A DNA stretch of 64,000 nucleotides from Neopestalotiopsis rosae (Eukaryota; Ascomycota; Sordariomycetes; Amphisphaeriales; Sporocadaceae). The translations under genes and the position numbers were made by a program. The stretch lies in contig JALGAS010000001.1 in assembly GCA_023078685.1 (NCBI GenBank), positions 2,604,001 through 2,668,000 on the forward strand, read 5' to 3'. Shown here piece after piece: positions 1-64,000 of this stretch (its first letter is position 1; each line of letters opens with the position of its first letter). Under the pieces are notes generated by a model. It made no database searches. It was not told the DNA's origin and saw only the letters and a list, made by a program, of their open reading frames with translations.

Positions 1-702
1 TACGCCAAACTCTTGGCTTTCATTGTCAAAGAGCTCTACAATGCCAAACCCACATCACGACGTGTGGAGGCAACTCAGGCTTGTATCTCACGTCTGCACG
101 AGCTTCTTAAGACATGGAAAGAAGTACTCCCTCCTACATACCAACGCTGCATCGATTCCGATGATTGGAGCGAAGAAGCATACGCTGATTCAGAGCAGCA
201 TCGTATGAAGCTGCACCTCTTATTCAAGTATCATGGGGCACTCCTTGCCATGTATGGTCCTGTTTCTGGGTTGGCTCTTGACTCTACAACTTCAAACGCT
301 GTCCGAGCCTTCGTCCAGCGCAGTGAAGAGGTTTGCCTCGCATCATCCCGAACTATTCTTCGCCAGGGAAGGTATCTAAATGTGGCTGATGTTCTAGGAG
401 ATAGGTAGGTGTCCAGAATGTGTTGCTCAGTACAGACAACGACTGTTCCAATGCTGACAAAGTGGTTTTGCAGTGAACTCCTACATCTCCCTCTCGTGGC
501 AATTTGCTCAATTTTCAGAGCTAATCTAAGAAATCCTACCGGGTTGCAGAAAGATATTGCATATCTTGCCCTTGGATGTGGCATTCTTGGCACGATGTCT
601 TTAGAGTTCGATACACCACTTGGGCAGATCCTCGAACTCATTCATTATGCCCAGAATTCTGCTCATAATAAAAACAGCTGCATTGGAAGTATTGAGCAAT
701 AG
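1..702 (+). pseudogene. C-terminal half of a fungal-specific transcription factor (TF copy 1)
   Basis: The window opens inside this gene. The first exon (to about 404) carries the alpha-helical region of a fungal-specific transcription factor domain, with residues such as YHGALLAMYGPVSGLAL. An intron (about 405-473, GTAGGT...TTGCAG) joins in phase to a second exon ending with a stop at 700-702. No Zn2Cys6 cluster is visible because the N-terminus is outside the window. Two more copies of the same segment lie on the same strand at 30172-30829 and 38952-40221. The last 350 bp of coding sequence is about 95% identical to copy 3, while the first 170 bp is nearer 80%. Similarity to copy 3 continues about 70 bp past the stop. 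Assignment to the Zn2Cys6 TF family is from domain style. Whether the gene is whole upstream cannot be seen. Confidence 0.6.
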
Positions 703-2880
703 ATTCATTTTTGGTGTGGGCACCAACTGTTCGGAGCAACCCTTTCAAATTTAAGAAGACCTTGAGCAACTCGAAAAGTTTTTAATCGCAGACCATATCA
801 AGGTAGTAGCGCTAGGGAAGGACAAGAAGCTCACTGCGCCTGAGCCCAAGAGAACAATTCGGGCAAGAGGAACTCGTTTCCAAACCCCAAGCAATGACAC
901 AAAAATAAAGACATTACCAACAAATATCAATGTCTGTACGGCGGGCAGTAATTGAAGGACTTGAAGAATCGGCTCGGATCCAGACTGGTCGACTAGCAGT
1001 GTTATCAATGCCCCAAACTCGTTGATAGGTAAAGCGTAACAGTTCATGCTGTCACTCTACCCAACGCAGGCGGCCTTGGTGCCCAGAGAGCAGTTTTGTG
1101 GGATTGCAGTGTGAACAAAACTTTCTCCCGCAGCGACTGCACTGCTCACTAGAGCAGAAGCTTAGCCGATCATCCCTGTTGCGGCTGCCCTAGCTGAGAT
1201 CAAAGAAGTACTTTCAGTTCACGGCTGGACGAAAGCAAGCCTGTATAATCTAAAATTTTCGGACAGTGTCATCAAAGAGACTCAACACGTAAATTAAATA
1301 CAGATGGGCAAGTAGAAGAGCGCGCTAGCATGAATAAGTCTCGAGCTAACCGTTACTCAATCACCTTAATGACAATGCAACGTATTGCCACGGCTGATGT
1401 GTAAACAGCAGCAAGTCTTGGAGAGGGGCGAGCGGGCAAGAGGTGAGAGAGTGGTGAGACGTGATTGACTCGCAGAAACAAAGATCGGTAAGAAAGTCAA
1501 GTCAGTCAGTGGCTACTAGGTATGTAGGTAGTAGGTAGTAGCATGAACAGCGGCAGCAACGAATAATAGTGCACACAGAGTGCAGGTCAGATATCAGGCA
1601 TGTAGGTAGGTGGAATGCACCAGCATTGATTCGCAGCAGAGCAGTCCACGAGCTACGACATTACAGAGTACTTGGTCAGTCGCAGAAAAGTTGGGTAGGG
1701 GAGGAAGCAGCAAACGATAGACGATAGCAGTGGCAGCAGCAGTAACCTAGAGCCTTGAGAGCCCTTCGAGCCCCGCGCGCTGAAACGGCGCGAAACGGGA
1801 CCGGCAAAGGGTCTTTTTGGAGGGGAAAGAGGGCCAACAGACAGCCAACCGTCTACCGATGTACGGCGATCGATATGCTTGTTTCTAGGTGCCCAGGGGA
1901 TGTAACGTAACCTTTTAGCCCCCCTCCAAGAAGTTTTTCCTTCTAGCTCTCACATGAGGGAAACTAGACCTTATTATTACTTGCAGACTTGGATGCCGTT
2001 CCATTCCTGCACAAAATAAGAAGCGCGAATCCGGAATTGGGAAAGATCTTCCCTTGCTCGGTAAGAGGATGAAAAGACGAGCCACAAGAAAAGAACGCCA
2101 CAGGTAGCAGACTCTGGTTTTTTTTTTTTTTTTCGGTTTGATCCTGCAGCTTCTTAGTGCTTTTCTCGTTTATCTCAGCGTCTTTGCTAAGGCGAGTAAA
2201 AGTGCTGAAATTGTTAGGCCCGGCCGGACATAAGACACAAGACACCCACCCCAGTCCATCTAGTCCACCAATGCCGAATCTCGACTCTATGATTGACAAA
2301 ATCTGCACAGACAACAAATGCAATAATAAATCATGGTAATAATAATCCTTATTCACGCGGCGTAATTCCGGTGACTTGTGGATATCCATCTAGTATACGT
2401 TAACATTAGAGTCCTGAGCGTCAAAGAAACAATCCAAGCCCTCCATCCGTCCATCCATCAGATCCATCAAAATCCCCTCCTTACCATTGCTAACGGTTGA
2501 TCCACTATCTCGATCCATATCGACAAACAACGTTACCAGTGCTCAGGGCCCGATTGTAACTAGCTGTCCCCTGCTCAGATTTTTGACAGCACCACAAGGA
2601 ACCATGAAATTACCAGGATATGTCAGACGAGATCTTAGCTCTGTCTACCGATCGCCTACCCTACGTACCCACAAACCTCAGATGACTAATAGCCTCATAC
2701 GTCTTGTGCTTATACTATTACCACGACCTTGCTTCAGTGAGGCGTCCGGTCTTGAAGCCGGTTCAGGTCACAAAGTCCATCAAGCGCGGCCCAACCGCCG
2801 AGGCAGAGAACGCTTTCCATATACGGTTATCTGCGGAATAGCTACGACCCCAAGATCTCAGATCCAATGAGACCGGCCAG
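703..2880. other. No convincing gene
   Basis: A hydrophobic 98-residue reading frame (751-1047, minus) has about three possible membrane segments but no recognisable family, so it may be a remnant or chance. Around 1500-1620 there are short GTAG-rich runs. A 16-T tract lies at 2118-2133. A GT-poor purine/pyrimidine mosaic with CCATC repeats lies near 2440-2470. I see nothing else. Confidence 0.4.
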
Positions 2881-3384
2881 TGTGCTCTGAGACAAACGGG
2901 ATGGCACGTGTCTGTAATGGCTAGCTCTGATAGCTCCTGTCTGGTGTCTGGGGTTGGGAGGCAACAGCAACTACAACGTTTGCCGGACCCGGATGCCTAC
3001 TTGTCTAATGGAACCTTCATACGGAAGGGATTCAAATGTGCGGTTGCCAACGCAACAAGCTTGGATCCTGTTTTGCACGAGAATCCCGAAATATGCGATG
3101 CCTACCGCTTTCTTAGGATGCGCGATGAGCCCGGCCGCGCAAACAAAGCACATCTTGTCGCCACGAGTCCTGGTTCGGCCACGGGTCTCATGCCTGCTCA
3201 GGACGTTTCTTCGCTGCGAACGAGATCAAGATTGCATTGTGCCATTTACTCCTCAAATATGATACAGAGCTCGCCGATAGCAGTCCTTTCCAAGTTACCT
3301 GGCATGGGTTCGCTCGAAACAGCAACCCTGAAGCCAAGGTCAGACTTCGACGTCGGGAGCAGGAGATCGACATAGATAGCATTT
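2881..3384 (+). pseudogene. Cytochrome P450, C-terminal fragment with a frameshift
   Basis: This is the last roughly 165 residues of a class II fungal cytochrome P450, a heme monooxygenase normally held in the ER membrane. The first frame (about 2960-3170) reads the segment before the heme loop, including FDAYRFLRMR-like residues (here CDAYRFLRMRDEPGRANKAH). The sequence then continues in another frame from about 3172 with the heme-ligand motif FGHGSHACSGRFF (FxxGxxxCxG, Cys ligand present), then NEIKIALCHLLLKYD, ending in a stop at about 3382-3384. The wording of the heme loop resembles P450s of terpenoid and indole-diterpene pathways, but substrate cannot be told. The I-helix and the N-terminal two thirds are absent. 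One frameshift near 3165-3175 and the truncation make it a pseudogene. Confidence 0.72.
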
Positions 3385-3896
3385 GAATCGATATCCTGCA
3401 TAAATACGATGAGAATGCGTTACGTTGTTTTACAATTCAAAGTCAAAGACGCCCTTTCTCAATCTGCTCGTTGTGTGTCTTATCTCTGTGAATGCCATTC
3501 CAGTGTGAAGTTCTTGTATCATAACGGGCATGAGCTCCACCTCATGTGGGATCCCGAATTTAGATATTTGAACTTTCTGCAGTTCAAACTCATACTCACC
3601 AACTTTTCAAACGAACCTTCAAGGGGGAAAACGGTCGTCTATCTACATCGTCTGGGCAGCGTTGCGTGCTGCCCCTTTGTACTCTGAAGTACTTTAATGC
3701 TCACAGACTGAGATGCATCACAACCAATCTGCAAACTAGGCAACTGACCAAAGTCGAAGAGGAATGGCTATTGGGAGGGAGTGAAAACGTTAAAGAAATA
3801 ATAATAAAGAAAAAAAAGCGGCGAGAACAGGCAAATTCCAAGCAAACCAATAGTATACATGGGGCAGCATATCAAACAACCAAATTCGGGAACTCC
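3385..3896. other. No gene seen
   Basis: AT-rich spacer downstream of the P450 fragment and of the 3' end of the patatin-like gene. It contains an AAATAATAATAAAGAAAAAAAAG run near 3795-3820 (shown split here because it is low complexity). No supported coding sequence. Confidence 0.35.
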
Positions 3897-6800
3897 TCAA
3901 GCTTCTGCACGCCGACGCTTTTGCCCCCGGCTTTCTTGCTCACTTGCATTGCTCCTCTTCTTGTGGTTTGGACTTCCAAAGTATGCCCCAAGATTTTGTT
4001 GCGTGAACAATTTTTCAAGCGTGAATGGAGAACCACTGATATGACATCCCTGGTCATCGTCTTCGCACAGTCGGATTGCAAATGGTTCGCTTCTATTGGC
4101 CACGGCGAACTTCACGTTCATAGTGAAAGGCGCCATATTATTCTCCGATGAGCCGGAGTTGCTCCTGCTAGAAATGATAATCGTTCTATTGCCGATTCGA
4201 AAGAGAGCTGACCGATCTATGAGCTGACAGATAAAGGCCCGCAGCTCCTTGTTTGACGCTCTCAGTCGACAAATTATACGGCCTGAGCATTCGATTTCAC
4301 CATTTCGGAACCGAGCACCGTGCAAGGGGTCCAGCTCGAATACAAAAAGCCCAGCCCGAATGCGGTGGACCAGTTTCGACAGCATCGGGGAATTCTGGAT
4401 AGTTTCGCGCGCGAGACGACCGATATCTTCCATCTCCGCAACACTATCCAGGGCGGGAGCACGTCCGTCGTACTCGACATCGAAACGAAACAAGACATTG
4501 CTGGGGTCATCTTTAGTATGGTCAACAAGCTGTTGCCACGCTCTCTTCGAATCACCGCTACTCCAAAACGCCCAATAGACGCGGGCAGGAATTGGATCCC
4601 GAAGAAAATGTCTTTCGTTCGTGGCCGGAGGGGGTTCGATGGCCTCGAAGAGCCCGTTCCCAAGGATACGACGAGTCCGGGTTCCGATGCATCGGGGAAC
4701 AGAGCTACTACTTCCCGTACAGCGATGGATGCAGGATTATTGAACATCAGACCACCGTCCTGAAATGTTCCTACGCCTGGAATGTGTTTCACCTTGAAAT
4801 AGCTACCAAACGTCAGCTTGACCGAAGACTCAGTGTGAATGTAATATCAAAACAACAGCGGTTCCTTTCACGTACTAAGGAGCAGCTGTACTACACCGCA
4901 CGCTACAAGGATATCAGCCTTTTACTTTTACTTTTTGTGATTGTGATTGCAATATCATCCTACATTTCCCACAGCGGGACTCGGCTTAGGCCGTTCTTCG
5001 GGTACAGCACCTGGTAGTCTTGAATGATATGTTAACATGGCGCCTCATAGAGAGATATAGGACGAAGAAGAGAAGCGATAGGAAGAAAGTGAAACAGATG
5101 AGAAGAAATGAAAAGAGACTGGGGGTTACCTGTATCATGCCGTCGCTCTCCAGCACCATTATAGCTTGTGAAGACACAGGCACGTGCGTCGCGGATGGTA
5201 GTCACCGTAATTCCAAGTTTGGTGCCTCGAGCTGCCCCGCTAGTACAATCCATGAGACTGCGTGTCCCCAAGACATCTTGCAAGATTGTTTCCAGGTTCT
5301 TGCTCGAGTATCGGCTGTCGGCCAGCAGGGAAGCCACCATCTGTAAGACGGCAGACAAGAACGGCAACTTCAACCACCACCACCGCGGCTGGAAAGCTAC
5401 ACGCGCGAACATATCGAAGTACTCGGTGCATTCCTCGATGCTCCAATCCAACGCATATAACACGGCGGCTATGATTGCACCAGAGCTGGTGCCATATATG
5501 AAGTCAAAATTGTGTTGCACCAGGGTTGGTAGCTGCATTCGGTCCTGAAGCGTCTGAAGAAATGCAAGTGGCGCTCGGCCCCGCGTTCCTCCACCATCAA
5601 TACTGAGGAGCCGGATGCTCGCCGTTGGCGGCTTGATACCAACGATTGCCCCGCTATTTTCTTGACCGCAGAGAGGACACGTTCTCACGACGAATGTTCA
5701 AGGCATATCGTCCTCGTTCTTTCTAAACACCTGAACACAGTCCTCACAAAGACTTGACTACAGGGCAAGCAATACTGCGGTCGTCGTCGCAAGCAACACA
5801 AACATAAGTCGTCGGATCGCATCTGAGCCCACTTATGCCGAAAGCAGTTCATCATGGTTCGGTGATGTGCAACAGCCGACATCGATCTCCTGTATTGTTT
5901 ATGTTGCTTGATCATTTCCTCCTCACAAGCTCTGTGAAGTTTGTGGTAATATCGTAGCCGATCGTTCTCTGCGGATCTCGTTGACTTTTCTGGAGTAACC
6001 GTTGGCAGGCATCATGATAGAGTACACGAAAGACTTGTTCAGGGCGGAAGGCTGTTCGTGTTAGTTACTCCTCCCGATATGCGTCTGACGAGAGACTTAC
6101 GATGCATGTTAGGCGGGTACTGGTCTAGAATGAAGCTGGAGATGATCATCGGAATTACGAATACCTCCACGTCTTCGGACGATTTTACCTCTTGGAGGAA
6201 AGCATGGAGATACGAACTCAGATAGGGAGAAACAGGATTCATCATTCTGGACATGCGTACAAGATCTAGAGGGCTCCTATCCACATTAACAAGCTCATCC
6301 ATTGCGTACTGAAGAAACTTGGAAAGGTGTTGTGCTGAGAAACGCTCTCCGTTTCTGGTACGATTGCGCTGCGCCGAAATGAGACACCTTGCCAGTTCGT
6401 TGTGAAGTCTTCTCTGTGGCGTCTCTTGGGATGATCTCCTTGTCTGCTGAGGTGGACGTGCAAGATCAAAGACATGATAGTCCTGAAACACTGGCGGTAT
6501 CATTCCTTTGGCGTCTGCTGTCAAGATCTCACGGATCGATACTTCCATACCGTCTTTAAGCTCGTCAAAGATCATGAATAGCCGCAATCCGCTTTGAGCA
6601 GTTGTTGCTCGACCATACTTGAGCCATGCCCGGAGCCGAGAGGCCAAGTGATTCAAGCCTCCAATGTCGTCCACAAAAATACATACGACATCGACGAATG
6701 GGAACAGCAAGCGGCAATATACGTGATCGATTATATCTACCGGCCTTTTCTCGCCGATGGTTGGTGTCACCTCGTGGTTTCGCGTCTCATAACATCTTGG

Positions 6801-7500
6801 TGTATTGTTCAACCTGCCCGGTTGCAATTTTGTGGACGCTTCAGCGTTGAAAATGAGGAGAGGTATTGACTTCCCATAAGGTCCCGAAAATTCAGAATGA
6901 TGGACTTGAGCCCGCCAGCCTGGGTGTCTTCTTTCAGAAGGACACTTTTGTATCCCAAATTCCAGCAGAGCATCATTCTTGTTTTCGTCTCCAATGAATA
7001 GGGCTAGACCAGGAGAAGTCTGATCTGGACAGTGAAGCTGGCATACAAGTTCCTCCAGTCTGTCCGTGACTTCAAGCTGAGAACCACATTCATGACGTAC
7101 AAGACGTAGCCAATCAGAATGCTTGCATTGAGCCATGGAGAGTATAGAAAGATGTAACAAGGTCTGATCACAATATTGCTTAGCCTCCCAATAGAATTTA
7201 TATAACCATGATTGCGGAAAACAAATCCTTATTATTCCATTATTTGACGTCAAATTTTCGTAGGATGGACGAGCGCAAATGGACAAACTCGTCAAATCCT
7301 TTGACCTTTTTAGGACTTCTAAAGACGGAAACAGCTTCTTGGACCGCCCTTGGTCTGGATTTTGAACATCCTATAATGGTCTTTGATCGTAGTTTGCTCC
7401 ATTACTTCCTTGGAACGGTACTTCAAGATCAACATATGGACAGCTTGAAGGGGGCTAAGCAAAACCGCACGATATGGGACGAGTCGACGTCTACAATTTG
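3897..7500 (-). pseudogene. plp: Patatin-like phospholipase (Starship plp type), multiply broken
   Basis: This is a large fungal patatin-like protein with its usual order of parts. First comes an N-terminal NTPase-like region (about 7500-6105, DVVCIFVDDIGGLNHLASRL). A GTAAGT-AG intron follows at about 6100-6050. Next is a Cys-rich zinc segment (CLCCLRRRPQY near 5810, CPLCGQ near 5670). The patatin domain then has the glycine-rich motif DGGGTRG (about 5605), the nucleophile elbow GTSSG (about 5490) and a Asp motif DGG (GTFQDGGLMFNN, near 4760). A C-terminal domain ends at 3897. The Ser/Asp dyad of lipid acyl hydrolysis is therefore present. Breaks: frameshifts near 7350-7400, 5755 and 4600-4640, a TGA near 5700 between the zinc segment halves, and a TAG in a short exon near 4890 at a normally Trp position. 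The next gene is divergent, the GMC oxidoreductase. plp is one of the four common Starship cargo families. Confidence 0.85.
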
Positions 7501-7620
7501 ACTTGAGTGGAGTATGCTTTACAACATCTTAGATCCGCAATGCACCCTACAGCGCGATCATGTCCGTGATTGGAAGCTTTGCAGCTAGAAACGGATCGTC
7601 TATGGGCTAAGAGATAACTC

Positions 7621-10033
7621 ATGTGGAGAGATCAGCCTCTGCTTTCATACGTGTCAGGAGGTTACATACAGCTTCCGATCCACTATACTGTTCTATTCTC
7701 CTTAATCTCCTTGCTCAGAAATGCTGTTCATCAATTGCCACCTTTTTCTTTTGATATTCTTTCTCCACGGTTATCGTGGGGTAGATTGCTTGACTCCACA
7801 ACAGATGTCTCCCGTCTGCCCTCGACCTATGACTATATTGTAGTTGGTGCTGGGCCGGCCGGCTTGGTCGTGGCAAACCGTTTGACTGAGAACAGAGATG
7901 GTGAATATGCCTCAAAGCACAGATCAGAGGAAGCGGAGGAAGCGTCCTAAGAGTTGAATTTGGCAAATACTAATGTTCATCTTTTAGTAACGGTCCTACT
8001 ACTTGAAGCAGGCCAGATGTGTGATGATCGTTTGCAAATGGCACATTCGATAGCTAACTCCTGCCTAGGGACTCTCGAGAAGAGGCGGTCGTTCTTCCAT
8101 CCAGGATCGGTGCCACCGTAGGGTCAAAATATGACTGGAACATCAGCAAGGTTGCGCAGAATTATCTTGATAATCAGCCAAGGAGGCTCAGCCAAGGCCA
8201 TGTGGTGGGTGGTGGGACGGTCCTCAATGGTATGATATGGACACGTGGAACCCGTGTTGACTACGACACGTGGAGAGATCTCGGCAATGATGGCTGGGGA
8301 TGGGACGATATGATTCCTTATTTCCAAAAGGTTGACTTTCTATTGCTGTTGCTTTACTTTTGCGGTTTGTCGCAGTTGAAAGGAACTAATAGCTCATATC
8401 ATGCACGGCAGGTCGAATCCTTCACCGATAATTTAGGTGATTATGGATGGTCAAGTGCATCCAGCGACAAAAGCGGTTACGCGTACGATTCCGACGGGGC
8501 TGTGAAGCTTGCGTACCCCAACTATATATACAGTCAATTCAGTGAGGAGAAACACGTCCTTTCTCATCCAAACCGACGCCAAAAGAGACCAGCTGCTAAT
8601 CATATTGACAGGCAACTTCATCGCGGCCAGCGAAGAGCTAGGCATCAACTACAAGAATAACCTATCGTCCGGCGCTAATGTCGGAATAACCGTTCCCCCA
8701 TTTAGCCTGTCGTCGTCAAATCAGTCTCGCTACGATGCTAGGACTGCTTATTTGAAGGGATCCATAAACAGACGCAACCTTTACCTTGCCACGGAGAGGA
8801 TTGTCACGCGGCTGCTTTTCAACGAGCAGGCCAACAATTCGGATGTCGCGATAGCAGGAGTTGCGGTCAGTAGCATCCGTTCGCTCTTGACATTGTTCCC
8901 CTGATGGAGCGCTGGCGCTGAAATTTTCGTTTCTATGTCTCTTTTAGTGCGTGGGTCGAAACGACAGTGACTTAACTTACATTGCGAAAGCCCGCCGAGA
9001 AGTGATCTTGACTGCTGGCGCCATCTGGAGTCCAGCACTCTTGCAGGTTTCGGGCATTGGCCCTTCAGCCACTCTGGGAAGGCTGGGAATTCCGTTGATA
9101 GTTGACTCACTAGGCGTGGGAAACAACCTTCAAGACCATGCCATGATTGACCCGTCCTACAAATGTATGCCATCCCCGGACTACCGCTGGTGCTTTCACA
9201 GCTAATAACTTGGATTGACAATTCCAATAGATAGCAGTTCCACACTGTTGACCACCCGAAATATGACAGGCCAGAGACTCAGGCTTGCGAGGGATTTGTA
9301 TTATGACAACAGAACGGGGCCCCTCACTGCAACACTCGTGGAGGCAATTTGCTACTTGCCGATGACTCGTCTCACTAGCTCATGGCCATCTATCTTACAA
9401 GATTTGTCAACTGATAATACCAGCGTCTACTTACCATCTGACTACACAGACGAGCTACGCAGAGGATACGAAGCTCAGTATTCTACAATTCTGCAGTTGT
9501 TGAGTGCGCCGACCCAAGGTGCTATCGAAGTTATGGCAGACTCGATTGGAACAATCCAAGTCGCCCAACAGTATCCGCTCTCTCGTGGCTACGTCCATCC
9601 AAAATCTAGCGACATTCTCGATGGCGTTGAGGTTGACCCTCGCTACGGAGCACATCCGTTTGATCTAGATACCCTGTCGATGGGGTTACAATGGAACCAA
9701 CAACTCGTAACAACATCTGCCATGATGAACTTGAACCCAGTCGTAGACGAAAACCTTATGTCCGACGACCAAGTAGTATTGAAAGATCTTGTCAGAAGCC
9801 AAACTGGCACTGGTTTCCACACGTGCGGCACGCTGGCTATGTTGCCTCGTGAGCTCGGAGGGGTTGTCGGTACAGATCTGAAGGTATATGGGATTCAGAA
9901 TCTGCGTGTCGTTGACTCCAGTATTATCCCAGTGATATCAAGTGCACACCTTCAGTCTGTGGTGTACACGGTAGCGGAGAAGGTCTGTTCCTTGATCGAA
10001 AACAGAAAGATGTCGTTTACTAAAACCACTTGA
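7621..10033 (+). CDS. GMC-family FAD oxidoreductase (aryl-alcohol/choline oxidase-like), seven exons, intact
   Basis: Flavin-dependent alcohol oxidase or dehydrogenase of the glucose-methanol-choline family. My exon model is 7621-7900, 7988-8018, 8069-8330, 8376-8541, 8612-8865, 8948-9164 and 9231-10033. All junctions are GT-AG and phases agree, giving 670 residues. Visible marks are the Rossmann FAD motif YIVVGAGPAGLVVANRL, then TVLLLEAG, GMC signature 1 region (VVGGGTVLNGMIWTRG), signature 2 (GAIWSPALLQVSGIGPS), NNLQDH, and the C-terminal catalytic pair: His in GFHTCGTLAM and His in SAHLQ. The protein is slightly long for the family. The extra is an N-terminal segment before the FAD fold whose start (7621) is the least certain part. 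It could act in secondary metabolism or lignocellulose/aromatic alcohol oxidation, and substrate is unknown. A 76-bp piece of exon 7 recurs at 18491. Confidence 0.88.
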
Positions 10034-10935
10034 AAGGGTGCTGACTTGATAAAGTCGCAAAGATAATATTCAGTAACAGGCGAAAGTCTTTCCATTGGGC
10101 CAGACTTGACGCTTCAAGAAGAGCCAAGGACTCTGACGGGTAAATTGATTGCGCGAAAAAAGAAACATCGTTACAATAGGATATCGTTGTGTCAATAATA
10201 TGTTATGGACCAGGCGCTTATGGTAATGGATACCACTCTATGTATTGTTCTTAATGCATTGCATTAGATCTGTGAATACTTTCAAAGCTTTGTTGGCGGC
10301 TGAGGACATTAGTGGTTTGCTGCCTTGGATGTGATCGATTACTAGGTTGGTGATGCGAGCATTTAGGTTGGACTTCCAATTCGAGGTTGGAACGATACTC
10401 CGATATGAGTGTAAGAAAGCGGGTTACTTTATCTCTTGTGTTCTAATACAGACGAGCAATAGAACATCACTCTTATCAATCAACGCGTCATGCGCCGAGA
10501 GCTATTGTAGTTGCCTTCTCGGTAGAGATGTAGCCACGAGTCGAATGCTTGTTGCCAATGCGATCATGTACTGGATACTACGGTTCATGAGCGCTCTCAT
10601 CAAAGGACAATATACGGCACTAAAGAACAAAGTATTCCTGATTAACAGTGCTTCACGCCTGTTGCTCCTCTGTTTCTTGCATGTTCCAACGCTGCTTATA
10701 TGCCGAAGATGATCCTTGCCTTCCCACACTCACGGTTTATGGATGTGAGCAGCGGTGCCACAAACCATGATCACACGCATAAGTAGAGGTATATTCTTGC
10801 CTAGAAGGCTCCATGAGTAAGATCAAGAAGTAGATACTCCCGTTGATGGAAGGGGCAACATGCACCGCCTACTAAGCCGTCTGAGCTCGTGAGTATGGAA
10901 TGCGACGAGGTGGGTCAGCAAATGTCTTCAGCGAA
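10034..10935. other. No gene seen
   Basis: Spacer between the GMC gene and the DUF3723 fragment. Overlapping open frames on both strands at 10347-10729 have no recognisable motif. AT-rich stretch at 10150-10270 is typical of a 3' flank. Confidence 0.35.
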
Positions 10936-11460
10936 GGTTGTGCACACTGACAACAAGTATAGGAGCTTCTGAGTTACTTGGATCATATCCACACAATTTG
11001 GAAAAAGATCTTTGGCGAAAGCACTATGGCTAGGCAAAGTACGGACAACGACACTACGCGGGCTCTGGAACTGATGTGTCCGAAGTATTCGCCCGCAGAC
11101 AGGCGAATTGTACGGCTTCTTCTCGAAAAAGGTCCAGATCTTTCAAGGTATCGATCTTTCGGAGCGCGAGTACCTTTGGAAAAACCTCATGACAGTAGAC
11201 TGCATCATATCCTCCCCTTTTTCGCTCTTCGAGGATGCAAAGTATCTTCTTCCCTGTGCCAGAAACATAAAGTATGTCATCGGCAGCGAAAAGCGAGATG
11301 ACAATATACCGAGCTTTACAGCGAAAATTACCGCAACAAGAGGGTTTTCAGGAAAATTCGTTGTTTGCATTCACGCAAGGGATATGGCGTCATCACGTTG
11401 AGCCAAAATTCAGCTCATAAGGCAGTGCAAATTGGGAGTCATAGCCGGCATAGCTATTAT
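10936..11460 (+). pseudogene. DUF3723 (Starship d37-type) fragment 1
   Basis: The reading frame runs ELLSYLDHIHTIW..., LELMCPKYSPADRRIVRLLL, then switches frame near 11130 to QIFQGIDLSEREYLWKNL and FSLFEDAKYLLPCARNIKY, and switches again near 11300 to TIYRALQRKL. The order 'SYLDHVHxIW / GQIF / IPSLFTFFEDxKYLxPCA / TIYxAL' is how I know the DUF3723 family, a protein of unknown function common in Starship transposons (d37). At least two frameshifts and loss of both ends make it a pseudogene. Family assignment rests on recall of conserved blocks rather than a profile search. Two other pieces of the family, from a different part of the protein, lie at 30900 (+) and 47060 (-). Confidence 0.62.
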
Positions 11461-13485
11461 AGGCTAACAGAGTGGCTATACCTGCAGAGTATTGAACAAG
11501 CTACGGAACGCGGGAATGGAGTGTAGGGAACTCCTAAGTGTTTGTTGCCTGGTATGGGGGTGTCGACATGCACTGGACAAGGATTACATAGTACACTTAC
11601 AGCCCCAGTTGCGATCAACCATGTAGTCATGGCTTTGTTTATGTGGAGACGGGGAATACTCTTTCAGAGAACAATCCAGAGCTGTATGTGGAGTACATAG
11701 GCACCAAGCAAAATCTGACCATTGAGAGAAGGCTCGACAGTGAAGTCATCACGAACTGACATTTCCTCTTCCCCGTTGTGTGTTCTATACGACAATCGCA
11801 CAAGTTACGTAGAGCCGACAAAACTGTCGATATTTTGTCAATCGTACTTTCGTTCATGTTCATGGTGTTTAGTGCAGCTCAAGAAAGTGCGCGATATGTC
11901 CAACGCTGACTACCAATTGAAGCTAGAATACTCATGCGTGCTGCGGACCCTTCAAGATGCGACTCACTGGGATGAGAGACACAGCGCCGGTGACAACCTT
12001 CTCACACCTGGTACCGCGCACAAGACTGCTGGATGTTCGTTTCTCCGTAGTGGTCGCCAATTTGAGGACAGGACCTCGCATCGAGAGTTCGGAAGCGAGG
12101 TACTCTCGGGCAAATCTTGTCATGATGGTGACTCGTCAAAGAACACACTGTTCGGTAACCTTGATGTGGACCGCGTGCGCCAGGAATTCCTAGACAGACT
12201 ATCTGAGGCAGTTTCCTCGACGAAGAATGGCCGCCATGTTGTTGCCAGCCATATGTTCTACTGGCCCGACAAGGCCAGGATTTTCGTTGCGATAAATACA
12301 TGATTTGCCCAGGGCGATACAGTATCCACGTTCCTAGGGGACTTATGTGCAACACTGAAGGCTATTGCTGCCGCTCCAGGTTCGCAGTGCACCGGTAACA
12401 CCCTCATAAACGACCGCTAACGCGTATTTCTGCAGACAATCAGATCGAGAAGCACACGGGAACACTCTGGAATATGTTGCTTCGTCACCAGTCCCCGAGA
12501 TTGAACGCCAATATTGCTAAATTACGACAAATCATCAAAAGCTTTCATCACCTCCTTCCTGAAAAGCTCCCTCCAGAGTCAACTCTTCGACAGCAAGGGC
12601 CAATGCCAGTGACATAAGAGCTGGTCGCGCGCTGCGCATGAGATCGGCGTGCAAGACTCGAGGCCGCCACTGATGCACACCAATCTGTTGCCGCCACTGG
12701 CACCACGTATGCCCTGTGAAGGCCAGCACCGTAGTTTCAAGGCCCTGCACTGGCTCCGTGACGAACTCTCAGCGGCTTTTGTTGAAGACGCCACAGATTA
12801 CAGTATAGGTGGCACCCAGATACACAGCATTGCTCACTAGCCAAAGGTAGAGGATGTTGCGGACCAGTGACTCGGTCAGGAAGAGGCCTGGGCAGGCGAT
12901 AGTTAAGAAGAAGGCTCTGCCAGCTTAGGGCGACGCAGCAGAAGCCATTCCGCCGCACTGAGGCCAGCTCTGCGTCCAGAGAAGATGACACATGCCAGCG
13001 GTAGCTGCTGCAACCCGCAAGCGATCTGAGTACCAACCTGTATCTTGACCGAGGGCTGCGTTGTGCTAATATGGAATGGCGAGAGGAGAAGGAGATCCAA
13101 GGGGATGTTGACAAGAGGGACGTCCAGCTTCCAGAGCGCATGCAACACAGGCAATAGCTAACACTGTGTTACAAGTACAGTTTCCAAATTTCCGTCCCGA
13201 CTCCGCCCGGACATGTACAGCAGCCACCTACGAGTAGTTCCTGTAGATGGTATTAATTATATGGCGAATGAAGTACAGCCGTACAGAATTTGGGCCGGGG
13301 TATTAGGTGCTTCCCATTTTCCTCACGATTTTTCCTTGCGAGGCTCTAACATAGGCGAACGAGCATCACACATAAGGGTAGGCAAATACTTATTGTGTCC
13401 CTCCCTGAAGATACAAACAAAAACGGCACATATACGTCATTCATAGTAGCTACTCTATAAGCATTGATTATGTAATATTTACTAT
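11461..13485. other. Unassigned region with one open frame at 11722-12303 (+)
   Basis: A 193-residue open frame (11722-12303, plus) is rich in Ser and charged residues and matches no family I know. Its last third (LDVDRVRQEFLDRLSEAVSS) looks helical and protein-like. On the minus strand at 12900-13154 a hydrophobic frame (NIPLDLLLLSPFHIS) might be a membrane-protein scrap with stops after it. Both are offered only as possible remnants. 13155-13485 shows nothing. Confidence 0.25.
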
Positions 13486-13489
13486 GGCA

Positions 13490-14700
13490 CACCATGGTGT
13501 ATCAATATGATGCAGCACGGCGGTCGAACGAACGACCGACGCAAGGTTCTAAAGACTTGCCATCTCGCAAACTATTCCGGCCAAGGGCAGTCGGAGATGC
13601 TTCAAACAAAGATTCGCGAGAACCAAATGCGAATGTCTTGGCTCTGCCTAGGCCTTTTCGATATCGCTATAGCTTGCCCATTTCGCGTTCACACGCGACG
13701 ACGTGTTCCTCATCATTCATTTCCACGTATGATTGAGGGCAGCATCGGTGGCGGTGTTGTTTGAAGAACTCGCTATAGCCACCATCTAGGATATAGACTT
13801 CGGGGTAACTAAGTCTTGGGTAGTACTCGGCATTGATGGCCCTATCCTCGGACCGAATGAGTCGAGCCATCGTGGGAGCCCGGTGAGCAGAGTACTCGCA
13901 GTGAAGGATAAGCAGGACCTTGCCGTCCATGGGAGTCTCGAACAGATGCCTCATAAGAAGTTCTTTGTCATAATAGTTGATTGCACCATCAATGTGACCG
14001 CCCTCAAATTCATATTCAAACCGGCAATCGATGACCATACGTTGTGTATATTGGTCCTCAAATCTACCCTCCAAGACGTCAAGAAAGGTCTCTTGGGATA
14101 TCCTGGGGATTGTCTCGTTCTTGCCTTCCGGATAAAAGTGAGGCAGCATGGGATCTTGGAAACCCCCTTGTTCATTATCGATTGAAGTGTCCTCTGTGGA
14201 CCGGGACTGTTTGTTCGGGGCGGCACGACTTGGCAGAATTCTCAAATAGACTCAGGGAGCGGTGGTGTTGGCGCCGGGGTCGTTGGAAAGATTTCCGTGG
14301 CCGTTTCGTATGTAAGAATAGAAAGCTATTGTAGGATTCTCCTGTACCCGCCAGACCAGCATGCAGAGATCTTCGACAGCGATATCTGGGGACACGGGGC
14401 GAAGGACTGTTGGCAAAAAAAGGTCGCTTCTGTAACGGCGACTTTTGGAAGCACTCGGCCAATGGCACGTTCGCTGCTGAGTTTAAGCGAAAGACCGCTG
14501 GCTGAGCGTCCAGACCTAGGCTGTTTGCCAATGCATTGGTGGAGTGACGTTTTGTGCAGGTTGAAGGAAATGAGCGGAGGACAAGACGTTCCCTTGTATT
14601 GTAAGAGTGACTTGAGTTCCAGAGACTCCTGTTGAGAGAGAAAAAATAAACGAGAGATAGAACATGTAAAGATCCTGTCCAATCATTCTTGCTGCTCAAT
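13490..14700 (-). pseudogene. Cdc25/Mih1-type M-phase inducer phosphatase, broken
   Basis: Dual-specificity phosphatase with a rhodanese fold that activates CDK1 by removing inhibitory phosphates. The catalytic domain is complete at 14160-13680: LPHFYPEG, PRIS, IDCRFEYEFEGGHI, the active-site loop HCEYSAHRAP (HCx5R, Cys and Arg present), YPEVYILDGGY, and CEREMG. The upstream part (about 14245-14600), in a different frame, has a Cdc25-like RRSLSxFE-type motif (RSLSLFEN), so a frameshift lies near 14200-14245. Downstream, a TAG at about 13667-13669 interrupts the frame, yet the sequence continues as GLGRAKTFAFG to about 13500, the usual Cdc25 C-terminus. The TAG fits CAG to TAG. Cdc25 is normally single copy, so this is probably a decayed extra copy, or the resident gene if lesions are assembly errors. 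Confidence 0.78.
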
Positions 14701-14785
14701 GTCTAGAATACCGAAAGGAAACACGCTTACAGCATCTCAGTTCAACTAACATATTCACAGATACTGAGCGAGCCCAGCGCTGGCC

Positions 14786-15136
14786 ATGGCATTTTCTAAG
14801 ACCTCAAGCACTTGCTCCAATACAAGCGCTTTCTACTTGGAGGATTTCGCAAAGCGTCTACCTACCAAAGTGTCCAACTCGGTTGTTTCACAGCTTCAAG
14901 AACTTAGTGAAGAGAACAAAAGTCTGAGACAGCAGATCCATGGATTAACCAACTGCTGGACCTCGATAAGCATGCTGCTATCAAACATTAGTAGCGGGGC
15001 TAGCCATCTAAATAGAATACTGGATGAGGGGGAACTCGGTAGGGATCACGAGCGAAAGAAGTTGATGGCTAATTGTGCTCGATTTGAAATTGATAACTTG
15101 ATTTTCATACAGTATGCTTCCCTGCTGTATAACTAA
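14786..15136 (+). CDS. Short coiled-coil protein
   Basis: A 116-residue protein starting at ATG 14786. Residues 35-55 (SQLQELSEENKSLRQQI) form a short leucine-zipper-like coiled coil. The N-terminus is Ser/Thr-rich and there is no basic DNA-binding region, so it is not a bZIP factor. The pattern 'LxELxxENxxLRQ' recurs in a fragment at 37972-38200 (minus), and a related layout occurs at 18999-19490. I know similar small orphan proteins in many ascomycete accessory regions, of unknown function. It lies head to head with the Cdc25 pseudogene. Confidence 0.45.
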   Translation: MAFSKTSSTCSNTSAFYLEDFAKRLPTKVSNSVVSQLQELSEENKSLRQQIHGLTNCWTSISMLLSNISSGASHLNRILDEGELGRDHERKKLMANCARFEIDNLIFIQYASLLYN

Positions 15137-16317
15137 ATTGACTGTTTCCGTTCTACAGAGATTTCCCCAATGCCCAATTCATTAAATTTCTAAACATTAA
15201 GCATTACAAAAGCCATAATGGAGGAACATATGGCCGAATGCTCCAATTGTTTGCCAGCAGAACAATGCTTGAGTTCTCAAATTGCCTAACCCAGACACAG
15301 ATCCGTTAACCGTCGTCACCTGGAATGCACCATTTCGTATTTTGTAAACGGAAGCGACGCCGTCATTGAGATGTCTACGGTACCATCCCGGTTTACTTTT
15401 TTTGCTGATCATAAGCACTCACTCGTTCATTATTTGTGATATCAACAATGATATCCCGTTCAATTCTAATGAAACCTTCCCCACTTCCGTTTTGGTATGT
15501 TCTTTGGTTTCAATTCGCAATTTGATGCGGTTCATTTTTTTGTGGCTCGATCAAAGAAGGATATGTGTGATTCTACCTCTATCTAGATTCAATATCTAGG
15601 AGATCCCCGCGAGTTACTTCGGCGCAGCGGGAAGTCTTACCGAAGGCATATCACTTTACCTTCTGATACGACTTGGTCCTTTCATCCGTTCCACCCTTCC
15701 TGCATTATCACCGATGCGTCCGACGCTACACGGATCTTTTCGCTGCGGTAGCATGGGTGAGTCTAGGCAGACGATCAGTGCCTTAATATCATACCCCAGG
15801 CCCCTCCTCAGCAATGGAGCTATCTCTGTCTGAGTGGTAGTAGCCTGTATATATCACCAAGCTCGTGATCTGACGAATGGTACGGTCGAACAGCCCCAAT
15901 CGCCGAGCTTGTGGGGTCTCATTCCATCCATGGACGCTGCACATCCCCTGTAGGTGGTCGTGGTGCTGGGGAGATGACGTACTATTGGTCGTGGACGAGG
16001 AAGCGACTGTTTCCAAGTGATCCTCTGTTGAGCAGCAGTCTAAGGCGCACTCGAGAACAGTCGGACGAATGACTTCCGACTTTCCTAGGCCGATACGTAG
16101 GACAATGGATGCGACCCAGCTAGTGACGAGAAGTTTCGGGTAGTCTTCTGACCACCCATGGAGCAAAGAAGCAGTGGCGCGGGTATGCTCGTTCAGCTCT
16201 CAAGGAGTCTCAGGGAAGAACGGTGACCGATTCAGTTGTGGCTATATAGAAAAGGGCTTCTCCATCATTTCTTACTCTTATTTTACGCTCTCACAACACC
16301 ATTTCCCAACCGATACG
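15137..16317. other. No recognised gene
   Basis: A 125-residue open frame on the minus strand (15789-16166) and a 73-residue one (15197-15418, minus) show no motif. The last 80 bases before 16318 (TTTCTTACTC, CACAACACC) look like the pyrimidine-rich 5' leader of the membrane-protein gene. Confidence 0.3.
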
Positions 16318-17015
16318 ATGGATCTGTTATCGTTGTCATACATTCCTTTTGCTTTGAGCACAGCATCTTCTTTGGTTCGAATCAAGCTTGCTCATACTCA
16401 CTCATCCGCAAACACAAGACAGACCGGCGCACCACAGCTCTATGCAGCACGGCATCGTAGTTGCTTTCTGATCATCTTCGTCGGCCAGATTGGTTCCTCG
16501 ATACTGCTCAACACTGCATCCCTCGCGTTCGCGATCCACACGCATCAAATGCTTCTTCTGTTCAGCTCATTGCTACTGACAAGTATGGTCCGGCAGGTAA
16601 GTACGATTGAGAGTGTAGTTTACGTGTTGCTAACTTGACGCAGACGGTTTGGGAAGCTTACAAGTGGCACTCGAACCAATATGCTTATAACCCGTTGCTC
16701 CTCGCTACTCACACCATAATCTGCTGTTCCGCATTTCTTGCAGCGATTGTAATGCCGGAGACGCAGACTCCAAGCGTTCTCCTCGCAACTAGCCTATCTT
16801 TGTTTCGCATGGTGATGGCGCTTGTTTCGGTGCTGTTTGTATATGAGAATCGTCTCTCGTCTCTTTTTATTTTTCAAAGGCTTTCGACAATTTGTCATTA
16901 CTCTCTTCGTCCATACTACACGTGGAAGTTACGTGTTTTTATGCCTTCTTGCCTTCTTGTAATGGGACATTTCAACCTCTGCCAAGTTTTTGAATATTTT
17001 CCGGATCTCCGCTGA
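16318..17015 (+). CDS. Small multi-pass membrane protein, two exons
   Basis: Exon 1 is 16318-16596 and exon 2 is 16644-17015, with a 47-nt intron (GTAAGT...GACGCAG). The frame is kept, giving 216 residues. About five hydrophobic segments are visible (IPFALSTASSLV, FLIIFVGQIGSSILL, MLLLFSSLLL, LLLATHTIICCSAFLAAIV, VLLATSLSLFRMVMALVSVLFV). The layout resembles the TMD0 region at the N-terminus of fungal ABCC transporters, but no ATPase domain follows, so it could be a truncated transporter or an independent membrane protein. Its 3' end overlaps the 3' end of the HMG-box gene by 87 bp in convergent orientation. Confidence 0.5.
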
Positions 17016-17981
17016 CTCCATCCGCCAAGACGCGCTGATAACCCTTGTTATCATTTTCTGATCCAGGCCTGGAAACAACCTGACAGTGTCACTCCGGAAA
17101 GCTTTTCTGTAGAGAAAAAAGCAATTCAAAGGCCGCTTTATTGTCCCTTGGCTGTTGACTGCAATGGCTGATTCGTCGTATCGCGGCCGATGAACATACA
17201 TATGAATACCAGGAAAGTTGTATCGGTTGGAGAGCACGCTCAACGGCGTCGGAATGCGTGGCTCATCATGAATGAATAGTTCTTGATGCTGCCAAGGGTG
17301 AATATAGTCTGGACTCATAGGTGTTGTTTGGCCCAAAGTATCCGGATTATGGTTACTGCATGCTGCTCGAAGGTCGATCATTTCGTAGGGATGAAGATGA
17401 TTTCCAGGTGGCACATAGAGTCCTTGTGGTCCAAATCCCTAGCCAAAGCAAACGGTCTCAGAATCTGGTGACTTAAAAGACCTCAGAAAAGACCAAGTCT
17501 ACTTACTTTAAATTCTTTGGCGTCATATGATGATGGGTCAAAGAAACCATGAGTGACAATGGCATCGAAACCATTGTGCACATCAACACGGAAATCCGAG
17601 TCAAACTATGACACCAGCAAAGGAACTGGTCCTGGGCGGACGAATCGAAAACTTACAGCGAATGGCACTTGACATCCTAATTGAACTGGGTCGATGATTG
17701 ATGTTGGGGTCTGGATATGTGCTGCCGCTGCGGCAATATTGCCGCTGACGTTTCGCACAGCGCAGTCGTTATCTGATAGCAGATCCCTCACTGTTAATCC
17801 GTCGTGGCTGATCCACGGCCGCTTCGATGCTGCATGGTGGACCTTTCTGTATATGGTGTTGGTCTATGGTGAGAATCAATATCGATGTTCTTGGCCCAGA
17901 TGCGTAAGGGCACTTGGAGGTATTGCTTGCTTTATACGCAGCAACAGCAGCCACTCCGCCCCAATAGTCCAGAACAGACAT
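16929..17981 (-). CDS. HMG-box protein, mating-type (MAT HMG) style, four exons, intact
   Basis: Exons on the minus strand are 17981-17914, 17846-17657, 17605-17507 and 17438-16929. Every intron is GT-AG and phases agree, giving 288 residues. An in-frame ATG also exists at 18035. The HMG-box is near the C-terminus: KRPLNCFFLYRKAFRS, then FPGLDQKMITRVISASW, then EIRKIFKNLAEVEMSHY. This follows the MAT_HMG pattern (R-P-N-xF-LYRK ... PGL-N-xIS-xxW), with Leu-Asn in place of Pro-Asn. MAT_HMG proteins bind DNA and set sexual identity. The usual MAT neighbours (APN2, SLA2) are absent, and there is no intron inside the box, so this is more likely a MAT-like HMG paralog than the idiomorph itself. The N-terminal 190 residues match nothing I know. 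Confidence 0.7.
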
Positions 17982-18035
17982 CCTTCCGAGATACGATGAT
18001 AGAATACAGTACTGTAGAACATGATTACATTTCAC

Positions 18036-18998
18036 AATGGCACAATCTCTGCGGAAGGACTCAGTTCATATTTCGTGTACATTTATTTCTGATCACCTGG
18101 TAAGGGTATCATTTCGAGTTCTTAAGACGAAGGCGATGCCATCAATTGCAATACCTACAATGTTGGTTTCTGTATTCGTTTCAGTGATTTCTCTACATGG
18201 CTTGGGAATCGGTTGTATTTTCTAGCGGGAGGAACCATTGGCGGAATATTACCCATCTATAACCATTTGAACGCTTTCCGTATCCTGGATCGGAATTGAA
18301 TATGGCGCCCTGGTATGAATCGTGCACAAAGATATACTCCTAGTACCATAGATTATTTTTGGTCTAGTCATTGCTACATGATCAGAACTGTAATTGTATT
18401 CACGTACAGATGTATCGAGAAACGGGTCTCGGGGTTCTACTGTTCAATCGTTTCGTCCTCCCCCTGTTGCCTCACTCAAGCATATCAGAAACAGATCTGA
18501 AGGTATATGGAATTCAGAATCTGCGTATCATTGACTCCAGTATTATCCCAGTGATACCAAGTGCACGGCGGGAAATGGATGTTATCAGCTAGCAGCGGGG
18601 CTGTGGGTCATAAGTCCGAGTCCCTAGTTTGTTCAATTATGGAGCATCGACACACCCAGTCCGGTCGAGTGACTAGACTGGAATCAGCCTGGCTTTGGCC
18701 TGGCAACACTACAACCCAGGAGACGGAAGTCGGTTTGTTAGCTATTACGATATCGATCCTGACTACAGTATTGTTTGGAAGGGTCAGAAAATCTCTTTCA
18801 TCCAATTTCGACGATGGATCATCGGAGCTAGACTTGGGTCTCAGTTGGTCCACAACACTGCGAGACTACAAAGTATGTAACCCCTAGAACAAAATCTCGC
18901 AATAGAGATAAATTCATGGACCGTTCCACTCGATATCTTGACATTGATCAAGTAAAAGGTTTTTATACGAACTTACGGGAACAAATTTTGATTCAATT
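18036..18998. other. No intact gene; holds the GMC fragment and an unidentified frame
   Basis: Apart from the 76-bp GMC copy listed separately, a 61-residue open frame at 18695-18880 (plus; YYDIDPDYSIVWKGQKISF) looks protein-like but I cannot name it. 18900-18998 is AT-rich leader sequence. Confidence 0.3.
18491..18566 (+). repeat. 76-bp copied fragment of GMC oxidoreductase exon 7
   Basis: Bases 18491-18566 align without gaps to 9872-9947 in the intact GMC gene, with about five mismatches. Most mismatches are G in the GMC gene and A here. It encodes the C-terminal TDLKVYGIQNLR / DSSIIPVIPSA segment and stops being similar just before the catalytic SAH motif. Confidence 0.85.
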
Positions 18999-19490
18999 AT
19001 GGCGAATCATGACCGCGCGCCTCCCACTTCTCTTCTTATGCTTCCCGTCACAGTTTTCTACAGCGCTCTTCAAGAGTTTGCCCGCTCCTTGCATCAATTG
19101 CAGACATATACAAGTGGTCTGCAGCAACAGAACCAACAACTTCAACACGAAAATGACCGCCTGCTGAAAGAACTCAAAGAACTGCGCGAGTCGAAAACAC
19201 GTCAAGGGCATATGATCGAGCGTCTAAATACCATGCTCAGCGGGTCAGAGACATCGACGACTCAGAGCTTTGGGGCACATTTCCAGCCACCGGCACCCTT
19301 TGACAGCGGCCTCGACCGTGCGCCTGGCCCAACAAGTCTTTCTGTGACGCACGCCCACACAGACCTGGAAGCTATGAGAGGGATATATGGAGACCAATGC
19401 AGCATGGCAAAGAGGTTGAAGCGGGAGGCGGAAGATGAATTGGTAGCTGATGTCGAAGAGTATCCTTTCGATGAGGTAGAGCAGGTGTGA
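18999..19490 (+). CDS. Coiled-coil protein
   Basis: A 163-residue protein from ATG 18999. Residues 28-70 form a glutamine/leucine-rich coiled coil (LQQQNQQLQHENDRLLKELK), followed by a Pro/Ser-rich region and an acidic C-terminus with a possible nuclear signal (AKRLKREAEDE). There is no basic region before the coil, so it is not a classical bZIP factor. Function is unknown. It shares the layout 'short N-terminus, coiled coil, polar tail' with the protein at 14786. An intergenic stretch follows. Confidence 0.45.
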   Translation: MANHDRAPPTSLLMLPVTVFYSALQEFARSLHQLQTYTSGLQQQNQQLQHENDRLLKELKELRESKTRQGHMIERLNTMLSGSETSTTQSFGAHFQPPAPFDSGLDRAPGPTSLSVTHAHTDLEAMRGIYGDQCSMAKRLKREAEDELVADVEEYPFDEVEQV

Positions 19491-20848
19491 GGGACCATAT
19501 TCTAAGACTTTACAGCAGCACAGCATTGTACGCAGCGGATGGGTAATAAAATTTTGGAATCCTTGGGATGATTAGAGATTTGACTCAAGGAGATGCTTCT
19601 TTTTATTTTTCCTCCCCATTTTCTCATCTTTGCCTGCGCACGTTATAATAGTTATCTATTACGTTCCCATTCACTTGAAGGCGACATGTTTAGGAAGCTA
19701 GATATGAAACGACGCTGTCATGATAGGAGCCCTCTGGAAGTTTGCAAAGCAATACGCGTCTTATGATGATATCTGTGATTAACCATAACCATACGCATCA
19801 TGGTACCTCTCTGGTGCGGCAAGTTGCAAGTTCCAGCACGATCGAAAGCGGTACACCAGCGTAGCAGAATACGGTTAAAAGACCCGCATCGGCCAGACTA
19901 ACCCCCGTCGTTGTTGCCACTTTTGCCTGGCCCAAAACCAGGCACCCAAGACTTGAAGGACTACATCCTACGTACTACGTCCGAAAGCCGGAGTTAAGAC
20001 CCACAATATCTTCGGTCTACGGGCATCCACCCGCCAAGCAAACATGGCATGGGCAAGTCGAATGACGGACCTACCAAGTCAAAACGACAGACCCTTACAG
20101 GAAGCGATTGCGAGTCACTCAGACTTTGAATGCGCAAAAATTTAGTGCGAAATCGAAAGACTAACAACCTAGGTAGAACGTCATATTTGCATTCCACATG
20201 GGCATGCAGGCTGCCAGAGGGTCCATCTTTGTTACGCTATGCTTACGCTGCAGCTAAGCCATGTTGTCAGGTCCAGTTCAATATTTTGCTACCCTGAATT
20301 ACAGAAATGCCAGTAGCCTTTTTTAAAAAATAAAAAAAAAGGTGAGACTTGTTTGCACCGCTTGCAAGTATGTGGCCGCTCACTCCCCTAGGCGATGCGC
20401 TCGGGAGCCTCCCAAGCGGCCCTTACCTATGCGTGAAGGACTTGAAATGTGGGCCTAAAACCCGCAAGCCGGGACCATGTGGGTCTAAGCTCCGGCTCTC
20501 CGGATGGCCGGGGAAGGTGGAGCATCGGAAAAGGCGTATATACGGAGGGAAACTAGCATGGGCACCAAGCGAATAAGCATTCGCCCCGTATGATCCTGGC
20601 ACTTAACCGACAAATCAAGGCGTCCGAAATCAATGTTGGCTTTTGAGATCCCGTCTGAACCGTTTTGGCAACGTGCACTACCCCAGCTCTAGGCAACCAA
20701 AGACGAAAAAGAAACTGCTTTGCCGCCCAGCTGCCAACGGTAAATCCAGTTGATATACGGTCAATCTTGTCTCGGGCCGCCTCCTGATCTTGCCCAAATC
20801 GTTTTTATCATCTACACATAACGTTGATCTCTTGATCTTCTAAGCATA
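19491..20848. other. No gene; spacer with a repeated GC-rich element
   Basis: A polyadenylation-like AT-rich 3' flank runs 19540-19640. 20335-20340 is an A-rich tract. 20400-20560 holds the CCGG-rich repeat listed separately. The 60 bases before 20849 (TTTTTATCATCTACACATAACG) form a typical pyrimidine-rich leader for the mannosidase gene. Confidence 0.4.
20437..20505 (+). repeat. CCGG-rich dispersed repeat, copy A
   Basis: Bases here (containing ATGTGGGTCTAAGCTCCGG) are similar to 40811-40880 on the same strand (ATGTGGGCCTAAGCTCCGG). Differences are largely C/T and G/A transitions. No coding potential. It may be part of an unrecognised transposon end. Confidence 0.6.
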
Positions 20849-21853
20849 ATGTCGGCCCTCTTCCGGCGACCTGCGCGATCCCTTCTTATTCTAGGAGGCG
20901 TATGTATATTTAATATCATTCTCGCATTTGTTTGGGCGCAATGTGAGACGCGGCCGCATGTCCTGGATTATGCTACAAGTAGCTACAACTGGTCGGCCCT
21001 GCCTCAGCGTCACCCAGTCGCCCAGCTGACACCATTACCCAAGCGGCCATTTCATAAATTGCCGAAGGTGCAACATGACTTCACGAGACCCAATAGAACG
21101 CGGCGGAAAACTCTAGAGGAACGCCGTTCTGACGTGAAAGGAAGTTTCTTGAAGAGCTGGAATAGCTACAAGAATCATGCCTGGATGTTCGATGAACTTG
21201 GGCCATTGGACGGCTCAGCCAAGAACACTTTTGGAGGTTGGGCAGCCACGTTAATCGATTCGTTGGATACCTTGTGGATCATGGATCTGAAAGACGAGTT
21301 CACACTGGCTGTTCATCCCGCGGCGACCCTCGACTGGAAAACACAGGAAATATCGGTCAACTTCTTCGAGACAACCATTCGCCATCTCGGTGGTCTACTC
21401 AGTGCTTATGATCTGAGTAAGGAGCCCGTGCTGCTCAAAAAAGCTGTCGAGGTGGGAGACATGCTATACGCGGCATTCGATACCCCGAACCGCATGCCGC
21501 CGTTCTGGCTGGACTTTCGGAAGGCGAAGGAAGGCACACTCACTCCTGGCACGCACGATCCTTCTGCGTCGATGACCTCGTCCGGCCTGGAGTTTACTCG
21601 CCTGTCCCAGCTGACTGGAAACGACAAATACTATGATGCAATCGATAGAGTCTCTCGATTCTTGGACAATACGCAGCATCAGACAAGACTGCCTGGTCTC
21701 TGGCCTACATTTTTCGACATGCTCAACCAAGACATCACATCAGAAACCGAAGTTGCTCTTGGTGCGTTAGCAGACTCGCTTTATGAATACCTGCCCAAGA
21801 TGTTCGCGATTACAGGCGGTACAGTGCCAATGTACGAGAAAATGTGTGAGTGA
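20849..21853 (+). pseudogene. GH47 alpha-1,2-mannosidase, 3'-truncated
   Basis: Type II membrane glycosidase that trims Man9 N-glycans in the ER/Golgi. A 334-residue open frame starts at ATG 20849. Residues 12-30 are the signal anchor (SLLILGGVCIFNIILAFVWA). The GH47 domain begins near residue 88 (SFLKSWNSYKNHAW, DELGPLDG, GGWAATLIDSLDTLWIM, FETTIRHLGGLLSAY, LTPGTHDPSAS, GLEFTRLSQLTG). A complete enzyme is about 500-600 residues. This one ends at 21853 within the first half of the barrel, just where sequence of an NLR gene begins. The missing C-terminal half carries essential catalytic residues, so this is an enzyme remnant, even though the retained half shows no stop. Confidence 0.85.
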
Positions 21854-21869
21854 GGCAACTGCGATGTGC

Positions 21870-22104
21870 TCTGCGTTGTGGAGCCGCCTATGACCACGTT
21901 AAAGCGCAAAACCCCGTTGCAGCTCAACTCCTTTGGTGGTGGGCGTATTTCGATAACGAAGATATATGGTTCGAACTTTTCCAATCCCCTGATGATGGCT
22001 GTCCAGCGTGGATGCAAGAATTGACTAATGAGATTAACTTCAATGGATCGATGGGCATCCTGCATAGCTATGGATTTATGGTGTCACGGGCTATGGCCCG
22101 GTAA
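21870..22104 (+). pseudogene. NLR (NB-ARC) fragment fused to the GH47 remnant
   Basis: The frame reads YDHVKAQNPVAAQLLWWWAY then FDNEDIWFELF and INFNGSMGILHSYG. This is the winged-helix segment that follows the NB-ARC domain in fungal NB-ARC/TPR receptors, where one expects a 'SYxxVxxQNPxAAxLLxLWAYFDNxDxWFELL' pattern. No P-loop or repeats are attached. It ends at a stop at about 22102-22104. It is a different part of the protein from the NLR at 28617-30175, so the two may be pieces of similar but separate receptors. Confidence 0.68.
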
Positions 22105-22178
22105 GTGGCCTCGGCACCCCTCGGCCTTTCCCGTGGGGAAGCCGGACCTCCGGCCACCTTAAAAGCTATCAATCCAGC

Positions 22179-22231
22179 CGAAAGGACTCTCTTCTTTCTT
22201 CCTTTCGTTATGTTTAGAATGCTCGTATGTA
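22179..22231 (+). repeat. Hairpin-bearing dispersed repeat, copy A
   Basis: Bases 22179-22207 hold arms CGAAAGGA and TCCTTTCG around a pyrimidine loop. The whole 53-bp block is similar to 63002-63055 (shared TTTAGAAT core after the hairpin). No coding content. It could be the end of a non-autonomous transposon or a processing hairpin. Confidence 0.65.
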
Positions 22232-22589
22232 GTAGGATCAAGACTGTTGAATAAGCACTTGAACTCTTACACGTTGAGACGTTACAGTAGAAGCATTACA
22301 AGATATTCTGAAAAGCGATTTGACACGATATTCCTCAGCGCTAAACCACGTTATTCTACTTAGTAATCGCTACGTTTCCTCAATACATTTGACGGCATCA
22401 ACCCGTAAGTCTTCTTTCTCTTGCGACAAATCAAGTGGCATCGGCGTACCGTAATAGCTCACGGAAGAAACGGAAGGCGAGGCTCGAGTTCGGCCGAAAA
22501 TATAGTGCTCCGGGCATGCTACGGGAGTTGCTTGGGTCATCCGGTATTCAGGTAAACGGTACCGGAACATGTCAAGCCCCGAATTTCAA

Positions 22590-23414
22590 TCATGGTGTGG
22601 GGAATGATCTGGCTACGTGACGCGGAAGGTGGGAAGTCAACTCTGTGCTTCCCCGAGGGTGATCCGGATTCACCACGCGGAGGAACCACCGCAGCTGAGG
22701 CCGCGCCATCGGTGTATCGTGGTCCACTAGTTGAATATGGAGAACTTGACGGATAACAGCAGACCCCTCTTTTGGAATTGCGTCCGTGATATACAAGACT
22801 TGGGAATCTGTCATAGTCTCTGGCATCGTCTTTTGGTGGTCGAAGAATGTGTCGAATTCGCTGCAAGTCAAGTCCACGACAAACAGGTCGTGTTCCAGGC
22901 TCACATGGATGCGTCCCTTCGGCTCGTTTTCCTGCATCTTGCCAACTGCCTTAGCAGCGGAATCGAAAGTGATGCTGCGAATAGAGCTCTCGTAGGTTGA
23001 ATACCAGCCGATATTCTGTATGTCAATGTCTCAAAATCCTGCTGGGATAAAACTGCTGATGTCTTCATCGTTCTCCAGGCGTGGTAATAGCTGTCGCGCT
23101 TGTGTATATGCCTCCTCGGAGGGAATTTTGCCGAGGGGCGCCAACACTCTATGGACTGTAAAGTTTCTAGAATATATCCGCAAGGCACATGACCGGCTTT
23201 CATAATTGACTTTGTGAAGATGACTGACCAACGCTTTTGTCGGCACGATCCTGACATCAGTGTTGTTATTGATCCTGGTGAGAAGGACGACTCGAGAACG
23301 AGCTTCCACATGGACCGCAAACTTCCAGATCCGATGTCTTGGCTCCGCTGGTAGAAGAGAGAATTTTGTAAAGGATGGTTGCGCTGAGCAAGCTACCGTC
23401 GACATATTGATTGT
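22590..23414 (-). pseudogene. 2EXR-domain protein with an internal stop
   Basis: Fungal protein with the 2EXR motif, an F-box-like helical element found in large lineage-specific families. From about 23414 the frame reads FTKFSLLPAEPRHRIWKFA, matching the 'FxxFxxLPxELRxxIWxxA' 2EXR pattern. It goes on through SRVVLLT to about 23031 where a TGA interrupts. Coding clearly resumes in the same frame (DIDIQNIGWYSTYESSIRSI) down to about 22590. No GT-AG intron spans the stop. Function is not known. The palindrome at 23586-23608 lies upstream in its 5' flank. Confidence 0.65.
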
Positions 23415-23585
23415 GACTCCGTCTATTGTTCGAGCGACTTGAGCGTTTTGCATGGTTTGTTCGTTGTTTAGGACGTAAACAAACGCGCTTCGACACGGCA
23501 ATTCGAAGACAGACATTGCAACCACGTTCGGCCCCACTTTGTTCAACACTACTATAATCTTTGGCAATATCGACGCGCTCAATGC

Positions 23586-23608
23586 GGATGTCAGTCAGAC
23601 TGACATCC
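23586..23608. repeat. 23-nt perfect palindrome, copy 1
   Basis: Arms GGATGTCAGTC and GACTGACATCC are exact inverse complements around one central A. Two identical copies lie at 25279-25301 and 38212-38234. The outer flanks of this copy (CTCAATGC on the left) resemble the right flank of copy 2 in inverse. Confidence 0.95.
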
Positions 23609-24220
23609 TGATCCGGCGTAGCTTCCAGTATTCGTCGGGAGGGTCCAGCGGATGCGTGTTGTCCTTCCACTGGCCAATCGAGACCCCAGATAAGACCCAC
23701 CAACGCAAGATCCCATGGCTGGTTAAACATACGCGAGAGAACGTGAGTAGCAGCTTTGCACAACACAAATCGCCCTGTAAGAAGCCATTCAAGATTGCAT
23801 TTTGGTTTGTTAAAAAAGTGGAAATCCTGCAAACTCTAAAATGATGTACTTTCCGCAGTCAAAGGGATAAGAGCCATTGGACAAGATCTCCGCAATGATA
23901 TGGCTCATCTCGTAATGCAAGCCTTGCCTCGCTACTTCGGCCGAACTCACCTTCGTATCGTTTTCAGGTCTAGTCTTTGTGTTTTCTTGGGAGCGCTTTT
24001 GAAGAGTTGATCGCGAAAGAATCGGGGAGATGTCTTCAGTTTCAATTGACAGTACATCGCAAACTACCATACCAGTTTCCGAGGATGGCTTCACTGAATA
24101 CGTTCACTTGACATCCCCCCTTATCCTGCCGTTGCATGCCAGAACCGAACATCCCAAGGCCCAGGTCTCATTCACGACTCCCATTCTCACCCTGAAGTAG
24201 AAGTCGCGGGACTCGTAGGA

Positions 24221-24294
24221 TTGAAACGGTTGCCGTATGAGATACTGTCGTATATTGTGCAAGAACTGTCAGTTGAGACCATTATAGCATTATG
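24221..24294 (+). pseudogene. F-box-like fragment
   Basis: The frame LKRLPYEILSYIVQELSVET follows the F-box pattern (LPxEIxxxIxxxL). It is cut by a TGA at 24292-24294 and has no clear upstream start. On the opposite strand (24329-24703) a Cys/His-rich frame (RFCWLCRAGPRG ... CPC) also looks protein-like. I cannot decide whether the two are separate scraps. Confidence 0.35.
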
Positions 24295-24703
24295 ACCTAT
24301 TCTAGCCATTCCGAATTCCCTACGCTTGTCAGTGGACATTAATTCGACTTCTCTGACGCATTTCAAGCAGCGGATTATGCACGGATGGGCTGGTAGCCCG
24401 TGAGATCCTCCTGGTTCTGTGGAGTGAACCATGCCATGAGCTATCATCAGGCCCCTCGCCCTTCGCTTCGTTCTCAACAGCGCAAGGACAGGGCTTAGTT
24501 GAATCCAAGCAAGCCCAATGTGTAGTGTGTTTACGACATTGCGAGATATAGAACGCTTCATGGTCGCGATAGTGCTTGTCGACTGAGCCCCCTCGGGGAC
24601 CAGCTCGGCACAGCCAGCAGAAGCGCATGTAGTGCGGCAATTTCTCAATGTAAGCGGGCACTGCGACGTATGGCACGTCTGTCTGGTGATTGCTAAATGA
24701 CAA

Positions 24704-26064
24704 TTCTCAGTAACCTCGAACTTAAATATCCACTTTGTGGCTCCTACTCAAGGGGGAGGCTTCCCGACTTGTTTGGGTTGTGTGGGGGTTACGCTAGCAA
24801 GCCCAGTGTTCTTGGGCATCCATGCAAAACACTATAGCAATAAGTTCGTGAATACACACTGCACTGCAATCGGTCAAGAAATGTCATTGATTATCCTACC
24901 ACCTGTGGTGCCTCAGAACTGGCACATAAATATCGAAAAGCAAAAGAGAAAAAAAAAAGCGAAAAAAGGCTGTTGTAGTCTTGTATCTTGGCCAATCCAA
25001 ATGCAAAGGAGAGGTAATAACCCCTGCTTACTCTATCTAGACAGGGAAGGAGGATGCGTTGCGAGTTTGCCGTCATCCGATTGTAGGCGTGTCAGATTCG
25101 TGGACGCGACAGTCTTTCGCCAGCCGACCGAGATCCCGGACAATTCCAGTCACAGCAACGATGCATGTTGCTGTGCCTTTCTCGCTGAATGGGCACTAAG
25201 GCTGACTGGGATCTCCGACTGGTTGACTGAAAGATGATGTCGCACCCGCTTAACGTCCCTTGAAGCTGTGCCAAATCCGGATGTCAGTCAGACTGACATC
25301 CGAATTGAGCCAAGACAAGGACCGCGTCTCTTCGGGCTGTTGACTCAGGTATCCCATTCGATGAGCGCCGCCGCGCCTGGGAATCCTTGTTGCCTTACAC
25401 TAACCATCGTAGTTAGGTTCAAAGATTGAGCTACAACCAGTCGATTTAACCCCCTTCACTTTAGCGCTCGTCTCTGAAGATGGCAAGAGTCAACTGGGCA
25501 GTCATAGGTATGGAGAGTCGTCCATGTCGAATAAGACCTGCCTCTAAACGCAGGATCCTTGTCAATATGCTTCAAATGGACGCTCCAGGGGGTTCACGTT
25601 AGAACGTAATGATTGGCGACAGGAGACGCCCAACCTCGCAGAATTAATTTGAATGGTCGTTGCTGCCAGAAGCACAGTATGCTCTTTGCTTTGCTGTGGT
25701 GATATTTACCAGGTAGTGAGCTACCTCGATATGCATACACTGTTGTGTTTAGCGAGGACTGATCTGTATGATGGTCTAAGGATCCCCTTCTCTTCCGGTG
25801 ACGCTCCTAACAAGAACATATCAACAACTACAGGGCCGATTGATCAAGAAGGCCTTCCCTACACCCCCCTTTACACCCCTCTTTTCTTTGCGTCTGCAAC
25901 CTTGTCCGTGTTTTGGCTGCGAAATCCGGAGACGAGGTACAGATGTCTATGCCCTGATAAGATTGCGGACAACTTCGCCACTCCTATTTGAAAAAAAGAC
26001 AGAGAGCTGCATAATTGAACTCGCGTGACTAGAAATGAAAGTAGCGTAGGTAATATTCCTGTAG
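24704..26064. other. No gene; palindrome copy 2 and possible F-box scrap
   Basis: Beyond the palindrome, a plus-strand frame near 25680-25760 (DIYQVVSYLDMHTLLCLARTD) has an F-box-like look but no context to support it. 24940-24970 is an A-rich tract. The LINE homology ends at about 26065. Confidence 0.3.
25279..25301. repeat. 23-nt perfect palindrome, copy 2
   Basis: Identical core to copies 1 and 3. Here the arms extend by one base pair each side (CGGATG...CATCCG). It lies about 0.8 kb beyond the truncated end of the LINE. Confidence 0.95.
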
Positions 26065-27073
26065 AAATACCGGCCCTTCTCGCCGCTCTTGCCCTGTTCC
26101 TCCAGTGGGTATATACCGACCGCATCTGGGTCAGATCCGCTGTCCACCAACGTTTTGCCCAAGGCGATGCTTTGGCCTTGGGCGTGAGCGCGTGTACTGC
26201 TTCGGATACAACCCACATCAAGTAGTCTGTCCTTTGTTGGACTGTCTCGCCCATTGGTAACGTTCCCAACGTGTGCATGATCCGCTCGCTGATTCCCTTC
26301 CACGGCGCATTGCGTAAGAGCAAGCGCTCTCTCGGTTGGAAGTCCGACATGTCCATGTCTATTGTTGTCTCGATCGCTCGGTGATCGGATCCGTGGTCCG
26401 CATCCGCGGTCGCGCAATGCGATACTTGCCTTGCCAAGCTGCTGCTGGCTAGCACCAGGTCAATCGTCGTCGCCGAAGCACCCTTCTCCCACGTCTTCGT
26501 CCCTTGCGGTAGAAGACTCTGTAGGGAGCAGTCGCTCATCAGGTCGATGATCGCATTCGCTTCTCCCTGCCTAGCAAATGTCACGTTCTCTCCACCCCAC
26601 AATTGATCGTGCTGATTGAAGTCTCCAACCAGCATGACATCCACCATTTCTCCTCGTCCCCTCTGCGCGTGGTTGACTAACGCGCGCAGTAGATCACACG
26701 CATCCCGAAGAGCGTCCTGATCAGTCGGTGGAATGTACACCGAGACTACCAGCACTTTCCTGTCTCCTGTTCTGATCATCACCCCCGTCATGTCCGGCGA
26801 CGCGATCGCCACCTGCTCTGCTTCCAACTCCTTCTTCACCCACAGCATGCTCCGAATCGCCCATCTGCTTTCCCTGCTCTCTGTTGGCACCAGTTTAGTC
26901 CACCCGTAGTGTGCCCGCGGCACTGTCATCAAAATTCCTTCCTGCATCCTTGCTTGTGGTTCTTGGATGCCCACGACCGACACTTCCCTCATCCTCGCGT
27001 CATTCATCAGGCTCGCTTGCACCGTAGCCTGTCGGCCTACATTCAGTTGCACCACTTGGAGCTCTTTATTCAT
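26065..27073 (-). pseudogene. LINE ORF2, apurinic/apyrimidinic-type endonuclease domain only
   Basis: The frame begins at ATG 27073-27071 (MNKELQVVQLNVGR). The exonuclease-endonuclease-phosphatase fold is clear: LNVGR (Asn), GIQEPQ (catalytic Glu), VSVYIPP, VDVMLVGDFNQHD (D-x-N), TTIDLVLASSS, and DHGSDHRAIE (Asp-His). It nicks target DNA to prime reverse transcription. About residue 335 (YTHWRNRARAARRAG) the similarity ends, and the reverse transcriptase is missing. The open frame runs on by chance to 25871. Confidence 0.85.
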
Positions 27074-28295
27074 GATGGACGGGATAGAGCTGCTGGCAGT
27101 TTCGGCTGAACGACTCGTGGGGGCCACCACAGGGCACACATTTGAGGACCACCCCTATGCATTCCTTGTGCGCATGTCCTGGCTTGGCACACCTTCCGCA
27201 GACTTGGCTGTTCTTGCACTGGAAGGATTTGTGTCCGACCTGCTGGCACTTATAACACTGTATGGGACCTTCACGACGCTCAAACACTCTCGTGTAGCCC
27301 GACTCGCCTCCGGCGTGGAAGAAGCCATCGGCCAACAGCCTTCGCGCATCCGCTGCTTTAGTCAGATAGACTACCATAGACCCATATGCCTTGGGCACAT
27401 CTTTCTTGCTTAGCCAAGAGATCTTCGCTACGGTTGTCTCGTTCTCCTGCCCGAAAGCCTCTACCGCGCCTTGGCGAACGTTCCCATCCTCGTCCAGTAC
27501 GGCAGTCCGGTTGACGCTGTCCACCTTGATTGGGTATAGCTCATCCCGCAGCACTCTTGCTCCGGCGCTCACGATCTTCTCGGCGGCCCTCTTCACCAGC
27601 TGGTGTTCGCTCTCATCTCGGCACACTATCTTGATCCTCTGCGGTTTCTTCGGGTCCGTCGTCACTGCCTTGCATCTCCATTCCTTATGCCCTTCCATCG
27701 ATCGTATCTCTTTCTCCACTGCCGCTCGCGTCGTTCCAGCACTCCACACGTTCGCCTCATTCTCGCTTACTCTCGTGGCATCGATCGTGCAGTACAGCGT
27801 GTCCGTGAGACTGGAACCAATTGTGTTTCCAGTGCTCAGGGACTGTACATTCGTGGGCTGACTTGTCGGAGGAGTACGTGCAACATCGGCATACGATGCT
27901 TGCGGGCTTGTTTGTGCACTAAATATAAGTGCCTGGCCGGCCTTGATCTCGTTCAATTCTTCTCGCACGCTTTTGAGTTCAGTCGTTAGCTCTTGCACCT
28001 GACTTTGCAGGGCAAGAACCACCTCATTCGTTTCTTTCACTTGTCGCGCAGACAGTGCCAGCATGTCCAGCACTTCCTGGGGGATGTCTCCCATCCTGCC
28101 TTGGCCGACATCTCCACGGCTACTGTTCTGTTTTTCGTTCGTCGTAACGCCTATGGCACTTCGTCTCGTGGTTCTCGTGGCCGCCGCGGTGGTCGTCGTC
28201 ATTCGTGTCACTCTTCTGGCCGTCGTCGCGGTCGAATCTGACGCCCCCACCCTGATCTCCGCATCCACGTGGGCTGCCATTTTTAGCTCCCGCAC
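27066..28295 (-). CDS. LINE ORF1, gag-like RNA-binding protein
   Basis: A 409-residue nucleic-acid-binding protein that packages the element's RNA. The N-terminus has Thr/Arg-rich low complexity. Residues 80-125 form a coiled coil (QVKETNEVVLALQSQVQELT). Near the C-terminus there are CCHC-type knuckles: CYKCQQVGHKSFQC, CGRCAKPGHAHKEC and a third CVPCGGPHESFSRNC. The frame is fully open. The stop TAA (27068-27066) sits five nucleotides past the first base of the ORF2 ATG (27073-27071), so the two frames overlap in the manner of termination-reinitiation. A degraded copy of the middle of ORF1 is at 38480-38951. Confidence 0.88.
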   Translation of the reverse strand: MRELKMAAHVDAEIRVGASDSTATTARRVTRMTTTTAAATRTTRRSAIGVTTNEKQNSSRGDVGQGRMGDIPQEVLDMLALSARQVKETNEVVLALQSQVQELTTELKSVREELNEIKAGQALIFSAQTSPQASYADVARTPPTSQPTNVQSLSTGNTIGSSLTDTLYCTIDATRVSENEANVWSAGTTRAAVEKEIRSMEGHKEWRCKAVTTDPKKPQRIKIVCRDESEHQLVKRAAEKIVSAGARVLRDELYPIKVDSVNRTAVLDEDGNVRQGAVEAFGQENETTVAKISWLSKKDVPKAYGSMVVYLTKAADARRLLADGFFHAGGESGYTRVFERREGPIQCYKCQQVGHKSFQCKNSQVCGRCAKPGHAHKECIGVVLKCVPCGGPHESFSRNCQQLYPVHHE

Positions 28296-28616
28296 CTCGC
28301 GTCGGCTAGTCTTCCAACCACGCGTCTCGGATCAACCACTTCTTCAATAATTGTCTTTATAGAACAAAACAAAGCCAAAGATCTCCTTCGTGATTTCCTC
28401 GGCGACAGTCGCTAGCGAAACCAGTGTCCTTTCCTTCTACACTTTCGATTCCTGTGCACGGACCTCATGACAGGGATGACTGCTGACTCTATGTATACTG
28501 TCATCAGCACAAGTATAGGTCCAGTTTTGGATCACTCGCTTATGTGCATATTGATCTATAAAAGGAACTGCCTCCCCTACTGAACTAAAACAGCCTGCTA
28601 TATAAATAACATACCC

Positions 28617-30175
28617 TCATATTGCCTCTCTGGCATCTGCTAGCAGATTTACGGAAATATGTAAATTGTAATCATCAGGTACAAGTATTTCCGATTTTAT
28701 AGCCACAACATGCTCAAGGAGGACGACTGCTTTCTGAGCCTCTCCGTAAGCCAGGTGCGCCCTTGCGAGCTCGTGTTGTGACACCAGTCGATCATGATCC
28801 CCTTCGTCCAGCGTCTGCTCTTGAACCGCCACCACACACTCGAACAGCACGATCGCCTCCTTGATCCGCCTGTCGCCCATGTATGCACTTGCGAGCCAGT
28901 GTTCAGATGTTACCCGAGCCGGATCCATATCAGACATCTGATCTCTCCTCTAGTTAGCCACCTCTTCCAAAGCCTCCACTGCTTCTTTGAATCGTCTGTC
29001 CTGAAAGAAGCATTGGCCCACTCAGTAAAACAAATCGTACCTTTCCTGTACACGGTGTTCTCTGCTCTCGCGAAGCGCCCGTACGGCGTGTGGCAGATAC
29101 GCCCTCCAGCGGCCGTGGTTCATCGTATCGATCGACGGAAACACCACATTCGGTTGATGGATAGCACCTAATGTCGCTTCTGTCGCCCGATCATACAGCT
29201 GGTTCCAATTCCTTATCGCTACATGCACCAGCCGATGCATTTTGAATATATCTCCATTTTCTTTACTAACCAGAAATGCGTATCCACAGAGCGTGCCGAT
29301 CGCGTCTTCTGTCTTTTTTGGCGTCGCCATCTGAGGGAGAATCGAGCGCGGAATTGTCTTAGGTTCGATGCAGGACACAAATGGGAGGATTTCAGCGGCG
29401 TCTTTATGTCGCAGCTGCATCTGGTTGAAGATACGAGCCAGGTTGTCGCTACTGCTCGCTGCGACTTCTGGAATAGAGTATCGGCACGGATCTTCTCGCG
29501 AAGCAGACTGATCATATCTTCCTCCGTGCCATGCAGCATTTCCAGATAACGATCGATAGTTAAGTGAGGGTTGCAATTAAAATATGCGGCAGCCTGTGCG
29601 ATGGCTAAGGGGAGGTGCGCAAGTTCTTTCATAAGCTCCTTAGCTTTCTCTTCATCCTGGAGAAGCTGCTTACTGGTAAGAGACGTCTCCATCAGAGCCT
29701 TTGCCTCTCCGGGGGACATTGCTTCTACCTCGACCACGTGATTCTCTGCCAACAGCGTGGCCACCTTCAATACTCGCGTGGTAAATAGAAGGACACAGTT
29801 CTCGCTCCTTGGCAGGTACTGATAAATGCCATGATCGGATGCGCCATCAAATCGGAGTCGGAGTCAGAGTCAGAGTCAGGGTCAGACTCCCCGTATAGGA
29901 TGTCTACGTCGTCAACATTGTCGACGACGAGAAACCACTTGCCATTGTCTTCCGACTCCAGATGTTGTCGAACCAGCTCTCGAGAGTCCTCGTCTTTTTC
30001 ATTCGCTTGGATACCTAGGCGCCTGGCAATCTCCATATATGCCTGGTCGAAACCCGTGCGACTGTACGCTGGAACCCACAACACAGAGTAGTCTGGCTGA
30101 TGCTCTTTTACCCAGTACGCGAACTGCAGTGCCACCGACGTCTTGCCTACGCCTTCTAGCCCTCGCACTGCGAGC
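28617..30175 (-). pseudogene. nlr: NB-ARC/TPR NOD-like receptor (Starship nlr type), truncated and frameshifted
   Basis: Fungal innate-immunity-type receptor. The P-loop GLEGVGKTSVALQFA is at the very start (30165-30120) and Walker B KWFLVVDNVDD at about 29940. An Asp-Ser repeat follows (29890-29855), then RNBS/GLPL (LPLAIAQAAAYF near 29590), then a winged-helix segment (ILPFVSCIEPKTIPRSILP), then TPR-like units (HELARAHLAYGEAQKAVVLLE). The N-terminal effector domain is missing: sequence 5' of the P-loop is replaced by TF copy 2. Frameshifts lie near 29845 and 29430, and stops interrupt the frame near 29024 and 28950. The LINE follows on the same strand. Confidence 0.85.
29850..29892 (-). repeat. 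Hexanucleotide Asp-Ser repeat inside the NLR
   Basis: On the coding strand GACTC(C/T)GA-type hexamers encode DPDSDSDSDSD between Walker B and the following sensor region. Such an acidic insertion is not part of the NB-ARC fold and looks like slippage expansion. The frameshift at about 29845 is at its end. Confidence 0.75.
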
Positions 30176-30829
30176 TTCTACCATGCCAAATACACACCTC
30201 GACGAGTAGAGGTATCTCACGTCTGCATGAGCTTTTGAAGTCATGGAAAGAAACACTCCCTTCTCCATATCAGCACTGCATCGACTCCGAAGATTGGAAC
30301 GAAGAAGCACACCCCAATCCAGAGCAGCGTCTTACGAAGTTGCATCTCTTGTTCAAGTACCATGAGGTACTCCTTGCCATACATGGTCCTGTTTCTAGAC
30401 TGGCTCTTGACTCTGCAGCTCCGAAGCTTGTCCGAGACTTTGTCCAGCACAGTGAGAAGAGTTGCCTCACATCGTCCCGAAGTAGTCTTCGCCACGGAAG
30501 GCATTTGAAAGCGTCTGATGTTCTGGGAGATAGGTGTGTTGTTGGTCGCGCATGGTTGCACATTCTCATCTGTTTCGAGGCTGACGAAGTGGCTTTGCAG
30601 TGAACTTTTACATCCCCCTCTCGCAGCAATCTGCACGATATTCAGGGCTAATCTAAGAGATCCTACCTCTTTACAGAAAGACATCGTGTATTTTGCCCTT
30701 GGTTGCGGAATATTCGGTGAGATGTCTCTCGAGCTCGATACTCCACTTGAACGAATTTTACAACTCATGTATTATGCCAAGAACTCTGTTAATGATAGAA
30801 ATAGCTCCATTGAAACGATTGATCAATAG
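30172..30829 (+). pseudogene. Fungal-specific transcription factor fragment (TF copy 2)
   Basis: Homologous to 31-702. It starts abruptly at the equivalent of copy 1 base 31 (GAGCTTCTACCATGCCAAA), immediately beside the NLR P-loop. The intron (about 30532-30599) and second exon are kept. The stop is at 30827-30829. Some bases are lost near the start (the VEATQACIS part), so the early frame is broken. It is more diverged from copies 1 and 3 than they are from each other. Confidence 0.7.
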
Positions 30830-30899
30830 ACCTACAATTTTTGTATCACAAATTACTGGAAAATTTCTATTCGAAGGAGATTTCTACGATTACTAAATT

Positions 30900-31500
30900 A
30901 TGCTTGATGCGGTCAGGCACTTCGCTCATGTAGCGCCTCTATCGACCAGCTTAGGGGACTGGTATGTCGCCAATGTCGGATCCGAAATAGCCGACGAAAG
31001 CGTCCTGTGCGGCCTTGCTTCCCTAGCCCATCGACTAGGGTTTCGGAACGACAATATCCTACGCTCGAAGCAGTGGTCTCCGGACAGGGAGATTGCACGC
31101 AGAGCTTTGCTGCAGGCACAAACTCCTGAAATGTATCAGTAAGATGATGATTATTTCGAGATTCACCTAGATCAAGTTAAGAGGATTATGAATACTGCTG
31201 AACGGCGTCATGAACAGCCCAACGAGACTGATATCTGGAGAGATGGCGGGGAAACGCGACATCGGTGCGGATGTCCCAGCCTCAATAATAATCAGAGCAA
31301 CAAGAAATATCTTGTCCATGCTTAAATATTACAACCTCACAATCCAGCAGAAGGCGGCACCTCTCTTTGTGTCAGAAAATGTGTCTTTTTGGCATTCTTT
31401 GGTAGACTTCGTTCAGGGAAGCCATTGAACCCGCATCTGTTCAAAGAAGGCAGAAGGAACATGACCAGATGGATCAATGACAAAGTCTGGCAAGAATGAC
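30900..31500 (+). pseudogene. DUF3723 (Starship d37-type) fragment 2
   Basis: The frame reads SLAHRLGFRNDNILRSKQWSP then DREIARRALLQAQTPEMYQ, a TAA, then on to RIMNTAERRHEQPNETDIWR and ETRHRCGCPSL. I recognise 'LAxRLGFxSDxIxxLxxxSPDREIAxxALLxARKPxxY' and 'RCGxP' as DUF3723 blocks. A further piece near 31380-31490 (FLAFFGRLRSG in a shifted frame) may belong to it. Stops and frame changes show it is dead. The part around 31165-31300 is about 85% identical to 47080-47230 on the other strand. Confidence 0.6.
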
Positions 31501-32900
31501 GACACTCGAGGAGTCTAGAGGGCCTACAGGGCGATATCGAGCGTGATACTTAGCCCTGGTGGCGATCATAGACCAGAGATTGTGGTAAAGGATGAGCCGA
31601 TAGTAGAGAAAGACAAAGGCGGAGAAGACAGATTACAAGCAGCGGAGCAAAGACAGAAGACCTACGAAGAGCAGAATGATGCCGATATCGCTTGAATTGA
31701 TATTGTCTCCGATTCATCTCCAATTCTTGATCTTGTCGAGCAACCTAGTACGTACTCCTTTTATGTCTTGCACAAAAGCGGTGACTGGCAAGAAGATGGC
31801 CAACCGTCTGCAGCCCTCCTCTGTCGAAAGGGAGCCTCTTCATTCTGAAGCATCCTACTACGTGGCAATAGCTAGCCCGGGGCATGTAATGATTCTCATT
31901 TCTGTGTCTAAAGACAGGACTAATATAAGTAACGAGCAAATATGAACTGCAAGTCAGCTTTGCTTTGACGGCTCTATATCTTAATGGTAGATCGCACAAG
32001 GAGAAGCCCGTTGAGATGATGTATACTAAGTGATAACATGGTGCATCCATTTAAGATAGAATTTGTGAGTAAAGGAAAGAAAAGAAGGTGGAAAACGGAA
32101 CACAGCGAGACAAAATAACAAGGCGTTAGTTCATCATAAAAATGGAGCTTTCGATAGCTTCTTATTGAATTTCTGTCGAGATTCCAACAACCAGTGTGCT
32201 AAGTCATTTGTTGTCACACCAACGTATCTTTCATGTACATGTTTCTATTGGTTAGTTGATCTCTAAGTACTGGATTTCATTACAGTACCAATGTAAGTTA
32301 CAGTTTCACGAGTGATCTACAGCAGTGGTTATTTATGTGGCAGTCTGCTCTCATGCAGGCCTGAAAGTAAATAGGTTATCTTTGGTCAATCCTCTATGTA
32401 ACTTCTGCTTGACTTTTTCTTCTACAAGGAACCATCGCGTTACCCGTCCAAAGGCCAATATCGATGTCACAATATAGTCAACAATTATTGTATAGATCTC
32501 ATCATCGAATCAGGGACAAGCTGTTACCTACCTGCTCCGTCATATGAAGAGCACCTTATTGCGTCTTTGTTGTACTGTAGTTGAGCAGCCGTGAACTGTT
32601 CTGGAACCATGCACAAGGACGTCTCGTGACTGTGCCACAACCTTTAGTAATCATTCGAACTTTCTGGCGCCATGATAAGTTTGACATTTTCCCGTTGATT
32701 GCCGAATCCTCCTTTAGGCTGCTGCCACTATGCATCCCCCTTTCACATTTGTTCCGGCCACCCCTCTTTTGACGGATTTTTGATCTACGCAATAAGTGGA
32801 CCTCATGTACAGTAGACATTCCCAGTTGTAAGTCTGCGCATGGACATACGTTTTCTTACACAATTTACACTTGGAAAATAGGAAAAAAAAATAAAATAAA
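31501..32900. other. No gene seen
   Basis: 31560-31700 contains a charged frame (KDKGGEDRLQAAEQRQKTYEEQ) that might be the tail of the DUF3723 gene. The rest, to 32900, is AT-rich and holds an AAAATAAAATAAAATAAAAA tract at about 32883-32907. Confidence 0.3.
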
Positions 32901-32939
32901 ATAAAAAATTCTGTACATAAACTAATAGCGTGTATATTA

Positions 32940-33480
32940 GACACGTGCCTGGATGCATGCATTGATCTGGTGACCCATACTGGATTAAGGCCGCGATATA
33001 CTGGTCATCCATCTCATTCCACGCATGACCTCCCTCACCCACGCTTGATCTGCTGGGTTATCCTTCAGATTTTGGGATTGAGGCTCTGTTTGACGGATTT
33101 TGGCAATAAGTGCCCGCCAGACGTGCTTGATGGGGTTGAGATCAGGGCTGTGCAGGCCCATCCAGGGTTAGATGCCGTGGGTTCATTGACCCAGGAGTGC
33201 CACCAAATTCGTGTATGGGAGCATAATCTTACATAAATGTATCCCCAGGTTCGTGGGAGAACCCACTCCTTTGCCGACAGAGTCCGGTTTCGGCTCGGGA
33301 AAGACGAGAGGTGATCGTTCACCTTCCCCGTTGCGTTGCCAGATCATGGCCCACATCATCATGGAGATTCTTGGTCTCTCTTGACTCTCCAGGTTCACAA
33401 AATTACGGAGATATCGTTTTCATGAACAACGGATGACCCATGCGCCCAGAGCGTCGGTATCATTCTGGACCTGACATTCG
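32940..33480 (-). pseudogene. Tc1/mariner-type DDE transposase relic
   Basis: Minus-strand frames spell ISMMMWAMIW (the 'VMVWG' region), WMGLHSPDLNPIKHVWRALI and, further on, an IQxVIxAxG-like tail. 'SPDLNPIExxW' is the Tc1/mariner block holding the third catalytic acid, here changed to Lys (NPIKHVW, about 33128). Stops lie between the blocks. Terminal inverted repeats are not visible. It is an old DNA transposon remnant. Confidence 0.72.
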
Positions 33481-35488
33481 GCGGAAAGCCACGTTAAGCG
33501 CGGTAATGACTTCCAATTTTCCCATGGCGCGCAAATTGCTCCTTATTCTTCCAGAGAGGACAAAAATAGCAGGAAAAATATGGGGACGCCAGGCCAAATA
33601 ACAGGTCAGATAGTATTGGGCTCTTTCTTTGTAAGGCACAACAGTCTGCCTGAGATCTGCCAAGCAGTTCGTCAGCGTTCTGGTGCTGGAGAGGGCTTCT
33701 GAACCAATTGCAATGGCAGATACTCGACAGTTATCACGGCAATAGCACGCGCGATGGGGTAGCTTTCCGTTTTAAACGCCGTGGTCTTTTTAGGCCAGGT
33801 GTGTGTATGGGGGGGAAATACTACCATTGAGTGGAAGTTCTCGATACGCTCGCTATAGCTATGCCGCTCTTTTAGTTGAGCTTGAGAACACGGATGTTGC
33901 GTACTACTATTGCAACGATTTATAAGACTTTCAAAAATAGGCGCTGAAGCGGTGTTCCCCTCTTTTTTTCTTTTGGCATACCCAGGGTGGCGGCCATAAT
34001 CCCAATAGGTGCTTACAGAAGACCACGCTCCTGATTCACGTCAGACGAATTCTAGCGAACGGATAATCAATTCTAGTGGGCGGGTTATGAATATTCAATT
34101 TACGATTTTTGCGAGTCACGGAAGTCAGTGTGACCTTCGCATGCTAAATTTGGATGGTGACAACTTCTCCTACCGTGATCCATTCCTGGATAACATTATG
34201 AACACGCGTTATCGGCTTTATAAAAGGACGGGATATGGGATGATTTGATGATGCAAATGTCTCTTTTAAGCTAAAGGCTGAAGATGGCTTCCCGGATGTG
34301 CTCGTCCTGCCATGGCCAGAGCAATGCTTGTGGTACAGTACAGTATTATCGCCATATTGTAGTGTTGTCTCAGTATGTAATGTAGCGTATGAATGATGTT
34401 TTGTCTTTGGCTCAATTTAGAAGGACAATTTTGGAGCCTGCAGCAAAGTCCCACCGTACAAGCTTGGAAAGAAAGCTGTTGGAGTTGTTCGTAAGAATGG
34501 CTCGTCTGTGACTTGTCTTCCAGCTTTACGGAAATTGCGCGGTCTGCTGTTCATGCTATGGATCAGGTGTGAATCTTTGCATCCTATCCAATTCCCCAGA
34601 AATTACGGTGGCCGTATCCGATTGCATGTGCTTTGACTCAACGTAGTGCACCTCGTCAACTTTGCACCAATTGAAACGCTCCCACACCTTTTCGCCTTTC
34701 CAATGTCGGCTAACAGACTAGTGAACCTTTCCAACTATCTGGTAATCGGCAAAACTCGTGAAATAGATTTCCAACCCTCATCGGAGCGAGTGTGGTCTAA
34801 CAATGCCTCGCCAAATGACGTTCCCGAATCATAGACGCCTGCTCAGGCGAGTATACCATTTTGAGCTCTGTCGCTTGACGAAATCGGTGATCTAATTCTC
34901 CCCGACGTGTGACACGTTGCGGCTGCATGTTAGATTCGCCATTCATCCCACAGGAGTTACTTTGGGAGACTTATGACTGTATGCTTGCGTCACTCCTGTT
35001 TTGGTCAGGTTCGAGCAGGTCGGTCAAATATCGCGTCGTGATTGACCACCGTAGAAATGTGAATTTGGATTTGTAAACAGCTACAGCAAGTTGAATGCTG
35101 AACTGTGGCGGTTTTTTGATGGCGTGGATCGTCACGATCGTTGAACCTCGTCCACTTGAGCTGGATCTTTTGCAATATCTGCCCATCGGCGTAGTCAGGA
35201 CGCTTGGGCAATCAACCTACTTGTGGTCCATGTTCCGTGCCAAAAAGCCAATTGATAATATTAAGAGCTCAGTGTTTTAACCATGCCCAAACACTCCTCT
35301 TAATTGCTTTTTCGAGCAAGAGTCTACCATTTTTATCCAAGTTGTCTTCGTACGTCTTCTATACGGCGCATTTGTGTAGGCACTATTGATGCTTACAAAG
35401 CTTTTGGCAACAAAGCCCCGCGCTGTACCATCAAGCCAACCCAGCTTATCTTTGCGGTCGGGCTTTCTTGTGAATATGATAGTTGTTC
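33481..35488. other. No gene seen
   Basis: Short overlapping open frames on both strands (for example 34009-34248 plus, 35005-35211 minus) have no motif or codon pattern I can support. T-rich tracts lie at 33960-33975. Confidence 0.35.
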
Positions 35489-37145
35489 CTATTGGCCAAA
35501 CCGTTCCTCATGCCACCAGATATTTCTTCTCCGCTTCAGCCGTCCAACCTCATTCCTTAAATCCCTGCGGAGCCTGGCAGGGCCACAGGCGACAATAGCC
35601 AGTGGGCCACCAGTGGAATCAGCGGAGGCGAAGCCGTCGACTACATCTCCCCAGACTGGCCTGCCAGGTAGAGTCTGTGGCAGCAAGAATGTATGAGCAC
35701 CTTCTTCAAAATCCGGCTCTTTCTCGTCGTCTAACAAGGAGCTTAGGTCCTCGTCCCCTTCGAGATTTGCGTTGGTTCCCGAGTCAGTGATGTGGATAGT
35801 AATGACATCCCGTAGAGTAGGCCGTGTTGTGTTATCTTCAGGCTGAAGGGCATCAAGTGCCCACGTAAGATCATCACGCGAACGAACCACCCAAATTATT
35901 TGAATGTATTCTTTCACGATGTCGATATCTTTTTCTTGCACCTCCGAGAGTATTGCCTTTGCCACCCCAAAAACGTACGTGGCTCCGATTCCACCAGCAA
36001 CAAGCAGCAGCCGATCCATTCTAGAAATCATAGCCCTCGGAAAGGACGGGTTGCAGGAACTTGCATAACCATAAGGCCCCTCAATCGTAATTCGTACGGT
36101 ACCAGAGAGGTCTTGCAAACTTCTAGTACGAGATCCGCAGTGTTTGATATGGACGCACAGTCGTTCATCTTTCCCGTCCAAGGCGACCGTAAAAGGGTTC
36201 GCGAAGAACCTAGCCCATAAATTTCCGTGAAGGTTGTGTTGCTGTATTGACACATATGCGAAACTTCCAGGTTGAAACTGTGAGAACCTGCCGCCACAAG
36301 CTGGTATTGAAATGGTTGTGAACTTGGAGGTGATGGGGCCGATCTCAGCCTCAACATGGCGGGTTGACCATCATCGAGACCCGAAGTTTGCAACGTATAC
36401 AAGAACGCTTTCAAGGACATATAATCGAGATATCGAGACGTGCAGGGATATCAGGATCAATGCTGAGAGAATGAGGATATGATGTAGTCCTAGAAACAGC
36501 CGGTAACTCCTATTGCGAACTTCTGACGAGCTAAAGACACCAATGCACGCAAGCGTGCAAGTAGCGAAGAGGCCAATCATGACGTTCAGACTTCGAAATC
36601 TCTCCACGCGCCCCGTTCTGAACAGGAACATGGTGTACAAGATGGCATGAAGGTTTCCAAGGAAGACAATGACACGGCCAAGGACTCGATGAAAAGGTTC
36701 AATCTCCTGATGCGAGGCTTCAAAAAGTATCTGAAAAAACGACCACGGCGTTCTAACGGCAAGAGTTGTACAAATTGGAAGCTGTGATACCGCTACCAGA
36801 CCGATATTGCGGGTGAATGAAATAAAGTGTTCTTTGACTTCTTGTTAGCACATATGAACAAAGCCGCAAACAGTCAGATTGAATATAATATTGTATACCT
36901 CCTTCAATGCCAACGAATGCGATAGTGATCAAGAGCAAAGTCCATACAATACCGACAATTTATTCTACTCTTCTACCCCAGCCGTAGCCAAGCTCATCCC
37001 ATAGCCACCACATGACCTGATCTGAGTATTTCCAGCAAAATAGGGGAATACATATCCGGTTGTTGATCAGAGAGGTCAAGTAAAGTGTTAGCAATAAGAT
37101 GGCAGCGCTTAGCTGGGCCCAACCGGCGACACTAAGGATATCCAT
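35489..37145 (-). pseudogene. fre: Ferric reductase (Starship fre type), broken
   Basis: Membrane flavocytochrome that reduces Fe(III) outside the cell with NADPH. The start is ATG 37145. An intron lies at about 36900-36843. The ferric-reductase membrane domain has the paired heme histidines with 13-residue spacing: HRVLGRVIVFLGNLH (about 36690) and HHILILSALILISLH (about 36480). The FAD-binding part has ANPFTVA (HPFT-like, about 36195). The NADPH-binding part has LLLVAGGIGATYVFG (about 36000) and the C-terminal CGPARLRRDL. In-frame stops occur near 36974 (TAA) and 36390 (TGA), and I see no splice sites that remove them. fre is one of the four typical Starship cargo genes. Confidence 0.82.
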
Positions 37146-37971
37146 TTTGATTCGTCGTATTCAACAAAACTAAACCAAAGCAAAGGTCTGAGGCACTTGG
37201 ATCAATACTCAAAGTTGAAATAGTAGTCCAGTTATGTACTGCGCGGGGCGGACTTAATTATCGAAAGCCACAACGAATCATGAAATCCGATTTTTGATTT
37301 CCGAGCCTCTCTTTGTATTCCGAAAGCGGAATCATCTACCCCTGCACTATGCTTCGTAGCTATCCGCACATCCAATCGTCCAATACCGACATTTACGTAG
37401 GCCATTCGGCCGAACCATGACTCCTTCGAACAAAATGGTTCAAGCCAATGAGGCTACAAATTGTCCATAAGAATATTGCAATAATCGCATTATCTCCCAC
37501 TGCCCATCGATCCATGTCCCACGCTTTGAAACTCTAATAAAGCGAGTACTCCCGAGAACCATCGCGAGGATAGTGCCCCCCTCCCCCCCCTCTCCCTCTT
37601 TCTCACACAATAAATATTGACAATGCTGTAATTTCGAGAACTTGGGTCTAACACAACGTCGCTGCGCGTACAGCATAGCTAAATTGGCAGCTCAAAATCA
37701 TAGACAGCATCATAGCACGTACAAATACATATTAGATAACCCATATTCTAGCGCCAGCAAGTCCATTTTAAGTCAAACCGCCACTGATCGACTCGAAACT
37801 CAAAGATGATTATTGGTCACCAAATGAGCAGGATCGAAACGAAGATAGAAGAAGGGAACAGGGCTCCAAAGGAGTGCTTTGCGTCTAGCACCCCCGTTAA
37901 TACCTCTCAGCTTGTCTTGTGCTTATTTCCCACGCATAAAGAGTCTAGATGATTTTCTTCACCCCCCAGCG
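37146..37971. other. No gene seen
   Basis: Upstream flank of the ferric reductase. A C-rich run (CCCCCCTCCCCCCCCTCTCC) lies at about 37578-37597. No coding sequence is supported. Confidence 0.4.
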
Positions 37972-38201
37972 CTAATTGGCGCTATTTATATGCTCGATAG
38001 ACTTGCCTATTGTTTCCAACAGCTCGCCGACGTGATAACGCGGCACTGAAAGCATCGGCAACGCTTGATCATTGAGCTCTCGAAAATACGCCACCTCCTG
38101 TCGCAATCTGCCATTTTCGCGAACGAGCTCTAGTAGACGTTGTTCTGGACTTATGGATGATTTAGTCGACTGTATGTGATCGAGTGATGCATCCTTTGGT
38201 G
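37972..38201 (-). pseudogene. Coiled-coil protein, C-terminal fragment
   Basis: The frame reads SPEQRLLELVRENGRLRQEV then AYFRELND and ends NSAN-stop. I have seen 'PEQRLLxLVRENGRLRQE' often in small fungal orphan proteins. No start is visible: the upstream side runs directly into the extended palindrome (38202-38244). The protein at 14786 has a comparable ENxxLRQ zipper. Confidence 0.5.
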
Positions 38202-38244
38202 TGCCGAATTGGGATGTCAGTCAGACTGACATCCTAATTCGGCA
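38202..38244. repeat. Palindrome copy 3, extended to 43 nt
   Basis: The 23-nt core is at 38212-38234. The arms extend to 21 nt each (outer part TGCCGAATT / AATTCGGCA) with one mismatch (G against T-paired A) next to the core. This is the longest of the three copies and shows that the original unit is a near-perfect long inverted repeat with a one-base centre. Confidence 0.95.
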
Positions 38245-38479
38245 AAATGTACTCCGAGGTTTGGGCTGTGATCGACCCACTCCTTTAATTACGTGCGCAA
38301 AGCATCCTGATAAGCACACTATACTATTGTAGTAGCTTGTATTCGGCAAGGATGGCTGAATCTCGCCGCCATGCTGGAGGAGAGTAGTACGAACAAAGGC
38401 GTTTTCAAAATCCAGAATGGCAAAGGGCCCTGTATCACAACCCCAGATGCCGGCCGTCGTGGGTCGACTGTAGGGACTG

Positions 38480-38951
38480 GTGGCACCCTCACAACTGAGT
38501 TCATCGTTGCCGGTTATCAAGGCAAATCAAGCGCTCATCGTAAGCAAGCAGACAACCCTCAAGCATCACATGCAAATGAGGCCTCCGACAAGTTCAGCCG
38601 ACGAATGTGCGGTCGCTGGGCATGGGGAACCCAAGCCATTCCAATCTTACGGATACGCTGTATTGGACAATCAATGCCAGAAGGGTAAGCGAGAGTGAGG
38701 CGAACGGGCGGAACGCGGAACGACGCGAGCTGCAGTGGAGAAACTGATACGATCGATGGAAGAGTACTATGTATAAGGAATGGAGATGCCGGGCAGTGAC
38801 GACAGCTCTGAAAAACGCCAAGGATCAAGATATAGTGCCGAGACAAGAGCGAACATCAACTGGAGAAGAGGACCGCCCAGTGGATCGCGACTGCCGGAGC
38901 AAGGGTGCTGGGAGATGAACTATACCATATTCAGCTAGACAGCGTCAATGC
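38480..38951 (+). mobile_element. Degraded LINE ORF1 fragment
   Basis: On the plus strand this segment aligns to ORF1 bases 27990-27510 read on the minus strand, including QALI, PPTS, GHAV-like and the final LGDELYxxxxDSVN block. It has frameshifts and small deletions. The match ends exactly at GACAGCGTCAA (about 38951), where TF copy 3 begins. Confidence 0.75.
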
Positions 38952-40221
38952 TGCATTGGCGCTCGGATCTCATATAACAGCAGCTAACGGCTGCAAAGAT
39001 TCAAAAGTTCATTTGGCTAGAAGTCAAACGTACTTCTCAAAAGCCATGCGTCTTCTAGATGGGTGTATATACAGTAAGGATACATTTGTTGAAATTCCGG
39101 GTGAGTTCTGAGGTTCTACAGACTTTTAATGGAGATGTTGACAGCAATCAGGCACTCTTGGCATTGGTATGCTGCCCACTCCCTTGAGCGCAACTTGCGG
39201 AAAATATTTCTGACCCAGTCCCAGTTATCTTTGTCCAAGAGAAGAGCGTATCAGCTGACAGCTGGATTGTTAGCACAAGCTACACAATGCGCTCGATCGC
39301 TACGATTGAATAGCCAACGAGCGATCCGAGCTCAGTTCGAGAATCTTGATGGCGACAATCGTGCTAAGAGAGCCTTCTGGTATGTTTATACAATTGATAA
39401 AGCAGTCGGCCTCGCACAGGGCACCTTCTCTACGATTGACGACGAAAGTATTGACTATGAGCCACCTCCGCGGCACTTCCATGGGATACATGGAGCTGGC
39501 TGGTTACATATTTGGATTGTGTACGCCAAACTCTCGGCTTTCATTATCAAAGAGCTCTACCACTCCAAACCCACAGCGCGACGCGTAGAAACAACTCAGT
39601 CTTGTATTTCACATTTGCATGAGCTGCTTACGACATGGAAAGGACTGTTTCCCTCCCAATACCAGCACTGCATCGATTCCGATGATTGGGCGAAGAAGCA
39701 CAACCCGATCCAGAGCAGCGCCGTATGAAGCTGCACCTCTCATTCAAGTATCATGGGGCACTCCTTACCATGCATGGTCCTGTTTCTGGGCTGGCTCTTG
39801 ACTCTACAACTTCAAACGCTGTCCGAGCCTTCGTCCAGGGCAGTGAAGAGGTTTGCCTCGCATCGTCCCGAACTATTCTTCGCCACGGAAGGCATCTAAA
39901 TGTGGCTGATGTTCTGGGAGATAGGTAGATGTTGTTGATACCACGTAATTACATATTCTCATCTGTTCCGAGCCTAATAAACTGACTTTGCAGTGAGCCA
40001 CTACACCCTGTTCTTGCGGCAATCTGCAGAATTTTAAGGGCTATTCCAAGAAATCCTGCCTCTTTACAGAAAGACCATGTATATCTTGCCCTTGGTTGCG
40101 GTATTTTTGGTACGATGTCTCTGGAGTTCGATACACCATTTGAGCAGATTCTCGAACTCGTTCATTATGCCCAGAATTCTGTTCATAAAAGAAACAGCTG
40201 CATTGGAAGCATTGAGCAATA
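38952..40221 (+). pseudogene. Fungal-specific transcription factor, longest copy (TF copy 3)
   Basis: The homology starts inside the gene (ALALGSHITAANG..., ARSQTYFSKAMRLLDG, the middle-homology helices of the Fungal_trans domain). It passes an intron (GTGAGTTC at about 39100), then LLAQATQCARSLRLN, AKRAFWYVYTIDKAVGLAQG and the region shared with copies 1 and 2, then an intron (about 39925-39993) and a stop at 40219-40221. A frameshift lies near 39690, where DDWAKKHNPIQSSAV replaces DDWxEEAxPDPEQR. The zinc cluster is missing: upstream sequence is replaced by LINE ORF1. Confidence 0.75.
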
Positions 40222-41640
40222 AGCTAGATTCATTTTTGGTGTTGGGCGTCAACTGTTCGAAGAAACCTTTCCAAGTTTAAGAAGACCTTGAGTAACTGAG
40301 ACAAAGATAGAAGACCCGGAAAGCTATCAGTGGGTGTTGGTGGTATGATTGGAGCTCAACATCCGAGGTTTGCGCGGCCTTGTTCAACAGTCGTATATAC
40401 TGGAAACCTCTGAATTTAAGCTTTATGGAACGGATATCGAAAAAAACAAGGGAACAGGATTTGAAGTTTCGCACTAGCACACGAACGCCATTCGTGAGAA
40501 CCGAATGACGCCGTGCCATTCACTCAGGCTGCTGGAAGAAGTAGGATATCAGATTTCAATCAGATCGTACCAATTGCATTGAAAACGACTTCCCTCACCT
40601 GCCTTGCTCTGGTAATCAGCTGCTGCGATACTTGCTATTAGTACCAAGTTTCGGTCTCGAGATACAGGAATTAATGGATTGGCTTGCTGCACATGATAAA
40701 AATCAAGCGCTGTACTGCTTGCGGCTGGAAGAGACTAGGAGACTAGCAGCAATCATCCACTACAATACGTGATGCGCCCTGGAACCTCAAGTGCGGACTC
40801 TGCCCGTGACTGAAGACCTCGAGTTGTGGACACAAAACTCACAAGCCGAAGATATGTGGGCCTAAGCTCCGGTCTTCCGGACATCAACCGTGGAGTGTGC
40901 GGTACCTGTTCTTTGTACCAGGCAAGAGGGGTGGCACGAGTAATGGGGGCATAGTCTGGCCTACGCCGGTCTTATGGCCGTATTTTGGTACGCTGGTGCA
41001 TCGCTTTCGTTCGGGGCGGGACTCATAGCCAGCCACGCCAAATAGGTAATGTACAGCGATGTGCATGATGGATTTTCCTGAAAAGTATGGTTCCTCTCCC
41101 AGGTACGAAAACCGCTGGAATGGATGTGGATGTGAACACGGTAGACAATAGTCTCCAGGACGCTTCTTTCGTGTTATAAGGGCTAGACTCGAAGCCTGTG
41201 CCAAATGACTGGAGTCAACCGTGAATTGTTTTTGAATGATTTCCAAAATGCTTGTTAGCATTATTACCTGCCTGTGTACCATGAAAGCTCCATTACAACG
41301 TTGAAAATCCGTTACGATAAGTAGAAGCTACAAGCTATCAGTTTCTGGGGTACTAACTAGCTCCATGGTGCTTGAAGCGAATTTTTGTGTACTTGATCTG
41401 ACCAAAATAACAGCAGTCAAGAAATTTACTGATGCAATATTTGATATATCTATGATAATTTATGGTCCTGGAAGAATCATACAAACAGTCAATCGAGACT
41501 TCATATCCCATGCGCCCAAGGTGAGATTTGTAGACGTAACAACCACGGCCAAGGGCTCGATTTCGATTTTGATAACGCAACCAATTTCCGTGGCTCCTCA
41601 AGTAGACGCAACATTGATCCCAGTCATGTGGCATGAAAAC
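40222..41640. other. No gene; holds a dispersed repeat
   Basis: Homology to the 3' flank of TF copy 1 continues to about 40300. 40811-40880 is the second copy of the CCGG-rich repeat. Minor open frames at 40884-41282 (minus) and 41365-41787 (plus) have no motif. Confidence 0.35.
40811..40880 (+). repeat. CCGG-rich dispersed repeat, copy B
   Basis: See the copy at 20437-20505. The shared core is TGTGGGYCTAAGCTCCGG. This copy is more AT-rich, consistent with transition mutations. Confidence 0.6.
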
Positions 41641-41653
41641 AGCCAAGCCGAGA

Positions 41654-42350
41654 TCATCGTCGCTGCTGCCAGAAAGATACTCTTCGACAGCCTGTCGAGA
41701 AAGTTGCACCAGACTCTCCACCTTGGAGTCCTAAAAATTCTTGACGAACTCTACCATCCGTATATTGGATATGAGGATTGCCGGTAGCGATGAGAGCAGA
41801 GTATCGCTCTGTTCCATCTGTGCGCAAGGCTTGCTCTTCGTGATTCTCTGGCTCGCCACAAAGCTTACAGAATCGATCCATTCCTTCAGATGCGTACGCA
41901 GAGCATCCTGGTGAGAACATAAAACGACCCAGTCCGGGCAATCTTCCGCCCCACAACTTCTGTTGCATGCCGATATCGACTTGGAAATACTGCGCAGCCG
42001 CCGCTTACGGAAGCGCCTATGACGCCGTCGAAAGTTGTATTTGTCAGGCAAACAGGTCTCTCATGGCCCGGACTACTGATCCCGGAGGCGTCGAGGTCCC
42101 GGCCCGGAAGATCTTTGAGTTGGTCTACAACCTTCCTGATCCTTATTGAAAAAACCGAAAACGTGCTCGAAGTAGTTTCATCAGCGGAAAGATGATAAAA
42201 GCAAAATTCCTCTAGCTTGGCTTTGACGCAACCACAATTGTTTGCTCCAACATGCGTAGCAAGATGATGCGGTAGTTCCTCCGTTATGATCTTATTTGCA
42301 GCTAGTCGAAAAGGCTGACTCGGCATGATTGGATGTATGTCCTTATACAC
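41654..42350 (-). pseudogene. Uncharacterised Cys-containing protein, broken
   Basis: Minus-strand frames carry RRHRRFRKRRLRSISKSI, CGAEDCPDWVVLCSHQDALR and MDRFCKLCGEP, with C-x2-C and C-x4-C spacing. They lie in different frames over the same 500 bp, suggesting one zinc-binding-like gene with frameshifts. I do not recognise the family. It may be distantly like Cys-rich tails of F-box proteins. Confidence 0.3.
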
Positions 42351-44450
42351 ACGAAGCGGGTTGCTTCTGTAATGTACTTAGCTATACGGAACCGTTTATA
42401 TTAACACAGAGCTATGTCTTGTAGCAGCATTCATTCGCAACGCGAGGGAGTGGAACAATACCCAATAGTACCACCAGTCCTCTCGTAGAGCATGGCCTCC
42501 CAGACCGATTTCTAGGGATATGGGTCACTCTAAACATTCAAGTCATTAATTATCAACTCGATTCGTCAGTCACTCAAAAACTTCCTTTGGTAACCAGTTT
42601 CTTTGCGGGCTACGTCATCCTTGATTTTTGGGATTGTTACATACTTTTATGAATCCCCTTACTGATTGCACCTTGGATCATACTAGAATTTATGATCTTT
42701 TGTCACAAGATGTATGTGTTCTTGCCAGGGTGCCGCCCATCACTAGCCTGGTCGTTTTCGTATGTTTGCTATTTTGCGTTTCATCGCGATAGCTAAGCAA
42801 GCTCATTGATTCGCGACCAAGAACTTTGGCATACTGATTATCACCATACATACTGTAATAAATTGCTACTCTCTTCATAGTAGAGCAATTAGGAAACGTA
42901 CAACCTTTTCGTATCACTTGCGGATTGCGGTAATTGTCACGCCAGCAATCGCCGTGTGAAGCCAATTTCTTTCTTCTGTCCTACAGATAACAAGGGTTCT
43001 GTTCCGGAATTGTGTGTATGCCTGCCGTCCTGCCAGAGACACGCATTCCCTTCACTTGAATCGATCTGGTGATGGCTTGTGATTTGCTGGAGCGCTCCGT
43101 TAACCTGTTTATCAGCTCCTATCGAATACTTACCCTGCTCTGTTGGCAAGTTGTGCACTCGCTGGGCGGCTGTTTGGGCTTGAGTTTGGGCCACGGTGAC
43201 GAAAAGCGATCGAGGAAGGATGATGCTAGCGGAGCCGAAACCAGCCACTGTTAGGAACCTGAATTTGATCGCAAAGACCGATCCGTTCCTGGCTCTAGTC
43301 CTCCAGTCCGGGTACAATTCTGTGTTCGGAATCTGGCCATGTTTGCGAAGTCCTTGCTACCGACCAGCGATAGCGCTTGCAGCCAGAAAGGGCTCGTCCA
43401 CGTTCCTCGACCATCCCTTGCAGAAAGCCATCCAAGAGCCTAGTCAGCCGACCGCCATGCATCCACCTGCCAAGGAGGAGAAGCAAAATAAAACCTCTAC
43501 ATCGTCCCTGCTTGGCCGTATGCATGGACCGGAGGAACTGGCCCTAGTCATGTGTTGACCGAGCAAGCCAAGGAAGACTTGCGTCAGCTCTCCCTACTGA
43601 CCAAGACCTAGCACACAACGGATGGACAAAGTTGGTCCCGACTGAGACAAGGGAAGGGAGCTGGGCGATCCGGAGCTTGCTATGGGTAATGGAGAAACTA
43701 GAAGCAGAGAAGGTATCGATCGTGTCACCGGACATGAAGGGGTGATGATTAGAGTAGGGGAGGAAGGTGTTGGTGGTCTCGGTGTACATTCTACCGACCA
43801 ATCAGGGCGCTCTTCGCGATGTGTGTATGATGAGTGCGATGCCCCATGCATTTTCGCCGTGTGGATCTTTTCTTTACTGTTGTTGGTCAAACCCTCTATG
43901 ACTTTGACTGCCTAGTCCCGTCCTAGACCGGAGCCTTTGCCAGGCCACGTGAGTTAAGTTGATCTCTTATCTATGGAAGGTGCTTGATAAGAAATTGGAT
44001 GATCCGCCGTTGTGATTTACTGTACTCTTTCCCTCACCCTCTTCGCTTGCCTGATCTCGAGGATATTTTGACTTCACGGTCTGCATTTTTTGCATGTTCG
44101 CAATCATTGAAATGTCTCTATGGTAATAATTATGCGCGCTAACTCAAGACGTCTGCTTCCCGGGTAAAAGGACAGTATCCGTCCCACTACCAACGCACCG
44201 TACAACCAAGTCTAGTTAGCCGCGAATCTTTCCGATATCCGAGATAACCGTAGGTCCGATCAGATGATTGCAGAACTACTAAAACTACAAGATGGTCACG
44301 TTCAATAGCAGGTTATCAAGTTTCTTAATTCCAACGCATATATCCATATCTGCTCTAATTCTGAGTCTTGTTTTCAACGTCATTTAAGAGTTCACGGCAG
44401 CGGATCACAGTTCCAGCCACGCTCTTAGTTTCAAAGCTAGTGAAGGCAGA
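42351..44450. other. No gene seen
   Basis: Overlapping frames on both strands at 42937-43915 have no recognisable motif. AT-rich sequence around 42530-42720 and 44250-44400. Confidence 0.35.
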
Positions 44451-45638
44451 ATGTTGACCCTTAACGTCCTATCTCCTGCAACATCAGCCTCCGAACGGAC
44501 AGAGTGGAGCATTTCCTACACCTTCGACACCCTCTTTCAAGATGTTCTGCTCATGGTCAGCAACCGAAACGAAAGTGGAGCAGTGAGACTGATCCTCCAA
44601 GCAACCGATCAAACTGAGTCAATCGCAATAATGATGTGGGTAGCACCAGCAGCCGACTCAGGCCCTCTTTTTACATACTCCTCTCGGGAGGACGCAGCCG
44701 AAACAGCAACATGTTTCGTTGCAGCGATTTTACGAGGCAGACCCTCCAGCCAGGAATCTATCGTTGTTGGATTCGAAAGCAGTCACCTTCAAAGCTCGAG
44801 CGACGACAGCAGTACAGAATCGTCTCCATATATAATCGTTCTCACCATTATCAGTTCCGACCTCCTGCAAAGCCATTATATCTCGCTTCGTACGCAGCAA
44901 GAACTGGAGAGTAGGGGATTGATTCCAAAGTTTCCTGCCACGGAAAAGGATGTCCCTGCACCTGGACGCTTCTTGAGTACCATACTATCCAGAGAACGCA
45001 AATGCTGTCTCTTCACTACAACCAGATTTCCATACCTGACGCTAGAAGCGCCATCACCTGCCCAGAAAACAGGCCTGTTTGGTATCTTGGTCTTCTCAAG
45101 TCTTCTTCTAACAGTGGCTCTGAGCGCTGGGGGACTATTTGCCTTCCTTCGACTTGGTTCTTTCAAATTGACCAAGCAACATTCCCCAGCGCAGGACAAC
45201 TTCTTCCAAGCGGAAAACTGGACTACCTGGTCCTCTAATCAGGATCTCACCAAGTGGCATCTGCGCAGCGATATAGGAGCGTTAGTCCCATCAACCGAGT
45301 ACGACATTGAGGAGCTACCCCGATTGAAATGGATTGAAAACGAGGTACCTGAACTTGCCAGGTTATTCGGGAATGGACGTTATCCGCCTCCTGAAGATTA
45401 CGGAACAGTAATCCCTACTGGAGAGGGCTACCACTTTGCTCATTGTGCATTGACGCTGAGGAGGTTCTACTGGGCTCATAAAAGGGGATGGGGCTTATGT
45501 CCGAAGGATCTTGATGACGAGCATACAGTCCATTGTTTAGACGTTGTGGATGCTCATGCCTTCACGATCAATGGCACAGCTGTAATCCCTACACCAAAAT
45601 CCACCATTCATTGGTATTCTCCTATGGCTTGCTTTTGA
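44451..45638 (+). CDS. Membrane protein with paired HxxHC motifs (UstYa/DUF3328-like)
   Basis: An open, intronless 395-residue frame. Residues about 205-232 form one membrane segment (TGLFGILVFSSLLLTVALS). The C-terminal domain has two HxxHC motifs, HFAHC (about residue 334) and HTVHC (about 362), separated by YWAHKRGWGLCPKDLDDE. The double HxxHC is the mark of UstYa-like (DUF3328) oxidases and close relatives, which act in fungal peptide and other metabolite pathways. The first 200 residues do not look like that family, so the protein may be a fusion, or the true start may lie nearer the membrane segment. A second member of this type lies at 58622-59326. Confidence 0.6.
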   Translation: MLTLNVLSPATSASERTEWSISYTFDTLFQDVLLMVSNRNESGAVRLILQATDQTESIAIMMWVAPAADSGPLFTYSSREDAAETATCFVAAILRGRPSSQESIVVGFESSHLQSSSDDSSTESSPYIIVLTIISSDLLQSHYISLRTQQELESRGLIPKFPATEKDVPAPGRFLSTILSRERKCCLFTTTRFPYLTLEAPSPAQKTGLFGILVFSSLLLTVALSAGGLFAFLRLGSFKLTKQHSPAQDNFFQAENWTTWSSNQDLTKWHLRSDIGALVPSTEYDIEELPRLKWIENEVPELARLFGNGRYPPPEDYGTVIPTGEGYHFAHCALTLRRFYWAHKRGWGLCPKDLDDEHTVHCLDVVDAHAFTINGTAVIPTPKSTIHWYSPMACF

Positions 45639-47059
45639 GCTGGGTTGAGCTTTCGGTTCGGTCACTAACGTTCTTTTTGCGTCCTATTGCGCTTGGACAT
45701 GGGAGCTGGAAATGAGGTTAGCGCCTAAGAATGACGGCTCTAAATAACTGTATAGTCGTACTTTTAATGCAGAGATGTTTCTATACAATGATTTTTCGGT
45801 GCTCATCCTACCCGACATTATAGTGCTTGACAATTTTCCAGCTAATCAATCCGTTAATCACCTGATCTTACCAGCCGCATCAGAATTTACGTCTAGCATC
45901 AAATACGAAGCCACACTCGTCTGATCCGCCATTAGCAAATGAGGACCGCGGAGCCGGCTATTGTATCTGAGCTTGGTCCTTGTGAAATACCTGTATCGAC
46001 AGCCTCGTATTAGCCTATAGCTGTTTCGAGACTCTCTAATATTTGCCATCATCGACCTGAATTCCCAGCTCTTACTGGATGAAAGGACACCTAGTGGCCT
46101 AGGAATTCCAAAGAGACACGGTCGCTGCGCGGTAAGCGGAGGGAGGCATGAGCTTCGAATTAAGCTGTTCTAACTAATCCAAACTTCTCATACTAACGAA
46201 CGAGATCGAACACAAAATCAGGCCGGTTAGAATCATCGAGGCGTGGGTGTCTTTGCTGGAGCTAGACTGGAGTTCAAAAAGATATGTGCATCATCACGAC
46301 TTATTATATTGGTCGGTTAAACTTGGAACTGGAGTCACAAACTCCCCGGAAACGGAAAGACGTAACAGATCCTGGTGCTCGAATTTTCTTGTAGAATAAC
46401 GATATTGTTTGGAAAGAAAACCTCAAAAGATCATCTACGGAGACAAACCACCGTCACAAAATCAAAATCATCATTAGTTCCCATCTGCGCATCGCTATAT
46501 TGACGATTACATCCTCACAACCACCATTTCGTTGTATTTCTCGTGGAGAGCACGCGATACCATGAGTTATTAGTCTAGTACTATCGTTGTTATCGAGGTC
46601 CAGTGATCCTACCAGTATCGTGATCTTTCTTCATCGCATAACCTTGATTGAACATTTGAACATCGCAAAATCACGGGATATCGTTCCAGACTGACCGTAG
46701 CGCTACTTAGATCGCATTCCATGATAAGGAAGCTGCAATAGGAGTAATTCGCCAAGCTTCCGCTTCTGGGGGTAATGCGGGCCCCGCCGGGGGGGGGGGG
46801 GGGGGCAACTGTTATTTACACGGCAATCTCGCGTAAGTGCTTTCTGGATATTTAGGCTGCCTACGCTGGGTGCAGGGACCGTATAGACAATTATACTTCT
46901 CCTTATAATGACGTGGGTTCACTCGAGTTGGCCACTGAAAGTGGCTTATAGGGCTTAGCATAGTATGGCTTAGAGGTCCAGGTGGGACTTAGAAAGCCTT
47001 TGTTTTTCGTTGTATTCTGGCAGAAGCCAGGAAGAGCATGCTCCTTCACTTATTTTCAT
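45639..47059. other. No gene; includes a 17-G tract
   Basis: G run at 46789-46805. No supported reading frame. 46200-46740 is AT-rich. Confidence 0.4.
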
Positions 47060-47290
47060 TATCAGTTAATATTTCTTGTTGCTCTAATTATCATTGAGGC
47101 TAGGCCATCCGCACCGATGTCGCATTTCCACGCCATCTCTCCAAACATCAGTCTCATCGGGCTGTTTATGATGCCGTTCAGCGAACTGGATGACCTTAGC
47201 GATCTGATCTGGATAATACACGAAAGAATTACCATTTTTTCGAGATGCCGTAGGGCTGATTGTAGACCATGGTATTCGAAGCATTAGATC
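47060..47290 (-). pseudogene. DUF3723 (d37-type) fragment 3
   Basis: The frame reads DQIAKVIQFAERHHKQPDET, DVWRDGVEMRHRCGWPSLNDN then stop, and the DNA carries on as similar to fragment 2 (shared AGAGCAACAAGAAATAT). It is a close relative of 31165-31310 in opposite orientation, so it is one more piece of the same DUF3723 region. Confidence 0.6.
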
Positions 47291-47914
47291 TTCGCTGTTT
47301 GTTAATGCCGTGTTGCGGTATAGTAGGGTGGACTGTTTTCAAAAGATCGGTGTATTTGTCACTGCGTGGGTGGAATTCTCCCGTGACGTGTTCTCCCACC
47401 AAGATGCATCGAATATCATCGACAGACTTGGTGCCAAGTTGCTGATACGTCAATTTTGAATCAGGGAAATATGGCTCCCTTCCTCAGTAAGCGATTCGAG
47501 CTCCAAGTACAAAATATGATATCATCCGAATATCGGCTTCTGGTGAGTGGTCTAATCAGGTAACCTAGCTAGTCGTGTCGTACAGCATTGCAATGTAGAT
47601 CCTCTGATCGAATATATGTAAACGAGTCCGGCATAAGCGGGCTTGATGTCTCACGGTGTAACGATTGGTCACCCGGTGGTACGTCTCCGGTGCAAGTCAC
47701 ACCTGCCCGCCGCCGCTGCAAGTATTGGATTATGGTAGCGCTCGCACAAGACGGTCCAGTCCATTGAGAGACTCACCCGTATCCGACGGATCATCATAGG
47801 TTTGGAGAGTTCGTTGAATGACTTTCGCGATACTGCGGCGGATGGTTCGTGCTGAGCTACGTCCTGATCATGTATCAAATTTTCTTTCACAAGTCGAAAG
47901 AGATGCAAAAGCTT
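47291..47914. other. No gene seen
   Basis: Spacer between the DUF3723 fragment and the DDE transposase scrap. It may hold further decayed transposase sequence, but I see no motif. Confidence 0.3.
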
Positions 47915-48070
47915 GTGGGAAGGACTAGTGTATTGCTGGTCTTTCTACCGTCATACTCCCCTGACCAAGGTCTGAATGCAGAGAGATTCGCTCGGATCAA
48001 AGCGTTTGCACGACGTCACTAGCAGCGTCTTGTGGACTTGAAGTGCGGCCAACTGTGGCAAGACGGGAAG
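47915..48070 (+). pseudogene. DDE transposase scrap (Tc1-like, second type)
   Basis: The frame reads LVFLPSYSPDQGLNAERFAR then IKAFARRH, similar to 'LxFLPPYSPDLNPIExxFxxLKxxxRR' around the last catalytic acid of IS630/Tc1-type transposases. The Glu position appears as Ala-Glu (NAERF). Only about 40 residues are recognisable. Confidence 0.55.
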
Positions 48071-50509
48071 CCAAAAGCTCAATCATTCTGACGTGGCAGA
48101 TCAGTTCGAATGCTCTCCGGAGAAATTGTCTTCTCCGAGTGATTTCCCAAGGTGATCGAACCGGGGCGGCCACTACACCGGCACGTACCTGGCAAGAGCC
48201 TGATAAAAACCTGTTCGGTATTCACAGATAGGCGAACAGGGAAGTGACGGAAGATACGGAAGTGGAGTGGAAATTGAGTTCCGAATAGCCTCGGCTAATA
48301 CGTTACCTCCGGCCGCCCTGATCAGCCTGCTGCACGATCCCACTCTGCCAGTTTTGAGACCCATTTTTAATGAGATCCATTGCATCGGCTAGCCAGAATA
48401 GTTGCTGATTCGTTCGGCACCTCATGAGTGCGGACTTATGCAAGCGACGTAATATCCTTAGCCACCCTGAGAAAATAAACATTATTCAAAGATTGACACT
48501 ACTATACCTAGTTTTTGAAGTTCCAAGGACTATTTTTAACTTTCTCACGGCAACATGCGCCTTTCACAACGACAGTTACGCAATCGGAGGCTTAGCCCAT
48601 TGCAGGAGACACTTTCTGGTAAACGCATGAATAATTGATGCGATTTTCACTAGCGAAATCCTTTGCAAGCATGATTTCCCATAACCTCGCGAGACCTCCA
48701 GGTATTCACTGGTCGTGCAGACAAACTACAGCGTAGCAGTTACTAGATCCTTGTGGGTAGCCGGGTTGTGGGGCCGAATAGCTGTGTCTATCCCTTCCCC
48801 GGCTTCTCGGCTATGGTACTAGACTTGCTGTGTGAGAGGCGTTAATAGAATGAGCCCACTTAATAGCTATCAAGGCTTGCGTAAGGTCTGCACAAGTGGC
48901 TGACGAGGGGCATTACCATAGTACATGAGCCACGCTACGGCGACATTCGAGATGGTTCTGACACGGAGTGCAGGCGGGCAGTATGGGCTTGTGCCGTATA
49001 ACAGTATATACACTACAGTCTGGCAGGTCTACAAGTAACGGCTTACTGTTACGGTAGGTTGATTGACAGGACGTAGCTCGAAGAGCTACAATTCACGTTC
49101 CAATGCGTCGGTGAAGATATTTGCAGCTACGGGGTCCACCCGGGGTCTATCCACTAGCTGCCCAGGCAGCGCGCCCAGCGCCGTGACAAGTGGAGTGCAA
49201 TGCATATGCAAGTACAATACCCCCGGAATGACTTCTGGACAAGTTTTGGAGACAAATAATAATCGCGTTCGTGCAATAACTATTAGACCGAGGAGATTCG
49301 TCCCAATTAGAAAAAGCATAAGGATAGGCGGCTAAAGGAAGTGGGTCTAAGAGGTTTACGTGGCATATGAACGGAAAAAGTCCGTGTACCAGTCGCGTGT
49401 ATGGAAGTCATGAAGGAGTTGTCGAATGACCAGAAAGAGCGCTGCCCTGATTGAGGGTCGAATCTTAATTACGCAACGACGTGAAGTCGAAGTGTGACTA
49501 ATCTGTAAAGTGTAATGTGAGTCTTTGACCAAGTGCTTATCCTTTGATTCCCATTTGCGTAGGAAAATTCCCGCCGCGGATTTTAAGCTCCGCGCCTATG
49601 GGACCATGCAACTGTGCGAGTTTCATCAACGATAGCCGAGAGTGGCTTGCTGCCACGCCACAGCAGACACGCTAACCTCAACCACCGCGGTCCAGCCATC
49701 GCCACGACCATGGGAACGACAAGGCCGCGTGACGAACGATCGGCTGGGTTACGGAGGAGAGCAATTGCCGAGCGGACCTGAAGCTTGTTATGGACTCATT
49801 TGGGAGCGTAATCGGATTTGGATTTGCAAGGCTGGCCGACGCTTGATCCAGATTCTTGGGCTGAAGAGAACACAATGTATTCTCTTACTTCGTAACCCTG
49901 GCCAGTCATAGTTGGATGTCTGTAATAGTCAAGCGATGGCTTCCAAGCTGACGCATCTCACAGATAAAGAGCTCCAGCCCAAGCTGCCACTCATAACACC
50001 GCCTTGCAGTGGAATGCTTTCCCCGGGGATATTAATCGCCGCTCAATTCCCCACTCCAAAAGGTGGTAATAGTGTAGAACCTTGATTCATGCTATCATTT
50101 CCAAGCCATCATCCATTTGACGCCGGAATCAAAGCCCTCGTGGATTTAGCATATAATTGCTCAATTCCCATTGTCCGATATTGTTTGACCTCAGAGATAG
50201 GGCCTTTTTTTTTTCTTCTTTCTGTTAGGTGATCGTATTCTCTTGCAATCATTCATTTGCCTCAGTTAGGCAACATATAACGGCTGTTTCGGAATGTTAG
50301 TGTTAAGCTCTGCTTTAGATCTGGGGTTTTAGATAATTCCAGTATGAATAAGTGAAGACGTGCTGGGCTGTTTGCTTCCCAGCCTTGACTCCTCACGCTT
50401 GTCTTCATCACCGCTACATCGTTACTCCATCAAGCAATAGCAACATCAACGACGACGCTCATAGAGATCCAGTCTCTGCTCCAAGAATTGCGCAATATAT
50501 TACGGTGAA
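48071..50509. other. No gene seen
   Basis: Short frames at 49063-49335 (both strands) have no supportable identity. 50200-50220 is T-rich. 50340-50509 is the likely promoter and leader of the Hac1-like gene (CTACATCGTTACTCC, CAATAGCAACATCAACG). Confidence 0.4.
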
Positions 50510-51272
50510 ATGGAGCCTACTAGAACCGTGAAGAACCCAGGCAAGAAACGAAAGTTCCGGGGACAAGTTCTTCCGGATGTCAAAACCAATCTCCCTCCCA
50601 AGTAAGTTTCGGAAGCCATCATTTAGAATCTACTTCTAAGCCCACTCATGCAGAATTAAAGACAAGACAGAAGACGAGAGACAACAGCGTCGCGTTGAGC
50701 GCATCTTGCGTAACCGTCGCTCAGCAAAATTAACTCGCGAGCGCAAAAAGAAAGAATTTGATGAGCTAGTCGAGAAGAACAAGAAACTTGAGCTTGAATT
50801 GAACCACGCTCAGACGCAGATGGTCTTACTGCTCCATGAGTCAAACGCATTTCGATGTGACTCAGGCGCGATTGCGAAGAGATACACAATCCTCGACACT
50901 ATTCAGCCAAGTCTGCTTATCCTTTCGCCGCAATCTGATACTGATGAAGGCTCGGATTATCACCTGCCTCCTCTTGGCAATCATGAAATGATAATCGAGA
51001 ACGATGGTATCAGCAACTCGGCCTCTACCTCGGAGATTGCCATCATTCGCGATGAACCCATCTTGGCACCCGCTGATACCACCTTTTATTCTTCCTCTGA
51101 GACACAATACCCAGCAGTGATGCTGTGCGACCTGCAGTATCCATTAGTAGAACTACCAAGATTGTCTAGCCCGATTTACGGTACATTTGATGCCGTTGGT
51201 CTACTTCCGGGTCCAAGCATTTTCGATGGGTTTCTCAATGATTACGACACTTTATTATTGCAACATCAATAG
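50510..51272 (+). CDS. Hac1/HacA-type bZIP factor of the unfolded protein response
   Basis: Transcription factor that, after Ire1-dependent mRNA splicing, activates ER chaperone genes. Exon 1 is 50510-50601, a normal intron runs 50602-50653 (GTAAGT...CATGCAG), exon 2 ends at 51272: 236 residues without further splicing. The N-terminal KKRKFRGQVLPDVKTNLPPK matches the Hac1 leader. The basic region is RRVERILRNRRSAKLTRERK (N-x7-R kept) followed by a leucine zipper. Near the C-terminus AVMLCDLQ is the conserved spot of the non-conventional intron. It is short for the family (usually 350-450 residues), and the basic region has KLT where most Hac1 proteins have QSS, so it may be a diverged paralog. 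Confidence 0.82.
51118..51137 (+). promoter_or_regulatory. Predicted 20-nt Ire1-spliced (non-GT-AG) intron of the Hac1-like mRNA
   Basis: The bases before the first site are CCAGCAG and those ending the intron are CCTGCAG, matching the CxGCAG-type loops cut by Ire1. The interval is exactly 20 nt, as in filamentous fungi. Removing it shifts the frame to a stop at 51167-51169, giving a 195-residue protein instead of 236. This is the expected mode of control: unspliced and spliced mRNAs encode different C-termini. Confidence 0.72.
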
Positions 51273-52218
51273 TTTTGAACGGTCGATCACGACTCGGTAG
51301 ATCAATAGAATATATAGTGTACCGATTGGCATGGGCATCAATTTGAGCATTGTAAGACGAAAGCGCGTCCTGAGAAGATTGTGTACCATTTCAAGTTGTG
51401 TATACATTTCAACTCTTTCTGTACTATAGAAGGGAACGTGACCACTAATGCGAAGAAGTGATCAGCAGACCGGACCATGTATAAAAGGTAGCCTCAGAAG
51501 TTACCATGCTATAGAGGCAGTGAGGCAGGCTCGAGATTTCTGAAATGCCCGTCGATTAACAGACAACTTTGAGCAGTCGTGCCATTGTATTCGGCTTGTC
51601 TTGTCCGTAAATTGAAGGTAGCTACAGGTCAAAGGCTCTGGGTAGACAATAAGCTCCATTTTCTTTGCAGTCTGGCAACTATGAGCCCAGGCCAGACCCT
51701 CGTGGGCCGGAACCTGGCTGAGAACGGATTCACGCAATACAATTCTGTGAAACCACATCTTTCTTCTCGGTCAGGCGGTTTGCCGCGACCAGGCCAGCTG
51801 CCCAGTACCAACTATGATATAGTCACAGGCTGAGTCCAAACGGGAGATATCTGATGTAAGGTCAGAAACCTACCCCACGATAGCCGTGGCAGAAAGAGTA
51901 TTCAGAAATGAAGGTGGCAATTGACAAACAGCACTTTTGAGCACTGGAGAATTATATCATGGAGTTCCCGCTCAGCAACCTTCAAACGGTCGGGTTCCGA
52001 GTTGTCAAGGCAGAACAAAAGAAGATCGAGGCTGGCGAGGGAATCGGTGAGATTGGTGTCAATATTCTACATTAACTCCAAAGGCCAGTCACGTAAGGCC
52101 CTTCCATAACAGTTCGCACGAGTTGTAATTTCTTAAAATTAATATAACTTATACAAAGCATCAGAATACATCAATATCTTCGTCTTGAGATTGATCTCGC
52201 CATATTGTAGCAGACTGA
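51273..52218. other. No gene seen
   Basis: 3' flank of the Hac1-like gene and 3' flank of the subtilase. Small frames near 51500-51830 carry no motif. Confidence 0.4.
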
Positions 52219-54961
52219 TTAACTTGCATAAATAATGGCAAATCCGACCGACTCGGCAAAATCATACTCGGATTCATCACTGGCATTGCCAAAGGTGCGC
52301 AGAGCTGAAATCTTGAACTTGTATGTGCCAGCCGGGGCGTAGCTACCGTCGGCCAGGGTACCGTTCCATGCAGCCGACCAGACGTCGCGCGAGACAAACT
52401 CAATTGGAGAACCGAGGATATCGCCCAGATTGGTGCTAGTGCTGTCAATGACCTCGTACTTGTCAAGAGGCGAGCCAAAGGCCATGTCGGAAACAGCGAC
52501 GGGCTCAATAACCGTGGTCGTGTTCGCGTTGTTCTTGTACAGAACAAAGCTGGAATTACCGCCAGTAATCGGAGCGAGAGTAGAGTCGGTGGACAGGGCG
52601 AGGTAGCCGTTGCGGAGTACAGTGGTGTTGTGGAGGCTGCCAACAATACCCTGGAAAGGAATTGAGAGGCTGTCACCTTTAGTGCCGTTGAGGTGAATGT
52701 ATCCAGAGTAGACGGACAACCTGGAAGCATCCGCGGTAGGAGGGATGACAGTGACAGTAATGACGACATCGGCGCCGGCGGCAATGGTAACCTTGCCCTC
52801 ATCAAAGGCGACAGTGGCAACATCGTCAGTGAATTCGATACCGGGGAAGATGTCGGGTTGGATCAAGGTGGAAAAGGTGTATCCAGTAGCAGCACTGATG
52901 GAGCTGAAGTCATAAGTGACATCCTCAGATCCCGGGTTGGTGATTGTGAAGTTGAGCGTGCTGACAAAGTTGTCGGTATCATTGAAGGCAAGGTAGGCGA
53001 CACTGGGAGTAATAGTGGCGCAAGCAGCATCGAAAGCCTGAACAAGACCGGCACCCTACTGGGCGACGGGAGTGAGACTGTCATAGATACCACTCCCGTC
53101 ATTGAGGTTGGCTGGAGCAGCCGTAGCAGCTAACAGAGCTTCGATTACGGCGGGGTCAAAGGTGCCGCGAACCTCTGCAACGAGAGCAATAACGGCAGCA
53201 ATAAGCGGGGAGGCCATGGAAGTTCCAGAAATTACGGCGTAAGAGCCAAGAGTCTGGGACCAGGTGGACAAAATGTTGCCACCAGGAGATCCGACTTGGG
53301 GCTTGACGTCGCCTTCAAAAGTTGGGCCCCAAGAGGTGGAGGTGCTAAGGTATCCTCCAGTGACGGTATTTTGGGTCGTGGCCAAGTAAACGGGGGCAGT
53401 CTCAGGGTCCTCAAAATCGAGCTCAACCTCAAATCTAGCGGCGAGCTCATTGACCCAGATTACTCCCTGGTCAGCAGTAACCATGCCGACTGCAAGAATA
53501 CCGTCGACGGTGTCGACAGCAGCAGAAGTTGCGCCAGCAAGATTGTTGTAGAATAGAATGTGCTTGGCGCCATAGGCAGCAGCATTGGTGGCCTTTTGGA
53601 CAAAGGTGCAGGTTCCACGGCGGATGAGGACAATGTAACCAGACAGATCGGGGGTGTCGGTAGGGTAAGCATCACATCCATCGGCAGCGTCGCTGGTGTT
53701 GAAGGAAGCAGTCCAGAGAGGCAGCTTCACACCGTCCCAGGCACTTGGCTGTCCAGCAGCGTAACCAAAATTCTCACCGAATCCTCCGTCAATGGTGTAA
53801 TTGGAGACGGTGAGCAGAGCAGGTGACTCGATATTGTCAAACGAGGCAACGGCGGTCACCTTTTTACCATTGGCTGCGGTGCTGGCGTAAAAGAGACCAT
53901 AGTCACCACTGTTACCGGCCGCGACAGTGCAAGGAACACCTTGCTCACCAATACGAGAGACAACGACAGCCCAGGGATCCTCGCTCCATCCAGAAGATCT
54001 ACCAATGGAGGTGGTGATTGTTTGACTGCCCTCGTCGTAAGCACGTAGGTAAGCCTCAATGAGGATATCATTGCTCGTTCTGCCATTACAACCAAAGACA
54101 CGGTAAGCCCCCAGGGTGACACCAGGAGCGGCACCAGTAAAGCCGAGCTCGTTGGGCTGAGCGGCAATAATACCGGCAACGTGAGAACCGTGACCGGTGC
54201 ATCCATCATAGGGGCTGTAAAGTCAACACATAATGATATAGACAAAGACAAGTAGTTTCATCTACTTACTCGTCATCTGAACTGGAGTGTTGTAACCAGT
54301 GTAGTCATCACCAACGAGATCGTAGCCGTAGCTGACCAGGTAACCGGGGCCAAAACGACCCCCGAGGGCAAGGTGAGGGTAGTCAACCTGAAAGGTCAAT
54401 TGGGCTCATTCAATCGACTTTTCATACAACTCATACCCGTGTCAATGACACCGATCTTGATGCCCTCACTGACGATACCCTGGGCACGAAGCTTGTTGAC
54501 CTGGGTCATGACGTGGGTCGAAAAGATGTCGGTAGTGCTATCGACTTGTCGCTTTCTTAAAAAGTCGGCCTCTGGGGTTCCCGTCCAGACAACCTCGGTC
54601 TCTGGCAGAGAGTAGACCCGGTTTGGCCAGATCTCCTTGACACTACGCAAGGATTGGAGATTCTTGGCATCTCTGTCCGCTGTGAAAAGATCATGAAACT
54701 TGATGACGGCGCCCTTGAAGAGCGATGATTCGTAAGTATTGGTCGTATCGCTTATAGACATGGCATGGCTAAAAAAGCTTTCCGAGTCCTGGCGTAGTTA
54801 GAATGAGTATCAAAAGTCATAATGAAGAATGGACTGACCTCAGTCTCTTGAAATTCAACAATATAAGACCCAGGAACAACATTGTCAGCTTGACGAGAAG
54901 CCGCTGCACAGACAGCTCCGGCACTCGCCAAGAGTGACAAGGCCAGATTGCTACGGACCAT
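52219..54961 (-). pseudogene. Subtilisin-like serine protease (S8), extracellular type, with lesions
   Basis: Secreted endopeptidase. ATG 54961 begins a signal peptide (SNLALSLLASAGAVCAAA). An intron follows the pro-region start (about 54843-54787). The triad is present: Asp in IGVIDTG (about 54440), His in GHGSHVAGI (about 54190), Ser in GTSMASP (about 53215). A PA-type insert (GYIVLIRRGTCTFV) and a C-terminal Fn3-like half complete the fungal Vpr/minor-protease layout. Lesions: a one-base loss in a T run near 54775, a one-base loss near 54275 just before an intron, and a TAG near 53059 at a Gln position (AQ-stop-GAGLVQAF). Outside these the frames are excellent, so inactivation is recent, or the indels are assembly errors. 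Confidence 0.85.
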
Positions 54962-54979
54962 GATGGCAATAATTCTCAC

Positions 54980-56410
54980 ACTAATTCAGTAAACAACTAG
55001 GACGATGAACATCTAAGGTCTCAACTCGTGCCATTTGAAAGCAGATTGCACCATTATTTGTAGGTAATCAAGGTCACGAATATCTAGCTTATTCTGTACT
55101 AGTACAGAACGTATCTAGGGTTCCAAACCATGGTATTGGACGAATAGCCTGACGCTACCTACTGGCAACCCTGCTCTTCCCTGCTGTGGTGTTATTGGCC
55201 CCTAAAAAGCACTGCATCATGGGTGCATCCCACTAGTATTCTTGAACGGTACTTGGACTTCGAAATATATAGCTGAGTTGGACAAAAACTGAACTATACC
55301 AGACGTGCACCTTCTTGAATGACATATGTAGAGTTATTGTCTGCTCAATTGAGTCTTGTTGTTCCTGGAAACTGGTCGGCCAAGGTATAGGTTGTGATAC
55401 AGTCAGAGGAGCATAGAATAACTGTTTGGGGGTTCACGATCTTTTGAGAAATGAGAGCTTATGGTGGTCAAGTAATTGTTATAATTTGTCTTGTTCTTTC
55501 TAAGTTCACAAAAGAAAAAGGGAGTGTATGGACCTATTTATACTAAATACCGTTAGTCATCGTACCATGGAACACTTGGTATAGGTCCCTGTGTTCTATT
55601 ATCCATGGAGCACATGGAACGGCCTTCTGGGTTCACCTGGCATTCATCACCTGATCTTCACATAGGTACATCGGCTTCCATTAAGAACCTCTCGAATCAT
55701 ATCCGGTTGACCATTTCTCGCCTCATCACCAATTCCGGTATTACAATCCGAGAAGTAGCTTCTTCGGCTGGACGAAATTTGTTCAGACTGGTAAACTGAT
55801 CTGAGCCTCTAGTGTGTATCTGAACTTCCCTCCATCCAGTAGGTATCTAGATGTCACCGATGATGATGGAAAAAGTCCCCTGGTTCTTCTGTCGCTGTCT
55901 CCAAATGGCTCTTCGGAGCAGCGATGCGTAATGATGAAGCTCTTCATTGACTTCCTCGGGACGCTTGGAAGACTTGGAAAACAATACCAGCGATGTGCTT
56001 CGTATTACCACGACGTACGCAACATAGGCTTCTCTGATGGCTTGAATACTTTGTTTGACCCCTTGGCCCTTTTGGAAAAGAAAAAACCAAGCATTGTACA
56101 AGGAACCAGCGCAAAATGTACAGTGGGCGCGAATTTCGACTGAATTTGCACAATTGTTTGACCGTTGCTTATGCGATATCATATCGGAAGATTGGATCGT
56201 CTGGAATGATAGTTTTTATTTACAATGAGCTATTCCTCGCCCGATAACAGTTGTGGTGGAGCTGCAACCAACTACCCCCTTAGGTAGGTTGATGGTATCG
56301 GGCCAAAAGAAAAACGCAGTGGGTCGGATAGTTCGTCTGGGAGATACAACCTTACGTGCAGATTAGCCGACCGGAAAACGGCTGTGTGCTTTGAAATTAG
56401 TACCTAGCCC

Positions 56411-56411
<1 letters not shown>
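54980..56411. other. No gene seen
   Basis: 5' flank of the subtilase, then an unassigned 109-residue frame (55814-56143 plus, opposite another on the minus strand) without motif. Confidence 0.35.

Positions 56412-56445
<34 letters not shown>
56412..56445. repeat. 34-nt homopolymer of C
   Basis: Uninterrupted run of 34 C on the plus strand. It is far longer than other C or G tracts in the window (17 G at 46789). Confidence 0.95.
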
Positions 56446-57049
56446 ACTTATTTTCCTCCGTCGCACCGCAGCAGGAATATGATACGCTTGCACAACTCTC
56501 ACATTCCTGGGCCTGAAGGCCGCTAGTGGAGAGCGGACAGAAAGTATGGTATATCCTAGTGAGTTTCTAATTGGCAATTGGGACGTGGCGTTCTTTGTAG
56601 GCCTTCGGATGCGCCGATCCACTGTACCTTGGGTATTACGAAATCAATGCTATTATGGCTCAACCCATTGCTTGAAGCTCGGTAATCGACAAGAGAACGC
56701 TGATAGGCAAATCGTTGAAATCTGGTCCAGATCATGCAGCAAGTGAGAGATGGTTTTTTTTCTCTTACGTTCTTTTTTGCTTTTCATCATTTCATCCAAA
56801 GCTGTCCTCATCAAAACTTGCCCAATCCATCGTGAAGTACTCTAAGAACGCTTCGGGTTGAGCCTCAACTACCCTAGATGGCATTTCGTATTACGCTGAG
56901 CTTGTTTCAAGGAAGTCCTGAGACGGACAAAGTCGGATGTTGATATAGCCGCCACCTGGTACACGAAGACAAGATGTGCAATACCCAACATCATCTGCTC
57001 TCCAACTGGCAGCCAACAATAGGTTTCTTTCGTGATAGCGTTCATAGTC

Positions 57050-57460
57050 TCTTGCTCAATAATACCAAAGACACCTCCTGGATCTCTGAGTCGGGACCTC
57101 CATGGCGAGTACTGCGGTGGGGGAACTGGGCTGAGCCAAGCACTGAAATTTTGGTACCCAAGGATTCTCTAAGACGAGGTGGCCGCAAACTGGATGTCTT
57201 GCTACGTCTCGGCACATGGGACATGTCGGAGCTACCCAGAAGGATTCATCAGGGCGATAGATCAATTCTTGAAACCAGGTTTGGATGCAGATGCACCCGA
57301 ACTTGTGGCCGCAGTGAAGCAAAACCTGTATTTCCGCTTCTCCCTCATCATGGTGTTCCAGACGAATTTCGGCAGATTATGCGTCCATCATCTTGACTCG
57401 AAATAACCGAGCAACGACGCTCTTCATTGGTCGCTCTGGCGTCGCGGCGATTGATGTCCT
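57050..57460 (-). pseudogene. RING-finger-like fragment
   Basis: The frame reads VLLHCGHKFGCICIQTWFQE then CPMCRDVARHPVCGHLV. The CGHxFGxxCIxxW and CPMCR parts follow the C-terminal half of a RING finger (E3 ubiquitin ligase type). The first Cys pair is in a different frame near 57410 (ICRN), so the finger is probably frameshifted. The flanking 57348-57596 (minus) polar frame may be its N-terminal side. Confidence 0.5.
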
Positions 57461-57741
57461 CGGTGAGCAGACCAAGTTGATGCTGGTGGATACGGTTCCT
57501 TTCCAACGGATTCTTTTTAGAATGATTACAAAAGCTTTCCGCAGCTGAGTCATCGGAAGATATCTTAGGCAGCGAGACTCCGTCGTATGTTCGCATTCGG
57601 AATAGTAGTTGTAGTCTTCTTGATGTGTCTGCGCCAGCCTTTCAATTGATCAGCACCCGCCCTTTCGGTCCAGCTCGGGAATTTGTGCTTAACGATGGCT
57701 ACGAGACTTACAACCTTGACTACTGTACAATAGTATTTTCT

Positions 57742-58453
57742 CTAGGCGACACGGATGTGAGCCTTTAGATTGGAAACTGATAGAAATATCTGTCTTTCGG
57801 GGTCTGCCACAAGATTGCATCGATCAGCAGGATGTTGATAATTGCGATATAAGTAGCTTTGAAACTTGACTAGATTTATATGGACGCGCATGAGATGAAC
57901 CGTGGCTGAGATCATATTCTCACAATGTATGTATAGCACAACGTTGGGCAATGACATCGACACGAAAGCCGTATCTTCATCTTGGGGACCATTATCTACC
58001 ATTTCGATGTTGTATCCATTGCATCGTTTTCTGTAACATGAGCGGGTTCGATCATAAAGGGCTCGAGTGAATGTAAAAGGCGACACAAAACGAATCTGCC
58101 TCCGAAGCGCCGATATAGTCTTCCAGGATGATGGATGGAACACATTTCAGCATGCTTTGGATTCCGTGCGGGCAATGACGTTCATATACCAAGGCTTATA
58201 GCTTTTGGCTATCCGTATCATGCCGGATTTTGATAGTCGTGACGGAAGCTTTTATGGTATCACAACAGGCATATAATTCTGACAAGCATTTTGAGACCGT
58301 CAAAACAACATGCTCACGGAAGAGAATCCAACGCCATGGCATAAACTTCAGTTCTGACTCTTGCTTCCCTAGTACGCAACGTTGAACATAGTTAAACCTA
58401 TTTGCCGTCGCCCCCGTTGTACGAAAGTAAATCCAATCAGATGGTGGAGCCAT
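57742..58453 (-). other. Two adjacent open frames of unknown identity
   Basis: 58453-58196 (85 residues) and 58143-57742 (133 residues) lie in line on the minus strand and look like parts of one gene (WIYFRTTG..., FVSPFTFTRALY...), split by a stop. I recognise no family. Confidence 0.3.
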
Positions 58454-58621
58454 TCTATAAGTATAGTTATTTGTTATAGCGCTTTATCAATAGCAAGCAT
58501 GAATCTAGAATGAATGGATATAGCACACAAAAGTCGGACATTGATTTAAACGTTAGAGTATATATTACCGATTGCGTGCTCTGATACTGATTGCCACCAC
58601 GATCTTCGGATCTTCGTCTCC

Positions 58622-59326
58622 TCAGCATCTGGGAAACATTATCCATCCCGAAGCTACTTTCGATAATAATCCCGTCGAATTGTCTCCCGTAAGAACGCGG
58701 CCACAATGCTCTACGTGCTCAAGTTGGACTTGACCCGTAATTTCCAGTTTGGTGCTTGCATTTTCCATGAAAACCGATTTATGGAGTCGTTTCCAGGTAC
58801 CCATGCAGTGGTCCCGATGCTGTTTAAGATCGTAATAGAATAGGCCCAATTCTCCACGAAGCACTTCCGCGTGAGGAATCTCATCGATCAAGTCTGGATC
58901 TCGGAACCACTTCCAACCGATTACCGTCTCCTCATCGAGGTCTCTATCATAACAGTCCCGCGGGACCCAGACGTAGTTGGCGAGATTGAGAACACAGTCA
59001 CTTTCCCGTGCTTCGTCGGCCGTATGACCACATCGGTGACTTGGGACATAGTCCTGCTCAAGTATAGGAGTGCCTGGAGAGACTTGCGAAACTGTTGCCG
59101 GTTTACAGCTATTCGAAGGCCGTGACGTTATGATGGATGCAGCCAACCACACCATGATACAGGTCGCCACCGCACATGAGAGATAGATTAGACTCCGGGG
59201 TAACTCTCGCCAGAATCGCTTTTCCAATGTAGTTGAGTCTTGCCTGGTGGGATCATCCATCAAAGCAGTTTCGTCTTCAGCATTGTAAAATGACTGGGAA
59301 TCTGCAAAACTCGTTTTGACATCCAT
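58622..59326 (-). CDS. Membrane protein with paired HxxHC motifs (DUF3328/UstYa-related)
   Basis: A 234-residue open frame from ATG 59326. One membrane anchor at residues 42-65 (LIYLSCAVATCIMVWLAAS). The lumenal part has CGHTADEARESDC, ANYVWVPRDCYD, GWKWFRDPDL, then QHRDHCMGTWKRLH and LEHVEHC. The two HxxHC motifs (HRDHC, HVEHC) and the 'CGxTxxEAxxxxCxFxLxxxxWxPxxCYD' block are those of a large fungal family near UstYa. It is often close to biosynthetic genes. The last 20 residues after HCGRVL do not fit the family (usual end 'xxYPxC'), so a late frameshift is possible. Confidence 0.68.
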   Translation of the reverse strand: MDVKTSFADSQSFYNAEDETALMDDPTRQDSTTLEKRFWRELPRSLIYLSCAVATCIMVWLAASIITSRPSNSCKPATVSQVSPGTPILEQDYVPSHRCGHTADEARESDCVLNLANYVWVPRDCYDRDLDEETVIGWKWFRDPDLIDEIPHAEVLRGELGLFYYDLKQHRDHCMGTWKRLHKSVFMENASTKLEITGQVQLEHVEHCGRVLTGDNSTGLLSKVASGWIMFPRC

Positions 59327-61169
59327 GACAGTTTGGTGCTCCAGGTAGTGTTGGTAGTCGACTTCCTCGATGTAGTAGTCGGAATTCGACTCTTGGCATA
59401 TAGAACGGCGTATAGAATGTATAAAGATGTTTTTATGACATCTGAAGAGCCCATTACAGTCGAGTGAGGACTAAACGAGTTTATAGAAGAATGCGAGCAC
59501 TGTCAATGTCTATCTCCTGTGGAAGCCCAGAAGTTCGGAAGCTGGATTTCCTTCTGCCGCCCCGCGGTTGTGACGAACAGGTTACGGTGAGCAGGCCTCT
59601 ACTATTACCGAATCCCGTCAGAACGCCGGTCTTAAGGTAGATCGAAAACTAGTGCAAGAACAAGCAGAATACCCTGAGATCATGAGGGGAAGCATTATTC
59701 CGGATAGCCGGTTAGTTTCGGAATGATCACTTCCCCACATGCTCGGTAAACCCGATAGTAAGATGATATAGTGTTGGATACTGACATGACGTACTGTAAA
59801 TTTTACTCGGTCAGAATAATCCAACAAATCAAAGTAATCGAGCTCTGCCGACTCATGTTACCGTCACCTTCTCGATAGATGCTTTTTTGAACTTGCGAAG
59901 TTTCATCAACAAGGCAGCCTCCAGTATGGGCCTACTGAACCCTGGCACGGATGTTCCACCTGGCCCCGCAGGCAGTGTCAAGTACAACGAGCTATTGGAC
60001 TTTGGCTGTAACGACTTGGATTCCCACGCAAGTGAAGAAGTGTTGGCTCCTTCACGCACTATTTCGAAGCAGCTCCGACGGAAGCGTCTATCACAAAAGT
60101 GCCCATGGCTTGCTGAGGATGGGATTAAGCTTCGGGAATACAAGGCTAGAGGATGAACAGACCATCGCATTGGTATTGCTTTACGGAGGACGCCAGACGC
60201 GGTCAAGAAACAATGGAGAAAGCAAGATTCGGAGAAACGATCAGGGATGTAAATAACAGATCGTTCGGCTACGTTATCGAAATATGGAAGACATTTCATG
60301 CGATGTATGCGACACGACAAACGACTACTAGTTATACTTTTGAAGACATTCTCAATGCTACGCAGTTATACCTGGTTGCAATTGGACTAACTGCTGAGAA
60401 GTTGTTATATCATGAAGGGAAAGTTCTCATGCCAAGGCACTCCACATCTCTGTCGGCTTTCAATCTATATGATCAATTATCAAGCTTGATTGGATACTCG
60501 CTGTAGAAACGGCATGAAAATACCCCTCATTAGATTTGTGTCTTGAAAGGAAAACCATACCTACGCATATGGACTTGTTCTAGAGCTGATACGATATGAT
60601 CTGGGGGCGAGTCGGCGAACTTCTGGCACGTCTTGTCCATTGTGCCCTCATCATCGCCGAATCCATCGGTCGAATCCCGTAGCAGTTCAATATAGAAGTG
60701 TACCGTGCCGATCAGTTTTGCCGTATGACTCTGAGAGTTCCGTTTGGGAGGCACTGCGTAGTACATAATGCGATAGCCATCGTCACCGAGGGCGGGGATA
60801 TCTCCTGCTGGGCTCTCAGGACGCCTGCTTCCTCTAAGAGGTCATTTTTTGAAAATGCGATTTGACATCGACCACGGTGTATGACCAAGCCCCAGCATGG
60901 GCCTGGGTGCATTACTGTCAGAGCATATTCTCTGCTCTTCAAGATGCTCAGCCTCGAACCCAGCGATCAGGATATTTGTTTTTGAGGACTCTGAGCACGG
61001 TCAAGTATGTTGCCTCAATTGCAAAAATTGACCACCAAGCAGCACACCATACTCGACCAGCAACTTCATTTAGTTTACTCATGCCTTCTCGAACACATGT
61101 ATGTTTCAGATTTGTTTGATCAAGTCCTTTCCAACATCCTACTCAAATGTTTAATTTCTGCGAGGCATG
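59327..61169. other. Unassigned; a few open frames without identity
   Basis: The plus-strand frames 59887-60156 and 60153-60506 overlap by 4 bases and might be one broken gene, but match nothing I know. The minus-strand frame 60530-60766 is also unassigned. Confidence 0.25.
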
Positions 61170-61469
61170 TTCAACGTCCGTAGGACTTGGAGACGACCGA
61201 TGCGCTCTATATATTCGGTTTTGGGGCGGGCGATGACAATAAAAGCCAGCATGCCCGCAGGCGAGAACATCATCAGTGCCCTGACGAAAGCGAAGCGACG
61301 GTCCTTAATCATTTCCTCAGCCTTGGCGTTGTTGTCTGCAGAGCTTCTTAAAACTCCTCCCTCCTCCATTCGTCCAGTCCTTCAGCTCGTCGAAGGCCGC
61401 GTCAGCGTCTTTTGTGAGTTTATGCTTGGTGGAACAAAACTCGCCAACGTGGGATAGGAGATACTGCAT

Positions 61470-61931
61470 GACGTCAGACGAGCAGCACTCGAGGTGCTTG
61501 AGAGCCAAACTACGCTTTCGGAAAAGCATCTTCAAGCTGTTGCAGCATATCTTGGGGACAATGACTCGAACATTAAATAAGCAGCACTCGAGATACTGCA
61601 GAGTCGACCGATCCTTTCAGAAGAGCATCTCTAAGCTGTTGCAGCAAGGCTCGGGGACGATGACTGGTACATTAGACGAGCAGCACTTAATGTATTGTTA
61701 TGCTTACTGCCCAAAGCCAAAACATGTGTGGGAATTGTTCGACCTCTATTCAAAGTCATGTTGGAGGTCGCTTTCAAGGAGCATGTTACTTGGCAACTGA
61801 CACATGATACTTTGTGTACATCCACAGCACTACAAGATTACCAAGCAAACGGCTCTCGCGTCGTGCTCACCGAGGCGATCAAGGAAGTGCAGCATAACCT
61901 GTACCCGGGGCTGTGGGAAATTCAACGTTGA
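61470..61931 (+). pseudogene. HEAT-repeat C-terminus of an NLR, with stop codons
   Basis: The frame holds two full 33-residue HEAT-type repeats at 61482-61580 and 61581-61679 and the start of a third at 61680. Each has the pattern AALExLxSxxxLSExHLxAVAAxLGDxD. The tail (VAFKEHVTWQLTHD ... LTEAIKEVQ) resembles the end of fungal NACHT/NB-ARC proteins with near-identical HEAT repeats. In-frame TAA codons lie at 61578-61580 and 61632-61634, both explainable by C-to-T and G-to-A change from CGA and CAA. The NTPase domain is missing. This is a third kind of NLR debris in the window. Confidence 0.72.
61482..61679 (+). repeat. Two tandem 99-bp HEAT-coding units
   Basis: Unit starts share GCAGCACTCGAG. 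Spacing is exactly 99 bp. A third start is at 61680. Confidence 0.85.
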
Positions 61932-62024
61932 CTCTACCATAAATATTCAAGAAAGCGGTCCACCATTTGCGTGTCAATAACAGTACAAAGTAAGCAGTAA
62001 GTGATATAACTACTGATCTAGAAT

Positions 62025-62026
<2 letters not shown>

Positions 62027-62057
<31 letters not shown>
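62027..62057. repeat. 31-nt homopolymer of T
   Basis: Uninterrupted T run following AGAATTC. It could be the mark of a lost poly(A) tail of a minus-strand retroelement, or slippage. Confidence 0.9.
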
Positions 62058-64000
62058 CAAAATCAACGAAGGCTCCTCAGTTTTTCTCGTTTCAACACAT
62101 GACGACCATGGTCAGATCGACGCTGAAAGCAATAGTTCACGCAGTATGCTTGTGTGTTTCAGCAGAAAATTAGATTAAAGTCGTGCCATCAGCGCTTGTA
62201 TCCAACCATATACTATCCGCTTTATCACCATCTATTGCTTCGTAGTTGTTTGCTCCATCGCTAGAGTATTCTCGGTGCAAGGGTCTGTAAATCTTCCGCC
62301 CTTGTATCGTTGAAGTTTTCTTCTCTCTTTTTTGTGGGATTCCGTAACAAGTCATGTTACGGAAGCCATGACCCTTCCTGGAAGACGAGCACACTTTCGT
62401 GAGATAAGCATTGAAGGCCTCGCTACATTTTGGTTGTAACGAGGATTCAAGTTGTTACAATCATAGTCCAGTAGCTCGATGTGTTATCTAGCGTGATTCG
62501 GCGCATTGAATATATCCTCCGTGTCTTGAACAAGCACGCGAATGCTTGGTGGCACATCATTGAGAAAAGTTCTACAAGGTCATGAGGGTGTCTACTCGTC
62601 GACGTTATCGATGATGAAACTTGGCTTTGGCATAACAGCGAATGCAGGGCTTATTGTGTCTCAATCATCTCAGTAGTCCCTGTTTATTTCTTCTGAGATC
62701 CCAGGGAATTACGACTGTGTTTCCACTCTACGATAAATTTTATCCGGCGATGCGGCTTATGTAACTAGTGGGCTACTATACGGTACCTAGGAATTTCACG
62801 GGTATATAATTGTGGCACCAGGCTTGTATGCTAAACATCCCGTATAGGCTACAGCGGAATCAGGAAGGACCAGGGTCCATTACCGGAAACGGCACTGCAA
62901 GGAGGGAAAATATTTCTTTATTTTACTCCTTGAGTCTGCAAAGCAGGCATAAGTCGGCCGACGCCGTCCGCACGGACCCGGAGCTCGGACCCTGTTCAAG
63001 ACGAAAGGACTCTCTTCTTTCGTCCTTTCGCTACTTTTAGAATACTCCTTTGTAGCACATCATCCAAGCGGGTTGCAAGTTGTGGCAGGGTCACAGGCTG
63101 CAGGAACCTGTTGTATTCGACTGGCAAGGTGCTCTGTAGCCTACTATTGAGATGCTCTGTGCTCTGTGAGGAGACTCAATCCAAAGATATTTCGGACTCT
63201 CGGACCTTTAACGCAATGTTCGACGACTAATTAAGGGTGTGCGAAACACTGCTGTGTCCTGGGACACCAGCGCTTGACGGTCAGCTGTGCTCTTAGACCA
63301 TTCTATGCGTAATGGCTCATTCGTTGTTGGTGTGAGGTGCCATGTTCCCGGATTCTATTGCATCGAAGCTAAGCATTAGTGAGCATATTGAAAACTGTCG
63401 TATAACGCTCGAATGCCCGTATGCCCCGCCGAAAATGCTCAGCGTTATGGACGGAAAGCTACCCCGCCACTAGCGTGGTGAGAGTGCTACAGGTTACCGT
63501 GTCACAGGCTGTCGCGAAAACGGGCCACTTTCACCAGGTAGACATGTCCTGGGACCGCCCGCCCAATAGTCGGATCGGTGGCGAATTGATGACTGTGTAA
63601 GTCCCTAAGTCCCTGAAATGCAAGGTATTATTTTACTGTTCTTTTGAGTGTTCGAATCGGTAGTCGTGGCAAAGGACAGAAGTGTAAAAATGAACTTGAT
63701 TGCAGCGGGGTTACAGCGAGCGCTTTCGGGTCTAGCTCTTTTAGGCATAGATCTGGCTAGATCGAGTTGCTCTTGCCTAAGCAAGTGGCGCGGCCGTTAC
63801 GAACGTGTGCTGACCGTTTAGAAGTGAGAACACGCGATCGGTTGCTCTCGCTAGCAATGGTGTAGTCGATTGGCGTTATATGGTCACTGTACGTCCTAAA
63901 ACATCCTCCTAGCAACATGAAATGCCTACATCTGCGCAACTGGGCGTGTTCATCAGAACCTTTTCAACGTCTACGTTGCATTGAGTGGGATAGAGATCGT
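62058..64000. other. No gene seen; holds the hairpin repeat
   Basis: A phrase near 62595-62660 (VIDDETWLWHNSECRAY) might be a DDE transposase scrap but is too short to call. The rest to the window end shows no supported gene. Confidence 0.3.
63002..63055 (+). repeat. Hairpin-bearing dispersed repeat, copy B
   Basis: Perfect 9-bp arms CGAAAGGAC (63002-63010) and GTCCTTTCG (63022-63030) with an 11-nt pyrimidine loop. Matches 22179-22231. A second small inverted repeat (GTCCGCACGGAC) lies just upstream at about 62966-62977. Confidence 0.7.

Follow-up and report, generated by a model that had tools for sequence, protein, structure and literature searches.

Results

The window and the block around it

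The window, the whole stretch of DNA that was analysed (64,000 nucleotides, 1..64000), belongs to the interior of a 1.352-Mb block of C1 (1,437,471-2,789,215), both ends of which lie outside it. This block is probably a site-specific insertion into a tRNA-Gly(GCC) gene, made most likely by a DUF3435/SH3 gene at its right end. The region around the window forms a 1.35-Mb compartment, twinned by one on C17, and the window's copies of the four Starship families are broken members of amplified sets.

Paralogues of window bases 1-60,000 were compared by place. Among the matches listed, 212 of 217 paralogue rows fell in the C1 block or on C17 beyond 1.42 Mb, and none of the 217 lay on C1 to the left of the block. 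Likewise among the matches listed, 86 of the 90 rows on C17 lay at 1.42-3.12 Mb, outside the C17 element end. The paralogue lists rest on the scoring of 39 of 217, 39 of 190 and 32 of 220 candidates. With limits set with these matches in view, the compartment makes up 6% of the genome and holds 9 of 10 DUF3435 loci and 28 of 42 NLR loci. DUF3723 has seven loci in the genome, six of them in the compartment and two of those in the window. Ferric reductase loci are not enriched in the compartment (2/16).

The inside of the block is a composite, in which genes for patatin-GMC, NLR, DUF3723, ferric reductase and transcription factors recur as dispersed and inverted copies alongside retroelement pieces, pogo-type pieces and a second DUF3435 gene (C1:2,104,630). 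Recent copies are 99-100% identical. On the host, which for Starships belongs to Pezizomycotina, the nearest named protein relatives were from Xylaria, Diaporthe and Truncatella. G+C changes little across the block's right end, from 0.465 to 0.509, and the bins overlap elsewhere; at C17:1.4175-1.4215 Mb, G+C is 0.23-0.28, like a centromere or another AT-rich boundary. RIP was rejected as an explanation of the decay: the index thresholds were reached in none of 53 bins, each of 5 kb. A map of core DNA by tRNA genes was dropped, 63 of 1703 candidates having been scored.

Starship accessory families in the window

Starships are defined, in PMC12506042, with the accessory families NLR, PLP, FRE and DUF3723. 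The window holds the following features:

3721..10192, patatin-GMC gene-pair copy: patatin pieces (-) between 3900 and 7370, GMC oxidoreductase (+) at 8058-10030
10884..11324, + strand, DUF3723 fragment sharing 94.8% identity with the C17:3,215.9-kb gene
16850..20000, another amplified unit, which holds an HMG-box ORF at 16932-17438 (-); at least 7 C1 and C17 rows begin at 16850
20506..21895, + strand, truncated GH47 mannosidase, an 85% copy of C12:3,670,511
25874..28331, - strand, LINE-type retroelement piece (zinc knuckle, endonuclease)
28405..30179, - strand, NLR fragment scattered across several frames, P-loop part at 29770-30177
30897..31538, + strand, DUF3723 fragment with two internal stop codons, 83.0% identical to the C17:3,215.9-kb gene
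34451..37492, - strand, ferric reductase copy, its coding sequence broken by one stop codon into 35492-36370 and 36374-36844
47069..47235, - strand, DUF3723 fragment sharing 79% identity with the C17:3,215.9-kb gene, without a Pfam match on its own
52126..55063, - strand, interrupted subtilase copy, an 83% copy of C4:771,712-774,649
61635..61928, + strand, NLR C-terminal fragment, 40% identical to the NACHT-bearing ORF C1:2,673,721-2,675,679, 6 kb outside the window

An earlier note, made from the letters of the window, had named all four families, mostly broken, and had proposed profile searches for them. The Pfam profiles confirmed DUF3723 and ferric reductase as well as patatin and the NLR P-loop part. 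Patatin matched at 5035-5697(-) with 54 bits (cut-off 27.7). Ferric_reduct matched at 36374-36844(-) with 68.2 bits, and NAD_binding_6 (56 bits) and FAD_binding_8 (27.6 bits) at 35492-36370(-). The NLR P-loop part at 29770-30177(-) matched AAA_22 with 34.6 bits (cut-off 27), with NB-ARC and NACHT below cut-off only. DUF3723 matched at 10963-11298(+), 11075-11398(+) and 30897-31139(+) with 42, 37.4 and 46.4 bits (cut-off 22), and was also recovered in the window by the whole-genome profile search. These matches cover two of the three DUF3723 pieces that the note had listed; the third was recognized by its 79% identity.

The copies are indeed mostly broken. The patatin exon of the window is open for 221 aa, compared with 344 aa in the C17 copy; stop codons interrupt one DUF3723 fragment and the ferric reductase, and the NLR runs over several frames. 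An uninterrupted ferric reductase (451 aa open) lies 120 kb away at C1:2,758,479-2,761,506, and the one in the window is its 84% inverted copy. The NLR fragment at 28405..30179 has a 94% DNA paralogue at C1:1,793,956 with an 823-aa open frame. NLR and patatin genes are numerous in the genome.

Other genes named in the note fared differently. The GMC oxidoreductase and the subtilase were both found. Of two further NLR fragments, the one placed at 61470 stands as the C-terminal piece at 61635-61928. The one at 21870, which adjoins the GH47 mannosidase copy, had no Pfam match and no BLAST match against ORFs of the neighbouring 264 kb. A bZIP match at 50640-51269 was below the Pfam cut-off. For the UstYa-like genes, the profile was below cut-off at 44388-45635 and gave no match at 58625-59470; the translations of both ORFs nevertheless have two HxxHC motifs each.

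Copies of different age

The three DUF3723 pieces are 95%, 83% and 79% identical to one C17 gene, and therefore differ in age. Along the DUF3723 profile, the two + strand fragments complement each other (179-292 and 338-508), which had suggested one split gene. One DUF3723 gene split by a 19.6-kb insertion was ruled out by their unequal identity to the same C17 gene (94.8% vs 83.0%).

The patatin and GMC pair occurs in at least 17 other places, at least 2 of them complete and at least 15 partial (adjoining rows merged by hand). Fourteen of 18 end or junction pieces were aligned with the window and C17 copies at the two ends; the four left out lie around an extra 2.8-kb stretch (16850/16852). 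The copies do not share fixed ends, and each of the 8 further 5' pieces extends past the limit of the window copy. Therefore we rejected a transposon and treated patatin-GMC as an amplified gene pair.

The block ends at a tRNA-Gly gene

The ends of the block carry three features:

C1:1,437,466-1,437,492, + strand, left tRNA-Gly stub (5' piece), in the same orientation as the right tRNA
C1:2,785,871-2,788,653, - strand, DUF3435-SH3 gene, first gene inside the block's right end, reading inward
C1:2,789,211-2,789,281, + strand, right tRNA-Gly(GCC) gene, beyond which core genes start

The two ends share an identical 16-bp direct repeat, the core TAGTGGTTTAGTGGTA, at C1:1,437,471 and 2,789,215, with 1,351,744 bp between the two cores. 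This core has 17 exact occurrences in the genome and none with one mismatch; the reversed control pattern has 2 exact and 2 one-mismatch occurrences. The 17 sites are 15 tRNA-Gly loci and two strays, C1:1,437,471 and C17:3,124,709. The leftmost compartment marker, a DUF3723 locus at C1:1,443.7 kb, lies 6 kb inward of the C1 stray, and the stretch holding this stray had been picked for its place outside that marker before the core match was known.

The left stub has GCATTAG, which pairs with the right tRNA's odd 3' acceptor, CTAATGC, whereas the right tRNA's own 5' end, GCACTAG, does not. One tRNA gene appears to have been split and rebuilt as a hybrid, an argument that turns on one base at each end.

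On the inner side of the core, the C17 stray matches the C1 left end at 109 of 112 positions, a score that 0 of 300 shuffles reach. On the outer side it has no match in register to the C1 left flank. By this comparison, the C17 stray is the same element end with an unrelated flank. C17:3,124,709 was also considered as a circle or tandem junction, in which the captain end would adjoin the left end, and rejected: its outer flank is unlike the captain end, with 281 of 300 shuffles scoring as high. Two other tRNA-Gly genes have upstream DNA like the captain end (C3 at 868.9 kb, 152/205; C12, 52/64), scores that none of 300 shuffles reached in either case.

Core genes follow the junction on the right: a Pfam cut-off was reached by 9 of the 10 ORFs tested there, NAD-glutamate dehydrogenase, kynureninase, NOG1 and eIF2B among them. 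The left-end reading covers C1 from 1,437,001 rightward, and core genes are those identified at the right flank only. No terminal inverted repeats were found: of 200 shuffles, 114, 96 and 176 did as well as the best ungapped matches of 10, 14 and 18 nt, respectively.

The DUF3435-SH3 gene

The DUF3435-SH3 gene lies ~560 bp from the right core and the tRNA-Gly(GCC) gene, and 118-121 kb from the window's right edge. The gene scores weakly against the DUF3435 profile (32.1 bits, cut-off 25.8). It is most likely the tyrosine-recombinase-type captain of the block. The earlier note had seen no DUF3435 captain in the window and had suggested one outside; both points were borne out, with none of 20 genome-wide profile rows in the window. 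An AlphaFold model of a Xylaria relative (P0002, 5-row alignment) had a mean pLDDT of 38.6 and was unusable, and PDB sequence searches returned no relative, only two chance zinc-finger rows.

Discussion

We propose that the recombinase would exchange strands in the 16-bp core, which corresponds to tRNA nucleotides 5-20, and that the element would carry its own copy of the tRNA 5' end. The target tRNA would then stay whole, as a hybrid beside the captain, and the original 5' part would be left as the stub at the far end. We infer both that the right-end recombinase was responsible for the insertion and that the block arrived whole instead of growing where it now lies. More tentatively, with the odds somewhat against it, the block may be a single 1.35-Mb Starship-class element in tRNA-Gly, with its own tRNA 5' end, a hybrid host tRNA and a probably intact SH3-tailed captain, a eukaryotic counterpart of bacterial tRNA islands. 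Several findings count against insertion at the tRNA. C17:1.42-3.12 Mb shares the same families outside the C17 element end, and therefore the content is not explained by the tRNA-Gly element alone. The block is about twice the quoted ~700 kb, is without terminal inverted repeats, shows a small G+C step at its right end and has a weak DUF3435 score.

A rather unlikely course, though with a real chance, is that a small tRNA-Gly element with little beyond its captain inserted first, and that the rest accrued by nested insertions, duplications and translocation. The second DUF3435 gene inside the block favours this, as do the mixed ages with recent copies at 99-100% identity. It overlaps with the preferred reading and differs only in how the block grew.

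Less probable still, the C1 block and the arm on C17 would be DNA of accessory-chromosome type, rich in segmental duplications, that rearrangement at short tRNA-Gly homology joined to core chromosomes, with the DUF3435 genes as passengers. The same content at C17:1.42-3.12 Mb outside any end found, the many fragments that are copies of mixed age and orientation, the copies of genes outside the compartment (C4, C12) and the AT-rich stretch on C17 agree with it. However, rearrangement alone does not predict one precise end at the 16-bp core in two places with unrelated flanks, and a DUF3435 gene lies exactly at the other end, in Starship orientation.

The earlier note had read the window as a decayed Starship island. 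The link to Starships holds; it is improbable that a single Starship of ordinary size, old and decayed and with its captain lost or nearby, makes up the window. The four families do occur together within 64 kb only here (genome-wide profile matches, windows stepped by 2 kb), in broken or partial copies. Yet the copies differ in age and origin, as the DUF3723 ages, the amplified patatin-GMC pair and the inverted ferric reductase copy show against a single element with one cargo age. The window has no DUF3435, and an unsystematic look noticed no element edge in the window or the 121 kb to the right junction. Chance assembly of common fungal families in an ordinary chromosome, to which the unenriched ferric reductases and the numerous NLR and patatin genes would be no surprise, is very improbable given the rare DUF3723, the DUF3435 and NLR loci gathered in 6% of the genome and the agreement of the paralogue rows listed, the compartment result already opposing it.

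Returning to insertion at the tRNA, the block resembles Starships in its DUF3435 first gene reading inward, direct repeats at its ends, the four accessory families and one end that recurs at another genomic site with different flanks. Starship sizes are quoted from 15 kb to ~700 kb, a range rather than a definition; their direct repeats are 2-12 bp, and 18 of 20 A. fumigatus Starships have terminal inverted repeats. In contrast, the block has 1.35 Mb, 16-bp repeats, none of the terminal inverted repeats that are usual but not universal, and an SH3 tail on its captain. Enterprise-family Starships (Osiris) target 5S rDNA and have longer direct repeats than usual. Site-specific entry into a small RNA gene and longer repeats are shared with the block, whereas 5S insertions are described as breaking up that gene copy and the target here is tRNA-Gly, rebuilt as a hybrid.

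Bacterial genomic islands are integrated in tRNA genes by tyrosine recombinases, and the tRNA is restored by element-borne sequence. The block is alike in working: its recombinase gene lies at one end, it attaches at a tRNA core, and the tRNA is restored. It differs in the lack of family kinship, the 5' part restored, the fungal host and a size over a megabase. Verticillium adaptive genomic regions are likewise repeat- and duplication-rich compartments with Starship parts, but differ from the block's repeat-bounded ends at a tRNA gene. In the accessible parts of the literature searched, tRNA targeting by Starships or SH3 captains was not found; one match uses tRNA in another sense.

If our reading is true, a fungal chromosome can gain more than 1 Mb from a tyrosine-recombinase element at a tRNA gene and still keep that tRNA, and the element would be larger than the Starship sizes quoted (~700 kb). 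A tRNA gene would join 5S rDNA as a Starship target. An accessory compartment would be tied to a defined insertion mechanism with checkable ends, for which an empty site and a circle junction are predicted in addition to the 16-bp core.

A captain at the right end of the block

The window (C1:2,604,001-2,668,000 of contig JALGAS010000001.1, here C1) lies within a larger block, C1:1,437,471-2,789,215. We also analysed the adjoining 200 kb on its right side. As the earlier note had allowed, the captain lies outside the window: a DUF3435 gene is the first gene inside the right junction of the block.

C1:2,789,211-2,789,281: tRNA-Gly(GCC) at the right junction, the sole tRNA gene found in the 200 kb read
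C1, start near 2,788,653 (start codon placed by eye), minus strand: DUF3435-SH3 gene

On this strand the gene reads into the block. It scored 32.1 bits for DUF3435 (cut-off 25.8) and 47.9 bits for a terminal SH3 domain (cut-off 30), and by eye short introns can connect its frames with no stop codon. The closest named relative (47%) is from Xylaria; this protein aligned with both halves of the gene (55% and 47%) and has a DUF3435 match of its own (36.9 bits). A second relative, without a name, also has the SH3 end. The gene keeps an R-x-GEL motif and a C-terminal Tyr, and the His of both relatives is Gln here; we take these three positions to be catalytic.

The neighbouring 5-kb bins on either side of C1:2,789 kb have G+C values of 0.465 (inside) and 0.509 (outside); this rise is small, and bin values overlap elsewhere. 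Beyond the junction, 9 of 10 tested ORFs reached the Pfam cut-off, including NAD-glutamate dehydrogenase, kynureninase, NOG1, eIF2B and RRG7. Gene content marks the change more clearly than G+C.

The left end and a proposed split of a tRNA-Gly gene

The region C1:1,437,001-1,442,000 was picked because the leftmost marker of the paralogue-sharing compartment, a DUF3723 gene, lies at C1:1,443.7 kb. It holds a 27-bp match to the tRNA-Gly 5′ end, with 24 bases identical and in the same orientation. Short tandem repeats with 7-residue units, thus about 21 bp, and several frames open were seen 3.3 kb inside this end (C1:1440814-1441361).

A whole-genome search with the 16-bp core of the tRNA 5′ sequence found 17 perfect sites and no site that differs by a single base; for the reversed pattern, used as control, both counts were two. 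Fifteen matches are tRNA-Gly loci (three checked with ARAGORN), and the two strays are the C1 left end and C17:3,124,709. The two C1 cores are 1,351,744 bp apart.

The right-end tRNA has 5′ GCACTAG and 3′ CTAATGC, leaving a C/A mismatch in the acceptor stem. The left stub starts with GCATTAG, which pairs exactly with that 3′ end. The C3 and C12 tRNA-Gly genes read GCACTAG...CTAGTGC. By identities only, the C1 gene has no 100% match among the 12 other tRNA-Gly loci, and for the C3 gene 6 of 13 are 100% matches. These variants are as expected for an original GCATTAG...CTAATGC gene to which the insert brought GCACTAG, on the basis of one base per end.

A second copy of the left end

At C17:3,124,709, where 201 bases were read, the core is followed by C1 left-end sequence (97% over 139 bp). 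On the inner side of the core, 109 of 112 bases were identical, reached by 0 of 300 shuffles. The outer flanks had no in-register match: their best score, 21/27, was equalled in 12 of 300 shuffles. The outer flank on C17 was also unlike the captain end (score reached by 281 of 300). The shared inside and unmatched outside mean that the end is precise and present at two places. The captain end is matched at 152 of 205 aligned positions upstream of the C3 tRNA-Gly gene and at 52 of 64 upstream of the C12 gene (0 of 300 shuffles each). These stretches are possible remnants of further right ends, judging from sequence likeness.

C17 also carries three near-identical DUF3435 genes (C17:1423720, 1810443 and 3203774), whose common sequence begins roughly 200 bp upstream of the ATG. 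Two of the three have TTACCATGTCCA at this start, which fits TTAC(N7)A, given as the target of Hephaestus-family Starships in PMC12153272. The segment C17:1417501-1421500 (G+C 0.23-0.28), adjoining the DUF3435 gene at the compartment edge, is either centromere-like or an AT-rich island.

Gene content of the window

All four Starship families named in the earlier note were recovered: patatin, ferric reductase, NLR P-loop and DUF3723 passed Pfam cut-offs, the profile check thus confirming DUF3723 and ferric reductase. For DUF3723, the cut-off was exceeded in the window at 10.96-11.4 kb and at 30.9 kb. Another fragment, at 47.07 kb, shows itself solely through its identity to a C17 DUF3723 gene. 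The GMC oxidoreductase and subtilase were also found as claimed, together with GH47, Rhodanese, an HMG box and a LINE-type piece. UstYa-like ORFs with HxxHC motifs are present. A fungal transcription-factor gene has five copies (67-83%) in 120 kb, three at window 1-771, 30172-30830 and 38945-40370; one copy directly precedes a DUF3723 fragment. The closest named relative of the ferric reductase is from Diaporthe (49%) and that of DUF3723 from Truncatella (42%), with one sequence without a name at 96%.

The copies of the Starship families are broken or partial, as had been proposed. The open frame of the patatin exon measures 221 aa, whereas that of the C17 copy measures 344 aa. One stop codon splits the ferric reductase frame; its inverted paralogue at C1:2,758,479-2,761,506 (84% identity) is open for 451 aa. 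The NLR is spread across several frames, and a paralogue with 94% DNA identity has an 823-aa open frame.

The window as a patchwork of copies

The idea that the window is one decayed element was not borne out, as its copies differ in age and origin. The three DUF3723 pieces showed 94.8%, 83.0% and 79.0% identity to one C17 gene and therefore differ in when they arrived or decayed. A patatin-GMC gene pair that is complete in at least two other places (94% and 93%) and partial in at least 15 more (19 matches, merged manually) has a copy at window 3721-10192, and a second amplified unit spans window 16850-20000. The GH47 gene is an 85% copy of a C12 gene, and the subtilase an 83% copy of a C4 gene.

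Window bases 1-60,000 were compared with the genome in three DNA searches, which covered the best 39 of 217, 39 of 190 and 32 of 220 initial candidates. Of the 217 paralogue matches listed, 122 fell in the C1 block, 90 on C17 past 1.42 Mb and 5 in other places. Outside the block, C1 had two of the listed matches on the right side and none on the left. One of the five outside both compartments joins window 1406-2997 to C3:243727-245327 (96%).

Window 17451-18965 is identical over 1,515 bp to C1:2582157-2583671, about 40 kb away, a very recent copy. At window 16850-16852, where the flanking matches overlap by 3 bp, other copies hold about 2.8 kb extra, a stretch missing from the window copy. Two inverted duplications, C1:2706879-2708442/2770456-2772017 (1.56 kb, 99%) and C1:2747509-2749895/2767051-2769437 (2.39 kb, 100%), indicate that copying within the block is recent. 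A 247-aa ORF at C1:2709082-2709822 (+) has a signal-like start; its 78-bp repeats are perfect, with NIITSEPEAAAKR units ending in KR. It had no Pfam match and resembles the precursor of a ustiloxin-type RiPP.

Clustering of the families

The genome comprises 53.8 Mb in 17 contigs (C1, 8.33 Mb; C17, 3.27 Mb). Genome-wide profile matches were merged into loci: DUF3435 from 20 to 10, DUF3723 from 11 to 7, patatin from 24 to 23, ferric reductase from 18 to 16 and NLR from 47 to 42. In 64-kb windows moved by 2 kb across the whole genome, all four families co-occurred only here. The compartment tested (C1:1.437-2.789 Mb and C17 from 1.422 Mb; 3.2 Mb, 6% of the genome) held 9/10 DUF3435, 6/7 DUF3723, 13/23 patatin and 28/42 NLR loci; its limits were set with the family hits in view, so binomial values are descriptive only. 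Ferric reductase was not enriched in it (2/16).

Origin of the block

If the element were captain end, GCAC, core and left end, and the target tRNA gene GCAT, core and the rest, an exchange inside the 16-bp core would give exactly both observed junctions. The recombinase would be the DUF3435-SH3 protein, from its position, orientation and family. According to PMC12153272, 5S rDNA is a Starship target, 19 of 20 Starships have direct repeats (2-12 bp) and 18 of 20 have TIRs; no TIRs were found at the block ends. Accessory families and variable direct repeats are described in PMC12506042. Starships reach about 700 kb according to PMC12134995, in which Starship cargo genes were looked for. PMC12289983, PMC11623301 and PMC13373834 were also consulted.

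Of the 90 listed C17 paralogue matches, 86 lie at C17:1.42-3.12 Mb, outside the C17 element end, and this same content outside the end counts against a one-element reading; the lack of TIRs also speaks against the insertion. Growth in place is a tentative alternative that we hold to be rather unlikely; it overlaps with the favoured reading, insertion at the tRNA-Gly gene, and the likelihoods given to the alternatives are not exclusive. We consider it improbable that the block represents rearranged accessory DNA. The 1.35 Mb need not have entered in one step; a second DUF3435 gene inside the block (C1:2,104,630) and the mixed ages of its copies point to growth through nested insertion and duplication.
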